From: Allacma fusca
Taxonomy: Eukaryota > Arthropoda > Collembola > Symphypleona > Sminthuridae
Assembly: GCA_947179485.1 (NCBI GenBank)
Contig: OX359248.1
Location: forward strand, 50,292,386-50,356,385
Reading direction: 5' to 3'
DNA length: 64,000 nt
Notes under the pieces: generated by a model
Told to the model about the DNA's origin: nothing
The model's input: only the letters and a program-made list of their open reading frames with translations
The model's database searches: none
Position numbers and translations under genes: made by a program
Shown: piece after piece, positions 1 to 64,000 of the stretch
Numbering within the stretch: the first letter of the stretch is position 1
Layout: each line of letters opens with the position of its first letter

Positions 1-319
1 AGATCTGTTCCATAATCTTGGTTCAAGGAACATTTGCCGATAGATTTACTTGTTTAGAAGTACATGGACTGGTCCATCCGTTGGACCAGACCAAATGGAC
101 CAAATTTTGAGGCGATGAACTCTTTGAAGGAAATGTTTGTACCAACAACGTATATTTAATGGTAATTATTAATAACCTGAAATGCTCCTAACACAAAAAA
201 GGTATTAACTGTCTGGTCCGACATTTTGGAATAGATTTATTGGTCTGACATGAATTTGGAACAAATTTCAAAGCAAAAGTTTCAGATTGTTCAAACTTTT
301 GATCCAGAAAAAAGTTTTG
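1..319. other. Intergenic, no gene seen
   Basis: AT-rich sequence with scattered GGTCC/GGACC words (around 70-110 and 210-250) and no convincing coding frame. It ends at the 8-bp duplication of the hAT element that follows. Confidence 0.5.
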
Positions 320-327
320 GTCTGAAT

Positions 328-843
328 TAGAGGTGAGTATAACGAAACAAGGAGACGAGAATCTCCTTTATCTCGTTCTTTATGCATCAACAAGACAGTA
401 CGAGACATCTCGCTTTTTTTAACAAGAATATCGTTTGCAATTAAATCGTGTTTAAACCCATAACAAACTGAAAAATGGGGTGTTTTGCTATACCATTATG
501 CTAATTAAGACATTTTCAGTTCTTGGTGATAGCTTTTATTGCTGTAGGTCTTCATTAATTTTATCAATGCGTTCATGTTTTCCAATTTTATGGTCCATAC
601 CCAAAAATAAATATTTGGGGATTTTTCCGATTAGTGAAAATAAATAAGTTTGTATGTTCTCTCACCAGAATTTGTGCAGTCTAGAATTAAATTGCATGTA
701 TTCCAACACAAAACACACTTTTTTGCCCTGTCTCGTTTGTCTCGTGCGTTGCTTCCTCTCCCTACTCTCGTTCTCAAAATATCTCGTTCTCGTATTTTTT
801 TCAAAAACGAGAATTTGAAAACCAACGAGATACTTACACCTGG
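328..843. mobile_element. Non-autonomous hAT element (516 bp)
   Basis: The 8 bases GTCTGAAT lie immediately left (320-327) and right (844-851) of this segment, the target-duplication length of hAT transposons. The ends are imperfect inverted repeats: left TAGAGGTGAGTAT, right ATACTTACACCTGG, and the GGTG near the tip is typical of hAT termini. The interior is rich in CTCGTT/AACGAG words that can fold back on each other. No transposase reading frame is visible, so it would have been moved by an autonomous relative elsewhere. The 60-110-codon frames inside it look like chance products of the repeats. Confidence 0.8.
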
Positions 844-851
844 GTCTGAAT

Positions 852-1484
852 CTATCTGGCAAGGCGAGATCAAATTGTTCGACACAGGTAGTGGGAAACA
901 ATACTCCAAATTTAAAAATGTAATAATAACTATAGCAAAAAATTATCGATTTCACTACTTAATTTTGGTGATTAAATAGATGTACATGTCTCCACAAGTA
1001 AGAATATACCAGGATGAAAAACATATTTGGCAACTCGGTGTTAAGACTTTTGTTTAGAAGAAATAGATTCTTTCATGTTTTTAGAACTAATAGCAATTTG
1101 TGCAGAATTTTAAAAAAATTAAAACTTTATTGCAGTGTTGGCAGCAAAAAGTCAGGAAAGGTCTTATTTGATTCTTGAAAAGTGGGGGGGACAGTATTAT
1201 AGCATATCCCTCCCTGACTTTTTTTGGGAGGAAAAATGTCCCTGCTGTCCCCCCTTATTTCGGAGGGCCTGACCGTGACAGCTTGACAGATAATCGATAT
1301 GGCAACGTATACCCAAATTATTCTGAAAATTATCAAAGTTCAAAATTGTCTCATGCCCAAAATTCATAAAAACACAAAAATGCACGTTTTGCAACGTTTC
1401 GAGAAGTAAAATTAAATTTTACCCAAAAGTTGAAGAGTCAAATTTGATTGATGATTACAATGATTTGTTTGAAAAATATCAAGC
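852..1484. other. Intergenic, no gene seen
   Basis: AT-rich sequence with G-run and C-run patches near 1183-1265. Short open frames on both strands have no recognisable content. Confidence 0.4.
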
Positions 1485-1616
1485 GATTTAAATCTTGATT
1501 TAAATCAAGATTTAAGTCAACCTGATTTAAATCAAGATTTAAGTCAACCTGATTTAAATCAAGATTTAAGTCAACCTGATTTAAATCAAGATTTAAGTCA
1601 ACCTGATTTAAATCAA
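1485..1616. repeat. 27-bp tandem repeat, about 4-5 copies
   Basis: Near-perfect head-to-tail copies of a 27-bp unit start at 1511, 1538, 1565 and 1592, with a degenerate leading copy from 1485. Each unit contains the 12-bp palindrome TGATTTAAATCA, so the array can form cruciforms. There are no spacers between units, so it is a minisatellite and not a CRISPR array. The copies are almost identical, which points to recent amplification. Confidence 0.9.
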
Positions 1617-1939
1617 GCTACCCTGGTTTTGGCTTTCATACAGTAGCAGTAAGGTTTTACTGATAAGGAACTGAGCCCCTTCAATATGAGCTTTCATACA
1701 AGAGACACGGTCATGGTGGAAAATGACTTTGTTGGAGTCACTGATTTTATCGGGATTCTTCAGGAGTGAAATCATATGTTCCTCAAGATAAAGTTACGAC
1801 AACGCTGGGGTTTAATAATTATAATTTCTTATTGGAAAAGCTGAGAAAAGCTCCTTTTCATTGGATTGCATTTTTGATCCTCCAACTGATGGAGGGAGAA
1901 GAATTTGCTCTTCTAGAGTTGTTCCTGGTATATCTGACT
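1617..1939. other. Intergenic, no gene seen
   Basis: About 320 bp between the minisatellite and the Tc1-type element. A 73-codon plus-strand frame (1766-1987) runs into the Tc1 inverted repeat and has no recognisable domain. Confidence 0.4.
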
Positions 1940-1941
1940 TA

Positions 1942-2185
1942 CAGTGCCAGTCAATTGAAGTTGGACGCCCAATGTTATTTCGAATAACTACTAATAACTT
2001 TTTACAGAGTTATGCGAATCTTGTCAAAAATTCAGGTTTTAATGTCAAACATATGGGGATTAGATACTTGTACGTATTAACGTACACAGTACATCTCATA
2101 CACTGTAAAAAAATTTGAAACAAAATTGTGTTAAACATTCGGCGCCATTTGAAGTTGGACGGCTGCATTTAACTAATTTGTTACC
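1942..2185 (+). repeat. Left terminal inverted repeat of the Tc1-type element
   Basis: Inverted match to 2823-3064. It contains a further short palindrome (TACGTATTAACGTA near 2070) that is conserved in the right arm. Confidence 0.9.
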
Positions 2186-2210
2186 TCAATTCCCAACTAA
2201 ATACTGTACT

Positions 2211-2703
2211 TTAGTACCACGTAGGCCCACCTCTGGCTGCTAGGACAGCTGCTATCCTCCTAAGCATGGTCCCTACTAGCTTCCGGGTAACTTCGGGGGA
2301 ATCTTTCCCGTATTTCGGTGACCAGATTTTTCGACGTGGGTTTCCCAGAAATGTTGAAATTTTGCAACTCTGTCGCAATAAAATCTCAAAGTTGTTCAAT
2401 TGGGATCATGTCTGGGCTTTGTGCTGGCCATTTCATCACCAAAAATTGTTTTTTTTTGAAGAAAGTTGATGGTGCTCTTGATGCGTGTTTAGGATCATTA
2501 TCCTCCTGAAACACAAAATGGCTACCCAGTCCACGTATTCGTGCGCCATCTTTGATATTAAGATCCAATATTCCTTGGTAACATTTAGAATTCATTATTT
2601 CATCAACAAATTCCAAGTTACCTGGCCAGAAGACCCAATACAGACCCAACCCAAAACACCCCACCTCCTTTCTTCAACGTTGGTTGGCAGTGTCCGCGTT
2701 TGA
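2211..2703 (-). pseudogene. Truncated Tc1 transposase pseudogene
   Basis: Two minus-strand frames together resemble the C-terminal half of a Tc1 (DDE_3) transposase. The frame over 2386-2664 has the FWPG-like strand, the catalytic segment FQEDNDPKHASR and the WPAQSPDMIPIEQL signature that follows the last catalytic residues. The frame over 2211-2399 has the typical C-terminus, with RRIAAVLAARGGPTWY just before a stop. They are out of frame with each other near 2390, so there is at least one indel. Upstream (2665-2820) the frame is degraded and the N-terminal HTH half with the first catalytic Asp is missing. The gene is inactive. Confidence 0.85.
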
Positions 2704-2822
2704 GTGCTTCACCAGTCTTTTTGGTACTCAGTTTTGTTGACAGGCGAAACTAATTTTATACTGTACAACTCCGACTGGCGGCTCAGGATGTGGAGAAAGA
2801 CTGGCGAGGTACTCAAACGCGC

Positions 2823-3064
2823 GGTAACAAATTAGTTAAATGCAGCCGTCCAACTTCAAATGGCGCCGAATTTTTAACACAATTTTGTTTCAAATTTTTT
2901 TACAGTGTATGAGATGTACTGTGTACGTTAATACGTACAAGTATCTAATCCCCATATGTTTGACATTAAAACCTGAATTTTTGACAAGATTCGCAACTCT
3001 GTAAAAAGTTATTAGTAGTTATTCGAAATAATATTGGGCGTCCAACTTCAATTGACTGGCATTG
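2823..3064 (-). repeat. Right terminal inverted repeat of the Tc1-type element
   Basis: Reverse-complement partner of 1942-2185, ending in GACTGGCATTG followed by the TA duplication. Confidence 0.9.
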
Positions 3065-3066
3065 TA

Positions 3067-5788
3067 GCTTAGAAAATCATTCAGGACCTCTGTATTTATA
3101 AGTCAATTGCTTCGAAAAAATATCAGCAGATCTGCAACAAAAATCTTTACAAAGAACCACCTCTCACCGTTGTGTCATAAAGTCCAGCATTTTGTACACA
3201 TTTATAGTGTGTCTATTCCCCATTACATACTTGAATAATAGTTTCAGTTTGCAGTATGCAGCATTATGGAAACACCTCGTCGAGAAAACGAGCAGCATTT
3301 GACAAAGGACGACAGATTTTTATATTTTCTGAAAGGTTCTTAAAGTTTAATTTTTAAACATTTAATTCAAATTGACGTTGTTTTGAAAATATTAAGAAGC
3401 AGCACCGGAAGCTTTTGGGTTATGATTGATACAGTCACTGTAAAAATAACTGCTCAAAAAGTAACCGCCTGTTTCGATTCCGTTTCTCTACGCAGAAATG
3501 AGTATGAGTGCTTGCTTTGCATTCAAAGCGAAACAAAGCGATGCTGGAATCATAAATTTAATCATTTTATTCATATCTAAAAAACAAACACTCAAAGGAG
3601 ATTATTTTCTACTCTAGAGCCAACTTTCTCATTGTGAAAATATTTGTCGAGACGTCTATGTTTTTGAGGCCCACCAAAATTCAACTACAATATGAAATTT
3701 GCAATTTTTGTTTTTTACGATTAGATACCTTTAAAATAAGCTTTTAAATAACCGCGCGTATCATAAGGGTGGTTAAGTTACAGAGGAACAAATCTTGGAT
3801 GATTCCTTCTTGGGGAAAATAAATGCAGTTTTAGTCAAACATTTGCAGAATTTGAATATTCCGCTAGAATACGGTTTTTTTTGTGGATCATATAAGTTGC
3901 TTTTAAACGAGGTATTAGTGATTGAGATAAAATATCACATTCAAAAGTAATTAGGAATTTTCGAGAATCGTAATTTGCCCAATAATCTGTTTTTTTTTCA
4001 CAATTTTGGACGCCAGTTGACGTGAATTTTAAATGCTTTAATTTATTCAAAAATTGCTTCGAAACACAATTTGTTCTGACACGCGCATAGTCTCGTCTCA
4101 GATGCCTTCTTCTAGAGGTAAAATGTATCATGTTAAGCAACTGGTCGAAATTAACAATTGTTTTTCAAAAATTCTCACTTAAAATTTTGAAACTTGATAA
4201 ATGATTGCAAAGATCTGATTGTGGGTTGGTAACGCCGTCCGAACGAGGTATTGCACTTTGTTCTTTTATTACTACTTCTTGATTTATTTCGAGGTTTTCA
4301 TATATACACCAAATCATATATGTACATACAAATAGGACAATTTTTATTTTATTCGGACTACGATGTGAAATTTGCTTTTTTTAATGTCAAAAATTATGGA
4401 ATTTCTCTCAGAGTTAGGGTTGTGCTGAAAATATGAATTTGTTCAAAAGTTACAATTAACCGTTTATAATACGTCGGATTCATCTGTTTAGTAATGGCAT
4501 GCATCACTCATATATATATATACGTACATATGAGTGATGACTTTCCTCTGCAAAGCAGAAGATCATGCTCGCATTTCTTATTGAGCTCCTTGTAACGTAT
4601 TTTTATCGTTGTAATGCAATTTTTATTTAAGTTCTTGTTGAAATTATTGGTAAATTATTTAGGAAATAAGGAAATTGACTAATTGTAGGAATGATTTTGT
4701 CACATATGAATTGATCATGTTAAAGTATTCATGTATGAATGTCATGATTAAAAAGAGGAACTGAATGTGATGACTCGATGAGAACACATCCACACAGTTT
4801 CAAGAGGAGGAAACTTGACCGCGAGGATGCAATGCATTGGACCGTGGTGACATTACACATTGATAGTTTTATGACGGTAATAAAACTCTCAGGACTCAGG
4901 ACTGAAGATCGACTCAAGACTCAAGACCAGCTCAAGCCTATAGTTTTAAGAGCCTATAAGATTTGTGACACAATATTTGCCTGATGATACTTCCTCTTAT
5001 TATTTGGACTTTATTTAGATGCTAATCCAAATTAATGTAAACTTGATCTATATATATTTCATGCTATATAAACCCGTGACTTTTCAGACAATAAAGGACA
5101 ATCGATTTAATATTGTAGCGAAAAATAGAGAATACTGAATTATTCAATACTTTCAACAGTTCTTCAAAAAGTGTCAAATTTCTTTCGCTAAATCTTGTTT
5201 GCACTTTTAAGGAAACATAAGAAATGATAATGAAAAGCATGATTTTTTTAAACACTTGTAATAAAAATTTTTGATTGCTCCTTGTAGTTCCCCTAAACAT
5301 ACATAAATAATTATTTACATATTATTATTAGAATATTGAAATGGTACAAATGGATGGAATAAGATACTAGAACAAATAATAATATACACTAAATAACACT
5401 AGTTTTCAGAAACATTTTCAGGAATGTCTAAATTGAGTTTATTTCCCCAAACTATAGAGGCAGTCAATACAAATCTGGACATTCTGGGATATTTGGGCCG
5501 TAGGACTATAGGAAGGAAATTTGAAGGAAAAGTATCGCCAGTAATTATATATTTTATTGTTTTCAAAAAAGGACAAAATAATAAAAATGAAGCTTCCGTG
5601 GGTGTTCAAAAGGGCATGTAATATATTCAGGTAATAGTTTATAATAATTTAGCATTTATATCGAACATACTGTACAATTTTTATACTCCTTTTGAGTTAG
5701 TACAGCGTGAGCACTGCTAAAATGTAATAATAAAATATGATTTTCCGTGACAATCTACGGTGGAATATGAACAAATTTGAATAATGTT
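3067..5788. other. Intergenic, AT-rich; one strong palindrome
   Basis: No coding frame here has recognisable content; the longest, 101 codons at 3835-4140 minus, looks random. A near-perfect palindrome lies around 4500-4540, where ATCACTCATAT is mirrored by ATATGAGTGAT across an alternating TA core. The last ~700 bp could hold the 3' untranslated region of the minus-strand receptor gene that ends at 5789. Confidence 0.45.
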
Positions 5789-7619
5789 TCATGTTACCAT
5801 CAAAAGGTTCACGGTGTTCTCCAAAATGATTGAAAATATGGTAATCACCAAGCCACAGTCAGCATAATATACTTCCGCTATATACCATCTCAAAGGCAGC
5901 AAAGACACCAGGGTTTTCTGAAACCAAACGTTTGTTGAATGACCTTTCCTTGAACGCAGTGCCTTTTTTGAATATTCATTGAATTTTCCTAGCACAGTGA
6001 ATATAACTGCAATAAATATCACAGTCAGAAGTGATACACAAATTAGTAATAGAGAGACCATGCCAGCAAGTCTGATAAATCCGTAGATAGCGCAAATTGC
6101 AATGACAACCAAAATAAAATTGCAGCTTGGTAGCACTATGGGGGTGTAGAATGAAAGAACATGTTTTAGCAAAATTTGAATGCAATTGTAAGCTTTTAAA
6201 AAGTGGAACTCCGTTCGAAGAAACTCATCCGTTGCATGTGTTTTCCTGTCAGTTAGGCTGAAATAAAATATTAAAATAATTTACATACACTAGGCAATGC
6301 TAACTTTTAACAATCACGTTCTGACGAAAATAAATGGAAAATAAATAAAAACATTGGGACATGTCATATCATGGTCATCTTGAAACATGAAATTATTCGG
6401 GACCTGATTTCTAGAAATGTGCCAAAACCTGGTGCTACAGTTTTTTTGAAGCCCTTGCTTTTGTTTTCACAAATAGCCAATCGACTTATTCTAGGGTCAA
6501 CGTTCTCATTGTAGATGTTTTGGTAGCTCCTGTTTTTCATTTGCCGCCAAACTATGGAGTCAGATTAATTAAGTTGCTTTCATAAAAGAAGTTCACGAGG
6601 GACATGCAGAATCTCAATCTGCGTTGACTACTTTAAATAATATTTCACTAGTGCTCCTGAATAGGTATTTTTGAAATTTAAAAACTACATAATAAAACAA
6701 ATTCTGAATCATGTAGTCAACGTGCAGTTTTCACTATTTATTATTAGGGCTTACTAAAAGCATTGCCTCTTATACATATGAAAATAGTTCATACAATCTG
6801 ATATTTTACTAGATTTATGAAAATCAATGTTTTACCAACCTGATTTCAGAAATTATTTGCAATCCGTGAAATAAGAATGGAATTACAGGAAAACAGATTG
6901 TAAATAGAAGTCCAAAAATAGATAGCAGTACCCAGGCGACAAATATGATTTGAAGTATGAGGAATCCTATATTTAAATTTTTGGGCTGATTTACAAGCGA
7001 AATAAACAATACAGGATTCTCGGAGTGAAAGTAAGTCCCCACTGTAGCTATGACAATGATTGATAGAGAATTGTAATAATATATCGCAATGAAAGCACCA
7101 GCTGGATCTTGAAATAATTTGAAACCCGTAGATCGAGGCTTTCTTTTTTTCATGTAAGTATCTGTGTCATAAAATTAAAACAACGTTTGACAATATAACT
7201 TAAACAAATTAACGTTAGTTTCAATTGTAATAAAAGGGCAAAAGCATTGCTGTACCTTCAAAGTCGAGGAGATATTTTGTACATGCTTGTATTGCTACAG
7301 GAAATTCTTTATAGGCTATTAAAAGAGTTCCGTGAAGACAAAGGGCAAATAGATTGGACATAAAAATTAGAATCAAAAAGGGTCTCATTCCCAGGGATAA
7401 TTCATCTTCAAGTTGAAAAAATTCTACAAGACGACAGACCATAAATATTTCCCAGCATGCTACCATTAACATGTTGGTGTACCAATAACATTTTCGTCTA
7501 CAAGATTTTATAGGGGAAATAGTCCTGTTTCTGGAGTCGAATTCAAAAGGGATGTTACACAAATAATTTCCCCATATAAATCCTATGTACATAAACCTCT
7601 GAGTGGAAGGTGTGATCAT
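5789..7619 (-). CDS. Gustatory receptor-like seven-transmembrane chemoreceptor (3 exons)
   Basis: Three minus-strand exons join in frame: 7619-7256, 7161-6840 and 6257-5789, giving 384 codons plus a stop, the usual size of an arthropod gustatory receptor. Splice signals fit: donor AAG/GTACAG, acceptor ACACAG, donor CAG/GTTGGT, acceptor TATTTCAG, with phases 1 and 2 matching. The ATG at 7619 has an in-frame TAA just upstream. The protein has repeated hydrophobic stretches consistent with about seven membrane spans. The last exon holds a SLLPLRWYIAEVYYADCG segment and ends in ILENTVNLLMVT, where receptors of this superfamily have their conserved C-terminal signature. It would be a ligand-gated channel subunit in sensory neurons; the ligand cannot be read from sequence. 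A GTAACA at the very end leaves a small chance of a further tiny exon. Confidence 0.75.
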
Positions 7620-9057
7620 TTTCAAAAGGTTTTACAATTCGCGTGTTTTCAAAGTATATTTAAGTTCTTATGGCGTTCGTACTTCTCTGAGCCGTTATTC
7701 TCCATCAGATTTACAAGTTGACATCGGGTGCCCAGTACTGGATACACTGAATTTGGTCTTTATTTATTGGGAACTGAATTGAAAATATTTGCAGGTTTTG
7801 TTGGGGCAGATATACAATAATTAATGTAGTTGTTGAAACTATTTCCAAGTCCTGATGTATTATTTCATTTATATTATAAAGTTTGCATTAGCTGATAACG
7901 CAAATTATTGACAATGAAATGCAAAATACCAATTGTTGGAATTAAATTTTGAAATTACCAGTTGTCAAATAAACGTTCAATTCAATAAACGCCAAAAACC
8001 ATTCTACGAAACCAGTAAGTGTCAAGAATGAATACGATAATAATAAAGCAGTTTAAAATACTTCTATTCCATAGCCATTTTAATTAGAACCTGTGGTGAA
8101 TGGGGATACACAATATTTATAATTACTTTTGATAAAACATTTTGGCTCATGTTACAAGAAATAAATATTGGTCTTCTTATTTAGCTTAATATCATTGCAA
8201 AACATATGACCCAGAAGGTATATGTATATTTATGTATAATTATGTATAATATCAATAATAACATATAATATCTGCTGTAGGAGCCATGAAAATCTTGTTC
8301 TCTGCACAAAAATATGTGCTGACATAGGGACTGGTCTCGAGAAGAATTTTATTCGGGTTAGTCTTGCAAAGGGCAATTCAGGTGTGAAATCACTTGAGCA
8401 CGTTGTCACGAAGTTTAAAAAAATCTGTATGAGAAATATTTGTTAATTAACTCGCACGATTATTTTATAATTCTGAAATAGTGGAAAATACAGCATAGAA
8501 TGGGGCTTAAAATTATTGAAAACAAATAAACTTCAGTTAAGTTTTTTAACCACACATGTTTCGAATTAGTCATAAAATCAATTTTCACTCCCATTGTAGT
8601 AAACATGTGTGGTACAACATTAGATTGAAAGCTGCTAATTTTTCACATCAAGATTTGGACAATCCTTGAGACATCAACAATCTCGACGAGTTTAATTTGG
8701 ACTGAATAAAACATTTTTGCCAGAATCTGGGAAGAAAAATTTAGAATATAAATAAAATTGTACATTTAGGAAAAATATGTACATATATTAGTTTATACAA
8801 TAGTTCGTACACTTTCAACAACGTACAAACATCAGTAAACCAACAGAATCAGAAGACATGATTGAATTCTTATAAATGCTTATAATTCACAATATTGCAC
8901 GCTTCATCAATTTATACATATAATTAGCGTCCCAAATATTGGGATACAAAAATTCGGTATTTACTCCTCCAGAAATGTTAAATGTCATGGTGAACAACTT
9001 TCCAAGGCGAATACCAAATTGATAATAAGTTACAGTTTAAAAGACCATACATGATTG
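7620..9057. other. Intergenic; probable receptor promoter side
   Basis: AT-rich, with no gene seen. It lies upstream of the minus-strand receptor, so the part nearest 7620 is presumably its 5' untranslated region and promoter. A perfect 13-bp inverted repeat (8549-8561 with 8601-8613, ACCACACATGTTT) has a 39-nt unpaired loop. Confidence 0.45.
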
Positions 9058-9061
9058 ATAT
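9058..9061. repeat. 4-bp target-site duplication, left copy (ATAT)
   Basis: ATAT directly precedes the 5' LTR and is repeated at 37864-37867 directly after the 3' LTR. Four bases is the usual duplication length for Ty3/gypsy-type integrases. ATAT is low-complexity, so it supports but does not alone prove the ends; the LTR alignment does that. Confidence 0.85.
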
Positions 9062-9075
9062 TGTTACGGATATAT

Positions 9076-9110
9076 TATAAATAGGCTAGAATAAGCATAA
9101 TCTAAGTCAG
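9076..9110 (+). promoter_or_regulatory. LTR core promoter: TATA box plus initiator
   Basis: TATAAATA at 9076-9083 is followed by TCAG at 9107-9110. The ~33-nt distance from the TATA start to the initiator A matches arthropod RNA polymerase II core promoters. That puts the start site at about 9109. Such short U3 space leaves little room for upstream enhancers, so control elements probably lie in R, U5 or the leader. Confidence 0.6.
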
Positions 9111-9464
9111 CAAATAGTTTGGAAGGTCGTAAGCAAGGGCTACGTGACGCCAAACGCTGACATAACATAATTGTAAGTAAAGGAAAGGAAATGATTCAGA
9201 TTATTTAATAAACAATAAAAATAGGAATAAGATTTAGATTAGATTAAGACACGTAGATTTAAGACAAGTTCTAATCTCGACTTCAAGCAAGCAACATCAA
9301 GAGGAGCCGCACCTAGAGTCCATTCCCTCCGGGATGGATCTCAAAAGGTAGCAAGCGGGGCAACATGAAATTCGGAGAATTTCAGGAAGAAGAGATTCAG
9401 ACTTCAAATTCTATTTTGTGTAAAATGTTAATTGTTCAGTGTAAATTGTATCAGTTCTAGGAAC

Positions 9465-9470
9465 AATAAA
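9465..9470 (+). terminator. Polyadenylation signal in the LTR
   Basis: AATAAA, repeated in the 3' LTR at 37690-37695, where it would direct 3' end formation. The alternative hexamers at 9207 and 9214 lie much closer to the start site. Confidence 0.5.
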
Positions 9471-9638
9471 TTGGCTCAATCAATTATAAACGAACCTACA
9501 CAACAGAATCAATAGTTCCATTTATTCATGAGTTTCACCAACATCGAAACCATAATTCAGGGGAATGGAACGCCCGAACCTAGGCTACATTGTCTATTAC
9601 CCACACAACATCAATACCCGGGTGATAGCAACGTAACA

Positions 9639-9656
9639 TGGTGTTTCTGCCAGGCC
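9639..9656 (+). other. Primer-binding site, tRNA-Val-like
   Basis: The bases right after the LTR begin TGGTGTTTCTGCC. Their complement ends GGCAGAAACACCA, the 3' end expected for a eukaryotic tRNA-Val (acceptor stem plus CCA). The match weakens after about 13-16 bases. tRNA-Val is inferred from general knowledge of tRNA 3' ends; the host's own tRNA set would settle it. Confidence 0.6.
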
Positions 9657-10259
9657 TTCGGGTTTTATTTGGTAAGGACCCGGAGGATCCGTAGGTCGGG
9701 GACCTGCGGATGACCCTGAAACAAAGACCAAACTTTGTAGCAAGTACGGTCGCAGTTTTCAAAATTCATGGGATGGAAGTATGGGGCTCGACAAGGAGAA
9801 AATGTTTCATTTCTCTCCAGGGCCACCCGAAACTTCTCGTGAAAGGCAGTTATAACATGCAATAATGTTACCTCAAGAAAGAAAATTTGGCCATTATCAT
9901 CACGCGCGGATTCAAATAACAGTTCAGAAGTCCTAGTGCGGCACTAGAAAAAGAACTATTTTTAGGCCTGAAATATTATTTTAAGTGACCAGTGAAATTG
10001 GGACTCTTTCCAACCGGAAAATTAGGGGAAGAGGACGTCCAATAAGGTAATACCATTTTTGTCTTTAAGGTTCATGAATTTCATGGTTAGGAACGCATTA
10101 ATTTTGTCATGTAGTTACGAGGCGTAGCTAATATTCAGGAGTAATTAACCAGAATTTAGGTGCAAATCATAGATTTAAATTAGAAAATTGCGCATATATG
10201 TATATGTATTTTGTGGTTTTCAGAATACATAGTAGGTGTGTGTGCATAAAAATTTTCAC

Positions 10260-10960
10260 CCAAATTAGCTTCTTCCAGTAAAAATAAGTCTTCTTCTATC
10301 TTTTTAGACGCCTAAAATGCCGGGCTTGAGCGTAGGCATAAACAGTGTTCGTATTGTAAAGAGAACTATTCCGGCTGAAGGGCCGACGTTAATTGAGCGC
10401 AGTATAATAGTAATCTTTCTCTTCGTAAGTTTTAAGTTCCTAATTTCAAAAGGGCCGTTTTTGAGCGTTGAAATTCTTTTAACTCTTCAAATTACTTTTC
10501 AAAGTTTGGGAAACCCCAGGCTAGGGGATAGGAACCCAAAACACAATTAAAATCTTTCAATTAATTGGGACATATTTTTTATTAATACAAGACTCTCAAA
10601 ATTCACTTTCAAAGCTAAGTTTAAAGCAAAAATATGATCTATCTTTCAATAAATAACTCAAAAATAATTTTCACTCTCTTCTTTCTCTACATCTTTTCGT
10701 CTTCTAATATAAGCACATTTGAAAGGCCGACAGTTATTGAGCGCAAATGTCTTTAAATTCTTTAACCTTCAAATTACGTAATTAAGAGCCCCATGGCTAG
10801 GTGGCAAAACCCAATTAAAACTCTTTCGCTGAAAATTACTTTCTTTACCTGATGTGTAGGTTTACACGGGTAACAATAGGATCTATCATAAACTTTTCAC
10901 AAACTTCTTTTCTTCTTCCATCTTTCCATTTCTACCAGAAGTGCCGGCTTGAGCGCTGGG
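10260..10960 (+). repeat. Diverged leader repeats with pyrimidine-tract/AG cassettes
   Basis: Three related blocks each show a long pyrimidine-rich tract ending in AG, then a GCCG...TGAGCG motif: tract ending at about 10306 and motif at 10317; tract near 10675-10710 and motif at 10721-10746; tract at 10905-10939 and motif at 10940-10960. The sequence after the motif is also shared between about 10461-10558 and 10736-10830 (TTCAAATTAC, CCCC-GGCTAG, CAATTAAAA-CT). Each cassette resembles a strong 3' splice acceptor, but a pyrimidine-tract ribosome-entry element is another reading. Confidence 0.65.
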
Positions 10961-12075
10961 TAATTAGGACATAATTTGTCATGGGTTTTTGGCAAATATT
11001 AGGATTTTAAAGTTAATCCGGAGGGCCGAATGTGAGCACGGAGCATATCAGATTTCAGTTAGTCATTTTTGCAAATCAAAACCTATATAGCTCAGTTAGA
11101 GAGCATAGGTAGATCAGACCATCTAAAGATTATAGTATGTAAGGTGAACCAAATTTTCTCGGAAGGGCCGAATATGAGCACCGAGGTGATTAGGACAGTT
11201 TAGTTAAGGTTTGAACAAAATTTAGTCCAAAGGGCCGAGGTACATTGAGCGTGGACATATTGGCATAGTACATAAGCATACATATAAGAAAATTCTCATC
11301 CACGTAGTTTAGGGATTCAAGGGCCGAAATGTGAGCGGAATCATTGTTGTATATAAGTTTTAGTACACGTAGAATCTGAGAGGCTAGGGAGATTAGGAGG
11401 GACCTTATGGTTTAGTAGGGTTCGAGTCATTCCAAGCACGGAGGTGATCTGATGGAGTGCCGACAAAAGTACCGATAAGCCTGTGACCTACTAGAGGTAA
11501 TCGGAGAGGCTATGATTGACGCACCGATATAGGTATATGTTTGTAATGTGCCCGAGCTAGCGGATAGGTAACAGCAATGACTATTACTAGTAAGGAGGTC
11601 CATGGGTTAGTGGATAGGATAACAGGGGACATTCCAAAGCACGGAGGTTCACTTTAAAATCTATGTATGCGGTTTCCAGCTATGGCCATACATAGGGACT
11701 TTCATATTTATTACTTCTTCCATAGATGACTCATGGTTTTGAGTGCATCATAAGATTAGCCATTCTCGAAGGATTTTGCTAGAGTAGAGAGAATTGGCAT
11801 AAGAAACCACAGGCTCATGGCTTTTGAGAGTTGGTTATAGGGATAGGAATTCAGTAAAATCTGGTGCTTTCAGTTTTTATTGTCTACGTCAGATACACGC
11901 CTTGATGATGGTAGGATCGGTTCAAGGAAGTTCTTAGGTACGAATTAGGACGCGAAACATATCCTTTGGGGCAGAAGGGTAATTAGTAGCGAGGAATACA
12001 GTCCTTATTAATTCTGGGAATCATTACAGGAGTATTTAGGGAAATTTAGGCAACACCGGCCCGAATGTGAGGAGT
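10317..12075 (+). repeat. Dispersed GGGCCGA(n)TGAGC leader motif, about ten copies
   Basis: Copies are seen at about 10317, 10379, 10449, 10721, 10940, 11020, 11161, 11229, 11320 and 12055. The core is GGCCGA, 2-8 variable bases, then TGAGCG or TGAGCAC, often followed by CGGAG. Such conserved short blocks in a noncoding leader could be RNA packaging or protein-binding sites. The role is inferred. Confidence 0.65.
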
Positions 12076-12129
12076 GTTGATTGACAATAAGACTGCTAAA
12101 TTTAAGGAGTTAGACGCAACTAGCCATTG

Positions 12130-12415
12130 CAAATAAGTAAGTTTAAGAAAGGTTAAGTTTTAAGGTGAGTAAGTTTAAGAGCTTTAAGTTTTAAGGAGTA
12201 TAGGATTAAGAAGACTAAGTTTAGAGAAGGTTAAGTTTAAGAGCACTAAGTTTTAAGGGGAATAGGTTTTAAGGAGGTTAAGTTTAAGGAAAGTAAGTTT
12301 ACGACAGTTTAAGTTTTAAGGGAATTAAGTTTAAAAGCAGTTAGGTTTTAAGGAAGGAATAAGTTTTAGAGGAAATTAAGATTAGAAAAGTTTAGGTTTT
12401 AAGAAAATTCAGGTG
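12130..12415 (+). repeat. Degenerate AAGTTTTAAG repeat tract
   Basis: About fifteen or more imperfect copies of a 10-20-base word (GTTAAGTTTTAAG, GGTTTTAAGGA and variants) in near-tandem array, made almost only of A, G and T on the plus strand. It is likely unstructured RNA that grew by slippage. Confidence 0.75.
12161..12170 (+). promoter_or_regulatory. Candidate leader splice donor
   Basis: TAAG/GTGAGT is close to the ideal 5' splice site, with the intron starting at 12165. A TTTACAG acceptor-like site ends at 12783, three bases before the gag ATG. Splicing between them would remove ~620 bases of leader. Alternatively this donor could serve the downstream ORF mRNAs. Unproven without RNA data. 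Confidence 0.35.
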
Positions 12416-12785
12416 GCAACACCTAAAGGTACTCATTGGAAACGTTAAGATTACAGAAATTAAGTTTTAAGACAGGTCACAGCCAAGGTTAGGGACGTTC
12501 AGGGATTGAACATTTAGGTTATAAGCACAGAAAATTTCTTTTCCAAGTTTCATCACCAATTGGCACAATTAAGCTTAACAACTAGAGTTACATAAGCATA
12601 GGCATACAAGACAAAATTTTAGGAAACGGTTTAAGTCGAAATTTGGCATAAGTTTTAAGAAGGTTTTCAGGATTGAATTTGACAAAAGAACTCTCACAAC
12701 CGTCAAACAAATTCATAAAACCAAACTCTACGAAACGCCTTAGCATTTTTCAGCCCATCAAGAAAAAGTTAGGACGTTTACAGGT

Positions 12786-15700
12786 ATGGAACCCGAAAAG
12801 AACCAACATCCATCAAGAAGGGAACCACCACCTGCACCTTCAATACCATCACGAAGGACTACGCGATCTGCAGGACCAGTACCACAGAATGAAACAGGCT
12901 TGGAGGAAATCCTCGCCCGTAGGAAAGAGGAGAGGAAAGCAGCAAAAGCCAAAGCTAATACAGCAACGGCAGGTGTAGACCTCTCTTCAACGTCTTCAGC
13001 TTCGACATCTACAGTCATGGAAGAATCCGGCAGTACAACCCTGGCATTATCTGCACAAAGTCCATCGGGCTCGCAGGCCATGGGGCACGGAGATAATCCT
13101 GACAATAATGATGAAAGCATAGATGTGTTCCTGGACACGGTGTCAACACCTGTAACAGGTACGGCAACCAGTCCTAGACGAACACCAACAGTATCAACAG
13201 CGCAAACACCAAAGTTATCAAAAACAAAGGTGGCGCAAGGACAAAATCTCCATAGACTAGCTATGCAACGAGAATTACGCGACCTCGAGGTAACCAACCT
13301 GGAGGGCCAACAGGTCCAACAAGACCAGGGGGTTGAGGCCACAGGTGAATTCATGCTAAATGCTAGAGGAGACATGGTTTTTGTCAGTCACGATGCTGAC
13401 CCAACGATCAAGGAAATCCTGTCGCAATTCAATCAACCTGAGGAAAGACCAACTAGTAGCGCTGCCATGTCATCATTTGAAATTCTCACGGATCCTGGAA
13501 GCAATCATACAAGCGCAGAGGAGGTCGAGCAAGGATTTGCAACTCCAGAAAGTGAGATGGAAGACGTGACCAATGAATCACCCAACAATGTGGTTGTCAG
13601 CAACTTGACAAACCCAGTTGGCAACGGAGACATTCCTCAAGACACGAGAGTACAATCCCAACAGGATGTACAAAGTCAAGGAATGTGCAGCAAAGCTACT
13701 GGACAAACAGAACAACAGGTTAATCAGCAAAGCTCAACGGAATTGGATGATTTGGAAGATTCCAATAGACCAATAGCTATAGCAACAAGTACACCAGAGA
13801 TTATCCAGCCAGGGAATCTCAGTACACACTCATCATTTAGGGACAATTTAGCAATAACTCAATCGGACGAGTCAACCGAACAGAGCGAACAAGGTGACTC
13901 ACCAACAGGAGTGCCACGTACTAATAACAGTATAGGGAGTGATCGTGACCAGGTCACTACTCAATTAAATCAGCAGTTATCAAATTTAAGTATCAGTGAC
14001 CACCGTAAATCGTCACAGTCGAATACGACAGTTTCTCAACAACCAGATATACAACAACTTGTGCGAGATAGGTTTCTATCAAGACCATCTCCAGGATTTG
14101 CCAATAGAGGAGACGTAGGCTTTCAAAGGACACTCAGCCGGGTGTCTGAGTCTACAGAACAGGAAGGCCCAGTCGAGGATCAGTTACCACCGATCAGAGA
14201 AGGGCAAGATAACATCCAAAGATTGGAGGAAAATTTCATACAATTAGTGGCAGGTACAGGTGTGATAGTACCAGCGGGTTCGTTTCAACAATTAGTGACC
14301 ACCGCAGGCTTCCAACGGAACTCAGTGGAAAATTTTCTGGTAGTTCGAGGATTGGAAGGACAACTGATAGAGGTGTATCACAGGTTAGCTCAAAATCTTT
14401 ATACAGGTACAGTCCAGTGGACACATTTTTTCCTTAGATTAGCTGAAGTCACCCACAGAAGGGACAATAACAGAGATCCGAATAGGGAAGAAAGGGAAGT
14501 GTTACGTACACGTGCCTTTGAGTACGGTCGGAACGTCAGGGACAACATTTTCATCCCCACAGACGTCATCCGAAACCTTTTAGAGCACCGGGTATTGTCG
14601 TTGAGAAGTCACCAGGCACACCAGGATAGCCAGATTTTCTTCAACGATACACCTAGGTACACAACCGTGATACAATCCGGAAGACTTAGTGAAAATCTAG
14701 AATTTGGTCAACCACGACAAGAAAGACGAGTCAGCAACGAGAGCAGGCCATATCCAGAACAAGATCCAGATAACAACGGGACCACCCAGCAAGGAGTCAT
14801 CGACTCCAGTGCTGACGACATCATTAGCAGGTACCTTAGGTACGACCAACGGAATCCATCAGTAACACGGAATCCGGTTACGGGTTTATTAGAACCAGCA
14901 TCTAGATCTACGCTAAGGACCATCTCAGGCGAGTCAACCATACAACCCGTTACGTCACGAAGCATTTCACCGGAAAGCTTGAATACCAGCTCAAGCTCAA
15001 TCAACAAGGCTATAGCCCAAGCAATAGCCTCAGCGACACTTCAAGCAGGTTTAACAACCCCTCGAAATCGGAAGTCGAGTAACTCCGATCGTGACCATCT
15101 CAGACCAAGTAACCAGGTGACGGACAGTAACCAGGTAGATTACTCATCACCTAGGTCACAACCTTTCCAGAAATCGGGGAGAAGACATTACAGGGTAAAT
15201 AGTGCTGAGGAAAACAGCAACTTAAAACCCAGGACCAGTCCACAGGGAATTACGACACGTGAGAGACCGAGCAACAGCCGTTGCGAGACAGCCATTCAGA
15301 AGGGTAGCCCAAGAGCACCCACTACATCACCTACAGTCCAGACAGGTAATCGGACACCAGCAGGGAGCTCTGCGGCACAACCGAGAGTGACCCCGAGGTC
15401 TAGTAATTCCTGTCGCTCCACACCTACAACAGGTGAAAGAGGGCAGTCAAGCCGACACAGCAACTCTCACGAGACAACACAGCAAATCAACCCAGTACAC
15501 ATCTCACCAACCAGTCAGAATAGACAGGTTTCAACGGAAAATACGCCAAGGAACCGACCAACTCAACCTAACCTGCAATTTAGACCACAACCCACCCAAG
15601 ACGATTTGGAGACACCAACTGAGGAGGTCGAGACCACCCAAATTGGTAGTACATCACAGGCTAACGTTAAGAGGGATTTAACGACAACAAAGTTGTACGT

Positions 15701-18700
15701 CAACACAGATTCCACCCAGGCAAATAACAACGAGCAACTGGTACACCGAGTTTACCAGTCACCGGGAGGTAGAATTTACGTACACCCACCCGTGCATGCG
15801 TTGCGAGCACCGCCACTTGACGTTAGTGAGACAGCTTTAAGAACATTGGTGCAAGTAGGGAGACAACTAAGAGAACAGAATCCGTCAATAACTATTGCAA
15901 ATACCATCAGAAATTCGGACACAGGTACTTACTATCAGGCATTCAGACCCCAGGACAGATTTACCGTCTATCAGTCACCTAGAGGCTCGTTATACAACAG
16001 CCTACCGATAGGACGCACGGGTATACACCGCCACATTCTACGAGGTCGAGACATCCTGCAACGGGCAACCAACAACGATAGGACCATCATAGAAGGTGGA
16101 GAGCTTGTAACAGCACCACAACCACCACCTTCGGAACAAACATCTAGAAGCAACGAGTCATACGTTCAAGGTGACACCTTAAGGTCACGGACAGCAACAC
16201 CTGCATCAACGACACGCGCAGCAACGACTTTTGCAGTACCAGCTAGACCAACCGGAAGGTTCATAACCAGGTCAGCAAACCGACCAACGACACCGACAGC
16301 TCCAGCTGTCCCCGTCAGACCAAATTCAGCAGTAGCAGGACCATCTCGAGTAACAACAACTCCAACCACAAGTCAAGGTAAAGTCAGTTGGCTTGACGAC
16401 TTACAATACGGAGTTGACATTTGGACAGGACCCAGTGGCAGAGTATACACCAGCGAGAACGAAGCAACCGAAGACGAGTTAGTACCAAGCAGAATAACAG
16501 TGAGACAATACTCTAAGATCGCCCGAAAACAAGACAGATTCAGAAACCAGGGGGTAGAAAACGAAGCGACTTGGACAGGCCAAGTGAGACGCCTGATCTA
16601 TTATAACAGAAGGGACGGTATCATACAACGAAGGTTCAGACCAACTAGAGACTCAAACTTTGAAGCATTTGCAGCTACAAGAGCTGAACACGAAGAAATT
16701 GTTCTGAGTGAACACCCGATATTTACCTTCTGGAATATAATCACCCGAAGATCTTTAGATCCAGGGCAGATCTCCAGCTACATCGCACCCAATTTCAGAC
16801 TTTACCATCGACACATCAGTCTACCGAACGGCGTTCGCAGACAAAGGGTACCACCAGGCTTCTTGGAAAACATTGAGAACGAACACGACCACCAAGAGGC
16901 ATTGAATAGATTAATTCACGATCCTAACGTGGAAATCTTGAGTGACACGTCCAGCGAGGAAGAAGAAGAGCAGGTAGTACAGAGAGACACTCCGAGACGT
17001 GAGAGTGGTCAGCATAACAGTGCACAGTCTAGTGAAGAGACAGAGCACATCTTCATTGGAGTTGACGAAGAGGACTTCATTATCCCAGAAGTACCAGGTC
17101 AATTCACTATAAGAATTTCTATAGACGACGCTTACGACGCTGCGTTCAGAGCAATTGAAAGAGACGAAGAACTACAAGAGGAAGTCCGATTTGTGGATAA
17201 TACCGGAGAAACTCACTTCTTCCCAAGAATCCGACTTCGAGACCTTAGTCCGGAAACTCAAGTTGTACTCACTCAAGTAAGAAAGAGACGTAAACCATTA
17301 CGAGCACGCCGTCAAATCGGAAATAACCAACCCAGACCACCAGGCCCAGGACCAAGTGGATCAGGGAGAGGAAACCAGCCGAGAGGAGCTAACAACAACA
17401 ACTCCCACAACCAGCGACCATCTCAATCAAGGTCAAATCCAGGTCGAGGAGGCTCAAGAGGAGGTAGACACATCGGAGGCAGACGGAGAGCAAGGAGCGA
17501 CCCCGGAAGTTCCGGAGGAAGTAGCTCATCATCCAGCTCCAGTAGTAGCAACCCAAGTAACCCTCACGACTTTGAAGCCTTCGACAACTGGAGGAATAGA
17601 CAGATTGTAAACAGAAATAACATCTTCAACCAGGTTAACGTCAACATCATCAACCCATACGTACCAATCAATCCAAATCAGGGAGTACGTATCGAAGACG
17701 TTGCAGACGAAGAGCAGGTACGAATAATTCCAAGGAGACATCTGGACGACGACATGACCGCCCTCATGTTTCCCAAAGTAGAATTCAAACCGGGTGTAGA
17801 TGACCCAGAGACAGCCTTCGCAACAGCCGAACTCCAGACCAACAGGTTCGGAGGAGATACCATCATAACCAGGATGCAATACGTGCAGATCATCTTTGAC
17901 CCACCCGTCAGGGATTGGATCAGAAATTGGATAGCAGAGCGGAGATTACATGAGGAACAACCATACGACACCATTGACTGGGACGAATTCAGAGAGGAAT
18001 TCCTGATAAGGTATAGTATTACCGACCAAATGATACGTACGCTGATGGAAAAGCGAAAGATGCACACAGATGAGGACCCATGTGCATACATAGATGCGAA
18101 ATTAGCACTAATCAATAGAGTCGACAGATTTATGCCCGAGATGGAGAAAATCAGACTCTTACGTGCAGGATTAACATCCGAATACATAGTCTTCTGTCGA
18201 GGATGGACAGCGGAGACTGTAGCAGATTTTGTAATTGGAATTAAACAATACGATGAAGATCGAAAAACAGATGGAGCAGAGTCCATTGAAACAAGATTTG
18301 TCAAAGTACAAGAAATGTTGGAGAAATTGACCTCTGGAATGAAAGCAGCTCCAACGGAAACAACCGTCGTGAAAGTAGCTGCAGTAAGAGAACAACAGGA
18401 TTATCGGAGACCTGAAAATAGACCCAATGACCAACGAGGCCGAAGTCCAGGTCAGGGAAACTTCAACAACTCACGGAATTCCAGTCCAGGTTACAGTAAC
18501 AATAGCAACTACCCGGACAGGGGACGTAACAATCAAAGTTACGATGACCGAAGGAATTATGGAAACCGAGGTAGATCTCCAACACCTGAGAGATTCTACA
18601 ATAATCAAGATAGGAGTAGGCCTCAGTACAGAAATGATGGCAACAACTCCAACAACCAAGGTTACCCTCAGAGGAACCAAAATTTTGGATCTAGACAAAG

Positions 18701-19352
18701 TCCGAACCGACAATACTATAACAACAGCCCTAGCAACCAGGGAAATCGTCAATGGAATGACCAACAGATGAACCAAGGATACAACCAATCCTACAACGGC
18801 TATAACAGCCAAGGATTTCATCAAACTCAAGGCTTCATGCCACCTCAAGGGTTCAATCCGAATCAAGGATACCCGCCACAACAGAGTTATGCACCGTATC
18901 AAGGTTATGCACCCACCCAAGGGTATGGACCATCTCAAGGATACGTACCACAACAAGGATACGGTCCAGGACAAAATGCTGGGTACGCCAACCCTGGCAT
19001 GCAACAAATTCAGGCCAACCCACAAGGTTATCAGAACCAGGGTTATCAGCCGAACAATAACCAAGGAGGTCAACGACCCCAACAGTACAACAACAATAAC
19101 AACAGGAGTAGAACTAACTCCAGGGACCGGAACAGCCAAAGTAATGACAGAAACAACTCCTGGAGGAATCAATCAGACCGCCAGGAGCAGTCACAACCGA
19201 TACCGGGACAATTGGCGCTAGAATCCACTCAAACCGACATAAAGTGTTTCGGATGTGGAGAAATGGGCCACCTGAGGAGGAATTGCCCACACAAAAGACA
19301 ATCTAGCCCATATCCGTCGGGAAACTCACAGAGGGGGACGCACCCCCAGTAA
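12786..19352 (+). CDS. gag: Giant Gag polyprotein (2188 aa)
   Basis: The ATG at 12786 opens a single frame to TAA at 19350. The first ~1640 residues are mostly disordered (Ser, Thr, Gln, Asn, Pro, Arg), with two folded-looking islands: a helical block at about 480-620 and a block at about 1205-1370. A motif VYQSPGGRIY (about 989) recurs as VYQSPRGSLY (about 1061) and IWTGPSGRVY (about 1212). A Ser run and a Gly/Arg-rich segment lie near 1520-1590. The capsid-like helical domain (retrotransposon Gag type) is at about 1655-1850. It is followed by a Gln/Asn/Tyr/Gly-rich prion-like domain (1880-2140) with tandem QGY repeats and a CX2CX4HX4C zinc knuckle (2154-2167). Typical Ty3/gypsy Gag is 300-700 aa. 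It would assemble particles and bind genomic RNA; the role of the long N-terminus is unknown. Confidence 0.9.
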   Translation: MEPEKNQHPSRREPPPAPSIPSRRTTRSAGPVPQNETGLEEILARRKEERKAAKAKANTATAGVDLSSTSSASTSTVMEESGSTTLALSAQSPSGSQAMGHGDNPDNNDESIDVFLDTVSTPVTGTATSPRRTPTVSTAQTPKLSKTKVAQGQNLHRLAMQRELRDLEVTNLEGQQVQQDQGVEATGEFMLNARGDMVFVSHDADPTIKEILSQFNQPEERPTSSAAMSSFEILTDPGSNHTSAEEVEQGFATPESEMEDVTNESPNNVVVSNLTNPVGNGDIPQDTRVQSQQDVQSQGMCSKATGQTEQQVNQQSSTELDDLEDSNRPIAIATSTPEIIQPGNLSTHSSFRDNLAITQSDESTEQSEQGDSPTGVPRTNNSIGSDRDQVTTQLNQQLSNLSISDHRKSSQSNTTVSQQPDIQQLVRDRFLSRPSPGFANRGDVGFQRTLSRVSESTEQEGPVEDQLPPIREGQDNIQRLEENFIQLVAGTGVIVPAGSFQQLVTTAGFQRNSVENFLVVRGLEGQLIEVYHRLAQNLYTGTVQWTHFFLRLAEVTHRRDNNRDPNREEREVLRTRAFEYGRNVRDNIFIPTDVIRNLLEHRVLSLRSHQAHQDSQIFFNDTPRYTTVIQSGRLSENLEFGQPRQERRVSNESRPYPEQDPDNNGTTQQGVIDSSADDIISRYLRYDQRNPSVTRNPVTGLLEPASRSTLRTISGESTIQPVTSRSISPESLNTSSSSINKAIAQAIASATLQAGLTTPRNRKSSNSDRDHLRPSNQVTDSNQVDYSSPRSQPFQKSGRRHYRVNSAEENSNLKPRTSPQGITTRERPSNSRCETAIQKGSPRAPTTSPTVQTGNRTPAGSSAAQPRVTPRSSNSCRSTPTTGERGQSSRHSNSHETTQQINPVHISPTSQNRQVSTENTPRNRPTQPNLQFRPQPTQDDLETPTEEVETTQIGSTSQANVKRDLTTTKLYVNTDSTQANNNEQLVHRVYQSPGGRIYVHPPVHALRAPPLDVSETALRTLVQVGRQLREQNPSITIANTIRNSDTGTYYQAFRPQDRFTVYQSPRGSLYNSLPIGRTGIHRHILRGRDILQRATNNDRTIIEGGELVTAPQPPPSEQTSRSNESYVQGDTLRSRTATPASTTRAATTFAVPARPTGRFITRSANRPTTPTAPAVPVRPNSAVAGPSRVTTTPTTSQGKVSWLDDLQYGVDIWTGPSGRVYTSENEATEDELVPSRITVRQYSKIARKQDRFRNQGVENEATWTGQVRRLIYYNRRDGIIQRRFRPTRDSNFEAFAATRAEHEEIVLSEHPIFTFWNIITRRSLDPGQISSYIAPNFRLYHRHISLPNGVRRQRVPPGFLENIENEHDHQEALNRLIHDPNVEILSDTSSEEEEEQVVQRDTPRRESGQHNSAQSSEETEHIFIGVDEEDFIIPEVPGQFTIRISIDDAYDAAFRAIERDEELQEEVRFVDNTGETHFFPRIRLRDLSPETQVVLTQVRKRRKPLRARRQIGNNQPRPPGPGPSGSGRGNQPRGANNNNSHNQRPSQSRSNPGRGGSRGGRHIGGRRRARSDPGSSGGSSSSSSSSSSNPSNPHDFEAFDNWRNRQIVNRNNIFNQVNVNIINPYVPINPNQGVRIEDVADEEQVRIIPRRHLDDDMTALMFPKVEFKPGVDDPETAFATAELQTNRFGGDTIITRMQYVQIIFDPPVRDWIRNWIAERRLHEEQPYDTIDWDEFREEFLIRYSITDQMIRTLMEKRKMHTDEDPCAYIDAKLALINRVDRFMPEMEKIRLLRAGLTSEYIVFCRGWTAETVADFVIGIKQYDEDRKTDGAESIETRFVKVQEMLEKLTSGMKAAPTETTVVKVAAVREQQDYRRPENRPNDQRGRSPGQGNFNNSRNSSPGYSNNSNYPDRGRNNQSYDDRRNYGNRGRSPTPERFYNNQDRSRPQYRNDGNNSNNQGYPQRNQNFGSRQSPNRQYYNNSPSNQGNRQWNDQQMNQGYNQSYNGYNSQGFHQTQGFMPPQGFNPNQGYPPQQSYAPYQGYAPTQGYGPSQGYVPQQGYGPGQNAGYANPGMQQIQANPQGYQNQGYQPNNNQGGQRPQQYNNNNNRSRTNSRDRNSQSNDRNNSWRNQSDRQEQSQPIPGQLALESTQTDIKCFGCGEMGHLRRNCPHKRQSSPYPSGNSQRGTHPQ
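19245..19286 (+). other. Zinc-knuckle codons of Gag (nucleocapsid)
   Basis: Encodes CFGCGEMGHLRRNC, a perfect CCHC knuckle, as found in retroviral and Ty3/gypsy nucleocapsids. It ends about 21 codons before the gag stop. Confidence 0.93.
19307..19352 (+). promoter_or_regulatory. gag-pol frame overlap with GC hairpin
   Basis: The pol frame is -1 relative to gag and opens after a TAG at 19304, so gag and pol overlap for ~46 nt before the gag TAA. Inside lies a perfect hairpin: GGGGG (19333-19337), loop ACGCA, CCCCC (19343-19347). No canonical X-XXY-YYZ slippery heptamer is obvious, but G5 and C5 runs can slip. The alternative is re-initiation at the pol ATG 20 nt after the gag stop. Confidence 0.5.
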
Positions 19353-19372
19353 TTAAAGATATCCAAGAAAGA

Positions 19373-22300
19373 ATGAATGCAATTATAGCAACTAGAGTAG
19401 AAAGTCAGTCAAAAGACGACGAAGAATTAGAAATCATTGATCTCAACCCATGTCGTTTATCAAACGGCAACAAGTCAACTTTACAAGTGCAAATATGCAG
19501 TATGATGATACCAGCTTTACTAGACTCAGGAGCAACAAGATCCTGTATCCAAAGAAACTTAGTACCCAGATGTGCGGAAATAAAAGAAGTTCCAAGCGCT
19601 CTGCGAGTAGCAGTAGCTAATGCAGAATTGGTAAAACCAATTTGTCTCACCAAATTCACAATGATGATTGAAGGTGAAAAACTTTTATTCAAAGGTCTAG
19701 TGATGGAAACACTAGAACCACGAATGATTATAGGTGAAGATCTTTTATCACTTTATGGAATAACGTTGGATTACAAGAATAATGAAATACGGAGCGACCG
19801 ATTTCAAACAGTTCCAATGACTAGAGATACTCATCTCTATGTCGGAGAGAAAAAGGCCGACATAGAATTTGTCAGGTCAATTTTTTCATTTCATGAAGTT
19901 AAAGGACCAAAGAACATGATGTGCAGGACTCGAAAAGCAGTCACAATACCAGCCTATGGACACATGAAAGTGCCCATACAAATTCCAAAACGCATTAAAA
20001 AGGATTTTTACTTACAACCATCAGAGAAACTTTACACCAGCAAGCGACTTTTAGTAGCCGCAGGTGTAGTACCAAATGAAGAACCTTTTGCATATGTATT
20101 TAATCCAGCTCCATGCCCACAAACAATGTATGGACGGACAGCTATAGGTCATGCTGAAGAAAATTTTGATCTCATCAAAATCAAGCGCAATCAATTACGT
20201 GATGCTCATAAAAGGCTCACACAAGAACAGCTTGATTGTTTCGACGTCAATGAAGAGCTCGATGAAGAAGGAAGAGCCAAGTACAGAGCATTGTTGACAA
20301 GATATCCAGAATGTTTCGCATTTAACAAGGGAGATTTGAAAGAACCAGCGTGGATTGATCCCATTCGGATCCATACGGGAAATAATCCACCCGTTCAGGC
20401 AAAACCTTTCCCTTGCTCACCAATGGAGCGACAAAAAGTACGAGAAGAAGTACAAAAGATGTTAGATGCAGATATTATTAAGGAAGTGAACGGACCTTAC
20501 AGTAGTCCACTATTTCTCATCAAAAAGAAAGACGGAACATTTAGATCAGTTGTGGATTATCGAGCGTTAAACAAAACCATCACAGATCAAGTATACCCTT
20601 TAGCAAGAATAGATGACATACTTATGCAATTTGGAAAATCTGCGATTTTCGACACTCTTGACATGGAGTCAGGCTTCTTTCAATTATTAATACACGAGGA
20701 TGACCAAGTCATAACCTCTTTCATCACACAGGATGGATTATATGCATTCAAACGACTACCTATGGGAGTCAAGATTGCACCGTCAGCATTTCAGCGAGCA
20801 GCAGATCAAATGCTGGGCTCACTCAAATTCAGAGGAGCCATGGTATATTTAGACGATGTAATCTCTTATGGAATTCATCTTTTGGACAAATTAGCATCAC
20901 TCGAAGAATTGATGTTAAGAGCCAGCAACAAAAACTTTAAGTTCAAGCCAAAGAAATGCAAATTCGGATATTTTGAAGTAATTGTTTTAGGATTTAAAGT
21001 ATCCAGGGAGGGCACCAGTCCAGATCCTGCAAAGGTGGACCCTATTAGACATGTGCCAATACCAAAATCTGAAACAGAAGCAAGAAGATTTTTCGGAATA
21101 TGCAGTTTCTACAGAAAATACATCAAGGACTTCGCAAAAATTGCTAGTCCCATCTCACAATCATGGATTGGAAGTAAAGGGAAATCTGAAGGACAAAAAC
21201 GCATAAGATGCTTCCAATGGAGTGCAGATGCAACAATTGCCTTCAACATTCTCAAAACCAAATTAATGACACAGCCAGTTCTAGCTCATTTCAACCCAGA
21301 GTTGGATTGCATACTGCACACAGATGCATCGATTTCAGGACTAGGATGCTGTGTACTTCAAGATGATGGAGGAGAACATCCAATAGCTTATGCTTCACGA
21401 ACACTAATTCAATCAGAAAAGAATTACTCAGTCACAGAATTAGAGCTAGCAGCAGTCGTATATGCAGTTCGCAAATTCAGACAATATCTTTATTTGAGAA
21501 AATTTTTAATCAGATCAGATCATTTAGCATTGTGCTATTTAAGATTACAAAAAGATCCAAACCACCGAATAAGTAAGTTTGTAAATAAATTACAAGAATT
21601 TGACTTTCAAGTCACATACAAGAAAGGAACATTACATTTGGATGCAGACTTTCTATCAAGAGCTCCATTACCCTACACAAAGGAAGATTTGGAAGATACA
21701 GAGGACCGAGTGATCGAATTTGAACCAGACCCGGTCAAGGAACACAAAATTGCTTTGGAAGAGCAAAAACAAATCCCTCAGGGGAATATAATAATGCCAC
21801 CACCAGCGTGTGCAGCCAGCCTTACGACCAGGGAAAGCTATAAGGGAAAATATTGGACGGATGACGAAAGTCAATCCTCAGACGAAGAGGAACCCATAAT
21901 CCCAAAGCGACAAAATCCATGGTCAGGGAGATTGAAAGGTCAACCCAGACGTAAAATTAAATCACAAGTGGAAATTTTAGTACCCCAACCGAATTTGGAG
22001 GAAACGGATTGGGAGAACCATACAATGAGCGTAAAGAGCCGTGTAAATGAAGTAACACACAGCTACTCAGCGCTCAAAGAATGGAAATTATCCGTAGATG
22101 ACATCATTACAATCCACAAATTTCGGGAGGATGACCCACAAGAGGATGAAAACACCTGGAAATACACCAATGAGTATATCTACGAGAAAAATCTCAAACT
22201 AATACAAGATATAGAGCTTCACAATGCAACAATAAATGATTTAGATATGAAAGAATTTTTATCGCCAAAGAAAGCTCAAGTTCAAAATGAAAAGGAAGAT

Positions 22301-25300
22301 TTTGACAGAAATACTATCACTGACATTGGAATGGGGACTGATTGGTCTCCTACTCCAAAGTCAACGACAGCAACAACGTCACAAAGTCCAGCCAATGGGA
22401 AGGTTGACATTGATTCACCAAAATCCCTAAGGCAGATGACACGGAGTACAATGGAATTCACAACAATGGATGGGGCAGGTGAGGCTGAAACAAAAGCTGT
22501 ACATCTACCACCAGCCATAATTGTAGACTCCGATACGGAAGTCCATGATCAAACCTTGAAGAATCAGGAGACAGCGGATCTGGTGAGCCAGGCAGCTGAG
22601 ACTACACAAAAGAAGTCCTCAACTTTCCCGCCCACCCATCCCGCCAGTCCTAAAGAGGCCAAGAAATTGGTACTCACGGATGAGGATAGGAACGTCCAAA
22701 AGGAATGCGACCGACCGACACTGAAACAGGAAAAGTTCAGTGTGGAAAATCACATTCCATCCGGACACGATCCCACAGATGAGGAGAAAAGATTTGCATT
22801 TGAAGAGACTTGGAGGAATCCAACGTCAGCAAAAGGGAATGAATGGAAGCTCAAACAGGAAGTTATTTCGCAATTGAAGACATACACTGCACAATCTGCC
22901 AGGAAGATTGATCAAGTTCCTGATGCAGAAAGTCCAGGATATGTTAACAATCCGGATCTTGATACCCCACAGCGGATCAAGGCGATGAAGATTTCCAGAG
23001 ATGTGGATGAATGGATGAAAAATATCCAACGAAGATCTGCAGCATGCGAGTCGGAGGAAAACAAAAACCCTCCGCCGTCGCATACGTACATATCCACAGA
23101 GAATCCAGAGAATGAAGATAATTTATCTCTACTGGCGACCACAGTAGAAGAGCTGAGGAAAAATATCCGGGAAGGTGAAATCAAATTCACCGATGGGAGA
23201 TCATGGAAGATTCAACCTCTGAAAAGGCAGGGTGTTGTGACAAGTAAAAAGACGTCACATTCACTATGTCTTTCACAGGATGAAGGCCAAAGGAATAAAG
23301 ACGCTCAGAAAACTGAGGACATGTCATTAAATAGAGCACTAAAATTTGTTCCAGGAGCTCACGCACTACAGGGCTGCGAAGGGAGCAAAGATACGTTTCC
23401 CACACACAAGCCCGTGTGTAGGATACTTGAAGATGAAGAGCAAGTTACTATGTTAGAGGAACATAACATGCAGGAGATGCAAAGGGACGATCCAGATTGT
23501 TTATTCATCATGGACAAAATAAAGATGCGGCATACGTTAGATTGGAAGGACAAAGAAAAGTATAGCCGATATGAAATTGATGAAGAAGGGATTCTTACTA
23601 TAGTACATAAAGATGGACGTAAGTTATACGTACCCCGAGTACTTAGAAATTTCCTACTATCAAAAGCTCATGATGGGATCCTATGCGGGGGACATTTAGG
23701 ATTCCAGAAAACTCTTCATAGACTCAACAAAAATTATTTTTGGAGAAAAATGAACGTCTCAGTAGCAAAATATGTCATGTCATGTGAAAGTTGCCAAGCA
23801 GCTAAATCCATGAGAATGAAGCCAGCAGGACTACTTCATCCAATCAGGATAGAAAATGTAGGAGATGCATTATGTATTGATCTCATTGGACCCATGCAAA
23901 TTAGCATAAAAGGGAATAAGTACATTATAATCGCACAGGATTATGTTTCAAAGTTCGTGATCGCAGAAGCAATTCCAGATAAAACTGCTGACAGGATAGC
24001 AGAATTTTTGCTTCACAAAGTAGTTTTAAAATACGGACTGTTTAAAAACTTGCTGAGTGACGGAGGATCCGAATTCAGAGCGGAAATCACTCAAGCATTA
24101 CTTCGCAGATTAGGCATGAACCATTCTACATCTACAGCATTAAGACATAATAGTGTTGGACAAATAGAAAGAATGGTCCAGACTATAAGCACTATGCTGA
24201 GTCATTATACTCAAAAAGAGCAAGCACTATGGTGCAGTTGTTTACCGTTTCTAATAAATGCTTACAATTGCAGTCACCATGACGTGACCAAAGAAACTCC
24301 TTATTTTATGATGTTTAGGCGACAACCTATATATGATTTTAACTTACAACTGTGCTTAAGCAGCGTCGACACAAATTTTATGAGTGCTGAGGAAGCCACT
24401 ACTAGAATAGAAAAAGCTATTGCTAAGATAAGGGAACGTCAGGACTACAGTAAGGATTGGTATGATAGGAAAAGAAGGTTCGTTAAATTCAACATCGGAG
24501 ACACAGTACGAGTCTTTACACCGACCAGGATAGTTGGAAAGAGCGAACGCTTTCTTCACCCTTACAAAGGACCCTTTGTAGTCATAGAAGTTTTAGCCAA
24601 AGACAATTATATCATTCAAGACCTTAGGAATTCTAAAAAGAGACAGAAAGTCCATGTGGAGAGGCTTAAGAAGTGCCTTCAGCGAGAACATATTGAGGAC
24701 GAGTATAGTTATGATTTAGATTCCAATATAGTGGAATTGGTAACAAAACGAAATTGGAACAAGTGTGGAAAAGTTACAGTGAGTCAGCCGCGGTCAATTC
24801 TTAAGAATTCGACCAGTTCAGATAACAGTTCAACTACGAGCAAGAAGGTGACTTTTAAAGTTCAACCTGCTCAAACCGAAGAAATAACTAGAGAATTTTC
24901 ATCCGAAAATTACTCAGACAGTTCAAGTGACCAAGCTCAGCCAGTACAACAGAGAGGAGAATTTTGTGACAAAAATTACTCACACTCTCAAATCACCCCA
25001 AGTGAAGGAGGGAAATCAAACCAGGAACTACATCAACACAAAGATAACATTCAAGGAAGAAAAGGTACAACTAAGCAGTCAAGTACACAAGTAAGAAAAT
25101 TTTCATCAGAAAATTATTCAGATAATCGGGAATTTTTAGATAAAAATTACCCATACTTCACTCGCTCAAAAGTAAATGAACACCCTAGAGGAAATCAGGG
25201 ACGAGATAAGGGGATTGAAACAACAGAGGAATTTATTTCAAATAAAAATTTGGAAGTACGCAGCTCAGGAAGAGTACATCAAACAGAGAATCGCAGCTTT

Positions 25301-26569
25301 AGAACTGCTAATTCAGGAGACAAAACCTCAAACGTCAAGTTTCTGCCCACAAGTGGAGAAATCACAAGACGAGGTTCAACCAGAATAACTGATGACACAT
25401 ACAAAGAGAGAATTAATCCTAATCATCAAGGGATTACAAGCCCAATTAATCAAGGCAAAGGAGAACGAAATTCGTCTCCAACAAAGAATTTTACATCAGC
25501 GTTCGGAACAGGAGGAAGTACTGAGCAAACTGAAACAACTCGAGGGAGATCACAAAGCAACCCTCCAGGAAACTCAGAAAGCCAAAGAAGATATTTCGGA
25601 TTTAATAAACCAGCTGAAAACAGCGCAGGTATAACATCTGAAGGTGAGGAAGAAACTCAACCACTTATTGACGAAAGTGACTTTAAAACACTTAAGAAAT
25701 TAAGTAGTTCAGGGATAAGTCCAACAGAACTTGATGTGGACGACAGCAGTGAGTATAGAGAGACAAATTCTTACAATTCGGGATCAGAACCGAGAATTAA
25801 TCAACCGCCTACGACAGAGAGAGGGAGACCTGGACAAATTGAAACAGGAAATCAAGGACCTTCAGAAGCGACTCCACGAGTTGAGGTGCCTTGGCCCTCA
25901 GTAGAGGCGGATATTTCGACACAATTGCTTCACACAGATGAGCAAAAGGCCTTGGAAGAGCCCCCCTTTGTGGAACTCAACACCAAGCCCACCCAGCGAA
26001 GCTCAGAGACAGACACTGCAAAGCCTACAAGCGCAAGGCAGTCGGATCAGAGAGGCAATAGCACGAGTGGAAAGAGAGATAGAACAAACCGAGAGAGTCA
26101 GGAATACTCTGAAAAATCAGATTCGGGCAGCCAACAGTCTAGCCAACAATTCAAACAACCCTCGGAACGAGAAGTCCTTGTAGAAAATTCTACAGAAGAG
26201 GACGACGAGTTCCAGGAAGTTCCAGAGGAAGAAAACGGACAAGACTCTGTAGATACGCATACAGAAGTCATTAATACACCTGTAGAATTTTCTACAGAAG
26301 AGGACAGGTCATTGGATGTCATCACGAAAGACAATCCCAGAAGGCCTGAGAGAACTAGAACAAATACGTCAGACCACCGAGAAACATTCAGCAACCCTCA
26401 GAACCCGACGAGTACAAATCCAACAGGAACTTCAACAAGTTCAGGAGGAAATTCGGGAGTTAAAAAGGCAGGCGAAATACCTCAAGGAGAAAGCGCTGAA
26501 GAAACCGGAGAAAGTAGACGATACCCAACTCGTACCCGAAAAAGGACGAGAAGATTTGGATCAGTCTGA
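19373..26569 (+). CDS. pol: Pol polyprotein: protease, RT, RNase H, integrase (2398 aa)
   Basis: Domains in order: aspartic protease with LLDSGATRSC (catalytic Asp 51); reverse transcriptase with YLDD at 492-495; RNase H with HTDAS (Asp 651) and TELEL; a ~600-aa low-complexity insertion (about 765-1370); integrase with an HHCC zinc finger (His near 1433, CESC), catalytic Asp 1503, Asp 1563 and Glu 1599 (D-D35E spacing) and a GPY/F module (YKGPF near 1732). A ~620-aa tail follows, rich in Ser, Thr, Asn and Glu, with four NYS/NYP motifs such as FSSENYSD. RT-RNase H-IN order marks Ty3/gypsy (Metaviridae). All catalytic residues are present and no stop interrupts the frame. The start is the first ATG after the gag stop, but the frame is open 66 nt further upstream, so a Gag-Pol fusion by -1 shift is possible. 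There is no chromodomain. Confidence 0.95.
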   Translation: MNAIIATRVESQSKDDEELEIIDLNPCRLSNGNKSTLQVQICSMMIPALLDSGATRSCIQRNLVPRCAEIKEVPSALRVAVANAELVKPICLTKFTMMIEGEKLLFKGLVMETLEPRMIIGEDLLSLYGITLDYKNNEIRSDRFQTVPMTRDTHLYVGEKKADIEFVRSIFSFHEVKGPKNMMCRTRKAVTIPAYGHMKVPIQIPKRIKKDFYLQPSEKLYTSKRLLVAAGVVPNEEPFAYVFNPAPCPQTMYGRTAIGHAEENFDLIKIKRNQLRDAHKRLTQEQLDCFDVNEELDEEGRAKYRALLTRYPECFAFNKGDLKEPAWIDPIRIHTGNNPPVQAKPFPCSPMERQKVREEVQKMLDADIIKEVNGPYSSPLFLIKKKDGTFRSVVDYRALNKTITDQVYPLARIDDILMQFGKSAIFDTLDMESGFFQLLIHEDDQVITSFITQDGLYAFKRLPMGVKIAPSAFQRAADQMLGSLKFRGAMVYLDDVISYGIHLLDKLASLEELMLRASNKNFKFKPKKCKFGYFEVIVLGFKVSREGTSPDPAKVDPIRHVPIPKSETEARRFFGICSFYRKYIKDFAKIASPISQSWIGSKGKSEGQKRIRCFQWSADATIAFNILKTKLMTQPVLAHFNPELDCILHTDASISGLGCCVLQDDGGEHPIAYASRTLIQSEKNYSVTELELAAVVYAVRKFRQYLYLRKFLIRSDHLALCYLRLQKDPNHRISKFVNKLQEFDFQVTYKKGTLHLDADFLSRAPLPYTKEDLEDTEDRVIEFEPDPVKEHKIALEEQKQIPQGNIIMPPPACAASLTTRESYKGKYWTDDESQSSDEEEPIIPKRQNPWSGRLKGQPRRKIKSQVEILVPQPNLEETDWENHTMSVKSRVNEVTHSYSALKEWKLSVDDIITIHKFREDDPQEDENTWKYTNEYIYEKNLKLIQDIELHNATINDLDMKEFLSPKKAQVQNEKEDFDRNTITDIGMGTDWSPTPKSTTATTSQSPANGKVDIDSPKSLRQMTRSTMEFTTMDGAGEAETKAVHLPPAIIVDSDTEVHDQTLKNQETADLVSQAAETTQKKSSTFPPTHPASPKEAKKLVLTDEDRNVQKECDRPTLKQEKFSVENHIPSGHDPTDEEKRFAFEETWRNPTSAKGNEWKLKQEVISQLKTYTAQSARKIDQVPDAESPGYVNNPDLDTPQRIKAMKISRDVDEWMKNIQRRSAACESEENKNPPPSHTYISTENPENEDNLSLLATTVEELRKNIREGEIKFTDGRSWKIQPLKRQGVVTSKKTSHSLCLSQDEGQRNKDAQKTEDMSLNRALKFVPGAHALQGCEGSKDTFPTHKPVCRILEDEEQVTMLEEHNMQEMQRDDPDCLFIMDKIKMRHTLDWKDKEKYSRYEIDEEGILTIVHKDGRKLYVPRVLRNFLLSKAHDGILCGGHLGFQKTLHRLNKNYFWRKMNVSVAKYVMSCESCQAAKSMRMKPAGLLHPIRIENVGDALCIDLIGPMQISIKGNKYIIIAQDYVSKFVIAEAIPDKTADRIAEFLLHKVVLKYGLFKNLLSDGGSEFRAEITQALLRRLGMNHSTSTALRHNSVGQIERMVQTISTMLSHYTQKEQALWCSCLPFLINAYNCSHHDVTKETPYFMMFRRQPIYDFNLQLCLSSVDTNFMSAEEATTRIEKAIAKIRERQDYSKDWYDRKRRFVKFNIGDTVRVFTPTRIVGKSERFLHPYKGPFVVIEVLAKDNYIIQDLRNSKKRQKVHVERLKKCLQREHIEDEYSYDLDSNIVELVTKRNWNKCGKVTVSQPRSILKNSTSSDNSSTTSKKVTFKVQPAQTEEITREFSSENYSDSSSDQAQPVQQRGEFCDKNYSHSQITPSEGGKSNQELHQHKDNIQGRKGTTKQSSTQVRKFSSENYSDNREFLDKNYPYFTRSKVNEHPRGNQGRDKGIETTEEFISNKNLEVRSSGRVHQTENRSFRTANSGDKTSNVKFLPTSGEITRRGSTRITDDTYKERINPNHQGITSPINQGKGERNSSPTKNFTSAFGTGGSTEQTETTRGRSQSNPPGNSESQRRYFGFNKPAENSAGITSEGEEETQPLIDESDFKTLKKLSSSGISPTELDVDDSSEYRETNSYNSGSEPRINQPPTTERGRPGQIETGNQGPSEATPRVEVPWPSVEADISTQLLHTDEQKALEEPPFVELNTKPTQRSSETDTAKPTSARQSDQRGNSTSGKRDRTNRESQEYSEKSDSGSQQSSQQFKQPSEREVLVENSTEEDDEFQEVPEEENGQDSVDTHTEVINTPVEFSTEEDRSLDVITKDNPRRPERTRTNTSDHRETFSNPQNPTSTNPTGTSTSSGGNSGVKKAGEIPQGESAEETGESRRYPTRTRKRTRRFGSV
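25176..25388 (+). CDS. Overprinted coiled-coil ORF 1 (70 aa)
   Basis: Starts at an ATG in the +1 frame relative to pol, over the region encoding the Pol tail. The peptide is strongly helical with heptad spacing of Leu/Ile (EEIRDEIRGLKQQRN, then AALELLIQE). It ends at TAA and the next ATG of the same frame follows three bases later. The Pol frame here is low-complexity, so either frame could be the one under selection. No homologue recognised. Confidence 0.4.
   Translation: MNTLEEIRDEIRGLKQQRNLFQIKIWKYAAQEEYIKQRIAALELLIQETKPQTSSFCPQVEKSQDEVQPE
25392..25634 (+). CDS. Overprinted coiled-coil ORF 2 (80 aa)
   Basis: Same frame as the 25176-25388 ORF, separated by one stop and one codon. Almost the whole peptide is a classic coiled coil (ELILIIKGLQAQLIKAKE, then VLSKLKQLEGDHKATLQE). 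A splice-donor-like GCGCAG/GTATAA at 25628/25629 sits just before its stop. An acceptor-like TTCACACAG at 25937 directly precedes the next ATG, and joining these keeps the reading phase. It could thus be an exon of a spliced accessory protein. Confidence 0.42.
   Translation: MTHTKRELILIIKGLQAQLIKAKENEIRLQQRILHQRSEQEEVLSKLKQLEGDHKATLQETQKAKEDISDLINQLKTAQV
25938..26183 (+). CDS. Overprinted coiled-coil ORF 3 (81 aa)
   Basis: ATG-started, same frame as the other coiled-coil ORFs. A proline-rich head is followed by a helix with heptads (IREAIARVEREIEQTERV). The ATG lies right after an acceptor-like CACACAG, in phase with the donor-like site at 25628. Confidence 0.4.
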   Translation: MSKRPWKSPPLWNSTPSPPSEAQRQTLQSLQAQGSRIREAIARVEREIEQTERVRNTLKNQIRAANSLANNSNNPRNEKSL

Positions 26570-26579
26570 AAGCGAATGA
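26316..26579 (+). CDS. Overprinted coiled-coil ORF 4 (87 aa)
   Basis: Same frame as the three preceding ORFs. Basic and glutamine-rich coiled coil (IQQELQQVQEEIRELKRQ) with a Lys-rich end. Its TGA (26577-26579) overlaps the ATG of the next ORF (26576-26578) as ATGA, a layout often linked to coupled termination and re-initiation. The frame extends upstream to an acceptor-like TTCTACAG ending at 26297. The Pol frame runs through the same bases to its own TGA at 26567. Confidence 0.42.
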   Translation: MSSRKTIPEGLRELEQIRQTTEKHSATLRTRRVQIQQELQQVQEEIRELKRQAKYLKEKALKKPEKVDDTQLVPEKGREDLDQSESE

Positions 26580-26902
26580 GCACCACCAGATACTTAACAA
26601 CAATACCAAACTGTGTTAGTTTTGGTCAAAACGAGATTGATCTCAAGATTGGAGACCGTATAAATCTCATTAGTTATCTCATACGACAAGGTCGAAGGAG
26701 AATCCGATACGTAGGTACGTACACAATTATTAAAACAGATTACTGCAAAGTATTTTATCTTCAACCAGATGTCAGAGAACAGAGGGTCACGTGCATCCGG
26801 GTCTCGAACCAACGAGACTCCACGCCAAGACGCCCTACCCGCTGTCGACAGGGACGACGACGATCGACCACGTTATTGGACCCAATACGTGAGTCAAACT
26901 GA
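26576..26902 (+). CDS. Small ORF resembling an integrase GPY/F (SH3-like) module (108 aa)
   Basis: In the same frame as pol and starting 7 nt after its TGA. Residues ~23-80 read KIGDRINLI...RYVGTYTIIKTD...VFYLQ...RVTCIRVSN. This lines up by eye with the integrase C-terminal module of the same element (NIGDTVRVF...YKGPFVVIEVL...IIQDL...QKVHVERL): a GD turn, a G-Y/F strand, then two short strands ending in V-x-R-V/L. It may be a duplicated free-standing module or, by TGA readthrough, a Pol extension. The C-terminal third is Arg-rich and overlaps the start of the 1824-aa ORF in another frame. The homology is inferred from pattern only. Confidence 0.5.
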   Translation: MSTTRYLTTIPNCVSFGQNEIDLKIGDRINLISYLIRQGRRRIRYVGTYTIIKTDYCKVFYLQPDVREQRVTCIRVSNQRDSTPRRPTRCRQGRRRSTTLLDPIRESN

Positions 26903-29900
26903 AGTGGAAATACCACAGGCAAAAATTTTACCCAATTCAGATACGGGACGACTGGAAGTTGTTCTCAGAGTAGACGGGAAGTTACCCCACAGGATTATCG
27001 TCCAAGGACGAGATGGACGAGAAATCGTAACCCATTCAGTACTAATTGGAGCTCTCAGGAAACCTAGAGAATTAACAATAGATTATCGTATATTACGACG
27101 AGAACCGCACTTTTGCGGGTCAATAAATTTTCCGGAGCAGCAACTGGAAGTAGATAGAGGCGAGCGAGCGCCAGATGATCTTGTTTACCTTTTTAAAGGG
27201 CAAGAATTTAATCCCACTCCCATACGACGACAGATCCCTATCTGTAGAACACGTAATAGACAGCCAGATGATCCATGGCTAGTCCAAAATTACAGACAAG
27301 AAAAGGATGTACCCGGACAAAAGAATCCAAGGGGAGATTATGACCAAGATCCATGGGCGTTTACTACAGGCCTTCAATATGAACGAGGCAAGACAAGTCG
27401 AAGCTCATCTCGGAAAGTGATGGGAGCCGACCCTATTTGCGGAGTAACCCGAGTCAACATCCCCGAAATTAGTGAATGGTTACCGCAACAAGAAGAACAG
27501 GTCGAGGACGTAGCCCATAGAATCAGTAGACGTATTGATGACAACTATGGACCCGATCTGAGACGAGGGAACTTGGAGGACCGACGAAGGGAGCCTCCGA
27601 GATTCGCAGCCTACTCGGCACATATGGTACCAGCCGGGAGAGGCCGCGGGCGGGCCATCACCAATGGAGAAAGTTCGGGCAGGCAACACAGGAGCTCAAG
27701 AGAAAGTTCGAGGGAAAGACACAGCTCTAAGGACAGCAGGACCAGGAAGCGGGAGACAGAGTCGTCATCGGAGAGGAAGAAGCGACGGGAGGACGACAGG
27801 TCAAGGAGCCGCTACGACAGTCCAGCGCGGTCAAGGAGCAGGAGAGAGTCAACCCCACCACCTTCGCCATTTCTATCGCCAGCGGCGAGAGATTACAAGG
27901 ACCGAATGGAGAGGGAGTCAACATTGACAGCACCCATAGTAGCCCCAGTTTTAAGTTACACAGCGGTCACAAAGATGCCACCGCCAACAATACCGGTCAA
28001 TAGTGAACCACCTAAACCACAGCGTGCAGTTTGCATCGCTCAAAGAGAAAGACCAGTGGAAGTACCTATAGTGACTCCACCATCAGTAGCAGTGATACCA
28101 TGGAGCGAGGAAACAGCCACGGACACAGCTACAACAGCGGACAGAGATACCGCCAATGAATCTTCTTCAGATTCAGAAGAGGAAGAGACAGTACCCATCC
28201 AAACCTGTAGTAGGAAAGGATGTAAAAGGGTACGACAAGTAATTGCAACCGACAGTGGACCAGTGGTACAACAGGAATGTGAACATCATGCAAAGAAACG
28301 TGCAAAGAAGGAGAAGAAGGTCAAGAAGGAGGCTCAGATGACCATCTTAGAGCTATTCGGACAGAACACAGCACCAACCCAACCACCGGCGAAATGGCAG
28401 TCGAATATCATAAAGATTGGAGAGGACTCCAGGAAGGCAGGGAAGCACGAGGAGATGGTAAACCGAATTAAAGATCTCGGGGAAATCATCCGCAACCTTG
28501 CCAGACAAAACGTCAATGCAGACAGCGCCAAAAAGCAAAAGGAAGGATTAATGAAAGAACTAGCACGCCACCGCCAGGAATGGATAAAGTGGAGAAATGA
28601 TAACGACTTTCACTTGGTATGTGCTGAGTCAAAGATAGACCTTCAAACCAGAGAATTACCTCCAGCACACTTTGAACCAACAAACATTCCGACGTCAACA
28701 GCCACATCCGGAGAGCTAGAGCGTTTGCTCGCTCAGGAAAAACGAAATGGTCCAGAAACTGCAAGCCCAACAGGAATGGCAACGGAAATGCCACCCTCAC
28801 CAGGACAAAACGTCGAAGTAGCAACATCCGAGCTATCTATAGCCGAGCAACACAACGACCAGAGCAGTAGCTCAGAGGATTTTGAGGTGATCAGATCAAA
28901 GAAAAAACACAAAGATCGAGAATCATCAATAACTTCGGATACAACGGAAATTGTTAATCACCACCAGCTTTCATTAGCTGATTTTGCCAACTCACCCCAG
29001 GACGGAACCGTCATCCTCAGTGACGACGAGGAACCAGGACAACCAACCTCATCGATTCAAACGCCACCTCACACGCCGGAGATGGGACGTGGAGGAGGAG
29101 GAAGACGGGGAGGACCCATACCTTACCTCGGTAACAGTTGGTTATCATTTTTATTGATGTTCGGTTTAATTACATCTGCTGTAGGACAATCCAACTTGAG
29201 AAAGGAATTGACGGGACACTACGGACCATATCCAACAACCCGGGCATCACATTACCAGTGGTGGACCCGATTGGAAACTGAGAATCCAACCAGTCCAAGA
29301 GGCTTTGACCATGTCAGCCTAGACTTTGAAAATAAGGAAGACTCGGATGAAATCGGACACTATGACCCTTACGGCCAACGGGATTGCCCACCGGTCGGAA
29401 ATTCAGCCGTACGATACCAAGGTTTCGGTTCAGCTACAGCGCACCGACTCTGGCAGAATGGAGTAGTACGAGGAGTAGCAGGAGCCGTAGGCATGTGTAC
29501 CACGGGAATGGTCATAGTAGGAGTCTATACCAGCTCAATCCTAGACGCAGTCAGGAGATGGAATAGACCGCTAAAAACAGTCAAAATACCACAGGACTGG
29601 GTACTCATCGAGTCCCAATTACCGGACCAACGACCCATCTGGATGATAATGCCCGTCAATGCCAGTGAGGAAAAAGAGTTAGAAGATTTTCTCAAGGAAA
29701 ACCCAACAGCAACAGAAATATCTCCGAACTTAATAGCATTACCAGGTGATATCCAAAGGAATGCTCATTACCTCAACGAAACTTCTGTAGCCAAAGTATG
29801 GAACCAAGCTTTAGGCAAAGAAGTGGACGCGGAAGAATCCGAAAACGGGAGAGAGCGACGTAATGCTCCTGTACCCACTTCGGAGGAAGAGGAACGACGA

Positions 29901-32243
29901 CAAAAGATTCGAGACCAACGGAAATTACCGCAAGCTATTTGGCTAATGTCACAAGCAATACGTGACGGTTACCATCTAACAACCAAAACTTTACAATCAG
30001 TCGCAATGGACTTAATTACAAAACCAATCCCGTTACTACTACAGACCAAATACGAAATTTGGAAGGAGTACGAGATACAGTACGGGAAATTGATCACCAA
30101 AGTCATCCAAATTTTGGGACTTAAAGACACACATACACGTACCAGGCGAAGTATCTTGGCAAAAGACCAGATAAATAATCTACAACGCCAGATGCAAAAC
30201 AACCCTCACAGTATCACCAAAGGGGAAGACTATGTTCACCCCGCGGAGGAAATTGCAATAGGTGAAGTTGTACACTTCGCACTAGCAACAACAATCACGG
30301 AAGCAAACTGGACGATAGTTTTGCTCATACCACACATATATAACGGAGTGGACCATCTTAAAGAAGAAGAACTCAAAGGATGGGAGACAAAGGCACACGC
30401 CAACGTCTCACAAACCCACCCACTCTTCCAGCGAACGTCGGAACGAGCAGCCAGAGAACGGCAGAGGCGAGATGCATTCGTAGGACCGACCAACGCATGG
30501 TCACCCGTCAGCTATAGCAGACAATTCTTAAAACAACAGCTACAGCTTATGCTGGCACGGATTGAGGAAGAGGAGGCTCACTCATCGTCAGGAAAACCAA
30601 TAGGGATCATTCAACAGCTTGTACGATTTACCCTCAGAATGGTAATCTATATTGGCACGTCCGTTGGAATGGACTTCGGAGGGAACCAGGACCCAATACG
30701 GAAAGGTGACCCCGGAAGAAGCCACCCACGAAGGACAGAGGGAGCAGAAGGACCGGTTTTGGCCTCAGAAGAGGAACCGGCTGTGCCAACGGAACAAGCG
30801 GTGGAGGCTCAAGAAGAAGGAGCCGGAACACCATCAAAATTAATCAAGGAGGAGGTCTTGGACGACGAGGAAAAGCCACCATCGGAACATCAAGTAGATA
30901 GTTCATCAGACAACGAGACGGACAGTAGATGGGTGAAGACCAGATGTGAATACTGCCCACTCAAACACGGCCATAAGCCACCCGTAAGACCAAAGACCAA
31001 GTTAGCAGCACATGAAGCTTGGCAAAGACAAAAGGATATACCTGTACAATACATCCGAAGGAGCAGACCGGAATTGGACAGATTGTACGGACGGGACAAC
31101 GCTCCAAACTGTACATTCCAGTATAGAGGACGACAACGAGGTCCAGAGCCAGATATTGAACAACCCAGGGTTAGAGTTTACTCACCCATTAGGACTGTAG
31201 TATTCAACGACACTAGAGACAGACGAGGATCAAGGTCACCATCACCAGTACCATCCACGATAGCAGGACCACCCATACCACCCATTGAAGACAACCTGAA
31301 GTCCAGACGAGCTAGACAACGTCAACGAAAGGTGGAGTTTAAGGAAGAACGCCAGGAGAACCCAGAAGTTTCAGCACCGGCAGATCCACTGGCACAACCC
31401 GACTCACCTGATGTAAGATTCGTTGATTTAGCTCACGTATCATTTTACATAGGAGTCCGCGGATGGATGGTAGCACCAAGTTGGGAAGATGAGGATGCGG
31501 AAATAGTCATCTTTACCAACCCGAACGAGACACAGTTATACAGCCAACTGGATCCGGTACGACTTCAAGTGAGAAATATGGTGGAAAGGGCCAATGATCC
31601 ACTGGACCACTCACCGCCAAGATTTCCGGATCAAGTACTGGAAGATATTTCTGGAGACGAACGCCATAGCCGGATAGAAGCACAGTACTCCAGGAGAACC
31701 AACTACTTTAGCAACAACATGGACACAAGGGAAAGATCCACCATGTGTCCTCATTGTTACCAGAAATCTACCATCGACCCAGAAAGATTTCCAACATATA
31801 ATGTCTCACATCGTTCAATCAACAGTCCAGAACAAAATCTACTGAGATGGCTCAACAGAATGTACAGGGAGACATTTATCGAGAGACTCAACATTCACCA
31901 ACAACCTACTCAACCACCTCAACTACGACTCGAGCAGTTACAAAGGGCGCTTAGCACCTTAAGCGAACCCAGAACAGATGCTCATGAATCAAATATAGAA
32001 TACGCCGAACACCAAGCAGGAATAGATTACAACAATCACGGAGAATTAATCCGGGAAAGAAGGGCATTGCTGTATGATGCAATGGACCATCCCACAGATT
32101 ATCGCAGACTAGACCCAAGGGAGCGGGACCTGCTCATCTTATACGGGCAAAGTCGAAGAAACGTACCAATGGAAAATACCCGTCTGGAAACGATGGCAGG
32201 AGACATGAACATCTCACCAGGGGAAATGATACCGAGACTTTGA
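26769..32243 (+). CDS. 1824-aa ORF: nuclear-looking N half, glycoprotein-like C half
   Basis: Uninterrupted ORF from ATG 26769 to TGA 32241, not recognised as a whole. The N-terminal half has a beta-rich start, an Arg-Ser (RS) domain at about 300-367, and a Cys/His cluster (CX4C...CEHH, about 478-505) followed by a strong basic nuclear-localisation-like run. From Met 772 (ATG 29082, preceded by an acceptor-like GGAG) comes a signal-peptide-like segment with core WLSFLLMFGLITSAVG. Then follow four N-glycosylation sequons (NAS, NET, NWT, NVS), three furin-type sites (RERR, RTRR, RQRR) and a hydrophobic stretch near 1290. The C-terminal third has further Cys/His pairs (CEYC, CPHC). This secretory pattern suggests an envelope-like function for the second half, made perhaps from a spliced mRNA. 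That is inference; no known envelope family was recognised. Confidence 0.75.
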   Translation: MSENRGSRASGSRTNETPRQDALPAVDRDDDDRPRYWTQYVSQTEVEIPQAKILPNSDTGRLEVVLRVDGKLPHRIIVQGRDGREIVTHSVLIGALRKPRELTIDYRILRREPHFCGSINFPEQQLEVDRGERAPDDLVYLFKGQEFNPTPIRRQIPICRTRNRQPDDPWLVQNYRQEKDVPGQKNPRGDYDQDPWAFTTGLQYERGKTSRSSSRKVMGADPICGVTRVNIPEISEWLPQQEEQVEDVAHRISRRIDDNYGPDLRRGNLEDRRREPPRFAAYSAHMVPAGRGRGRAITNGESSGRQHRSSRESSRERHSSKDSRTRKRETESSSERKKRREDDRSRSRYDSPARSRSRRESTPPPSPFLSPAARDYKDRMERESTLTAPIVAPVLSYTAVTKMPPPTIPVNSEPPKPQRAVCIAQRERPVEVPIVTPPSVAVIPWSEETATDTATTADRDTANESSSDSEEEETVPIQTCSRKGCKRVRQVIATDSGPVVQQECEHHAKKRAKKEKKVKKEAQMTILELFGQNTAPTQPPAKWQSNIIKIGEDSRKAGKHEEMVNRIKDLGEIIRNLARQNVNADSAKKQKEGLMKELARHRQEWIKWRNDNDFHLVCAESKIDLQTRELPPAHFEPTNIPTSTATSGELERLLAQEKRNGPETASPTGMATEMPPSPGQNVEVATSELSIAEQHNDQSSSSEDFEVIRSKKKHKDRESSITSDTTEIVNHHQLSLADFANSPQDGTVILSDDEEPGQPTSSIQTPPHTPEMGRGGGGRRGGPIPYLGNSWLSFLLMFGLITSAVGQSNLRKELTGHYGPYPTTRASHYQWWTRLETENPTSPRGFDHVSLDFENKEDSDEIGHYDPYGQRDCPPVGNSAVRYQGFGSATAHRLWQNGVVRGVAGAVGMCTTGMVIVGVYTSSILDAVRRWNRPLKTVKIPQDWVLIESQLPDQRPIWMIMPVNASEEKELEDFLKENPTATEISPNLIALPGDIQRNAHYLNETSVAKVWNQALGKEVDAEESENGRERRNAPVPTSEEEERRQKIRDQRKLPQAIWLMSQAIRDGYHLTTKTLQSVAMDLITKPIPLLLQTKYEIWKEYEIQYGKLITKVIQILGLKDTHTRTRRSILAKDQINNLQRQMQNNPHSITKGEDYVHPAEEIAIGEVVHFALATTITEANWTIVLLIPHIYNGVDHLKEEELKGWETKAHANVSQTHPLFQRTSERAARERQRRDAFVGPTNAWSPVSYSRQFLKQQLQLMLARIEEEEAHSSSGKPIGIIQQLVRFTLRMVIYIGTSVGMDFGGNQDPIRKGDPGRSHPRRTEGAEGPVLASEEEPAVPTEQAVEAQEEGAGTPSKLIKEEVLDDEEKPPSEHQVDSSSDNETDSRWVKTRCEYCPLKHGHKPPVRPKTKLAAHEAWQRQKDIPVQYIRRSRPELDRLYGRDNAPNCTFQYRGRQRGPEPDIEQPRVRVYSPIRTVVFNDTRDRRGSRSPSPVPSTIAGPPIPPIEDNLKSRRARQRQRKVEFKEERQENPEVSAPADPLAQPDSPDVRFVDLAHVSFYIGVRGWMVAPSWEDEDAEIVIFTNPNETQLYSQLDPVRLQVRNMVERANDPLDHSPPRFPDQVLEDISGDERHSRIEAQYSRRTNYFSNNMDTRERSTMCPHCYQKSTIDPERFPTYNVSHRSINSPEQNLLRWLNRMYRETFIERLNIHQQPTQPPQLRLEQLQRALSTLSEPRTDAHESNIEYAEHQAGIDYNNHGELIRERRALLYDAMDHPTDYRRLDPRERDLLILYGQSRRNVPMENTRLETMAGDMNISPGEMIPRL

Positions 32244-32324
32244 ACAACACTGTTCAATGGTCAGAGAGGTATTGATAATCACCAAGTGCCAACATATCTA
32301 ACATGTCGGGAACATCAGGGAGTA

Positions 32325-33335
32325 ATGCAAGGGCTCACGGGAACTGAGCTACGCAGATTGATTACTCAGATGTGGTTTGACATAGGAACGCAACCAACCT
32401 GGCGAGAGCAAGAAATTTGGATAAATAGTTTCCTACTGAGAGGAGACGCCATCACCGGACGCGGAGAAAAAGCTTTACAACAACTAGCGAGTATACCAAT
32501 ACACATGCTAAGTTTTCAAGAATTTGCAAGTATGACCGAAAGGATCATAACTCTGTATCATCAGGACGCGGCAATTCAGGAGTGGCGACAATTGGGAGCA
32601 GTAAACCAGAGCAGCGGAAGTCAACCCAACCCAATCGACGACATTGAAGAAGAACTAGGACAATGGGAAGACTGGATATTCGCAATGAAACTGGCAGGGG
32701 AAGGCCAAAAGCCAACTACCCTATATGCTAGAAGACTGAAGGGAGGAGTAGCCACTCTAAGACAACCCCGGAAAACAGGTTCTTTTAGAGACCTAAACGA
32801 ACTTGTCACGATACGAATCTGGCAAAGAGAACACTTTCACAGGATTCGGGAGCAAATCAGCAACCGTGGAGATGGACCGAGTTACAAACCATACCAACTA
32901 TCTCCAAGAAATGAAAGACGACCAGGAATAACACCAATACACATGATACCAAGCGCGATAGACCGATTCCAAACAGCACAATGGAGATCAGTTGTCATTG
33001 ATGGAAGACCAGACGAACCCGATCTAATAAATCTCATACGAACCCTCAGAGGTCGGACAGGAATCGAAATAGTCTTCCGAGACCTTGGACATGATTTTAT
33101 ACAGGAAGAACTCAGGAGAGACCCAGTGACACAACAAAGAACCAGCTATCTTTCCATAACAAACCCTGTAGAGCATAGAAGGCTAATGGATCAGTTATGG
33201 GAAAGATCATCACGTGCAAGATGGGACCCGGAGATCTTATCCGAGAATAGATTTGCAGTCATATCATTCCGAACACTAGCGGAAGGAGAGGAGGAGACAG
33301 GCACCCTCAGAGGGCCGTCCGAGGAAGACGATTGA
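32325..33335 (+). CDS. Unrecognised 336-aa ORF, same frame as the 1824-aa ORF
   Basis: The frame is open from directly after the TGA of the preceding ORF (32241-32243) to TGA at 33333. The first ATG is at 32325; a GTG at 32286 would give 349 residues. The protein is soluble-looking, helical in its first third (LRRLITQMWFDIG, ALQQLASIPIHML), basic in the middle and acidic at the end. There are no membrane spans or known motifs. Because only one TGA separates it from the preceding frame, it may be made as a readthrough extension as well as, or instead of, an independent protein. Confidence 0.65.
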   Translation: MQGLTGTELRRLITQMWFDIGTQPTWREQEIWINSFLLRGDAITGRGEKALQQLASIPIHMLSFQEFASMTERIITLYHQDAAIQEWRQLGAVNQSSGSQPNPIDDIEEELGQWEDWIFAMKLAGEGQKPTTLYARRLKGGVATLRQPRKTGSFRDLNELVTIRIWQREHFHRIREQISNRGDGPSYKPYQLSPRNERRPGITPIHMIPSAIDRFQTAQWRSVVIDGRPDEPDLINLIRTLRGRTGIEIVFRDLGHDFIQEELRRDPVTQQRTSYLSITNPVEHRRLMDQLWERSSRARWDPEILSENRFAVISFRTLAEGEEETGTLRGPSEEDD

Positions 33336-33902
33336 AAACGTCACAGAGGATAATAACCTGACCATTCCATCCAGGTCATGGTATAAAGAGAAGGAGAACT
33401 AGCGGGGAAAGCAGAAGCCAAATTACCTGATGACGGAAGAAATTCCCGAAGGGAATGTAAAGTGTAGATTATTTCGCAAGAGAGGATCTACGATAAAACA
33501 TTTTTAAGATCTTATGTAGCATCAACCATCGGGATTACGGCGGATGTTACATAATGATCACCATAACAGAATAGTTAGAAAAGAAAAACAAATAAAAATA
33601 ATTACAAAATAGAAAACCAAACAAAAATAATTTCACTTACTAACACATTTTATAGAGTTCATAGGATAGAAATACTAACAAAAGATTATGTCACCGGAAG
33701 TGGGACATACGGATTACAACATCGGAATTAGGAAAAGAATTCTCTTTCGCAATCGGAAGATGAAAACACAAACAATTAATTGATATAAATACGAGACTCT
33801 TGAAACAGAGTACTCATTATAACCTCAACACCCACAGAGAGCTTAAATACTTGAGACTACTCAGAAAAAAGGAACAAAAATAGATACAAAAATTTTCCAA
33901 GG
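33336..33902 (+). other. Noncoding spacer before the small membrane-protein gene
   Basis: A-rich, no ORF. It ends in an acceptor-like TTTTCCAAG (33892-33900) two bases before the next ATG. This suits a spliced mRNA for the 243-aa ORF, as envelope mRNAs of retroviruses and errantiviruses are made. The splice site is a guess from sequence. Confidence 0.45.
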
Positions 33903-34634
33903 ATGGAATACAAGTGGTATATTCTTTTGAGCCTTGCAATAACCCTAATTGCAATGGACGTTTCCGAAACCAGACCGATAGCGCAGCCAAGTCCAGAACC
34001 ATGGGGAGGACCACTGATGGCAGCGTTGGGACAATCAGTAGGAAAATGGTTCGCAAATTACATGGTACCAGCCGTAACCGTCGGAAGCGGAGCTATCACA
34101 GCATCAATATTATCACAAAAGGACCCAGTAGTACATATACTACACCATAAAGACGACGGGAGACTAGCCTTAGTGCAGTATGACCCGAACGACCCAAACG
34201 TAGAAGCCCAGAGAATCATGGAGAGGAATCAACAAATGGCTTTACTACAACCTCAACAACAATTCATACAAAAACAACAGCCCACCATGCAGAGGGATAA
34301 CAGACCACCATGGATGGAACAATTTAACGAAATTGATTGGAAATCCAATGAGGTTCCAACATCAGACACGGATTACACCGTAGTCATTATTAGTTCATTC
34401 GGTTGTATTACCACAGTAGTGATATTTATATTCACAGTAATACTGTACCGAATTCGAATGCAGAAAAGAAAAACAGATCAACAAACAGCGAATGAGAGAG
34501 AATTAGACAATGTTGCAGAAACAGCAGCATTAGTCCAAAATTCTGTAGAGCAGTTAGTCGGATGCAGAATTGTGAGGCCCAACATACAACCACAGGCCAG
34601 CCGACATACAACCAGAGCAACCGTACAACTGTAA
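33903..34634 (+). CDS. Single-pass membrane protein of the retrotransposon (243 aa)
   Basis: ATG 33903 to TAA 34632. N-terminal signal peptide (about 1-24, core WYILLSLAITLIAM), a small-residue hydrophobic stretch at about 45-66 (MVPAVTVGSGAITASIL), a Gln-rich ectodomain middle, a transmembrane helix at about 157-180 (IISSFGCITTVVIFIFTVILY), then a basic stop-transfer (RIRMQKRK) and a ~55-residue cytoplasmic tail. No N-glycosylation sequons and few Cys were seen. The position before the 3' LTR is where envelope genes sit, but the size is small for a fusion glycoprotein. A viroporin-like or transmembrane-subunit role is possible. No homologue recognised. Confidence 0.7.
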   Translation: MEYKWYILLSLAITLIAMDVSETRPIAQPSPEPWGGPLMAALGQSVGKWFANYMVPAVTVGSGAITASILSQKDPVVHILHHKDDGRLALVQYDPNDPNVEAQRIMERNQQMALLQPQQQFIQKQQPTMQRDNRPPWMEQFNEIDWKSNEVPTSDTDYTVVIISSFGCITTVVIFIFTVILYRIRMQKRKTDQQTANERELDNVAETAALVQNSVEQLVGCRIVRPNIQPQASRHTTRATVQL

Positions 34635-37276
34635 CACCAACCCAACCGGGAAGGACCAACGTAAGAAAGAAAACAACGAAGAAAAATACGCAAAACCATA
34701 AAACTGTATGGAAAAATATTTAAAAATATTAATTAGTTATAAGATAGTATTAGAGAAACAATAGAATAAGTAGTTATAAGTAGGATAAGGTTAGGAAGAG
34801 AAAGCACAGAAAACCAAGTTCATATACAACAAAAAATATAAAAATGCAAATGAAAATAATAAAGTTCAAATAACGAACGAAAAGTTCAAGTTAGTTAAAG
34901 AGGCAGATTCCCAATAGGAGTACAGGGAGAATAGTCTAAAGATTATGTGATTCAAATCAATATATCTTTCGTGTCTCGATGGATCCTTTATCCATTTTCT
35001 TTCCAATTTTCTTTCCAACTCATTGATTCCAGTGATTAGATTTTATTGAATACCAACCCTATCAAGTCAGGCTATGTTTTGAAAACAAAGATTTAATTGT
35101 TAACGAGACGAGAAATGTTTCAAGATAAGGTTCAGTTCTAACCAAAATATTTGGCCAATTTTTAATTCCTTGGGGCTTGTTCACCCTGCAGCCAATAAGT
35201 GAGCATTGTAATGCCCTACGGTTTTTTATTAGGTTATTCAACTCCATATGAGAAGAATAAATTTATATTTCTAACCTACTCATCGCTTGGGATGAGCGGG
35301 ATAACAAATTCCAGCAAAAATCAGAACCCTGCATAAGCAAGTTCTCTACGATCAGGATCAGTTTGCCTTTTAGCTTCGGTTTAACGAAATTTATCTATCT
35401 AGATGTGCTAATAAAATACTTTAGGTACCTAGAACGACAGATTAAGTAAAACGGAAGTCCAAAGGATAGATTCTTCCAAAAGAATTTCTGTAGTGTAGTT
35501 CACTTTTACAAATTATTTACTTGCAAAATGTATCGCATTTCAAATGAAAGTTGACATGAATGTGCCCAGATCAGAAGGATCCTATGAGCACTAGATCTCC
35601 TATGAGACAAGACAAGAAAAACACAAAAATACATACCACGAATAGGTAGGAGGAACTTTAAATAAAAATATAAAAAGTAAGAAAATTACGGTAATGGAAA
35701 TATTTGATAAATTGTTGTCTTCTTGCTGACCTCTCCTCAAAGATCTGTAGAGAGGTATAAAAAGGCAACGAGAACTACATTGCAAACAGTGTTGACATCT
35801 TTTTACAATTTTCAGTACATGTCATGAACGACAAAAGGTTTACGGAATCATTAAATTCACTTCGTTTATATACAATGATTAAATTCAACATTCAGTGAAA
35901 AGGACCAAAAATTTAAATCTTAAAAGATCAAACGTCTTATTAGCTAGGATACATTCCATAGTTTCCCAAGACAAATTGTATTAAGAAAACACAGTTCTGA
36001 AAGAAATTTTAAACAGAAAATTTAGCTTACAAATTCGACACGTTCCATCAAATAGGATTTTTTACAGATCAAGGTATATATACATTTATGATTATCGCCA
36101 AATTACATTCCGATCTCAGTTGAGGAAATAGTTCACGGTACAATATGATTTTATGTCTTATGAAGTAGTAAGAACTACTTACAGAACTTCATGGAGCACG
36201 ATGTTTTCACATTTGGTGAAATTGCCAACAGTTGTGCATGAGAAGGACATAATTCCTAATCTAACCACCAAAGAACAATTATAAACTGTCTTAACATTCT
36301 ATGATTATGAAAGGGGGCACACACATTGTGTTTCCACAAAATATTTTTGTATCAGGGAGCGACATTTTTGTGGTCAGACCGTCACTTCAAACCGTAAATA
36401 GTGATATTGGGTAATCACACATTTTTCTGACAAAATTTTCCCACAACGATTTGTCTGTGACATGTTAAATTGTTTCACAAGGAAACTCACGGGAGTTTAC
36501 AAGCTATAAATTAAATAAACCTTAAAAATACATTAGGCCACCACCCTAGTAGCAGCAGTAACTGACAGTAGTCACAATGTTTCAACAGCTAGAATTTGGT
36601 ATCAGAAAATTAGAAATCACATGAGAATAGAAACAAAGGAAAATGTTTCATATCTGCCTTCAAGTATTCTTGAACATTCCTGCAAGATCCCATACCTATA
36701 TCTCAGTTACAACAGAAAATAAGGGTTTTCTTTTTTTTTCTCACAAACAAATTCTTTTCAAAATATGTGTACAAAAATTTCAATTCTGCTACGATGTTTC
36801 GAATCTGACATATTTTAGATATGACAAATAACATTAGAAATCAAGTTAAACCGTGATGTAAATAATGATGTATTCCATGTAAATATTGTATATGCAAATT
36901 GTAAAAGTAACTATATTTTTACACAAGCAATGTTAAAGTACTGCAACCATTCTATCAAAGACTTTCGTGTAAATGGTTCGATTATGTCATTTTGTAACAT
37001 CTGTTTTACTTCATCGTTTACAATAACACCATCAAATATTGTACAGCATTACAAAAGTATACACACATATGATGATGAACATGTATGAAAATTATATGAA
37101 ATGCCTTAACAATAATAATACCCATGATTACCATTACGACCATGCTACAAAGACCAGCCAATACCATGCGACCATGATTAGCTACAAAGTACGGTAACAA
37201 AAATAAAATTAGTATAATTACAAATAATATGATCTTGAACTTCGACAGATGACATTGTCGAGGACGAAAATTACCC
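34635..37276 (+). other. 2.6-kb 3' noncoding region of the retrotransposon
   Basis: AT-rich, with only short open frames on either strand and no recognisable protein. Its composition differs from the A/C-rich coding part and looks more like host DNA, so it may be captured sequence. No nested transposon ends were seen. Confidence 0.6.
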
Positions 37277-37286
37277 AGAAGAGGAA
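37277..37286 (+). other. Polypurine tract
   Basis: AGAAGAGGAA directly before the TG of the 3' LTR, the expected position for plus-strand priming. Confidence 0.85.
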
Positions 37287-37863
37287 TGTTACGGATATAT
37301 TATAAATAGGCTAGAATAAGCATAATCTAAGTCAGCAAATAGTTTGGAAGGTCGTAAGCAAGGGCTACGTGACGCCAAACGCTGACATAACATAATTGTA
37401 AGTAAAGGAAAGGAAATGATTCAGATTATTTAATAAACAATAAAAATAGGAATAAGATTTAGATTAGATTAAGACACGTAGATTTAAGACAAGTTCTAAT
37501 CTCGACTTCAAGCAAGCAACATCAAGAGGAGCCGCACCTAGAGTCCATTCCCTCCGGGATGGATCTCAAAAGGTAGCAAGCGGGGCAACATGAAATTCGG
37601 AGAATTTCAGGAAGAAGAGATTCAGACTTCAAATTCTATTTTGTGTAAAATGTTAATTGTTCAGTGTAAATTGTATCAGTTCTAGGAACAATAAATTGGC
37701 TCAATCAATTATAAACGAACCTACACAACAGAATCAATAGTTCCATTTATTCATGAGTTTCACCAACATCGAAACCATAATTCAGGGGAATGGAACGCCC
37801 GAACCTAGGCTACATTGTCTATTACCCACACAACATCAATACCCGGGTGATAGCAACGTAACA
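37287..37863 (+). repeat. 3' LTR (577 bp)
   Basis: Begins TGTTACGG and ends ACGTAACA. Same length as, and no visible difference from, the 5' LTR; followed by the ATAT duplication at 37864-37867. Confidence 0.97.
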
Positions 37864-38185
37864 ATATTAATTCATGATATGGAATCTTCTAGTAGTTGCG
37901 CGTCCTTTTCAAAGTAATTTCTTCATTCTCTTCGTCTGAAGAATAAAATCGCAGTATGAAAGCGCTTTTTGATCAATTTTTTTGTCATTGCATTGCGATT
38001 TAAATCTTTAAATCCAAAGTAAACTGCGTAAACAACGTAAGTATATACTTAATACCTAATTATTACTACAGAATGGAACTAGTAGTGCCGTTCGTTTTAC
38101 AGACAATGGTTTATTCGCCTGTGCTAACAGGATCAGCATATATCTCGCCGATTTCTAATTCGGAGTTCCTGGGTTATACTGTAAC

Positions 38186-38341
38186 CAGGGGTGGATTTAC
38201 GGGGTGGCCCACTCTGTGTAAAAAATGTATGGCCAGGTTAAAAAAAACTAACGAAGACCCTCAGATTGCTAGTGGAAAGGCCCACAAATTCATTTTGAGG
38301 CTTAGGGCCAGGGTAAAAATTATGTTATTAATCCACCCCTG
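38186..38341. mobile_element. hAT MITE (156 bp)
   Basis: Ends are inverted repeats CAGGGGTGGATTTA / TTAATCCACCCCTG. The 8-bp duplication ACTGTAAC flanks it at 38178-38185 and 38342-38349. No coding capacity. Confidence 0.9.
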
Positions 38342-38349
38342 ACTGTAAC

Positions 38350-41300
38350 CACGGCTCGAATCACCTTAAATACTCCGCTCTATTGTATCAACAGAACAAT
38401 CTCAGTTATAAATATTCAATCAGCCAAATGGAAACAAAGTGTGCAAACTCCGGAACCAAAAGTCTATGAGGCTGTACGGACGTCTACTACCCTCAAAACA
38501 GTGGTTTGAGTAGTTAAACGGTAATGATGAGTCTGTCAGCTGTATAATTAGATATTTTGAAAATAATACCCTTACGACAGTGCAAAATAGACTTGGGATT
38601 TATGGCAAATGTAATTATTGCGTCAAATTTTTAAGCTGCAAGAGCCATGAAAATCAATAGCTTACAAACCACATCCACTCAACACAAACCCACCCCGGCA
38701 TGCTGTTAAATTTGGAACCTTGTTAAAAATGTTGAATGCCAAAAGCAGATTTTTACGTCCAATAAACAAATTACTCATATATGTAGGCCAATGGTAAGTT
38801 CTGACGTATAAAGCGAATACTGACAGTGCCCTATGCTGTAAGATACAGCAAGAACCATCTGATCAGCTCTTTGGGTGTCAATGGAATCACGAAATAAAGT
38901 TGCAATAGTAATAACTAATTTTAGGTTTACATACATAAATATATACGGATACTCCGATTGGGTTTTCTTGACCTCGCTACAATTGCGAATTGGGTGAAAA
39001 GTGAGTAGAAAATTCAGTTCTAAGTGAACCAGTGTTCAAAAATCCCGGTAAATCTGTTTGCTTATTTTGTACTCAGTGTACTTAAGGGGTAAATAAAAAA
39101 TTGGTAAAGGTTACTTGTCTTGTTACGAACAACATGCGCAAACTGTTGTTATAATCTGCTGAAATGCGGCTTTTTTATTTATTGAGAATTTGAACGTTCA
39201 GCATTTTAGTAACAATATATTCCCTAGCTGAATAACTGAAAAGAATTCCACTTTGCTACCATAAAATACTTCGAATATGTTATTCATTATTATTGGTCAA
39301 CAATTGTTATACTTGCCCAAAAACGTAATAAGCAATCAACCCTGACATTATTTTCGCCATTGAACATTGAATTATGTTTCAACATAATGGCATCAAAACT
39401 GTCCCGTCTTTACTGCGAACCTGACTATATGCAGAAGCAAACACTAAAGAATGAGGTACTGGAATAATTATTATAGCTGTAATTTGAACGTAGTTGAATT
39501 CACTGAGCCAATAACTCGATCTTCAGTGCACACAGACACATGTAATTAAGCGTTCATGTATTCGTTGGGAAATAATAACGTGACCTTTAATAATCAGACA
39601 TCGGTCCTGTCTATGGCAATCAAACTTTCCCTTCCGTTTAGATCGTTTAGATCATCCAGGCTGGAAGAAGAGAAACTTCAACCAATACTTAGTTTTAAAA
39701 TACATGCAGCTTTTCCGTTCTCAACCATTCAATTAAAAACCATTTGTAATTCCCTTACAATCTACAGTGCTTTCATCATTTACACTGCATGCTTATAGAT
39801 TTTAACGACCCCACACAAACCTTCCTTAAATAGTCTAAACTCATACTGTTCAATTAATTTATTGGCCGGAAGGTTGATATCATTGGCCAGGTCTTTGCTT
39901 TCTAACTCGTCTATCTGTTCCAACTTCCAACTTCACCTTGCCTAGGCGTTTGGTTTACGAACTTGACAATTTTTATAGATTTAAGTTTTATGGATTTACG
40001 TTCAATTTCGTCACTACAAATTCAGTTATAAAATATTTGTATATTCATTTATTATATATCATATATGTTATACGTTTTTCGGCAAAACTACTTGAATTAA
40101 TAATGATAATAATTGTTGCTGAGGAAACTCAACAAAAATACATACCAAAACGATGGCGTACATTAGTGTAGCTCCTACTGCAAGTGCAGGAGAAAGCCAG
40201 AACATCATGAATGGATCGTTCACTCCTTCGTGTTAGTAGATTTTGTTTGAAAAATAAATACAACAAATTATTATTATCAGTGGATGCACTGCACTATGAA
40301 ATTTTATTAAATGCGCTCAATATAAACACTTTCTCATTCCAAACAAAACAAAAGTGTATCCAAAATGTAGTTGGTGTGGAACGCTGTGACAGTGGTCAAT
40401 TTAGGAGTGAAGATGGGCCAGTCATGATATTTAAAAGAAATAGCTTGGATGAATCCATTCATTTCCATGAGGAACAATTATTAGTGACTTGCAAACGGAG
40501 TAAAGGGAAAGTAAATCGGAGTTGTTGGCTATTGTTTTTCAAGTTTGACTACTGTTGTGAACTAGTAATGAAAAAAATGATCATATTACTATAGCAATAA
40601 GTTGCATTAACTGTTTCCCTAATTTATCGTTTACAACAATTGCGAAACACGAAAATATAATTTACCTGGATTTTCGAACACAGCTACACTTTGAATTACT
40701 GAAATTATTTTGGGATTGCAAAACGAGGTTGTCGGCCAGCACTGAAAATGTATTGACCCCAGCAAAACAATGAAATTATAAGAAAATTCAGCTCCAACGA
40801 AATTAATTGAATTTACTAGTGACTGAATGAGCCGAACGTGAAGTGGATAAACTAAATGAGTAAATAAAAGACTAAAAAATAGCGTCCAAATCTTGCATCA
40901 CATTTTCCGCGTTTTAGGTCCACCCTTAGTGGAAGAATAATTAATTTCAGCAAACCGCTGTTAAAAAATATCAAACTAAAGTGTAATTCAGTGATTGTAA
41001 ATATTGGTGGACATATAATGCAAAATAAATGAGAAATTATTCTATTCCTTAGCTAACAACCTCCTTTAAAAAAGATCCTTGAGGTATCATCAAATTTAAT
41101 GACAAGTACATAAATGAATTTGAAAATGGGAGCTGTGCTGGCGCTGGCGTAGCTTCATTAAAAATTGAAAAGAGTCCTCTAAACAGAAAGGTGACATAGA
41201 TTGCTCGGACGACATCTCAGAAATGATATTAAAATAAAAAGATCAGAAAATAAATTACTATCACTCCACAGTTTATAACATTTCCGCGTCAGCAAAAGTT

Positions 41301-42828
41301 AATATGCATAATTACTTCTAAAATTGAACACTGCGATAAAAACTGGAAGCATAACTGGCGTCTGCATGTTTGTTCACCGGGTAAGTTCACGGACATCGTT
41401 TTAAATACATTTGCACAAAATAATTGAGCAATATTGTAAAAACAATTGGGACACACGTGTAATCCCATTAGCTAAACCTGCATTGCATCGTTACAGCGAG
41501 AAAATTCGATGTCCAGTGTGTATCATAACATTTGCCATCATAGTTCACATTAAGAATGTGCTTTACAGCATTATTTTTGATTCCACCATTTTGTGAAGAA
41601 TTTCTTTGTAAATGTATCAAATATTAACTGGAAACATTCAAAATGCTTTTGTCTTGGTTTTCATCACCCGTAAAAAAACAACTGACAGAATGAATAGAGA
41701 AGAAAGATTTTGAAATGACAATGTTGTTTTCGTTCTGCATATAATATCCACATCAGCAAAAGAGGATAGACATACGAGATTTAGTCGGTACGCAGGATGT
41801 ACTACTTTTTGTCTATACTCCTATTCGGGCAGGTACTCTCACTGACCTATAAAACAGTGGAAAAACAATTCAGTCCATGGACATAATCAAGCTGCAATAA
41901 ACCCTACAAACATATGACCTCTTATTACTTCCTCGTTTATTCGTATAAACTTTTTTATCTGTAAAAACTGTTGGAGTCTTCGCTAGAATCGAGAAAACTC
42001 GATGTTCATTGTGTGATGTAGTAAGAAGTTTATCACTTCACCTAGCTCCTACACATAACCTTATAAGTGCCTTATAAGATGCTTCTATTTAAATTTATGA
42101 AATATCACTCATTAAAAAATAATGGTGTAACACATTTGTAGCAAAAGCTTCTGGACTTCAGGATTCTATAAACAATTGCATTGAGCAATCTGGACAACCG
42201 GTCGTATTAAATAAAGCAATTCTGCGTAATACGACGGAGGGATTCCCATAAAATTTATTCCAGAACATAGTTTTGAATAAATATTTTTATGAACTCCAGA
42301 TCTATGTATAATAAAATGACAGCATCAGAATTCCTTTTTTCGCTTGCTTCTCCCTTCCACTTTTATTCTTAAATTTCCCGATCTCTTGATCTTTAGTTAT
42401 TCTCTTAGTTTTACCAGTCGTGTTCACAATTTTTAGTATAAGGACCTATTTGTAACAAAGCCCATGAACATACGCGTCATGAAATGTTTTCGAAAATATT
42501 TCGAAATTTGTCTAAGAAAACAAGAAGCTTCAAAGTCTCATAGTTTTCAAATATCAAATTCTGACGTCGCTATCCTTCCTTGACAGTTGTGTCGACAATT
42601 TCTGTGCTAGGGAGATGACACAAGAATTCATGTATTTTCAAACAAATTCAGTACACAGGGAATTGAAGTTGTTTTAGGTTGGTCCCTTCAATGAGCTGTG
42701 GCTAAAAAAATTAGCAGTAACCTGTACTGACAATATGTATTTCGTAAATAATAAACCAGGAAACAATTTCACGGAAGTGGGCCAGCGAATTCCCAATTAC
42801 TAACAAATATTTCCCTAAACTTCGTTCA
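38350..42828. other. Intergenic, 4.5 kb, no gene supported
   Basis: AT-rich. The longest frame (127 codons, 40211-40594 plus) has no recognisable domain, and its amino-acid pattern is like translated noncoding DNA. No terminal repeats were recognised. Confidence 0.45.
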
Positions 42829-42836
42829 CTACAACC

Positions 42837-43802
42837 CAGGGACGGGAATTCGAATTCGAATCGGAATTAGAATCGGAATTATATTCAAAAAATTCGGGTA
42901 TCCGAATCGATATTAGAATCGGAAAACAATTCACCAAGGTATTTGTATCCGAAATTGGATTAGAATAAAAACAAGGGTATTCGAATCGGTATTCGAATAT
43001 TTTTTAACGAATTCCGATTCCAATAAAGTCTCGATTTCATTGGGTTTTATACTGTCACGTGCGAGAAAATGTTCATAGGAAGCATTTTTGGAAAGCCGCA
43101 CACATACAATTATAAAACCCAAAGGGCAAGTAACGAACGTTTAGTAAACGAAAAGTGTATGGTTGGTAATGGGTAGTGATTTATAGCCCGTTTTGTAAAA
43201 ATTAATACAAATAGGATGAGATAGCCGCATGGTGTCGGTCTTACAGGACAATTAAGTGAATCAAGTTTCTTCTTTCTTAAATGTTGTTCTCATCATGGGG
43301 ATTCGTAAAACTAATTCCGTTGAAGTGCATTTTAGTTACTATGTGTTATCAAACAAATCGATTTGCAAATATATACTGTCAGAAGAAACTAGCCGGAAAA
43401 GTAGTTACACAGGTTAACAGATTACTAAGAATTTTTTAAAAATGTTATTGGATCAATCCTTGCTTTTCTAGTTACTGAAATTTCAGTTGAGCGTGTGTTT
43501 TCTGCGCTTAAATTTATATTAAATGATTGCGTGGTAATGTATAGATGCAAAAACGCTTAATGTGTTATGTATCGCTTTTTTTTTGCGATTAAATTGTTCT
43601 TTTGAATAAATTCCCATTTTTTGTACGAACATCCGAAAAGTATTGGAATCGGAATTCAAATTCAGCAAGTATTCAAATATATTGGAATCCGTATCGGAAT
43701 TCAAATTTTTAAGTATTATAAAAAATAATTAAAATTGAAATCGAAACTAGAAAGTATTCGAATCCGAATTTAAATCCGTATTTTTCCGATATCCCGTCCC
43801 TG
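42837..43802 (+). mobile_element. Decayed hAT element (966 bp)
   Basis: Tips CAGGGACGGGA (left) and TCCCGTCCCTG (right) are inverted repeats. The perfect 8-bp duplication CTACAACC lies at 42829-42836 and 43803-43810. Subterminal regions on both sides are runs of GGAATTCGAATTCGAATCGG-like words. A plus-strand remnant of the hAT C-terminal dimerisation motif is inside (43459-43530). Confidence 0.9.
43459..43530 (+). pseudogene. hAT transposase C-terminal remnant
   Basis: Encodes VTEISVERVFSALKFILND, matching the conserved SxERVFS core of the hAT dimerisation domain. The rest of the gene is lost. Confidence 0.75.
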
Positions 43803-44058
43803 CTACAACCAGGACCTAAGTAATTAAACACGTTAAACTTGATAGGCTAACTTGTAAACCAATTATTGGGAATGATTACTCTCAAATTTAAGGAGTCAAA
43901 GGTAATTACTTATTTCCTTTGTGAACTTTAAACTTATCAAATAATTTCTAGACAAGGCAATTTTGTGTATTTCTTCCGGTTATTGATTACTCACAAATTA
44001 CAAGCGGAGCCAATTGTCTTCTTTTTGCAATCAATTGTTGTTATGTTTCCATTATGAG

Positions 44059-45766
44059 TAGGGTTTCCACTTTTCTGAAACGTCATTCCGGGACAAAATA
44101 ATTTTAAATTTTGTTTACGTATACACGATTCCTAATTGTATTTTTCAGCCTTTTTGCATCTAATAACATTTTCTTGTTTTCCGGTTTGTTCAAAAAAGAA
44201 ACCAATTCACAACATGAAAAGGGCACATTAAACTTGTCTTGAAGCTCTGCCTTCACAAGTTTTGTTGACGTTGAGTTTCTCTCGGCTGTCCAAACTTTCT
44301 TCATTAGGCTGAAATAGCTTTCTGCAAAATCGTTGCTAACAGCAATGAATAGCACGAACGATACAAGCTTGAATAGTTCAGGACATTGATCTTGCTTAAA
44401 AAACTCAGCCCACTTTGCACCGACAGTTCTCACGATCACCGATCACAATAAAAAACTCAAGTTTGATGTAGTAATCAAAATTCATTGTACAGTTGGTCCT
44501 CGTTTAATTTAATACCGAGTGCAACGGCAATATTTAGTAAATAAGCCATGGATACTAAGAATTCCTGATTTAAAATTTAGTAGTTCCATTTTCAAAAAAA
44601 AATAGTATCACTGAAATCAAAATGTATGCTTAAATAGGTTTGCAGTGATTTCAAATAAATCCAAAGCTTCCTGTTCAAAGCGCTTTTGTTTTGTTGCGGG
44701 GGTAAATTTTTCAGAATTGCAATAACGCTACTTCCGTAAAATTTATAGTATCGGCTTACAGAACTTTCCAGACGAGATTTCATTATGGCGTAAACTTCCG
44801 TAGAAGTACAATCATTACACTCCAACATTAAAATGGGCGAATTCAGTAAAATAATGTGCACAATATATATATAGGTAACATTCAGTTAGGCATTCTACTT
44901 TCGCAGCAACTTCATTGCTGTTATGACATACAACAGGTCACTTTGTTCCTTCAAAAGAAAATATGACTTCAAAGCTGAAGACAGGAATCCGTCCAGTGCT
45001 GGAAGTAAGGAACGCCGCATCCACGAATTCACATATCTGTTTTAAAGAGTCTAGTCTCTGCGCAGACGAGCTAGATTCGCTAAAAACCTTTACAACTAAC
45101 CCTTCAACATGCATTGATAATTTATTGCTTGTATTTTTCACAGCGTTGTGCATAATGTGATATTTGCAATTAGCAGCAACAATTGATGGACTTTCTTCAC
45201 GGAAGTTCTAAAACACATCATTTTGGCGGTCGTAATTTACGGTCGCATTGTAACAGCAAATATGCTGAATTTTTAATCCTCTCCAGATTTTTCGGTTAAA
45301 GAAATCGAAACGTTTTTAGTTTCAGCACCTGCTTTCTCTAGGTTTTCAGGAACTTTACATGTGAGATTTAACAAACTCAAATTCTTCATACTTCACAGAG
45401 AAAGTTGCTTTACACACTAAAATCCTAGCAGAGGTCTGGTTATCTTTGCCATTTCGACGTAACCAATTTTTTGAATTGACAACCTCTTCCCATATAGAAT
45501 TGTAAAACATAGACCTTTTTAATTATTACCTGATGAATTTGTTACGCTTGTAATCGCATTTTTATGATTTTATTAGTTTTATGTAGATGTTTTCGTCCTC
45601 GAGCTCCTCTAGAACGAAATATTTTATTTTTATCTTAAAAACTCAATAATTTTCATAACTTTTTGAGCTCGACGTTTCCGGGACATTTACGTGGCCTTCC
45701 GGGACACAGGACAACAACTGTCATTCCGGGACTGTCCCGGGCATTCCGGGACGTCTGGGAACTCTA
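44059..45766 (-). mobile_element. Decayed hAT element (1708 bp)
   Basis: Perfect 8-bp duplication ATTATGAG at 44051-44058 and 45767-45774. The ends are imperfect inverted repeats (left TAGGGTTTCCA, right TGGGAACTCTA), and both subterminal regions are rich in CCGGGAC/GTCCCGG words. It contains transposase remnants on the minus strand. Confidence 0.92.
44104..45153 (-). pseudogene. hAT transposase pseudogene
   Basis: Three minus-strand fragments in different frames. 45153-44938 has HNAVKNTSNKLSMHVEGLVV and a segment like the RNase-H fold core. 44861-44592 has the EVYAIMKSRLESSVSR region. 44439-44104 has the dimerisation motif (IAVSNDFAESYFSLMKKVW, ERNSTSTKLVKAELQ). The N-terminal zinc finger and the first catalytic region were not found. 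Stops and frame changes between fragments make it inactive. Confidence 0.8.
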
Positions 45767-45774
45767 ATTATGAG

Positions 45775-46762
45775 ATACTGAAATATATAATAGCATTAAA
45801 CATGAAATTATTTTAATAGTCTGATTTTTTAACCTGTTTTAACGGATGTGCTAAAACAAGAAATTCTCTTAAGACATGTAAACTTCTTAATGTTCCATTT
45901 TACTTTCAATAAGTATTCTGTTTAACTTAATCTTTTTTACGTTTGTCTTGAACATCTTCCGAATTCTAATGGTGAAAATAAAGTTGGGGTTTCATTTTTA
46001 GGTGTATATGATCTTATTAAAATTGAAATAAAACTGGTTGACGTTTCTTGAAAAGATGTGCTTATGAAAAAAATCAACGCATTGCTTTCGCTGCCCATAT
46101 GGAATTGACATGCATAATTTAATCCCCCCATAGTTTCATAGCAAATTCATTTTGATATTTAAAAGGATAGAGGTAAAAATCTGGGGTAACCCGTATTTTT
46201 AAAAATTGAATCTTTTACCTCGAGATGAGATTCTTCAATAGATACTTCAAGGTTATTACAAAACCCATCGACTACATTGGTACCTAAACATCCACCAGAC
46301 CTGTCAAAAATATATACATATGTATCAAATATGTAATTAAAATACATTTTTGCATTATTGATGCTATGTATTTTGTGGTCTGTATTTGGTTTTTACGAAG
46401 ATGCTTTTTTTACTGATTCGCAAAAAGTAGAATTTTCAACTTTTGAAAAATTCGTTGCGGAAAAAACGCAAAGCGTATAGATATGCACTTACCCCCGCCC
46501 CCATGAAAAAAAAGATTTGTGGATAACTTCTACACCCTTTGACCAAATCCTAATATTAAGGGCTTAAAGTCAATGACAGAATTTGTACAACCTCCAACGT
46601 TTAACGTACATCTTCAGCCTATAGTTTACGAGATCTGAAGCTGTTTATACCTAAGTTTTACATTGAGTCTACGGAATTGTCTATCCTAATACATTGCCGT
46701 TTTTTAAAGGTCTTCCCCCACAACAATTTGATGAAAATTTGCACATATGTCTGTCTAATTAT
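45775..46762. other. Intergenic, no gene seen
   Basis: AT-rich spacer between the hAT element and the CACTA element; only short chance frames. Confidence 0.4.
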
Positions 46763-48072
46763 TGCAAGCTCCCGCTCGGAAATATGGTTTAGGATGCGAT
46801 AGGAAAGAGGATGTATGGGAATTCTGCTGCGGTCACCCAAAGGAGCTTATAGCCGAATAAAGGAAAGTATGGGAATTATTGTGGTAACTATAGGAACCTT
46901 TGGTTTGCTGTCAGTGGAAGATATTTTTGAATTGTTATATTCATGTTTAAGCGATATGATTACAACGATAAATAATACAGCAAATCTAAGCCATTATGTG
47001 TAGGTGATATTTATCACCGGGGATAATCCTTTATTTTAAAACTCGAATACGAAGGACTAGTCAATTTCGAACAGATTGCAAACGTGAAGGAAGTACAGAA
47101 GACCGTCGTATTCCAGCTTGAAAAACTTGTTACCGCTTAGATCGCGAAGAGCGACAAACGTTTGCTTCGTCCTTGTGGACGAGCTACACTGAAAAGCGAA
47201 TTCAGAAAATTGGACTTTAGCCACACGAAAATAATCAACCACTGCACACTCCGTAGTACATTGGCAATCAGTCCCACACTCACATTTAATGAATAAAAAG
47301 GTCGTGACCCTTGCAATGTGAGCTTCACTTAGCCATACATAGCATTCAGCCCTCTTTTCTGTTTCCTTAACTTTAAACAAGTATCCATCTATGACTGCAC
47401 ATTTAGCGCTATAGACGCAACCAGGGTTTGCAAGTAACGCGATCTTCAACTTTCGAGCAACAACAATCGAGCAACTTTTCATCGACATTAAAATTTTTAT
47501 AAGGTTGATTCAAATAATGTCTATTTATCATAAGTCTTGGAACTTTGCAAGGGAGAAGAATGTTTTCATTGCATCTTCGTTGTGAAATACCGACTCTGCA
47601 CTGTAACGCGTATATGCATCCAATGTTACCTTCCGGCATATTTGGGACAGGGCAGAGTGCATTTGAAATATATCTGAGCAGCACTGCATTGAATGACTCG
47701 AACATAAACGCAGAAAACTGCCAGAGCGGGCCCCAGTCTTCACAGCACTGCGACATGTGAAGTAAGCAGTGTATGTTATAGCTCATATGCTCTTCGCCGT
47801 ACAGATTTGGGATATTTTTTACAAATGATGTAAGCATCCTACGGGCTGTAAGCATCTTCTGGGATTCGCAAATTGGAAGAGAAAGCAGATAAATGGAATT
47901 AGCTAATTTGCAAAAATGCCTATGGTAAGTCTTGGGAAGCAAATCACGGGCGATTATCGTAAAAACAAAAACTGACGTGCGGTACTCGGAAGCTTTCCAA
48001 TGCTTTCTATACGTCAAGTCTCGAACCGTGCGAACAATTTCGGTAGGAACCTTGCACTTCCGCATTCTGCTA

Positions 48073-48911
48073 CAGGAAAAACTCGATATAACTGATGGCT
48101 CTACAACGGATATTTAGTTACACCGGACAGATTTATTTGTCCCGACAAGGCTGCCATATAACCAATGCTAAAAATATTGCATACAACGGACATTTGTATA
48201 CCGGAAAATTAGTTATAACGGACACACTTTGAAGCCCTTTGGAAACATTTTGCATGCATATCACGGATTTTAAGCGGAAATTTATTACAAAATATTCGAT
48301 TGGCTCCCTTTAACATGTAATCGTTAGCCAAGGCAATTCAAACGTTTGTTACTCATATATGTATGTAGCATGAATGGTCATATTGGGACCAAATCGTTGC
48401 ACATACATTTTGGTTGAATGAATAAGAACTCTTGAACACTTACGTGTTTCATCTAATTAGTTTGGATTTATGCCTTGCAACTTGTTCACAGTGCTAAAAT
48501 GTCCGAAAAATCAAACCGAGTTTAAATTTAGGAGAAAAAGTAAGTATTATTAAAATTCAAAGTGGGAACTCTCAAACTCAACTATTCAAAGATCGTGCTC
48601 TAGCATCAACCAGAGTGAATGATATTTGGAAGAAATTGTTTAAGTGTTCACGTAAAAATGGACTTATTAAATTATTGTACTTCTATATTTAATCAATTCA
48701 ATGTTTCTACAGTTGAATAATTATTATATTATTAGTCTGGTGTTTCCATGTTGTATTTCGATGAATTTAAGTCAATATTCCTAATCAGCCTTGTTTGTCA
48801 TTTCGGAAATTATATAACGGATAAAATCCGTTATGTGCATACAACGGAAATTTTGTATATCGGACAAATTTTACCGGTCCCCTGGAAATCTGTTATATCG
48901 AGTTTTTCCTG
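48073..48911 (+). mobile_element. Nested pogo/Tigger-type element (839 bp)
   Basis: Flanked by TA (48071-48072 and 48912-48913). Inverted tips CAGGAAAAACTCGATATAAC / GTTATATCGAGTTTTTCCTG, with ATAACGGA words repeated inside as in pogo-like elements. A plus-strand remnant at about 48498-48655 resembles the CENP-B N-terminal helix-turn-helix of pogo transposases (EKVSIIKIQSGNSQTQLF, then STRVNDIWKK) but carries stops. It interrupts the CACTA transposase, so it is the younger insertion. Confidence 0.85.
48498..48660 (+). pseudogene. Pogo-type transposase N-terminal remnant
   Basis: Begins ATG with MSEKSNRV, then stops, then the CENP-B_N-like HTH. The catalytic DDE part is absent from the 839-bp element. 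Confidence 0.6.
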
Positions 48912-50004
48912 TATTCAGAAGCTCCACATTACCCGGGGAACCAAGAAAACAGTCGCAATTCTTTAGGGTAAACCATAGGTTTATGATTGTTTTTGAGACC
49001 CCTAAGAATAAGTTCTGCATTGGTTCAATAACGGTTCCATGAAAGATATCGAAATTCGTAACTCTGAGTTGGGGAGTAGCAAGCTTGATTCCATTTTGAA
49101 AATCTGAGGCTAAGACCAAGTTGCGGTGCTCATTGTCAGAACGGAGGGGCAAATTCGAGATCTTTACAAACACCCTGCAGCGCCCCTACCCTTTGGAACA
49201 AGTTTTCCTTTCTCTTTGCAGTGACTACATCCAAAAACTCCATTGAATTGAGTAATTCCCTGAAGTATACAGCGTGCTACAGCATCAACGCTCCACGTCT
49301 GCACGAAGAACCTACTCCGGATCAGATCACCAAGTGTATTGGTCCATAAAACTCCCTCGGACTGTAAGTCGTTTAACATTGGAACTAGATGAGAAAAAAA
49401 CCAAATCCATGCAAATTTTATCAGGGCCACTCCAGAGTGCAGCGAGTATTATGTTGCCTTTTCTGACTAGGTATGGCAGTTCCTTTATGGCAATCAAAAC
49501 GGGCCACAAGGAGGACTTTGAGGATTTAAATATGGGCACTCCGTCTGTATTTCCGACGCCTGAAATATCCCAATTGGTCACGTATACGCTGTACCTGCTT
49601 CCGTACAAGCTTTCAAAACCTGTAACATCCATGCTTTGCCTTTTCAATATACTGCCTGTTAGATGCTCTTTGATAATCTTGTTTTGGAGCATGTGCTGAA
49701 TCTGTGAGCGGATATCGTAAATCAGAAAATATTTTCCTTTTTGCTTGCAAGCTATCTCGTCCATCTGAGAGTCACACTGGGCGCAGATACCGTCCAGGAT
49801 AACATGTACATTATCGCAATATGCGTACTTCTTAGATTTCATAGCTGGAACATTTAACTGCTTTTCAAGTTGAAAGTAGAACGTAGGATACGTTTTAGGT
49901 AAATGAAGTTTGGCCAGTTTCATCAGATCTTCTGTGGAATCCCTCGACAAATTAGCTTTTCGGGCAAACGCTAACACCAAATACATGCTCTCTTTTCTGG
50001 TCAT

Positions 50005-52229
50005 TGGGATGTCAGCATGTATGGGAATCTATTGCGAACAAGAAACAGATAGTTGCTAACTCACAAGTAACACTCGTCGCATGTACACTCAAAGGTCAGA
50101 ATGCAATTTTGTGTCTTTGTCCCAATCTTTCAGCAAAAATTAAGTTCGGGTCTTCTAGCCCTAACTTGATCGGGAAATCGCAAAGAAGTTTAAAATTCTA
50201 TCTTGTAACTAGAGGCTCATCTGCCCAACTTAAATTTTCCCACGCTAAATCCCATAAGAAATTTCGATTTTTGCTAGTTGGTGCTATATTAAGCGAATGA
50301 CAAATTTATGGCACATTTTTTAGAGATCTAAATGCTGACTACTACTGGTAACCAATTGGAAAAACAGACGAAGCATAGCCTCGAAAACCAAACTTCAACT
50401 TCGCCCCATGACTGTTAAAATTACAATTTAATGAAAACTCGGGAAATAAAATATTTAAATAATATTGGCCAATTAGTTGGTTAACACACTAGCTGTGATC
50501 AATATTGATCAACCTGAGGCCAAGGCACCTTTGATTACCAATAGTCGTCAGCATTTGAACCTGCACCAACTTATGGCAATTTCTTATGGAATTCAACATT
50601 TGAGGATTTAAGTTGGACATGGGGTTGAGCTACGAGGCAGAATTTAAAACTTCCGCGTGATATCCCGCGCAAGTCAGGGCGAGATGGTGCAAACTTTGTT
50701 TTTAGCTGGGGTTTTGGGCCAGGTAAGCTCACAAAAAATTTTAATCCGATCCGGAGTAGGCATGTGGCGAGGGTTACCTGTTAGTGTACACGTGTAAGCT
50801 AAATTTCAGCCCAATTTATTGACTCTCGTCAGACAAATATATGTGGTCATTGTTATTCATAATTCATTCATCTGAACTGTCATCAGACTCATCGCCATCG
50901 TCCGAAAAGTATAATTGCCCTTCGTTTTCATTGCTAGAACGCTAGACAAATCCCAATCTTCATATTCCAACACGTTGCCTGCAACGAAATTAAAGTTAAG
51001 TTCCGAACGAAGTCAATCTACAAAATCAAATAAAGCGTGACCGATATCATATTAGAACGTTAGATACCGCAAATAGTTGTAAAGGCTATAGAAGGTGGAA
51101 CGAAAGTATTGCCCACAGCCACGACATGGGCAAAATGAGATACTCAAAATGTTTTTGCGAATACTGATATAATTCTTTTGAATTCGACCGTATTGACCTA
51201 GTTCAAATAGTAATGTCAAGGGTACAAATTAAAATGAAGGCAGTACCTTTGAGGAGACGCTAGAAGTGCACCAGACAATAAATACCCTATGCGATCGGCC
51301 TGTAAGAACTTCTGCAATGTTCGACAAAATTCTGCACTAAAATTAAATCCTGACATTTTCTGCAATTGAGGTAAATTGCAAAATATTCTGCGAAGCTCTC
51401 CTTCGTTTCCGTAAGGCACTGCAGCATCTTAGCTTCCCATTTTACATGCGACCATGTTGTTCCACCTCGATCAATGTGGCCGAACTCAAAATCATTATAA
51501 TGAGTCTACAACTTCGAAATTTTGAGTATCTAACCTTGCCCCAGGACTTAGCTGCAGTAGAGACTGCAAACATTTCGTGACACCCTCTAGCTTATATAAC
51601 CTGTAAATGAAATCTGGTCACAATCTTCAGAAGATGCGTCCCCATCTTCATTAGGGTTAGATACGGGTGTCTTCGATGTAGGTAACGCAGACTTGTTCTG
51701 CATATAATTATTTTAAATTACAGAATGTCTATCATAATTTTAGTTTCCCAGAAATATACCACGAACATGCCATCAAACGTTATATTATCAATACTTTATA
51801 ATTTTAAAGAAATAATTCGAAACCGACCCTATTCCTTCGGTTCCACCTTGTTTGTCGCGGGATCTCTGACTTGAACCGAAAACGGGTGCGGTGCGGTTTT
51901 CCAATGTTTAGTTATTTTTCCAAATACTTTTGCCGCTGACAGTCCTTACAAAATGAATAATGGCGTGGTGGAACTCTCAGAAACGTATAGAGGTTTGTGA
52001 TGGCTTACATTCACATCACTTATATTGCTTTGTACAAAAACACTAAATACTGTCTTGCTCAATTGACGCGGGCTTACAATAAGTGCGACGTTTTGATACT
52101 ACTGAAAACGCACGTGGATCTCTATCCCTAATATCCTATTGTACACTACTGAACACCGCCGTCACCATTTCGTGAGTGAACAACGTGCAGTATCTGTATC
52201 TCCGTTTGTTCCAAGATAAACAAATTACA
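50005..52229. other. Divergent intergenic region inside the CACTA element
   Basis: Lies between the minus-strand transposase and the plus-strand BEN-like gene, so it should hold both promoters and perhaps 5' exons. One acidic minus-strand stretch near 50880-50945 (SDDGDESDDSSDE) looks coding. The 67-codon minus frame at 51216-51419 is unrecognised. Confidence 0.4.
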
Positions 52230-53590
52230 CACTGTAAATTTGTGGTCTGATGAGCCAAATTGCTTTTCGTCTGTGAAAATTTCGAGGATTAATTACGACA
52301 AGGATGAGTTTACAGACGAGAATCAATTAATTGACCAGATCTTTGAGATTCGGTTGGATAGGTCTGGCTCTGAAGTTTATGCAGGGAAGATTCTTCATGT
52401 GGGTTAGTACGTTTGGTTCCACATAATTACTACAGAGAAAATGGTTCTTGCTACAGTACTGTTGATACATAGCTTTCTACTCCTTGCTTTAATCTTAGCA
52501 CATTTATGAATATTTTCAGGTTCCCGTGCAAGGATGAGCAAGGTTGCTGCTGAGCTGGTCAGTGAAGCAGCTGACCTTTCGTTTCAAGCGAAAGAAGATT
52601 CCTCCACGCGATCCAGGTCAACCACGAAGTCTAAAATTACGAAGAGATTGGGAATTGAAAACGTTAAAGTGAGCTACTTGTGCAGTGTTTTGTTATATGT
52701 ATTGATATCCCATCCATGACTTGCATATGCGTGTGTATTTTGAATCTCTAATGTTTTAAGGTAACACCTCAAAGTTTGCCATCTTAAACTAAAAATTCCT
52801 CCTCATCCAGCTCCAGCCAACTTAATTCCGAAGTAAATATTTCGGACAAACCCAATTATGAATTACCCGAAGCAATAGAGTCTGGTGCTGAAATGTTGGT
52901 AATTCATCCTTTGACGGAAACGGATACAATGGGAACCGAAGTAGCTACAGATGAGAATGACAACCTGATTAGGAAGCTTCGCTTGAAGCGGATCTCTCGG
53001 CTTAAAGGTAAAATCCTTCTCTCTTACTCGTTGTGCTCAAAATAATTTGTAATACCGAATGAATATCAGTCAGTAATAATGGACGATAATTTTATTTTAC
53101 TAGACGATTTAGCACGCTTTGAACCCGAAGAGGATGACAAAGTTGACATTGGGGAAGGTAATTTTGTTTCTAAGAATCTTCTTGCCGAGCTGAAAATGGA
53201 GCATCGACACAATCCTGGAGTGTTCTTGCGAAAATTGATGGAGAGGTCGGGAATATTCTCGCTGGAAGGAATAGCAAATTCTTCCTTGACGGGGCAGAAG
53301 CATCATGATGGCTTGCAGCGGCCCAGATTGGACTTCAAAATGTTTTCGGTTTGTAAGGGTGACTATAATTATTTACAATTTGTTTATATATAATGAGCCA
53401 ATCTATTTCGTATTAAAAACGCTTAAGAATGCAGGAATTATTGAAGTTGATTTGTTCTCAACAGATTTTACCATAAAAAATGCAAGCTAAAGGACAAAAC
53501 CATCAAAATGTTACGATTTCAAAAGAGCATAAGCAACATATGTAAAGATGCACGGAAGAGGCTGAGGAAGAATATAAACATTTAAATAAT
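52230..53590 (+). CDS. Spliced BEN-domain-like gene carried by the CACTA element
   Basis: Likely exons: ~52230-52402 (contains LWSDEPNCFSSVKISRI; donor G/GTTAGT), 52520-52668 (acceptor TTTTCAG, in phase; contains MSKVAAELVSEAADL; donor AAA/GTGAGC), ~52797-53007 (Ser-rich then acidic; donor AAAG/GTAAAA), 53104-53352 (acceptor TTTTACTAG, in phase) and a last exon ending at TAA about 53586 (KSISNICKDARKRLRKN). The fourth exon carries IGEGNFVSKNLLAELK...LMERSGIFSLEGIANSSLTG...RPRLD, which fits the BEN domain pattern (GxGxxVxK, then xxSSLTGK). BEN domains bind DNA and partner proteins. This would be the second, DNA-binding protein of the element, comparable in position to plant TNPA. The first exon and the joins around exons 3 and 5 are not resolved. 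Confidence 0.5.
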
Positions 53591-53933
53591 ATGTTCCTCT
53601 CTCCTGGTCATTGATTTCCTAAGAATAAAAACTTAATTCGTTGCAATGATTGTACACGAGATTTTTGTAGTGTTTGTAGCTGTTTTCATTGATCATCTTT
53701 TTCTCTACATACTGTTTGCAATTTGTATTTCAGATATTTTTAAGGCTAATATGAAACAATATGGGAATAGTAACTAAAGGAATTCTATGGGCTTTTATAG
53801 CTACGGACTATAGAATACTATGGTTTTAGCCAAAGGAAAACTGGCTTGGTTAAACGTCCCAAATTCCTATCCGTTTTTCCTATAGGTTATAACTATAGGA
53901 TTCTTTAGACTTTTTCCGAGCGGGCTAGTGTGC

Positions 53934-54000
53934 AAAATCTTATGATGTGCGACCAAGGGCATGGACCCTTAAAAGTTAATTGTTTAAAAATGCAAACTAT
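53934..54000. other. Right flank of the CACTA element
   Basis: Starts with TGC, the possible 3-bp duplication. Nothing else seen before the TTCGAA-rich repeat. Confidence 0.3.
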
Positions 54001-54955
54001 GGTTGTCATAATCATAACAGACCTTCATTCGAACCAAATATTTTCGTATTTGGTTTGTATTTGAATTTGAATTTCAACTTCAATTGGCTTGTAAATTTGT
54101 ATTCGGTTTATTTATTCTCATCAAATTCAAAGGACTTCGATTTATTCAACCGAATAAGACATGAAATTTGCATTTGAATTTTATTCGATTTTCGAATCGA
54201 ATTGCAGATTCGGTTTGAATTGGATTCGAAGTTGGTTTTTCAATTATTCCAAATTATCAACACCAATAACCCTTGGCTCATTGTGATTTAATTTTCTCCA
54301 GAAATTCGAATTATTTGGTAATAATAGGCTGCATGTTTGTAACCGTAATACTACCAGAAATTATTTAATGTACCCTTAAAAACTATTTTATTATTATATT
54401 GGATTCAAAGTAAATTTTTACTTTATCAGTAAGCAAAGTAACTAACGTCCACTAGAAAATAACAATAGAACTAAACATTCAGAATGTCCTACTTATTTAT
54501 TTGAATCATCTAATTCGCCCAACATTTTACTAACAATTGCATTAAGTCGGCATTGCTATAAATCTGACTTCTGAACCGCTATTTGATGAATCATGCTTTC
54601 GTCCTCATAGAGATGTACTTGTGCTACGACCAGTTATCACGTGTTGGTGTTGACCAAAGGACATTTTGCAAGGAATGAACTCAATTCGAAAAACCAAATT
54701 CGAAACCAATTCGAATACGAACAGATTAAAAATCGCATTCGCTTTTTTAACTAATTCGGATTTGAAATGCCTGTATGGATTCGAATTTGAATTGTATTCG
54801 GTTTGAAATTCAAGCAATCAACAGTTAGGTTATTCGCATTTGATTTGAAAATTCAATTTAATTAAACTTAGCGATTGTATTCGGTTTGCGTCGAATTCGA
54901 TTCGAAAATTCTAATAATATTCGTATTCGAAAACATGTCTGATCATAGCCTTCAA
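54001..54955. repeat. TTCGAA-rich repeat, probable decayed MITE
   Basis: Both ends show words such as ATTCGAACC and GGTTTGAATTCG, and the tips (about 54001-54040 and 54920-54950) are weak inverted repeats (GGTTGTCATAATCATAACAGAC and the complement of GTCTGATCATAGCC). No clear target duplication was found. Its left part resembles 58979-59228. Confidence 0.5.
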
Positions 54956-55528
54956 TATTTGAAACGCAACTTCAAGTCATTCCAATATTAGCAACTAATT
55001 AAATTATTTGAACTTCATGAACATTTTTAATAATGTTTTACTATTATATTGTTGCGTTACTGTTGTCAACGACCATGTATTTAGGAAAATAACTTAATTC
55101 GGAAAACAACTTATTCAATTTTAGAAATATTAGAATTAACTAATGCGTTTATGATTTTGTCATGAGAATGCATTGAAGGATAGTCTTAAGAACTGACTTG
55201 AACTGAGGAACTAACTACTCTGAAATAAAGTTGATCACTCTGGTTTTGGCATTCAAACTGACCGGAAGTATTTGTAATTACTCTTGGCCACAGTGCCCCA
55301 CTCTGAGCTACACCCACCATCCCATTACTGTTTTCCCTCCTCTTACAATATACATCTTAAAATAGTTCCTATGGTTGTTCAGATGGTTGACACTTTCATT
55401 CAATGGAGTATACGTTTCAAAAGATTCGGCTCGAAAAAATTCATTGTTTACAATTTGGTCCAACAATATCTTTTAATTTAGTTAACTGATCCGACATACG
55501 TTTGGACCACACTGTAACACAAATTGTG
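54956..55528. other. Intergenic, no gene seen
   Basis: AT-rich; probably includes the 3' side of the minus-strand receptor fragment. Confidence 0.4.
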
Positions 55529-56179
55529 TCATTTTGCTACAAGAAGCTTTCCAGTTTTCGTAAATATAAAACGGACGAATTCTGGTGTTGATGTTCTTCC
55601 GAACTTTCTGAAACTTCCAACACTAACACCGGCATATGGTATCGATTTGACTGTACTTGAGATAAGTTTTTGCCAGTTTCCGGTATTGAACATGATATTA
55701 CGTGAGCTGACCAGTATAAGAGTTTTCAAAGATTCTATCTCTCTTCTACATACTCCAAACGTGCGATCATACAAGATTGCATATATAGAAATTGTTTGAA
55801 TTGCAAGCATACCAAATAAAATTGAATGAATCAATGAAGTATGTGCAAAGTTGATAGCAGAATACAGGAATAATATTGAGCCCCTGATACAAAGTAAATT
55901 AGTTGAAAATACAATATTTTCAAAATCTTCGTTAAAAAGTTTCAGAAGAATTACCAAGCGTTTGCACTCTGATAAAGCGTCGTTGATTCGACTTGTAGTC
56001 GCGGCATTTTCTCCAAACCTGCAAATTGAGATTATTGTTTTCATTAACGTTATGCGCAACACAAGTGTTATCAATATTAACATAATTTTACATGAAGCAT
56101 AAATTCTGGTTTGCTGTTTTGAAACTTTGTATAATCGTTTGAAAAAACACGACTTGTTAAAAAACAGTGAAACCAGCAA
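55529..56179 (-). CDS. Gustatory receptor-like gene, C-terminal part
   Basis: A minus-strand frame of ~215 codons with four or so hydrophobic segments. It ends in KSIPYAGVSVGSFRKFGR then TGKLLVAK, the position of the C-terminal signature of arthropod gustatory receptors. It has the same general layout as the last exon of the receptor at 5789-7619. The frame has a stop at its upstream edge, and likely exon starts are acceptor-like TTTGCAG near 56020 or AAAACAG near 56120. Upstream exons were not resolved; coding-like sequence near 56220-56330 (FDIQFTTAS) may be one. A full receptor would be ~380-420 aa, so the N-terminal half is missing or spread over unrecognised exons. Confidence 0.5.
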   Translation of the reverse strand: MLVSLFFNKSCFFKRLYKVSKQQTRIYASCKIMLILITLVLRITLMKTIISICRFGENAATTSRINDALSECKRLVILLKLFNEDFENIVFSTNLLCIRGSILFLYSAINFAHTSLIHSILFGMLAIQTISIYAILYDRTFGVCRREIESLKTLILVSSRNIMFNTGNWQKLISSTVKSIPYAGVSVGSFRKFGRTSTPEFVRFIFTKTGKLLVAK

Positions 56180-56756
56180 TCACGACTGTAGAGTATAACA
56201 ACAATCTCTATCAGTAGCCAAGCAAATACGTACTTGCTGTTGTAAATTGAATGTCAAACACTGAGGACAAATACATGCATCTTGTTGGATTTGTAGTTTT
56301 CATTTTCGAATCCCATAGAAGGGGTAAATATTATTTGATTTTGTAACAGAGATCACTGTCACGACTTTCAAAATGCTAAATGTCGAAATTTAAATTTACT
56401 GGTGGTTCATTGTTTGTTGCAATTATTATTTATTACAATATACTCAAAACCTGTAGACCTCATTAAACTTTAATGACCATATCTCACATATCTGATCGAA
56501 GACAATGGCATTTTTACACGTCACAGTCTTCTCTTCCTTATTGCGACACGAATGAGATCAACGAGTCTTCACGAACAGAAAAGGTTGTACTGCAACATTA
56601 TAGTTTTTATTGGAAGTGAAGAAAAATGGGGGTTTTCGATCTGATATGTGAAGACTTATTATTCAGTTTTAACTAGATTGAAATCATGTAGCACTGGCGT
56701 AGTCTAATTATAGTTATTTAGGTTTTCATTGTGAAATTATTATACGATTTTGTGGG
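56180..56756. other. Region upstream of the receptor fragment
   Basis: May contain a small exon near 56220-56330 (minus) with a donor-like GTACGT. Otherwise nothing recognised. Confidence 0.3.
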
Positions 56757-56759
56757 TAA

Positions 56760-56979
56760 GGGTGTACTCACATAAAGCATGTTTTGTCCGTACACGTAAA
56801 ATTTGTCTCCGTTACGGAGCGACCTCTCACATAAGTTCAGACCGTATGTATTTACTTACGAAGTGTGAATGTGAGATGTCTGTTCGTAAGCGGTTGGAAT
56901 GTTGTTTCGTTAAGTTCCTTCCGTAATGCCGACAAACATTTACGGTTACGGAAGGAACATGTTTTATGTGAGTACACCC
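56760..56979. mobile_element. Harbinger-type MITE (220 bp)
   Basis: Flanked by TAA on both sides (56757-56759, 56980-56982), the 3-bp target of PIF/Harbinger elements. Terminal inverted repeats GGGTGTACTCACATAAA / TTTATGTGAGTACACCC, with further imperfect pairing inward around CATGTT and CGTTACGGA. Noncoding. Confidence 0.9.
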
Positions 56980-56982
56980 TAA

Positions 56983-58978
56983 GCCATGCTTATATGAAAT
57001 GTTTGTTTAATTTTTTCAGACATGTAATCTAAGTTTGTGCTGTCTTGAAAGCCCTTAATTCTGCTATAAATAATTTAAACGTAAAATTTAAGTAAAAATT
57101 CCAAATCTTATAATAGATTTCCCAAAAAACACGAATCGATTTTTTATCGTTGTCCTTTCTATTAACACGGAAATGTGTTTTAAGACACTTTGGGCCTAAA
57201 ATTATTAATCCAAATTGCTTGCTTTTTTGGGTTATACGTTGGTCCCAAAACAATGTTAAAAATGGACAACAATTTAATTCAAAAGTATATTACAGCACTC
57301 AAAACTATGTGTGTGGCTCAAAGCTCCAATTTTATAAGGAAACAGCACTTGCATGTATATGGTTTGCGGGGACTGCGGGAGTAGTCCAACACTGAATGTA
57401 CTCAACTACCATAGTTGAGGAATGGCTTCAAATCCCAGTGCCCCTGCAGTCGCGGAGGTGAGAAAAAGAGAGAGATAGATGTTGAGTTCTGGGAGATGTA
57501 CTGCTAGTTAGCATGTACCCAATGCTCACCGAAATGTGAGTGGATGTCATCGATGCTTCGGAAGATGTGTGCCTCTGCCATGTCATAACTAGACAATGGA
57601 CCCTCAGCACATCATGAGTTAATCTCCTTCTATGTTACCTTGCTCTCTCTCATCCATATATAGATTAAGCAAATTAGGTTAAGCGGGCTGCGTCCCAAGT
57701 AAACCTAACATACAATGTAAAACCTGAATGTAAGATTGTCATAGTATGTGTACTGGAAGACAATAAAAATTTTGTATACGGTTTGCTTACCTATCTCTCC
57801 AACTGATTAAAGAAGCATCGGTCGCAATGGTAAAATTTTGTGTCTTCGTCAGAAGAGGCGAAATTGGAAGTGCTCATTTGCTTTACATCCGCCAAATTAA
57901 TTCATTCTTTACCTGAGGTTCCAAAACCATGATTCCCAGATACAGGCGCCGAATCAAAAACACTAGAATGACGAGTATGCACATTTGCGGTTCATGGACC
58001 CAGAACTCACGATGTTATTATTCTAATGCAACTATCAAGCCCCCAAAGCTTAATTGTATACATCTGAATAAAGTCAGCATAGTTTTGAATATAAAATATA
58101 AAGTGTGTATTTCTAATTCAGAAGTACGCCATAATGAGATATAACCTTAATATAATTAATCTAACTGTTCTGTAATTATTATAATAATAAATTAGGAAAA
58201 CATGGGTCTTGGGTATGTTACTTGACCGAAATGCTTCCCGGTGCAAGTACGTTACCTGTAAATAATTGATCAAACACAAAGGTTTTGTTTGTACTGAAAG
58301 TATTTTATGGAAATTGTCGATTGGATGTGGGCAATTACAGACTTCACTTTGCGAAATTGTTTCCTTGATCTTTATGCCCGATAGCTCAAATGGAAATAGT
58401 TAGTATTTGCAAGGTGCCGCCATAGATCTTTCTCCTCCTCTTATTGTTAGTCGTAGAGTTTTGTAAATGTCAGATTACGTTCAAGACAGCCTTTTTTACT
58501 GCCGTGTGTATTTTATAAACGATAGAATTATACTGCATTTCTAATGCCATTTCACGGCCGTCATTCCAGCAATCTATACTACTTTTTTTGTTTTTAGGAA
58601 TGTTCCCAATTCTAAATTGAGCTCCAGGAATTCCAATAAAAAAACGTTTTGAGCGTATAAATTTTGTACTCACGTAATTTCTTTTGTCATCTCGGGGATC
58701 ATTTTTTAACATAAGGTTTAGTGCAAGAAATAGTACCATTTCACATTTAGTTTACAAAATATACTCCGTTTTTTTTACAATCATTGATATGTGTTATGAC
58801 CTACTTTTTTTTAACAACGTTTTTGATACAATTTATTTTGCCCCTACAGATGGATCTAAAACGACGGAAATAAGACGAAATTGAACAATATTTGTTTTGT
58901 TTTAAATTTACTTTTCGCTTTTCCAGCTCACATTCTTGTCATTCCGGCTAGTCTAAACAGTTACCATTTCGCATACTT
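56983..58978. other. Intergenic; possible SINE-like patch
   Basis: No gene supported. At 57368-57450 there is a tRNA-like arrangement (GGGGACT ... GGCTTCAAATCCCAGTGCCCC) with a B-box-like GGCTTCAAATCCC, followed by ~200 bp of non-AT-rich sequence up to about 57660. This could be a tRNA-derived SINE but has no clear tail or duplication. The minus frame at 58470-58739 (89 codons) is unrecognised. Confidence 0.35.
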
Positions 58979-59228
58979 TTGTTCGAACCAGAACTGTATT
59001 CAAATAGAACATTATTCATTTCGTATTCGATTTTTCAATACAACTTCAATAATTTTGACTTATATTTGAATTTGGGTACCCAACCAAATCAAGTAGTATC
59101 AAGTTGTAATCGATTTATTAAACCGAAAACGTCGTATTCTTATTTTTTCAATTTTTATGCAAATCGATTAATGGGTTTGTTTTCAGTTTGCACTTGGATC
59201 GAAGTTGGTTTTTCAATATAACTTATTC
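58979..59228. repeat. Second copy fragment of the TTCGAA-rich repeat family
   Basis: Shares GTTCGAACCA, TTCGTATT, TTTGAATTTG and the block TCGAAGTTGGTTTTTCAAT with 54001-54250, in the same order. Confidence 0.6.
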
Positions 59229-59235
59229 CTACAAT

Positions 59236-59790
59236 CAGGCGCGTAGCCAAGGGGGGGCAAAGGTGGCAATTGCCCCCCCCCCATTCTAAATAAAATACTC
59301 TCAAATCCATTGGCCCATCCATGCGCGCGAAAATCGTATCGCATTGTTTATTGCGAGAGCAAAGGATTTCTAGATCAATAAATTTCTATCGAAATGGAAA
59401 CGTATTTCGATACGTCAACTTTTGACGGGAAGAAGCCGGGGGTAATAGACCATTCACTAAAGAGACGTTTTAGGTGATGCTAGAGTATATTTTTATTGTG
59501 TTCATCCTTGCTTTGCGGGTGATTTGAATGCATTGCGAAATCCCAATTTCAGTATTGCCTCGTCGATTCGACTTCAACCTTCAACGGCAACAAAAGTGTG
59601 GTAACAGCGGCTTTAAATATTTTCATTATAAAAGCTTTTAGCTTCTGTAACTTACACGCATCGCTTCGAGGGAATTTTTAAGCTGGATAGAATTATTAAA
59701 TGAGTGAATTGTATTTAATTCTTCATTATGAAAAGGTCAACCACGACTGATATCTGCAGTTTCTTTTCGAAGCAAAGACGTGTATCACAG
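59236..59790 (+). mobile_element. 5' end of a zf-MYM-type hAT element, truncated
   Basis: Starts CAGGCGCGTAGCCAAGGGGG, a tip style common to hAT elements whose transposase resembles zinc-finger MYM-type protein 1. A long C-run hairpin follows (GGGGGGGCAAAGG and GCCCCCCCCC). At 59728 an ATG begins MKRSTTTDICSFFSKQRRVS, the usual start of such transposases (basic, then SFF-K), but it stops after ~22 codons. No right end was found before the BEL element. Confidence 0.55.
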
Positions 59791-60017
59791 GAATAGTAGG
59801 TTAGCACCAAGGCTATAGATAGTAACAGGTTCGGCCAAAGCGTATGCTGAAATAAACCCCTCGCTGTGACGTCATCAAAAGTTATTGCATACTACACATA
59901 TTATACAAGTCAATGTAAACAATTCGCATAATAGTTTGAATAAAATTTTTAATTCTTTTCAAGCATTACAATTAAATTTAAAATTAACCCACCACAAATA
60001 CAGAGCTTTTAACAAAT
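59791..60017. other. Spacer, no gene seen
   Basis: AT-rich; it may be the broken remainder of the hAT element to its left. Confidence 0.3.
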
Positions 60018-60488
60018 TGTTTCTGTAGGGAAAAATTGATGTAGCTGCCTACAATTCAGCTAGTGATGCCGTGAGGAACTTGATGAGGTTAAAGTTGATG
60101 TTCAGCAAAAGCGAGTGATGAAAAAGCCAACTAGCTTACAAGCAAATATACAATTCACAGAGCTAAATAAGCGGACGAAGTAAAGCTTTTGATTTCAGCA
60201 ACAGTCAAAGGCTATTTAATTTAAAGTCAAAAATGAATAACTGCACTAAAGCAGAACTGAACTCTAATTTGGGGTTTGAGAGTGAGGTGTGGAAGTCTTC
60301 ACGACCCAGAGAGAAGTGAAGTTTGTGATTTTTAAATTGGAACAGGTAAGCAGGTTAGCAGAAATGCATATTAGGATGAATGAACTCTTATCAATAGTAA
60401 GAGCTTCATTTTGGAACAGAGGCAAAAGTTCAGGAGCTTGGAAACAAGCAAATGAAACATATTCATATTAATGACATGAACTCCAACA
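60018..60488 (-). repeat. 3' LTR of a BEL/Pao element (left limit uncertain)
   Basis: On the minus strand, TGTTGGAG (60488 downward) directly follows a GGCGGGCGGAA purine tract, the usual junction of BEL/Pao elements. The far end is proposed at 60018, where the minus strand reads ...CTACAGAAACA, giving TGTT/AACA tips and 471 bp. The partner LTR lies outside the window, so this limit cannot be checked here. Confidence 0.55.
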
Positions 60489-60501
60489 TTCCGCCCGCCT
60501 T
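60489..60501 (-). other. Polypurine tract of the BEL/Pao element
   Basis: Minus strand AAGGCGGGCGGAA, immediately upstream of the 3' LTR. Confidence 0.75.
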
Positions 60502-60725
60502 GACAAATTTTGGACAAATTTTCAATAAAAAAATGACTCTGGGGTTAACCAAATACATAGGTGGCACAGGAAAAAAGGTACCTGAAGGCCATTAAAACCT
60601 GTGCATCTTTCACAAAAAAAAAACAAAACAAGATTGTTGCTGACATTCTTTTCTTTTACATAAATTGACAAGCATGATAAGCAGGACTACGAAGCATAAC
60701 ACAAACAGAAAAAGCATCATATTAT

Positions 60726-60727
<2 letters not shown>

Positions 60728-60760
<33 letters not shown>
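60728..60760. repeat. 33-bp A/T homopolymer
   Basis: An uninterrupted run of A on the plus strand (T in the sense of the BEL element), between the pol stop and the purine tract. It is a slippage-prone site, not a poly(A) tail of the element because it is on the wrong strand. Confidence 0.9.
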
Positions 60761-60761
<1 letters not shown>

Positions 60762-60784
60762 ATTGTAATTCAGATTTTCATTCA

Positions 60785-63700
60785 TCAAGCATCATTAATT
60801 TCTTCATCCGTTTCACTGGGGGATTCCATCGGCAATAAAGATAGTTTTGAAATTGGACGTTGGATTATTCCGTCACTAGTTTTAAGTGAAACGACACGTA
60901 CATGTCCATCTCTTCCAGGATGAATCTCCGTTACTCGGGCCAACTTCCACTTCAGAGGAGGTAAATTGTTGTCCTTTATAAGAACTAAAGAATCAACAAG
61001 AACATTAGCTTTGGGAACCCACCATTTTGGTCTTTGTTGGAGACGAGTCAAATACTCGCCACTCCAACGCTTCCAAAAATGCTGAACACTATGCTGGAGC
61101 AGCTGCCATCTGGACAGGCGATTCTTTGGCAAATGAGTTATACTCTCTTCAGGAATAGCCATGAGACTATCACCGATAAGGAAATGTCCAGGAGTTAGAA
61201 CCGAGAGGTCACAAGGGTCACTAGACATTGGACAAAGAGGCCGAGAATTGAGACAGGCTTCAACCTGACTCAAAACAGTTAAAAACTCCTCAAAATTTAA
61301 GTTTTCATTTCCAATGACTCGCTTTAAGTGAAATTTAACGCTCTTAACTCCAGCCTCCCATAGTCCTCCAAAGTGAGGTGCGCCAGGCGGATTGAATTTC
61401 CACTGGATTCCATCCTCGGAAAGATTTCTGGACACTTCTAAGTTATGTGACTGGCTCCGGATCAGCTTCAGAAACTCCTTCATCTCGTTATTGGATCCAA
61501 CGAAATTTGTTCCACAGTCGGAGTGAATGACATTTGGTTTTCCTCTCCTGGATGTAAACCTTCTTAGAGCTGCCATGAAAGCGTTGGTGCTGAGGTCGCT
61601 GACCAATTCCAAGTGAATGGCACGAGACCCGAAACAGACAAATACTGCAACATAGGCCTTAAATCTTTTATGTCCCCTACCCTTTAGAACCTTCATGAGA
61701 AATGGGCCACAAAAATCGACTCCTACATTGAGAAACGCTCTGGAAGGATTTACACGCAATGATGGTAATGAACCCATGAGTTGATTTTGAGTCTTACCTC
61801 TGACCTTAGCACAAGTCATGCAATTATGACAAACCTTTTTACATAAATCTCGAACTCGTAAAATCCAAAATATTTGAGAGATCGAAGCTTGAAGAAGTTG
61901 AGGTCCTGCATGGAGTAGGCGCAAGTGTTCTGATTTGACAATGATTTCAGTTATGTAGTTCTTGCTGGGAAGGAGAATCGGGAACTTCCTGTCACTGGAG
62001 ATCTTTGCTGCTTGTAAGCGACCACCCACTCTAAGAACTCCAATCTGATCCAAAAATGGAGCTAGGGTTACCAAAGGGCTTTTGCTTGAAAGATTCCGCC
62101 CTGCCTTTAAGTCTTTAATTTCAGTGCTGAAATAGTTTCCTTGAACAAAACGGACCCAGATACACAAGGCATTGTTTAATTCCAACGTTGATAATGGACC
62201 ATGAAGGTTTGTACGTTTACGAAAATTATTATAAAATCGGAAAATCCACCCAGTTACACGGACTAGTAGATTCCAGTTTGAGAATCGTTTCATAACAGGG
62301 TTGTCCATAATAATTACTGAGAGATTTTGTACAGTTTTCCGCTCCTCTAGATGAGTATCAGGTTGAGAGTCTGTAGAATTTAGGACCAAGGGTCTTGACT
62401 CAAGGAGCCAAACTGGACCGTTCCACCACAGACTTAAATTCTGGAGAACTGATGGTTGAACTCCACGAGAGGCAAAATCTGCAGGATTTTCTTCACTCCT
62501 GACGTGGTTCCAGTTGGTTCTGGTTACAGTTGACTGTATGTCAGCAACACGGTTAGCAACAAAGGTGGACCATCTTCCAGGAGTGGACGCTAGCCAGGCC
62601 AAAACTATTGTTGAGTCAGTCCAACAATTAATCGACTGGGGTTGCGTTTTGAAAGACGAACAAATTACCCGAATTAATTTGACCAACAACGTTGCACCAC
62701 AGAGTTCAAGTCTCGGTAAACTAATATTTTTAATTGGAGCAACCTTACTTTTTGCGGCGATAATTGTTACCTTCACCTCGGGTTCTAAACTTCGATAGTA
62801 CACTACAGCAGCGTAAGCGGCTTGGGACGCATCACAGAATCCATGGATTTCAAAGGGTTGATTTGCAGAATTGAGGTAGCAGCGAGGAATTTTCACTTTC
62901 TCCAAAGCCTTTAGTTGTGATTGAAAACCCCACCACTCCTTGATAGCTGAATCTGGAACAATCTCATCCCAATCTAATTTAATTTTCCATAAACTCTGAA
63001 GCATGATTTTAGATTTAACAATAACAGGTGAGAGCCACCCTAGGGGATCATAAATCTTTGAAATTTCCGACAGAATGTTGCGCTTGGTAGGAGATTTCTT
63101 CTTCATGTCGTCCACTTTAAAGGTAAAGAGGTCACGACCGGGAATCCACTGAAGACCTAAAGTAGTAATCTGATTATCAAAATCAAAACTCACAATGTCT
63201 TTGGAGCCTTCAGGGGATATTACATTAGGATCGTTAGATGCCCATTTACGAATATGGAAGCCACCGCGTTGTAATAATTCTTGCAATTCAGATTTCAAAT
63301 GTAGAGCTGCAGGAATTGAGGAGGTTCCGGACACACAATCGTCAACATAGAAGTCTTTTCGCAAGACTTCACTGGCAATTGGATGACGGTTCTTTTCCTC
63401 TTCAGCTAACTGATTTAGCGTACGAGTGGCCAAATAGGGTGCACACGATGTGCCATAGGTGACTGTGAGTAACTCATAATCCCTGTACGGTTCCTCCGGA
63501 TTTTCACGCCACAAAATCCTTTGGTAGGGAGTGTCTTCAGGATGGACAAGTACCTGTCGGTACATTTTCTCAATGTCACCAACTAAAGCGACTAAATGAG
63601 TACGAAAGCGAATGAGTAATTGGACAATGTCGTCTTGAGTCTTCGGGCCTACCATGAGTAGGTCGTTTAAAGAATTTCCACTTCCTGTCTTTGCAGAGCC

Positions 63701-64000
63701 ATCAAAGACGACTCTACATTTTGTGGTTGTGCTGGAATCTTTCAATACAGCATGATGAGGCAAATAAAAATACCTATAATCATTCGAGACTGAGTAAACA
63801 TACGTAACCTCCCTCATATGTCCAAGGTCTTGATATTCCTTAATAAAGGATGCATACTGCTGAAACAGTGACGGCTCCTTCTGAAATCTTCGTTCTTGAG
63901 CCCGAAGTCTGAAAATGGCTTGAATTCTAGAGTCTCCAAGAGGACGAACAGCGTTGGATTTAAATGGAAGTCTCACTATGTATCTTCCATCATCAGTCCT
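60785..64000 (-). CDS. pol: BEL/Pao Pol, C-terminal ~1070 aa, runs off the window edge
   Basis: An uninterrupted minus-strand frame from the window edge to TGA at 60785; the true start lies beyond 64000. Order: linker RLPFKSN; reverse transcriptase with VGDIEKMYRQV and YVDD; RNase H with HGFCDAS, LPRLELCGA, WTDST and NPADFASRG; integrase with a zinc-finger-like CHNCMTC, catalytic region VDFCGPF, HSDCGTNF and GLWEAGV; and the C-terminal domain typical of Pao elements (LTPGHFLIGDSL, WSGEYLTRLQQRPKW, KLARVTEIHPGRDGHVRV). The family replicates through RNA and integrates cDNA. All catalytic motifs are intact, so the copy may be young. Gag and protease lie outside the window. Confidence 0.95.
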   Translation of the reverse strand, partial: RTDDGRYIVRLPFKSNAVRPLGDSRIQAIFRLRAQERRFQKEPSLFQQYASFIKEYQDLGHMREVTYVYSVSNDYRYFYLPHHAVLKDSSTTTKCRVVFDGSAKTGSGNSLNDLLMVGPKTQDDIVQLLIRFRTHLVALVGDIEKMYRQVLVHPEDTPYQRILWRENPEEPYRDYELLTVTYGTSCAPYLATRTLNQLAEEEKNRHPIASEVLRKDFYVDDCVSGTSSIPAALHLKSELQELLQRGGFHIRKWASNDPNVISPEGSKDIVSFDFDNQITTLGLQWIPGRDLFTFKVDDMKKKSPTKRNILSEISKIYDPLGWLSPVIVKSKIMLQSLWKIKLDWDEIVPDSAIKEWWGFQSQLKALEKVKIPRCYLNSANQPFEIHGFCDASQAAYAAVVYYRSLEPEVKVTIIAAKSKVAPIKNISLPRLELCGATLLVKLIRVICSSFKTQPQSINCWTDSTIVLAWLASTPGRWSTFVANRVADIQSTVTRTNWNHVRSEENPADFASRGVQPSVLQNLSLWWNGPVWLLESRPLVLNSTDSQPDTHLEERKTVQNLSVIIMDNPVMKRFSNWNLLVRVTGWIFRFYNNFRKRTNLHGPLSTLELNNALCIWVRFVQGNYFSTEIKDLKAGRNLSSKSPLVTLAPFLDQIGVLRVGGRLQAAKISSDRKFPILLPSKNYITEIIVKSEHLRLLHAGPQLLQASISQIFWILRVRDLCKKVCHNCMTCAKVRGKTQNQLMGSLPSLRVNPSRAFLNVGVDFCGPFLMKVLKGRGHKRFKAYVAVFVCFGSRAIHLELVSDLSTNAFMAALRRFTSRRGKPNVIHSDCGTNFVGSNNEMKEFLKLIRSQSHNLEVSRNLSEDGIQWKFNPPGAPHFGGLWEAGVKSVKFHLKRVIGNENLNFEEFLTVLSQVEACLNSRPLCPMSSDPCDLSVLTPGHFLIGDSLMAIPEESITHLPKNRLSRWQLLQHSVQHFWKRWSGEYLTRLQQRPKWWVPKANVLVDSLVLIKDNNLPPLKWKLARVTEIHPGRDGHVRVVSLKTSDGIIQRPISKLSLLPMESPSETDEEINDA

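What the first reader, a model, noticed from the sequence alone, without database searches (positions are those of the whole stretch)
9062..37863. A 28.8-kb LTR retrotransposon with intact ORFs, among the largest of its kind
Seen: matched 577-bp LTRs, 4-bp duplication, primer site, purine tract and ~20 kb of open coding frame. Known: Ty3/gypsy elements are usually 5-12 kb; giant ones of ~30 kb (for example the planarian Burro elements) are rare. Inference: this is a giant arthropod lineage with a complex-retrovirus-like set of extra genes, and the best candidate here for an undescribed system.
Basis: partly seen in the sequence, partly recalled or inferred. Interest (0 to 1): 0.93.

Follow-up and report, generated by a model that had tools for sequence, protein, structure and literature searches.

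The report
Giant springtail retroelement with extra genes
A springtail chromosome carries a 28.8-kilobase jumping element, many near-identical copies of which are scattered over the genome; besides the usual virus-like genes it carries a very large unknown gene and several small overlapping genes that natural selection preserves, so it tests how long a reverse-copied RNA genome can be.

Summary
It is not nested or mis-assembled: 17 LTR pairs (this one included) span a median 28,694 bp, and 95 RT copies scored at 98-100% identity. Comparing copies shows purifying selection on a 2,188-aa Gag (omega 0.12), the Pol enzymes, a homolog-less 2,188-codon ORF3 (0.11) and a small signal-peptide/TM-like protein (0.17). 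This copy's ORF3 has a stop codon that the 25 other copies examined lack, so "intact ORFs" is only partly right. New here: five coiled-coil-like small ORFs overlapping the pol tail in the +1 frame, and a basic 108-aa ORF; all six show coding selection. A -1 frameshift signal (GGGAAAC plus hairpin) joins gag and pol. It is a known kind (Ty3/Gypsy), but an extreme variant that my searches did not find described. Roles of ORF3 and the small genes are inferred.

The parts
9062..9638 (+). 5' LTR, 577 bp, TGTTAC...GTAACA, identical to the 3' LTR
   Evidence: 40 scored genome hits
9058..9061 (+). target-site duplication ATAT, left copy (right copy 37864-37867)
   Evidence: ATAT also at 2 of 2 other complete pairs examined, and 2 of 2 single ends agree
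9639..9651 (+). primer-binding-site-like TGGTGTTTCTGCC; the 3 other copies examined read TGA in place of TGG
   Evidence: the match to the 3' end of tRNA-Val is recalled and could not be tested
9639..12785 (+). 3.1-kb leader without a consistent coding signal, with a degenerate tandem array at 12136-12391 holding the element's only perfect splice-donor match (12165)
   Evidence: 2.8-5.2% divergence at 9639-11138 (4 copies) and 3.9-4.1% at 11000-12690 (3 copies); 12691-12785 not compared
12786..19352 (+). gag, 2,188 aa: long low-complexity N-terminal part, sub-threshold Retrotrans_gag match, C-terminal CCHC zinc knuckle
   Evidence: omega 0.120 in 3 copies (one of the three, L041, has a stop and a 74-nt unaligned stretch); 18 of 22 scored copies without stops
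19319..19352 (+). -1 frameshift signal: in-phase slippery heptamer GGGAAAC and GGGGG/CCCCC hairpin before the gag stop
   Evidence: z -2.95; heptamer and stem the same in 3 of 3 copies
19307..26569 (+). pol, 2,420 aa: PR, RT, RNase H, ~680-aa low-complexity insert, integrase H2C2 + rve + p58_C, 630-aa tail
   Evidence: omega PR-RT windows 0.00-0.13, RNH part 0.00, insert 0.26, IN 0.07; 64 of 95 scored copies have an open frame of 2,413-2,420 aa
25176..25388 (+). small ORF a, 70 aa, coiled-coil-like, +1 frame inside the pol tail
   Evidence: from 25218 on: omega 0.07; p 0.0012
25392..25634 (+). small ORF b, 80 aa, coiled-coil-like
   Evidence: omega 0.26; p 0.0034
25734..25904 (+). small ORF c, 56 aa, heptad repeat
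   Evidence: omega 0.11; p 0.0008; heptad 0 of 500 shuffles
25938..26183 (+). small ORF d, 81 aa
   Evidence: omega 0.11; p 0.0002
26316..26579 (+). small ORF e, 87 aa, heptad repeat
   Evidence: omega 0.49, the weakest; p 0.0070; heptad 0 of 500 shuffles
26576..26902 (+). small ORF f, 108 aa, arginine-rich, start overlapping the stop of e (ATGA), end overlapping ORF3
   Evidence: omega 0.07 before the ORF3 ATG, 0.10 overall; p 0.0002; no signal for f in the part that overlaps ORF3 (p 0.38)
26769..33335 (+). ORF3, 2,188 codons, no homolog found; interrupted by TGA at 32241-32243 in this copy
   Evidence: omega 0.112, 26 copies; 8 of 26 have a stop somewhere; no homologs:
26749..26768 (+). candidate splice acceptor ending CAG directly before the ORF3 ATG
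   Evidence: AG invariant in 26 of 26 copies, but it also lies inside ORF f
33903..34634 (+). small membrane protein, 243 aa: signal-peptide-like start (judged by eye), one strong TM segment (hydropathy peak from residue 162), basic stretch after it
   Evidence: (omega 0.170, 7 copies); its ATG is not kept at this place in all copies
34635..37286 (+). 3' non-coding region, fast-changing (5-14% between copies)
37287..37863 (+). 3' LTR

Best explanation
It is a recently inserted copy of a giant, multi-copy Ty3/Gypsy-type LTR retroelement of the springtail Allacma fusca. A ~28-kb RNA made from LTR to LTR serves as genome and as mRNA for Gag and, by a -1 frameshift at GGGAAAC, Gag-Pol; RT primed next to the 5' LTR copies it, and the integrase inserts it at ATAT. 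The remaining genes (small coiled-coil-like ORFs a-e, basic ORF f, giant ORF3, small TM protein) are probably made from spliced mRNAs that use the leader donor at 12165; the acceptor at 26768 would put ORF3's ATG first. Most likely roles: the coiled-coil proteins and the basic f act with the genomic RNA or in the nucleus (regulatory proteins, as in complex retroviruses); ORF3 is a second structural or scaffold polyprotein that helps package so long an RNA; the TM protein serves membrane targeting or cell-to-cell spread. Shown: anatomy, repeated copies, selection on each ORF. Inferred: frameshifting, splicing, protein roles.
For: LTRs, duplication, boundaries; 17 LTR pairs of similar span on five scaffolds, C1, C8, C9, C10, C12; 95 scored RT copies (of 2,177 candidates) at 98-100% aa identity, 64 with a pol frame of 2,413-2,420 aa; Ty3 is the best solved relative of RT/RNH (E 8e-73); domain order PR-RT-RNH-IN; omega per gene, with other frames of ORF3 and the TM gene above 1 and those of gag mostly so; re-dealing test that conditions on the pol frame; slippery site and stem the same in 3 copies; host chromosome lengths.
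Against: No RNA or protein data: frameshifting, splicing and expression of a-f, ORF3 and the TM protein are unproven. ORF3 is broken in this copy and 8 of 26 scored copies have a stop in it. The pol tail has no stop in 24 of 26 copies although its own frame is little selected (0.82; five of the 26 have gaps, two of them over 230 codons), so which frame drives which is open. The PBS differs from the window's in the 3 other copies examined. ORF e is weak (omega 0.49), and the heptads of b and d are not beyond shuffles. No acceptor-like site was seen before ORF a. Copies for ORF3 were the best-scoring ones, which can lower omega; the gag/pol copies were picked by LTR instead and agree, but are only three.
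Confidence: 0.85

Rival explanations
1. An ordinary 5-12 kb Ty3/Gypsy element swollen by nested insertions or captured host DNA in this one place, or an assembly artefact.
For: Unusual size; large stretches without known domains.
Against: 17 LTR pairs with a median span of 28,694 bp; 22 of 26 scored ORF3 places have an ORF3 frame of 2,201-2,219 aa when stops are read through; the gag match is full length in 22 of 22; no N in the window; selection across gag, pol and ORF3.
Confidence: 0.02
2. A provirus of a presently infectious, Env-bearing retrovirus of arthropods (errantivirus-like), the 243-aa TM protein being its entry protein.
For: Young insertions (0, 0 and 2 LTR differences in the three pairs examined), ATAT targets as I recall for some errantiviruses, a signal-peptide-like plus TM protein under selection.
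Against: No Pfam match above cut-off, no N-glycosylation motif, 2 cysteines; smaller than the F-type Env that I recall; no relatives found.
Confidence: 0.2
3. The small ORFs a-e are not separate proteins but exons of one spliced regulatory protein, or a by-product of constraint on RNA.
For: They lie in tandem in one frame; a donor-like word exists at 25644.
Against: Each has its own stop, and b-e their own ATG, kept in all 24-26 copies that cover them (the ATG of a lies outside the compared stretch); the changes follow codon positions, and two spacers lack the signal.
Confidence: 0.2
4. ORF3 is a divergent second Gag (duplicate of the first).
For: Same length from ATG to stop (2,188 codons each), similar R-rich make-up, strong conservation toward the C-terminal end (codons 1,600-2,188, omega 0.034-0.076), where gag carries its capsid/zinc-knuckle part.
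Against: No BLASTP similarity, no Retrotrans_gag or zinc-knuckle match; single-sequence fold of the last 363 aa useless (pLDDT 35.6).
Confidence: 0.25

Closest known systems
Burro elements of planarians (Ty3/Gypsy-like; PMC6431247, passages read)
   Same: Giant size (>30 kb in total, internal region up to 25 kb), Ty3/Gypsy-like pol, high copy number, extra coding capacity, tandem repeats.
   Different: Burro has one enormous ORF1 (4,873 aa) with BIR, BCL2-like, ankyrin and MATH motifs; here gag, pol, ORF3, TM protein and six small ORFs are separate, LTRs are 577 bp, Pfam finds none of those domains, and the internal region is longer (27.6 kb).
Errantiviruses (gypsy, 17.6, ZAM; recalled)
   Same: LTR-gag-pol-further gene order, 4-bp ATAT-type duplications.
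   Different: No recognisable Env; giant Gag; extra genes; several times longer.
MDG1-group elements with sORF2, FAST-like (PMC11952523, passages read)
   Same: Ty3/Gypsy element with a small single-TM protein followed by basic residues, and small accessory ORFs.
   Different: sORF2 is ~70 aa and upstream of gag; here 243 aa, downstream, with a signal-peptide-like start.
Cer1 of C. elegans with CERV (PMC10309623, passages read)
   Same: LTR element with an extra protein from a spliced mRNA; a model for an RNA-export role.
   Different: No sequence link was tested; the analogy is of function only.
Complex retroviruses and foamy-like ERVs (the latter up to 17 kb, PMC6431247, passages read)
   Same: Accessory genes beside or over pol and env (for complex retroviruses recalled).
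   Different: RT is closer to Ty3 than to retroviruses; no relation of the small genes was found.
Ogre elements of legumes (PMC6431247, passages read)
   Same: Large Ty3/Gypsy elements, 16-25 kb.
   Different: Ogre's size is largely LTR; internal region 11-13 kb with 1-2 extra ORFs.

Membership tests
Ty3/Gypsy (Metaviridae) | Domain order PR-RT-RNH-IN in pol | tested here: met
Ty3/Gypsy (Metaviridae) | RT/RNH nearest to Ty3 among solved structures | tested here: met
   Ty3 8e-73, next different molecule 3.6e-44
Ty3/Gypsy (Metaviridae) | TG...CA LTRs, 4-6 bp duplication, PBS and PPT | tested here: met
   tRNA identity untested, PBS varies between copies
Ty3/Gypsy (Metaviridae) | Supported place in a named clade of an RT tree | tested here: inconclusive
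   end branch 1.14, no starred set holds it; few named references
Errantivirus | F-type envelope gene | tested here: not met
   by sequence only, no fold:
Burro | Fused giant ORF1 with BIR/BCL2/ankyrin/MATH domains | tested here: not met
FAST-like sORF2 proteins | Short protein (~70 aa for sORF2) with N-myristoylation motif MGxxxS/T, TM and polybasic stretch | tested here: not met
   TM and basic stretch present, size and motif not; the paper itself notes two sORF2 proteins without the motif
Retroviridae (complex) | Retroviral RT clade | tested here: not met
   by best match, not by a tree with retroviruses

The most novel reading that the evidence does not exclude
A separate lineage of giant Ty3-type retroelements in springtails that has independently built a complex-retrovirus-like programme: two giant structural polyproteins (Gag and ORF3), a row of five coiled-coil genes and a basic regulator overprinted on and behind the pol end, and an Env-free membrane protein for spread, together allowing the longest reverse-transcribed RNA genome known.
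Probability: 0.35. Interest if true: 0.9.

Novelty: new variant of a known kind. Interest (0 to 1): 0.76.

Why it matters
Limits on retrotransposon length were traditionally put near 10 kb and tied to transcript length, RT processivity and packaging (review PMC6431247, passages read). A young family of ~28.7-kb elements, with selection on most of its coding length, shows that a Ty3-type RT can copy such RNAs often enough to leave at least 95 near-identical RT copies in a 393-Mb genome. It offers selected proteins for which I found no homologs, and a case of several genes overprinted in one frame on a weakly constrained pol tail.

Tried and rejected
Nested/chimeric/assembly explanation: rejected. 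ORF3-ORF3b as programmed read-through: rejected, none of the 25 other copies has a stop there. Further coding genes in the leader or 3' region: no frame shows a consistent signal in 3-4 copies (12691-12785 was not compared). Overlapping genes inside gag or the RNH-IN insert: none convincing in 3 copies. ORF3 as recognisable Gag duplicate: no similarity. ORF f as a detached integrase C-terminal (SH3-like) domain: the pattern looked alike to me, but the alignment was not beyond shuffles (52 of 500; the integrase core, no natural partner, did better with 12 of 500), and the fold was unusable (pLDDT 36.6). Neither model was used for a fold search. Homologs of ORF3, of the TM protein and of the Gag C-terminal part: none; how many springtails those collections hold is unknown to me, so this is weak. 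Pol homologs: 44, all 25-40% identical; those that bear a species name are from Cordylochernes, Branchiostoma, Fusarium, Tanacetum and Lineus. Host alternatives: Tenthredo mesomela is also 392.8 Mb but has 10 chromosomes (listing). Papers: ten searches listed no description of this element or of giant LTR elements in springtails; I saw listings and starts of abstracts, and passages only of PMC6431247, PMC10309623, PMC10427803, PMC11952523 and PMC12440569.
Full report
What is there. Two 577-bp direct repeats at 9062-9638 and 37287-37863 are identical, begin TGTTAC, end GTAACA and are flanked by ATAT on both sides. Between them lie 27,648 bp. The open frames are gag (12786-19352, 2,188 aa from its ATG), pol (19307-26569, 2,420 aa stop to stop), ORF3 (26769-32243, continuing in frame to 33335) and a small protein (33903-34634). 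Pfam finds a zinc knuckle and a sub-threshold Retrotrans_gag match in gag, and protease, RT, RNase H, integrase zinc-binding, rve (just under its cut-off) and p58_C domains in pol; ORF3 has no match and the small protein none above the curated cut-offs. RT/RNase H finds Ty3 first among solved structures (8e-73), then an 'enzymatic polyprotein' (3.6e-44), then other RTs, retroviral ones among them.

Host. The tool gives the genome as 392,743,791 bases in 91 contigs, with C1 81.89, C8 75.61, C10 66.08 and C12 58.81 Mb. These match chromosomes 1-4 of the springtail Allacma fusca (81.9, 75.61, 66.08, 58.81 Mb; 392.8 Mb in 95 scaffolds; PMC10427803, passages read). The window is therefore on chromosome 4.

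Not nested, not an artefact. Of 40 scored LTR hits (278 first-look candidates), 34 form 17 same-strand pairs spanning 27.4-34.0 kb, median 28,694; 6 are unpaired in that list. A search with the RT region scored 95 of 2,177 candidates, all 95 at 98-100% aa identity; 38 of 95 keep a pol frame of exactly 2,420 aa and 64 of 95 one of 2,413-2,420 aa. ORF3 was scored at 26 places of 621 candidates, 22 of them with a frame of 2,201-2,219 aa when stops are read through; gag at 22 of 1,518, full length in each, 18 without stops. All are lower bounds and show the best matches only, so divergent relatives in this genome were not seen. LTR pairs differ at 0 of 577 (window), 0 of 577 and 2 of 573 positions (plus 4 gap columns) in the three pairs examined, so these insertions are recent. 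The duplication is ATAT in all 3 complete pairs, and 2 of 2 single ends agree.

Selection. Omega by the Nei-Gojobori method between copies: gag 0.120 over its whole length, windows 0.03-0.32 (window, L041, L042; one stop and a 74-nt unaligned stretch in L041, the first 61 bases of gag missing in L042; other frames mostly above 0.5). PR-RT windows 0.00-0.13 past the gag overlap. RNH part 0.00, RNH-IN insert 0.26, IN 0.07, tail before ORF a 0.28 (window, L043, L044; L043 has an 8-nt gap in the IN part). ORF3 0.112 over 26 copies, 200-codon windows 0.034-0.297, against 1.57 and 1.90 in its other frames. TM protein 0.170 over 7 copies, against 1.70 and 1.36. By the charge-hydropathy line 80% of 51-aa windows of the gag N-terminal part, 73% of ORF3's first 1,824 aa, 96% of the RNH-IN insert and 100% of the pol tail lie on the disordered side, against 28% for PR-RNH and 26% for IN; but the gag C-terminal part gives 81%, so the measure is crude for such R- and Q-rich proteins. 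The long low-complexity parts of gag and ORF3 are thus real coding sequence; those of pol are held less strictly. ORF3 copies were the best-scoring ones; the gag and pol copies were chosen by their LTRs. 8 of 26 ORF3 copies have a stop (one of them three codons from the end); the window's own, at 32241-32243, is in none of the other 25.

Overlapping genes. In the pol tail from 25232 to 26566 the pol frame has omega 0.82 and the other two 0.27 and 1.04 (26 copies; 2 have stops, 5 have gaps, 2 of these over 230 codons). The frame with 0.27 (+1 to pol) holds five ORFs. Their stops, and the ATGs of b-e, are kept in all 24-26 copies that cover them; the ATG of a lies upstream of the compared stretch. 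Omega in that frame: a 0.07 (from 25218 on), b 0.26, c 0.11, d 0.11, e 0.49, while the spacers b-c and d-e give 0.76 and 0.68. When the observed changes are re-dealt at random, keeping the type of base change and its class in the pol frame, synonymous changes in the ORF frame exceed expectation: a 17 vs 9.1 (p 0.0012), b 23 vs 15.1 (0.0034), c 16 vs 9.1 (0.0008), d 22 vs 10.6 (0.0002, the floor), e 25 vs 17.2 (0.0070); spacers b-c and d-e 0.57 and 0.79; third frame 1.0. The short spacer c-d, tested only, gave p 0.08 with 7 changes. Changes shared through descent are counted once per column, but columns are not fully independent. A sixth ORF, f (26576-26902), starts on the stop of e (ATGA) and gives 35 vs 14.4 (p 0.0002, the floor) before ORF3 begins; inside the overlap with ORF3 there is no signal for f (p 0.38, 11 changes). 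Proteins a-e look like short coiled coils: heptads exceed shuffles for c and e (0 of 500) and a (14 of 500), not for b and d (101 and 56 of 500); b and c resemble each other beyond 200 shuffles; the sub-threshold Pfam matches of c and e include many coiled-coil families. f is arginine-rich and has no match.

Expression signals. GGGAAAC at 19319 sits in the gag phase needed for a -1 shift, with a GGGGG-ACGCA-CCCCC stem 7 bases downstream (z -2.95 for 100 nt, 0 of 200 shuffles), the same in 3 copies. The only perfect donor match in the element, AAG|GTGAGT at 12165, lies in the leader's tandem array and is kept in 3 of 3 copies; a pyrimidine-rich stretch ending CAG stands directly before the ORF3 ATG, its AG kept in 26 of 26. 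Splicing is therefore plausible, not shown. The TM protein's ATG is not at the same place in all copies.

How it most likely works. Transcription from LTR to LTR, Gag and frameshifted Gag-Pol, reverse transcription, insertion at ATAT: standard Ty3/Gypsy biology. ORF3, best conserved in its first 200 codons (0.055) and from codon 1,600 on (0.034-0.076), is most likely a structural or scaffold protein for a very long RNA; a-f, by analogy with complex retroviruses and with CERV of Cer1 (PMC10309623, passages read), most likely regulate RNA export or nuclear steps; the TM protein most likely targets membranes, perhaps for spread without Env as proposed for MDG1 elements (PMC11952523, passages read), though it differs from that group's proteins in size, position and N-terminus. 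These roles are inference.

Comparison. The review of giant transposons (PMC6431247, passages read) gives Burro internal regions of up to 25 kb and totals above 30 kb, Ogre internal regions of 11-13 kb, and foamy-like fish ERVs of up to 17 kb. By internal region this element is longer than all three; by total length Burro is longer. I found no report of it in ten keyword searches of open papers. An RT tree of 40 rows puts the window on a long branch (1.14) without a supported partner; its highest identity is 41%, to a Cordylochernes protein.

Odd points. The leader (11000-12690) differs by only 3.9-4.1% between the same three copies whose gag synonymous sites differ by 15.8% and whose 3' region differs by 10-14%: the leader looks constrained as RNA. 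gag and ORF3 have the same number of codons, 2,188, without detectable similarity.

Noticed in passing
11000-12690 versus 34640-37200: Leader differs by about 4% between three copies, their gag synonymous sites by about 16% and their 3' region by 10-14%; the non-coding leader seems under RNA-level constraint.
   Followed up: partly
12136-12391: Degenerate tandem array (TAAGTTTAAGG-like units) in the leader that contains several GTAAGT/GTGAGT splice-donor-like words.
   Followed up: partly
12786-19352 and 26769-33335: gag and ORF3 both measure exactly 2,188 codons from ATG to stop without sequence similarity.
   Followed up: partly
9639-9641: The window's PBS begins TGG, the three other copies examined begin TGA.
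   Followed up: no
G000 C1:24783512 and C1:24811704: Two RT copies 28.2 kb apart on the same strand, as in a tandem array sharing an LTR.
   Followed up: no
G000 C10:45400785 and C10:45418921: Two ORF3 copies 18 kb apart on opposite strands.
   Followed up: no
1496-1617: Perfect 27-bp tandem repeat, 4.5 copies, in the host flank.
   Followed up: no
47057-50028, 55529-56179: Four minus-strand open frames of 150-234 aa in the flank, no Pfam match above the cut-off.
   Followed up: no
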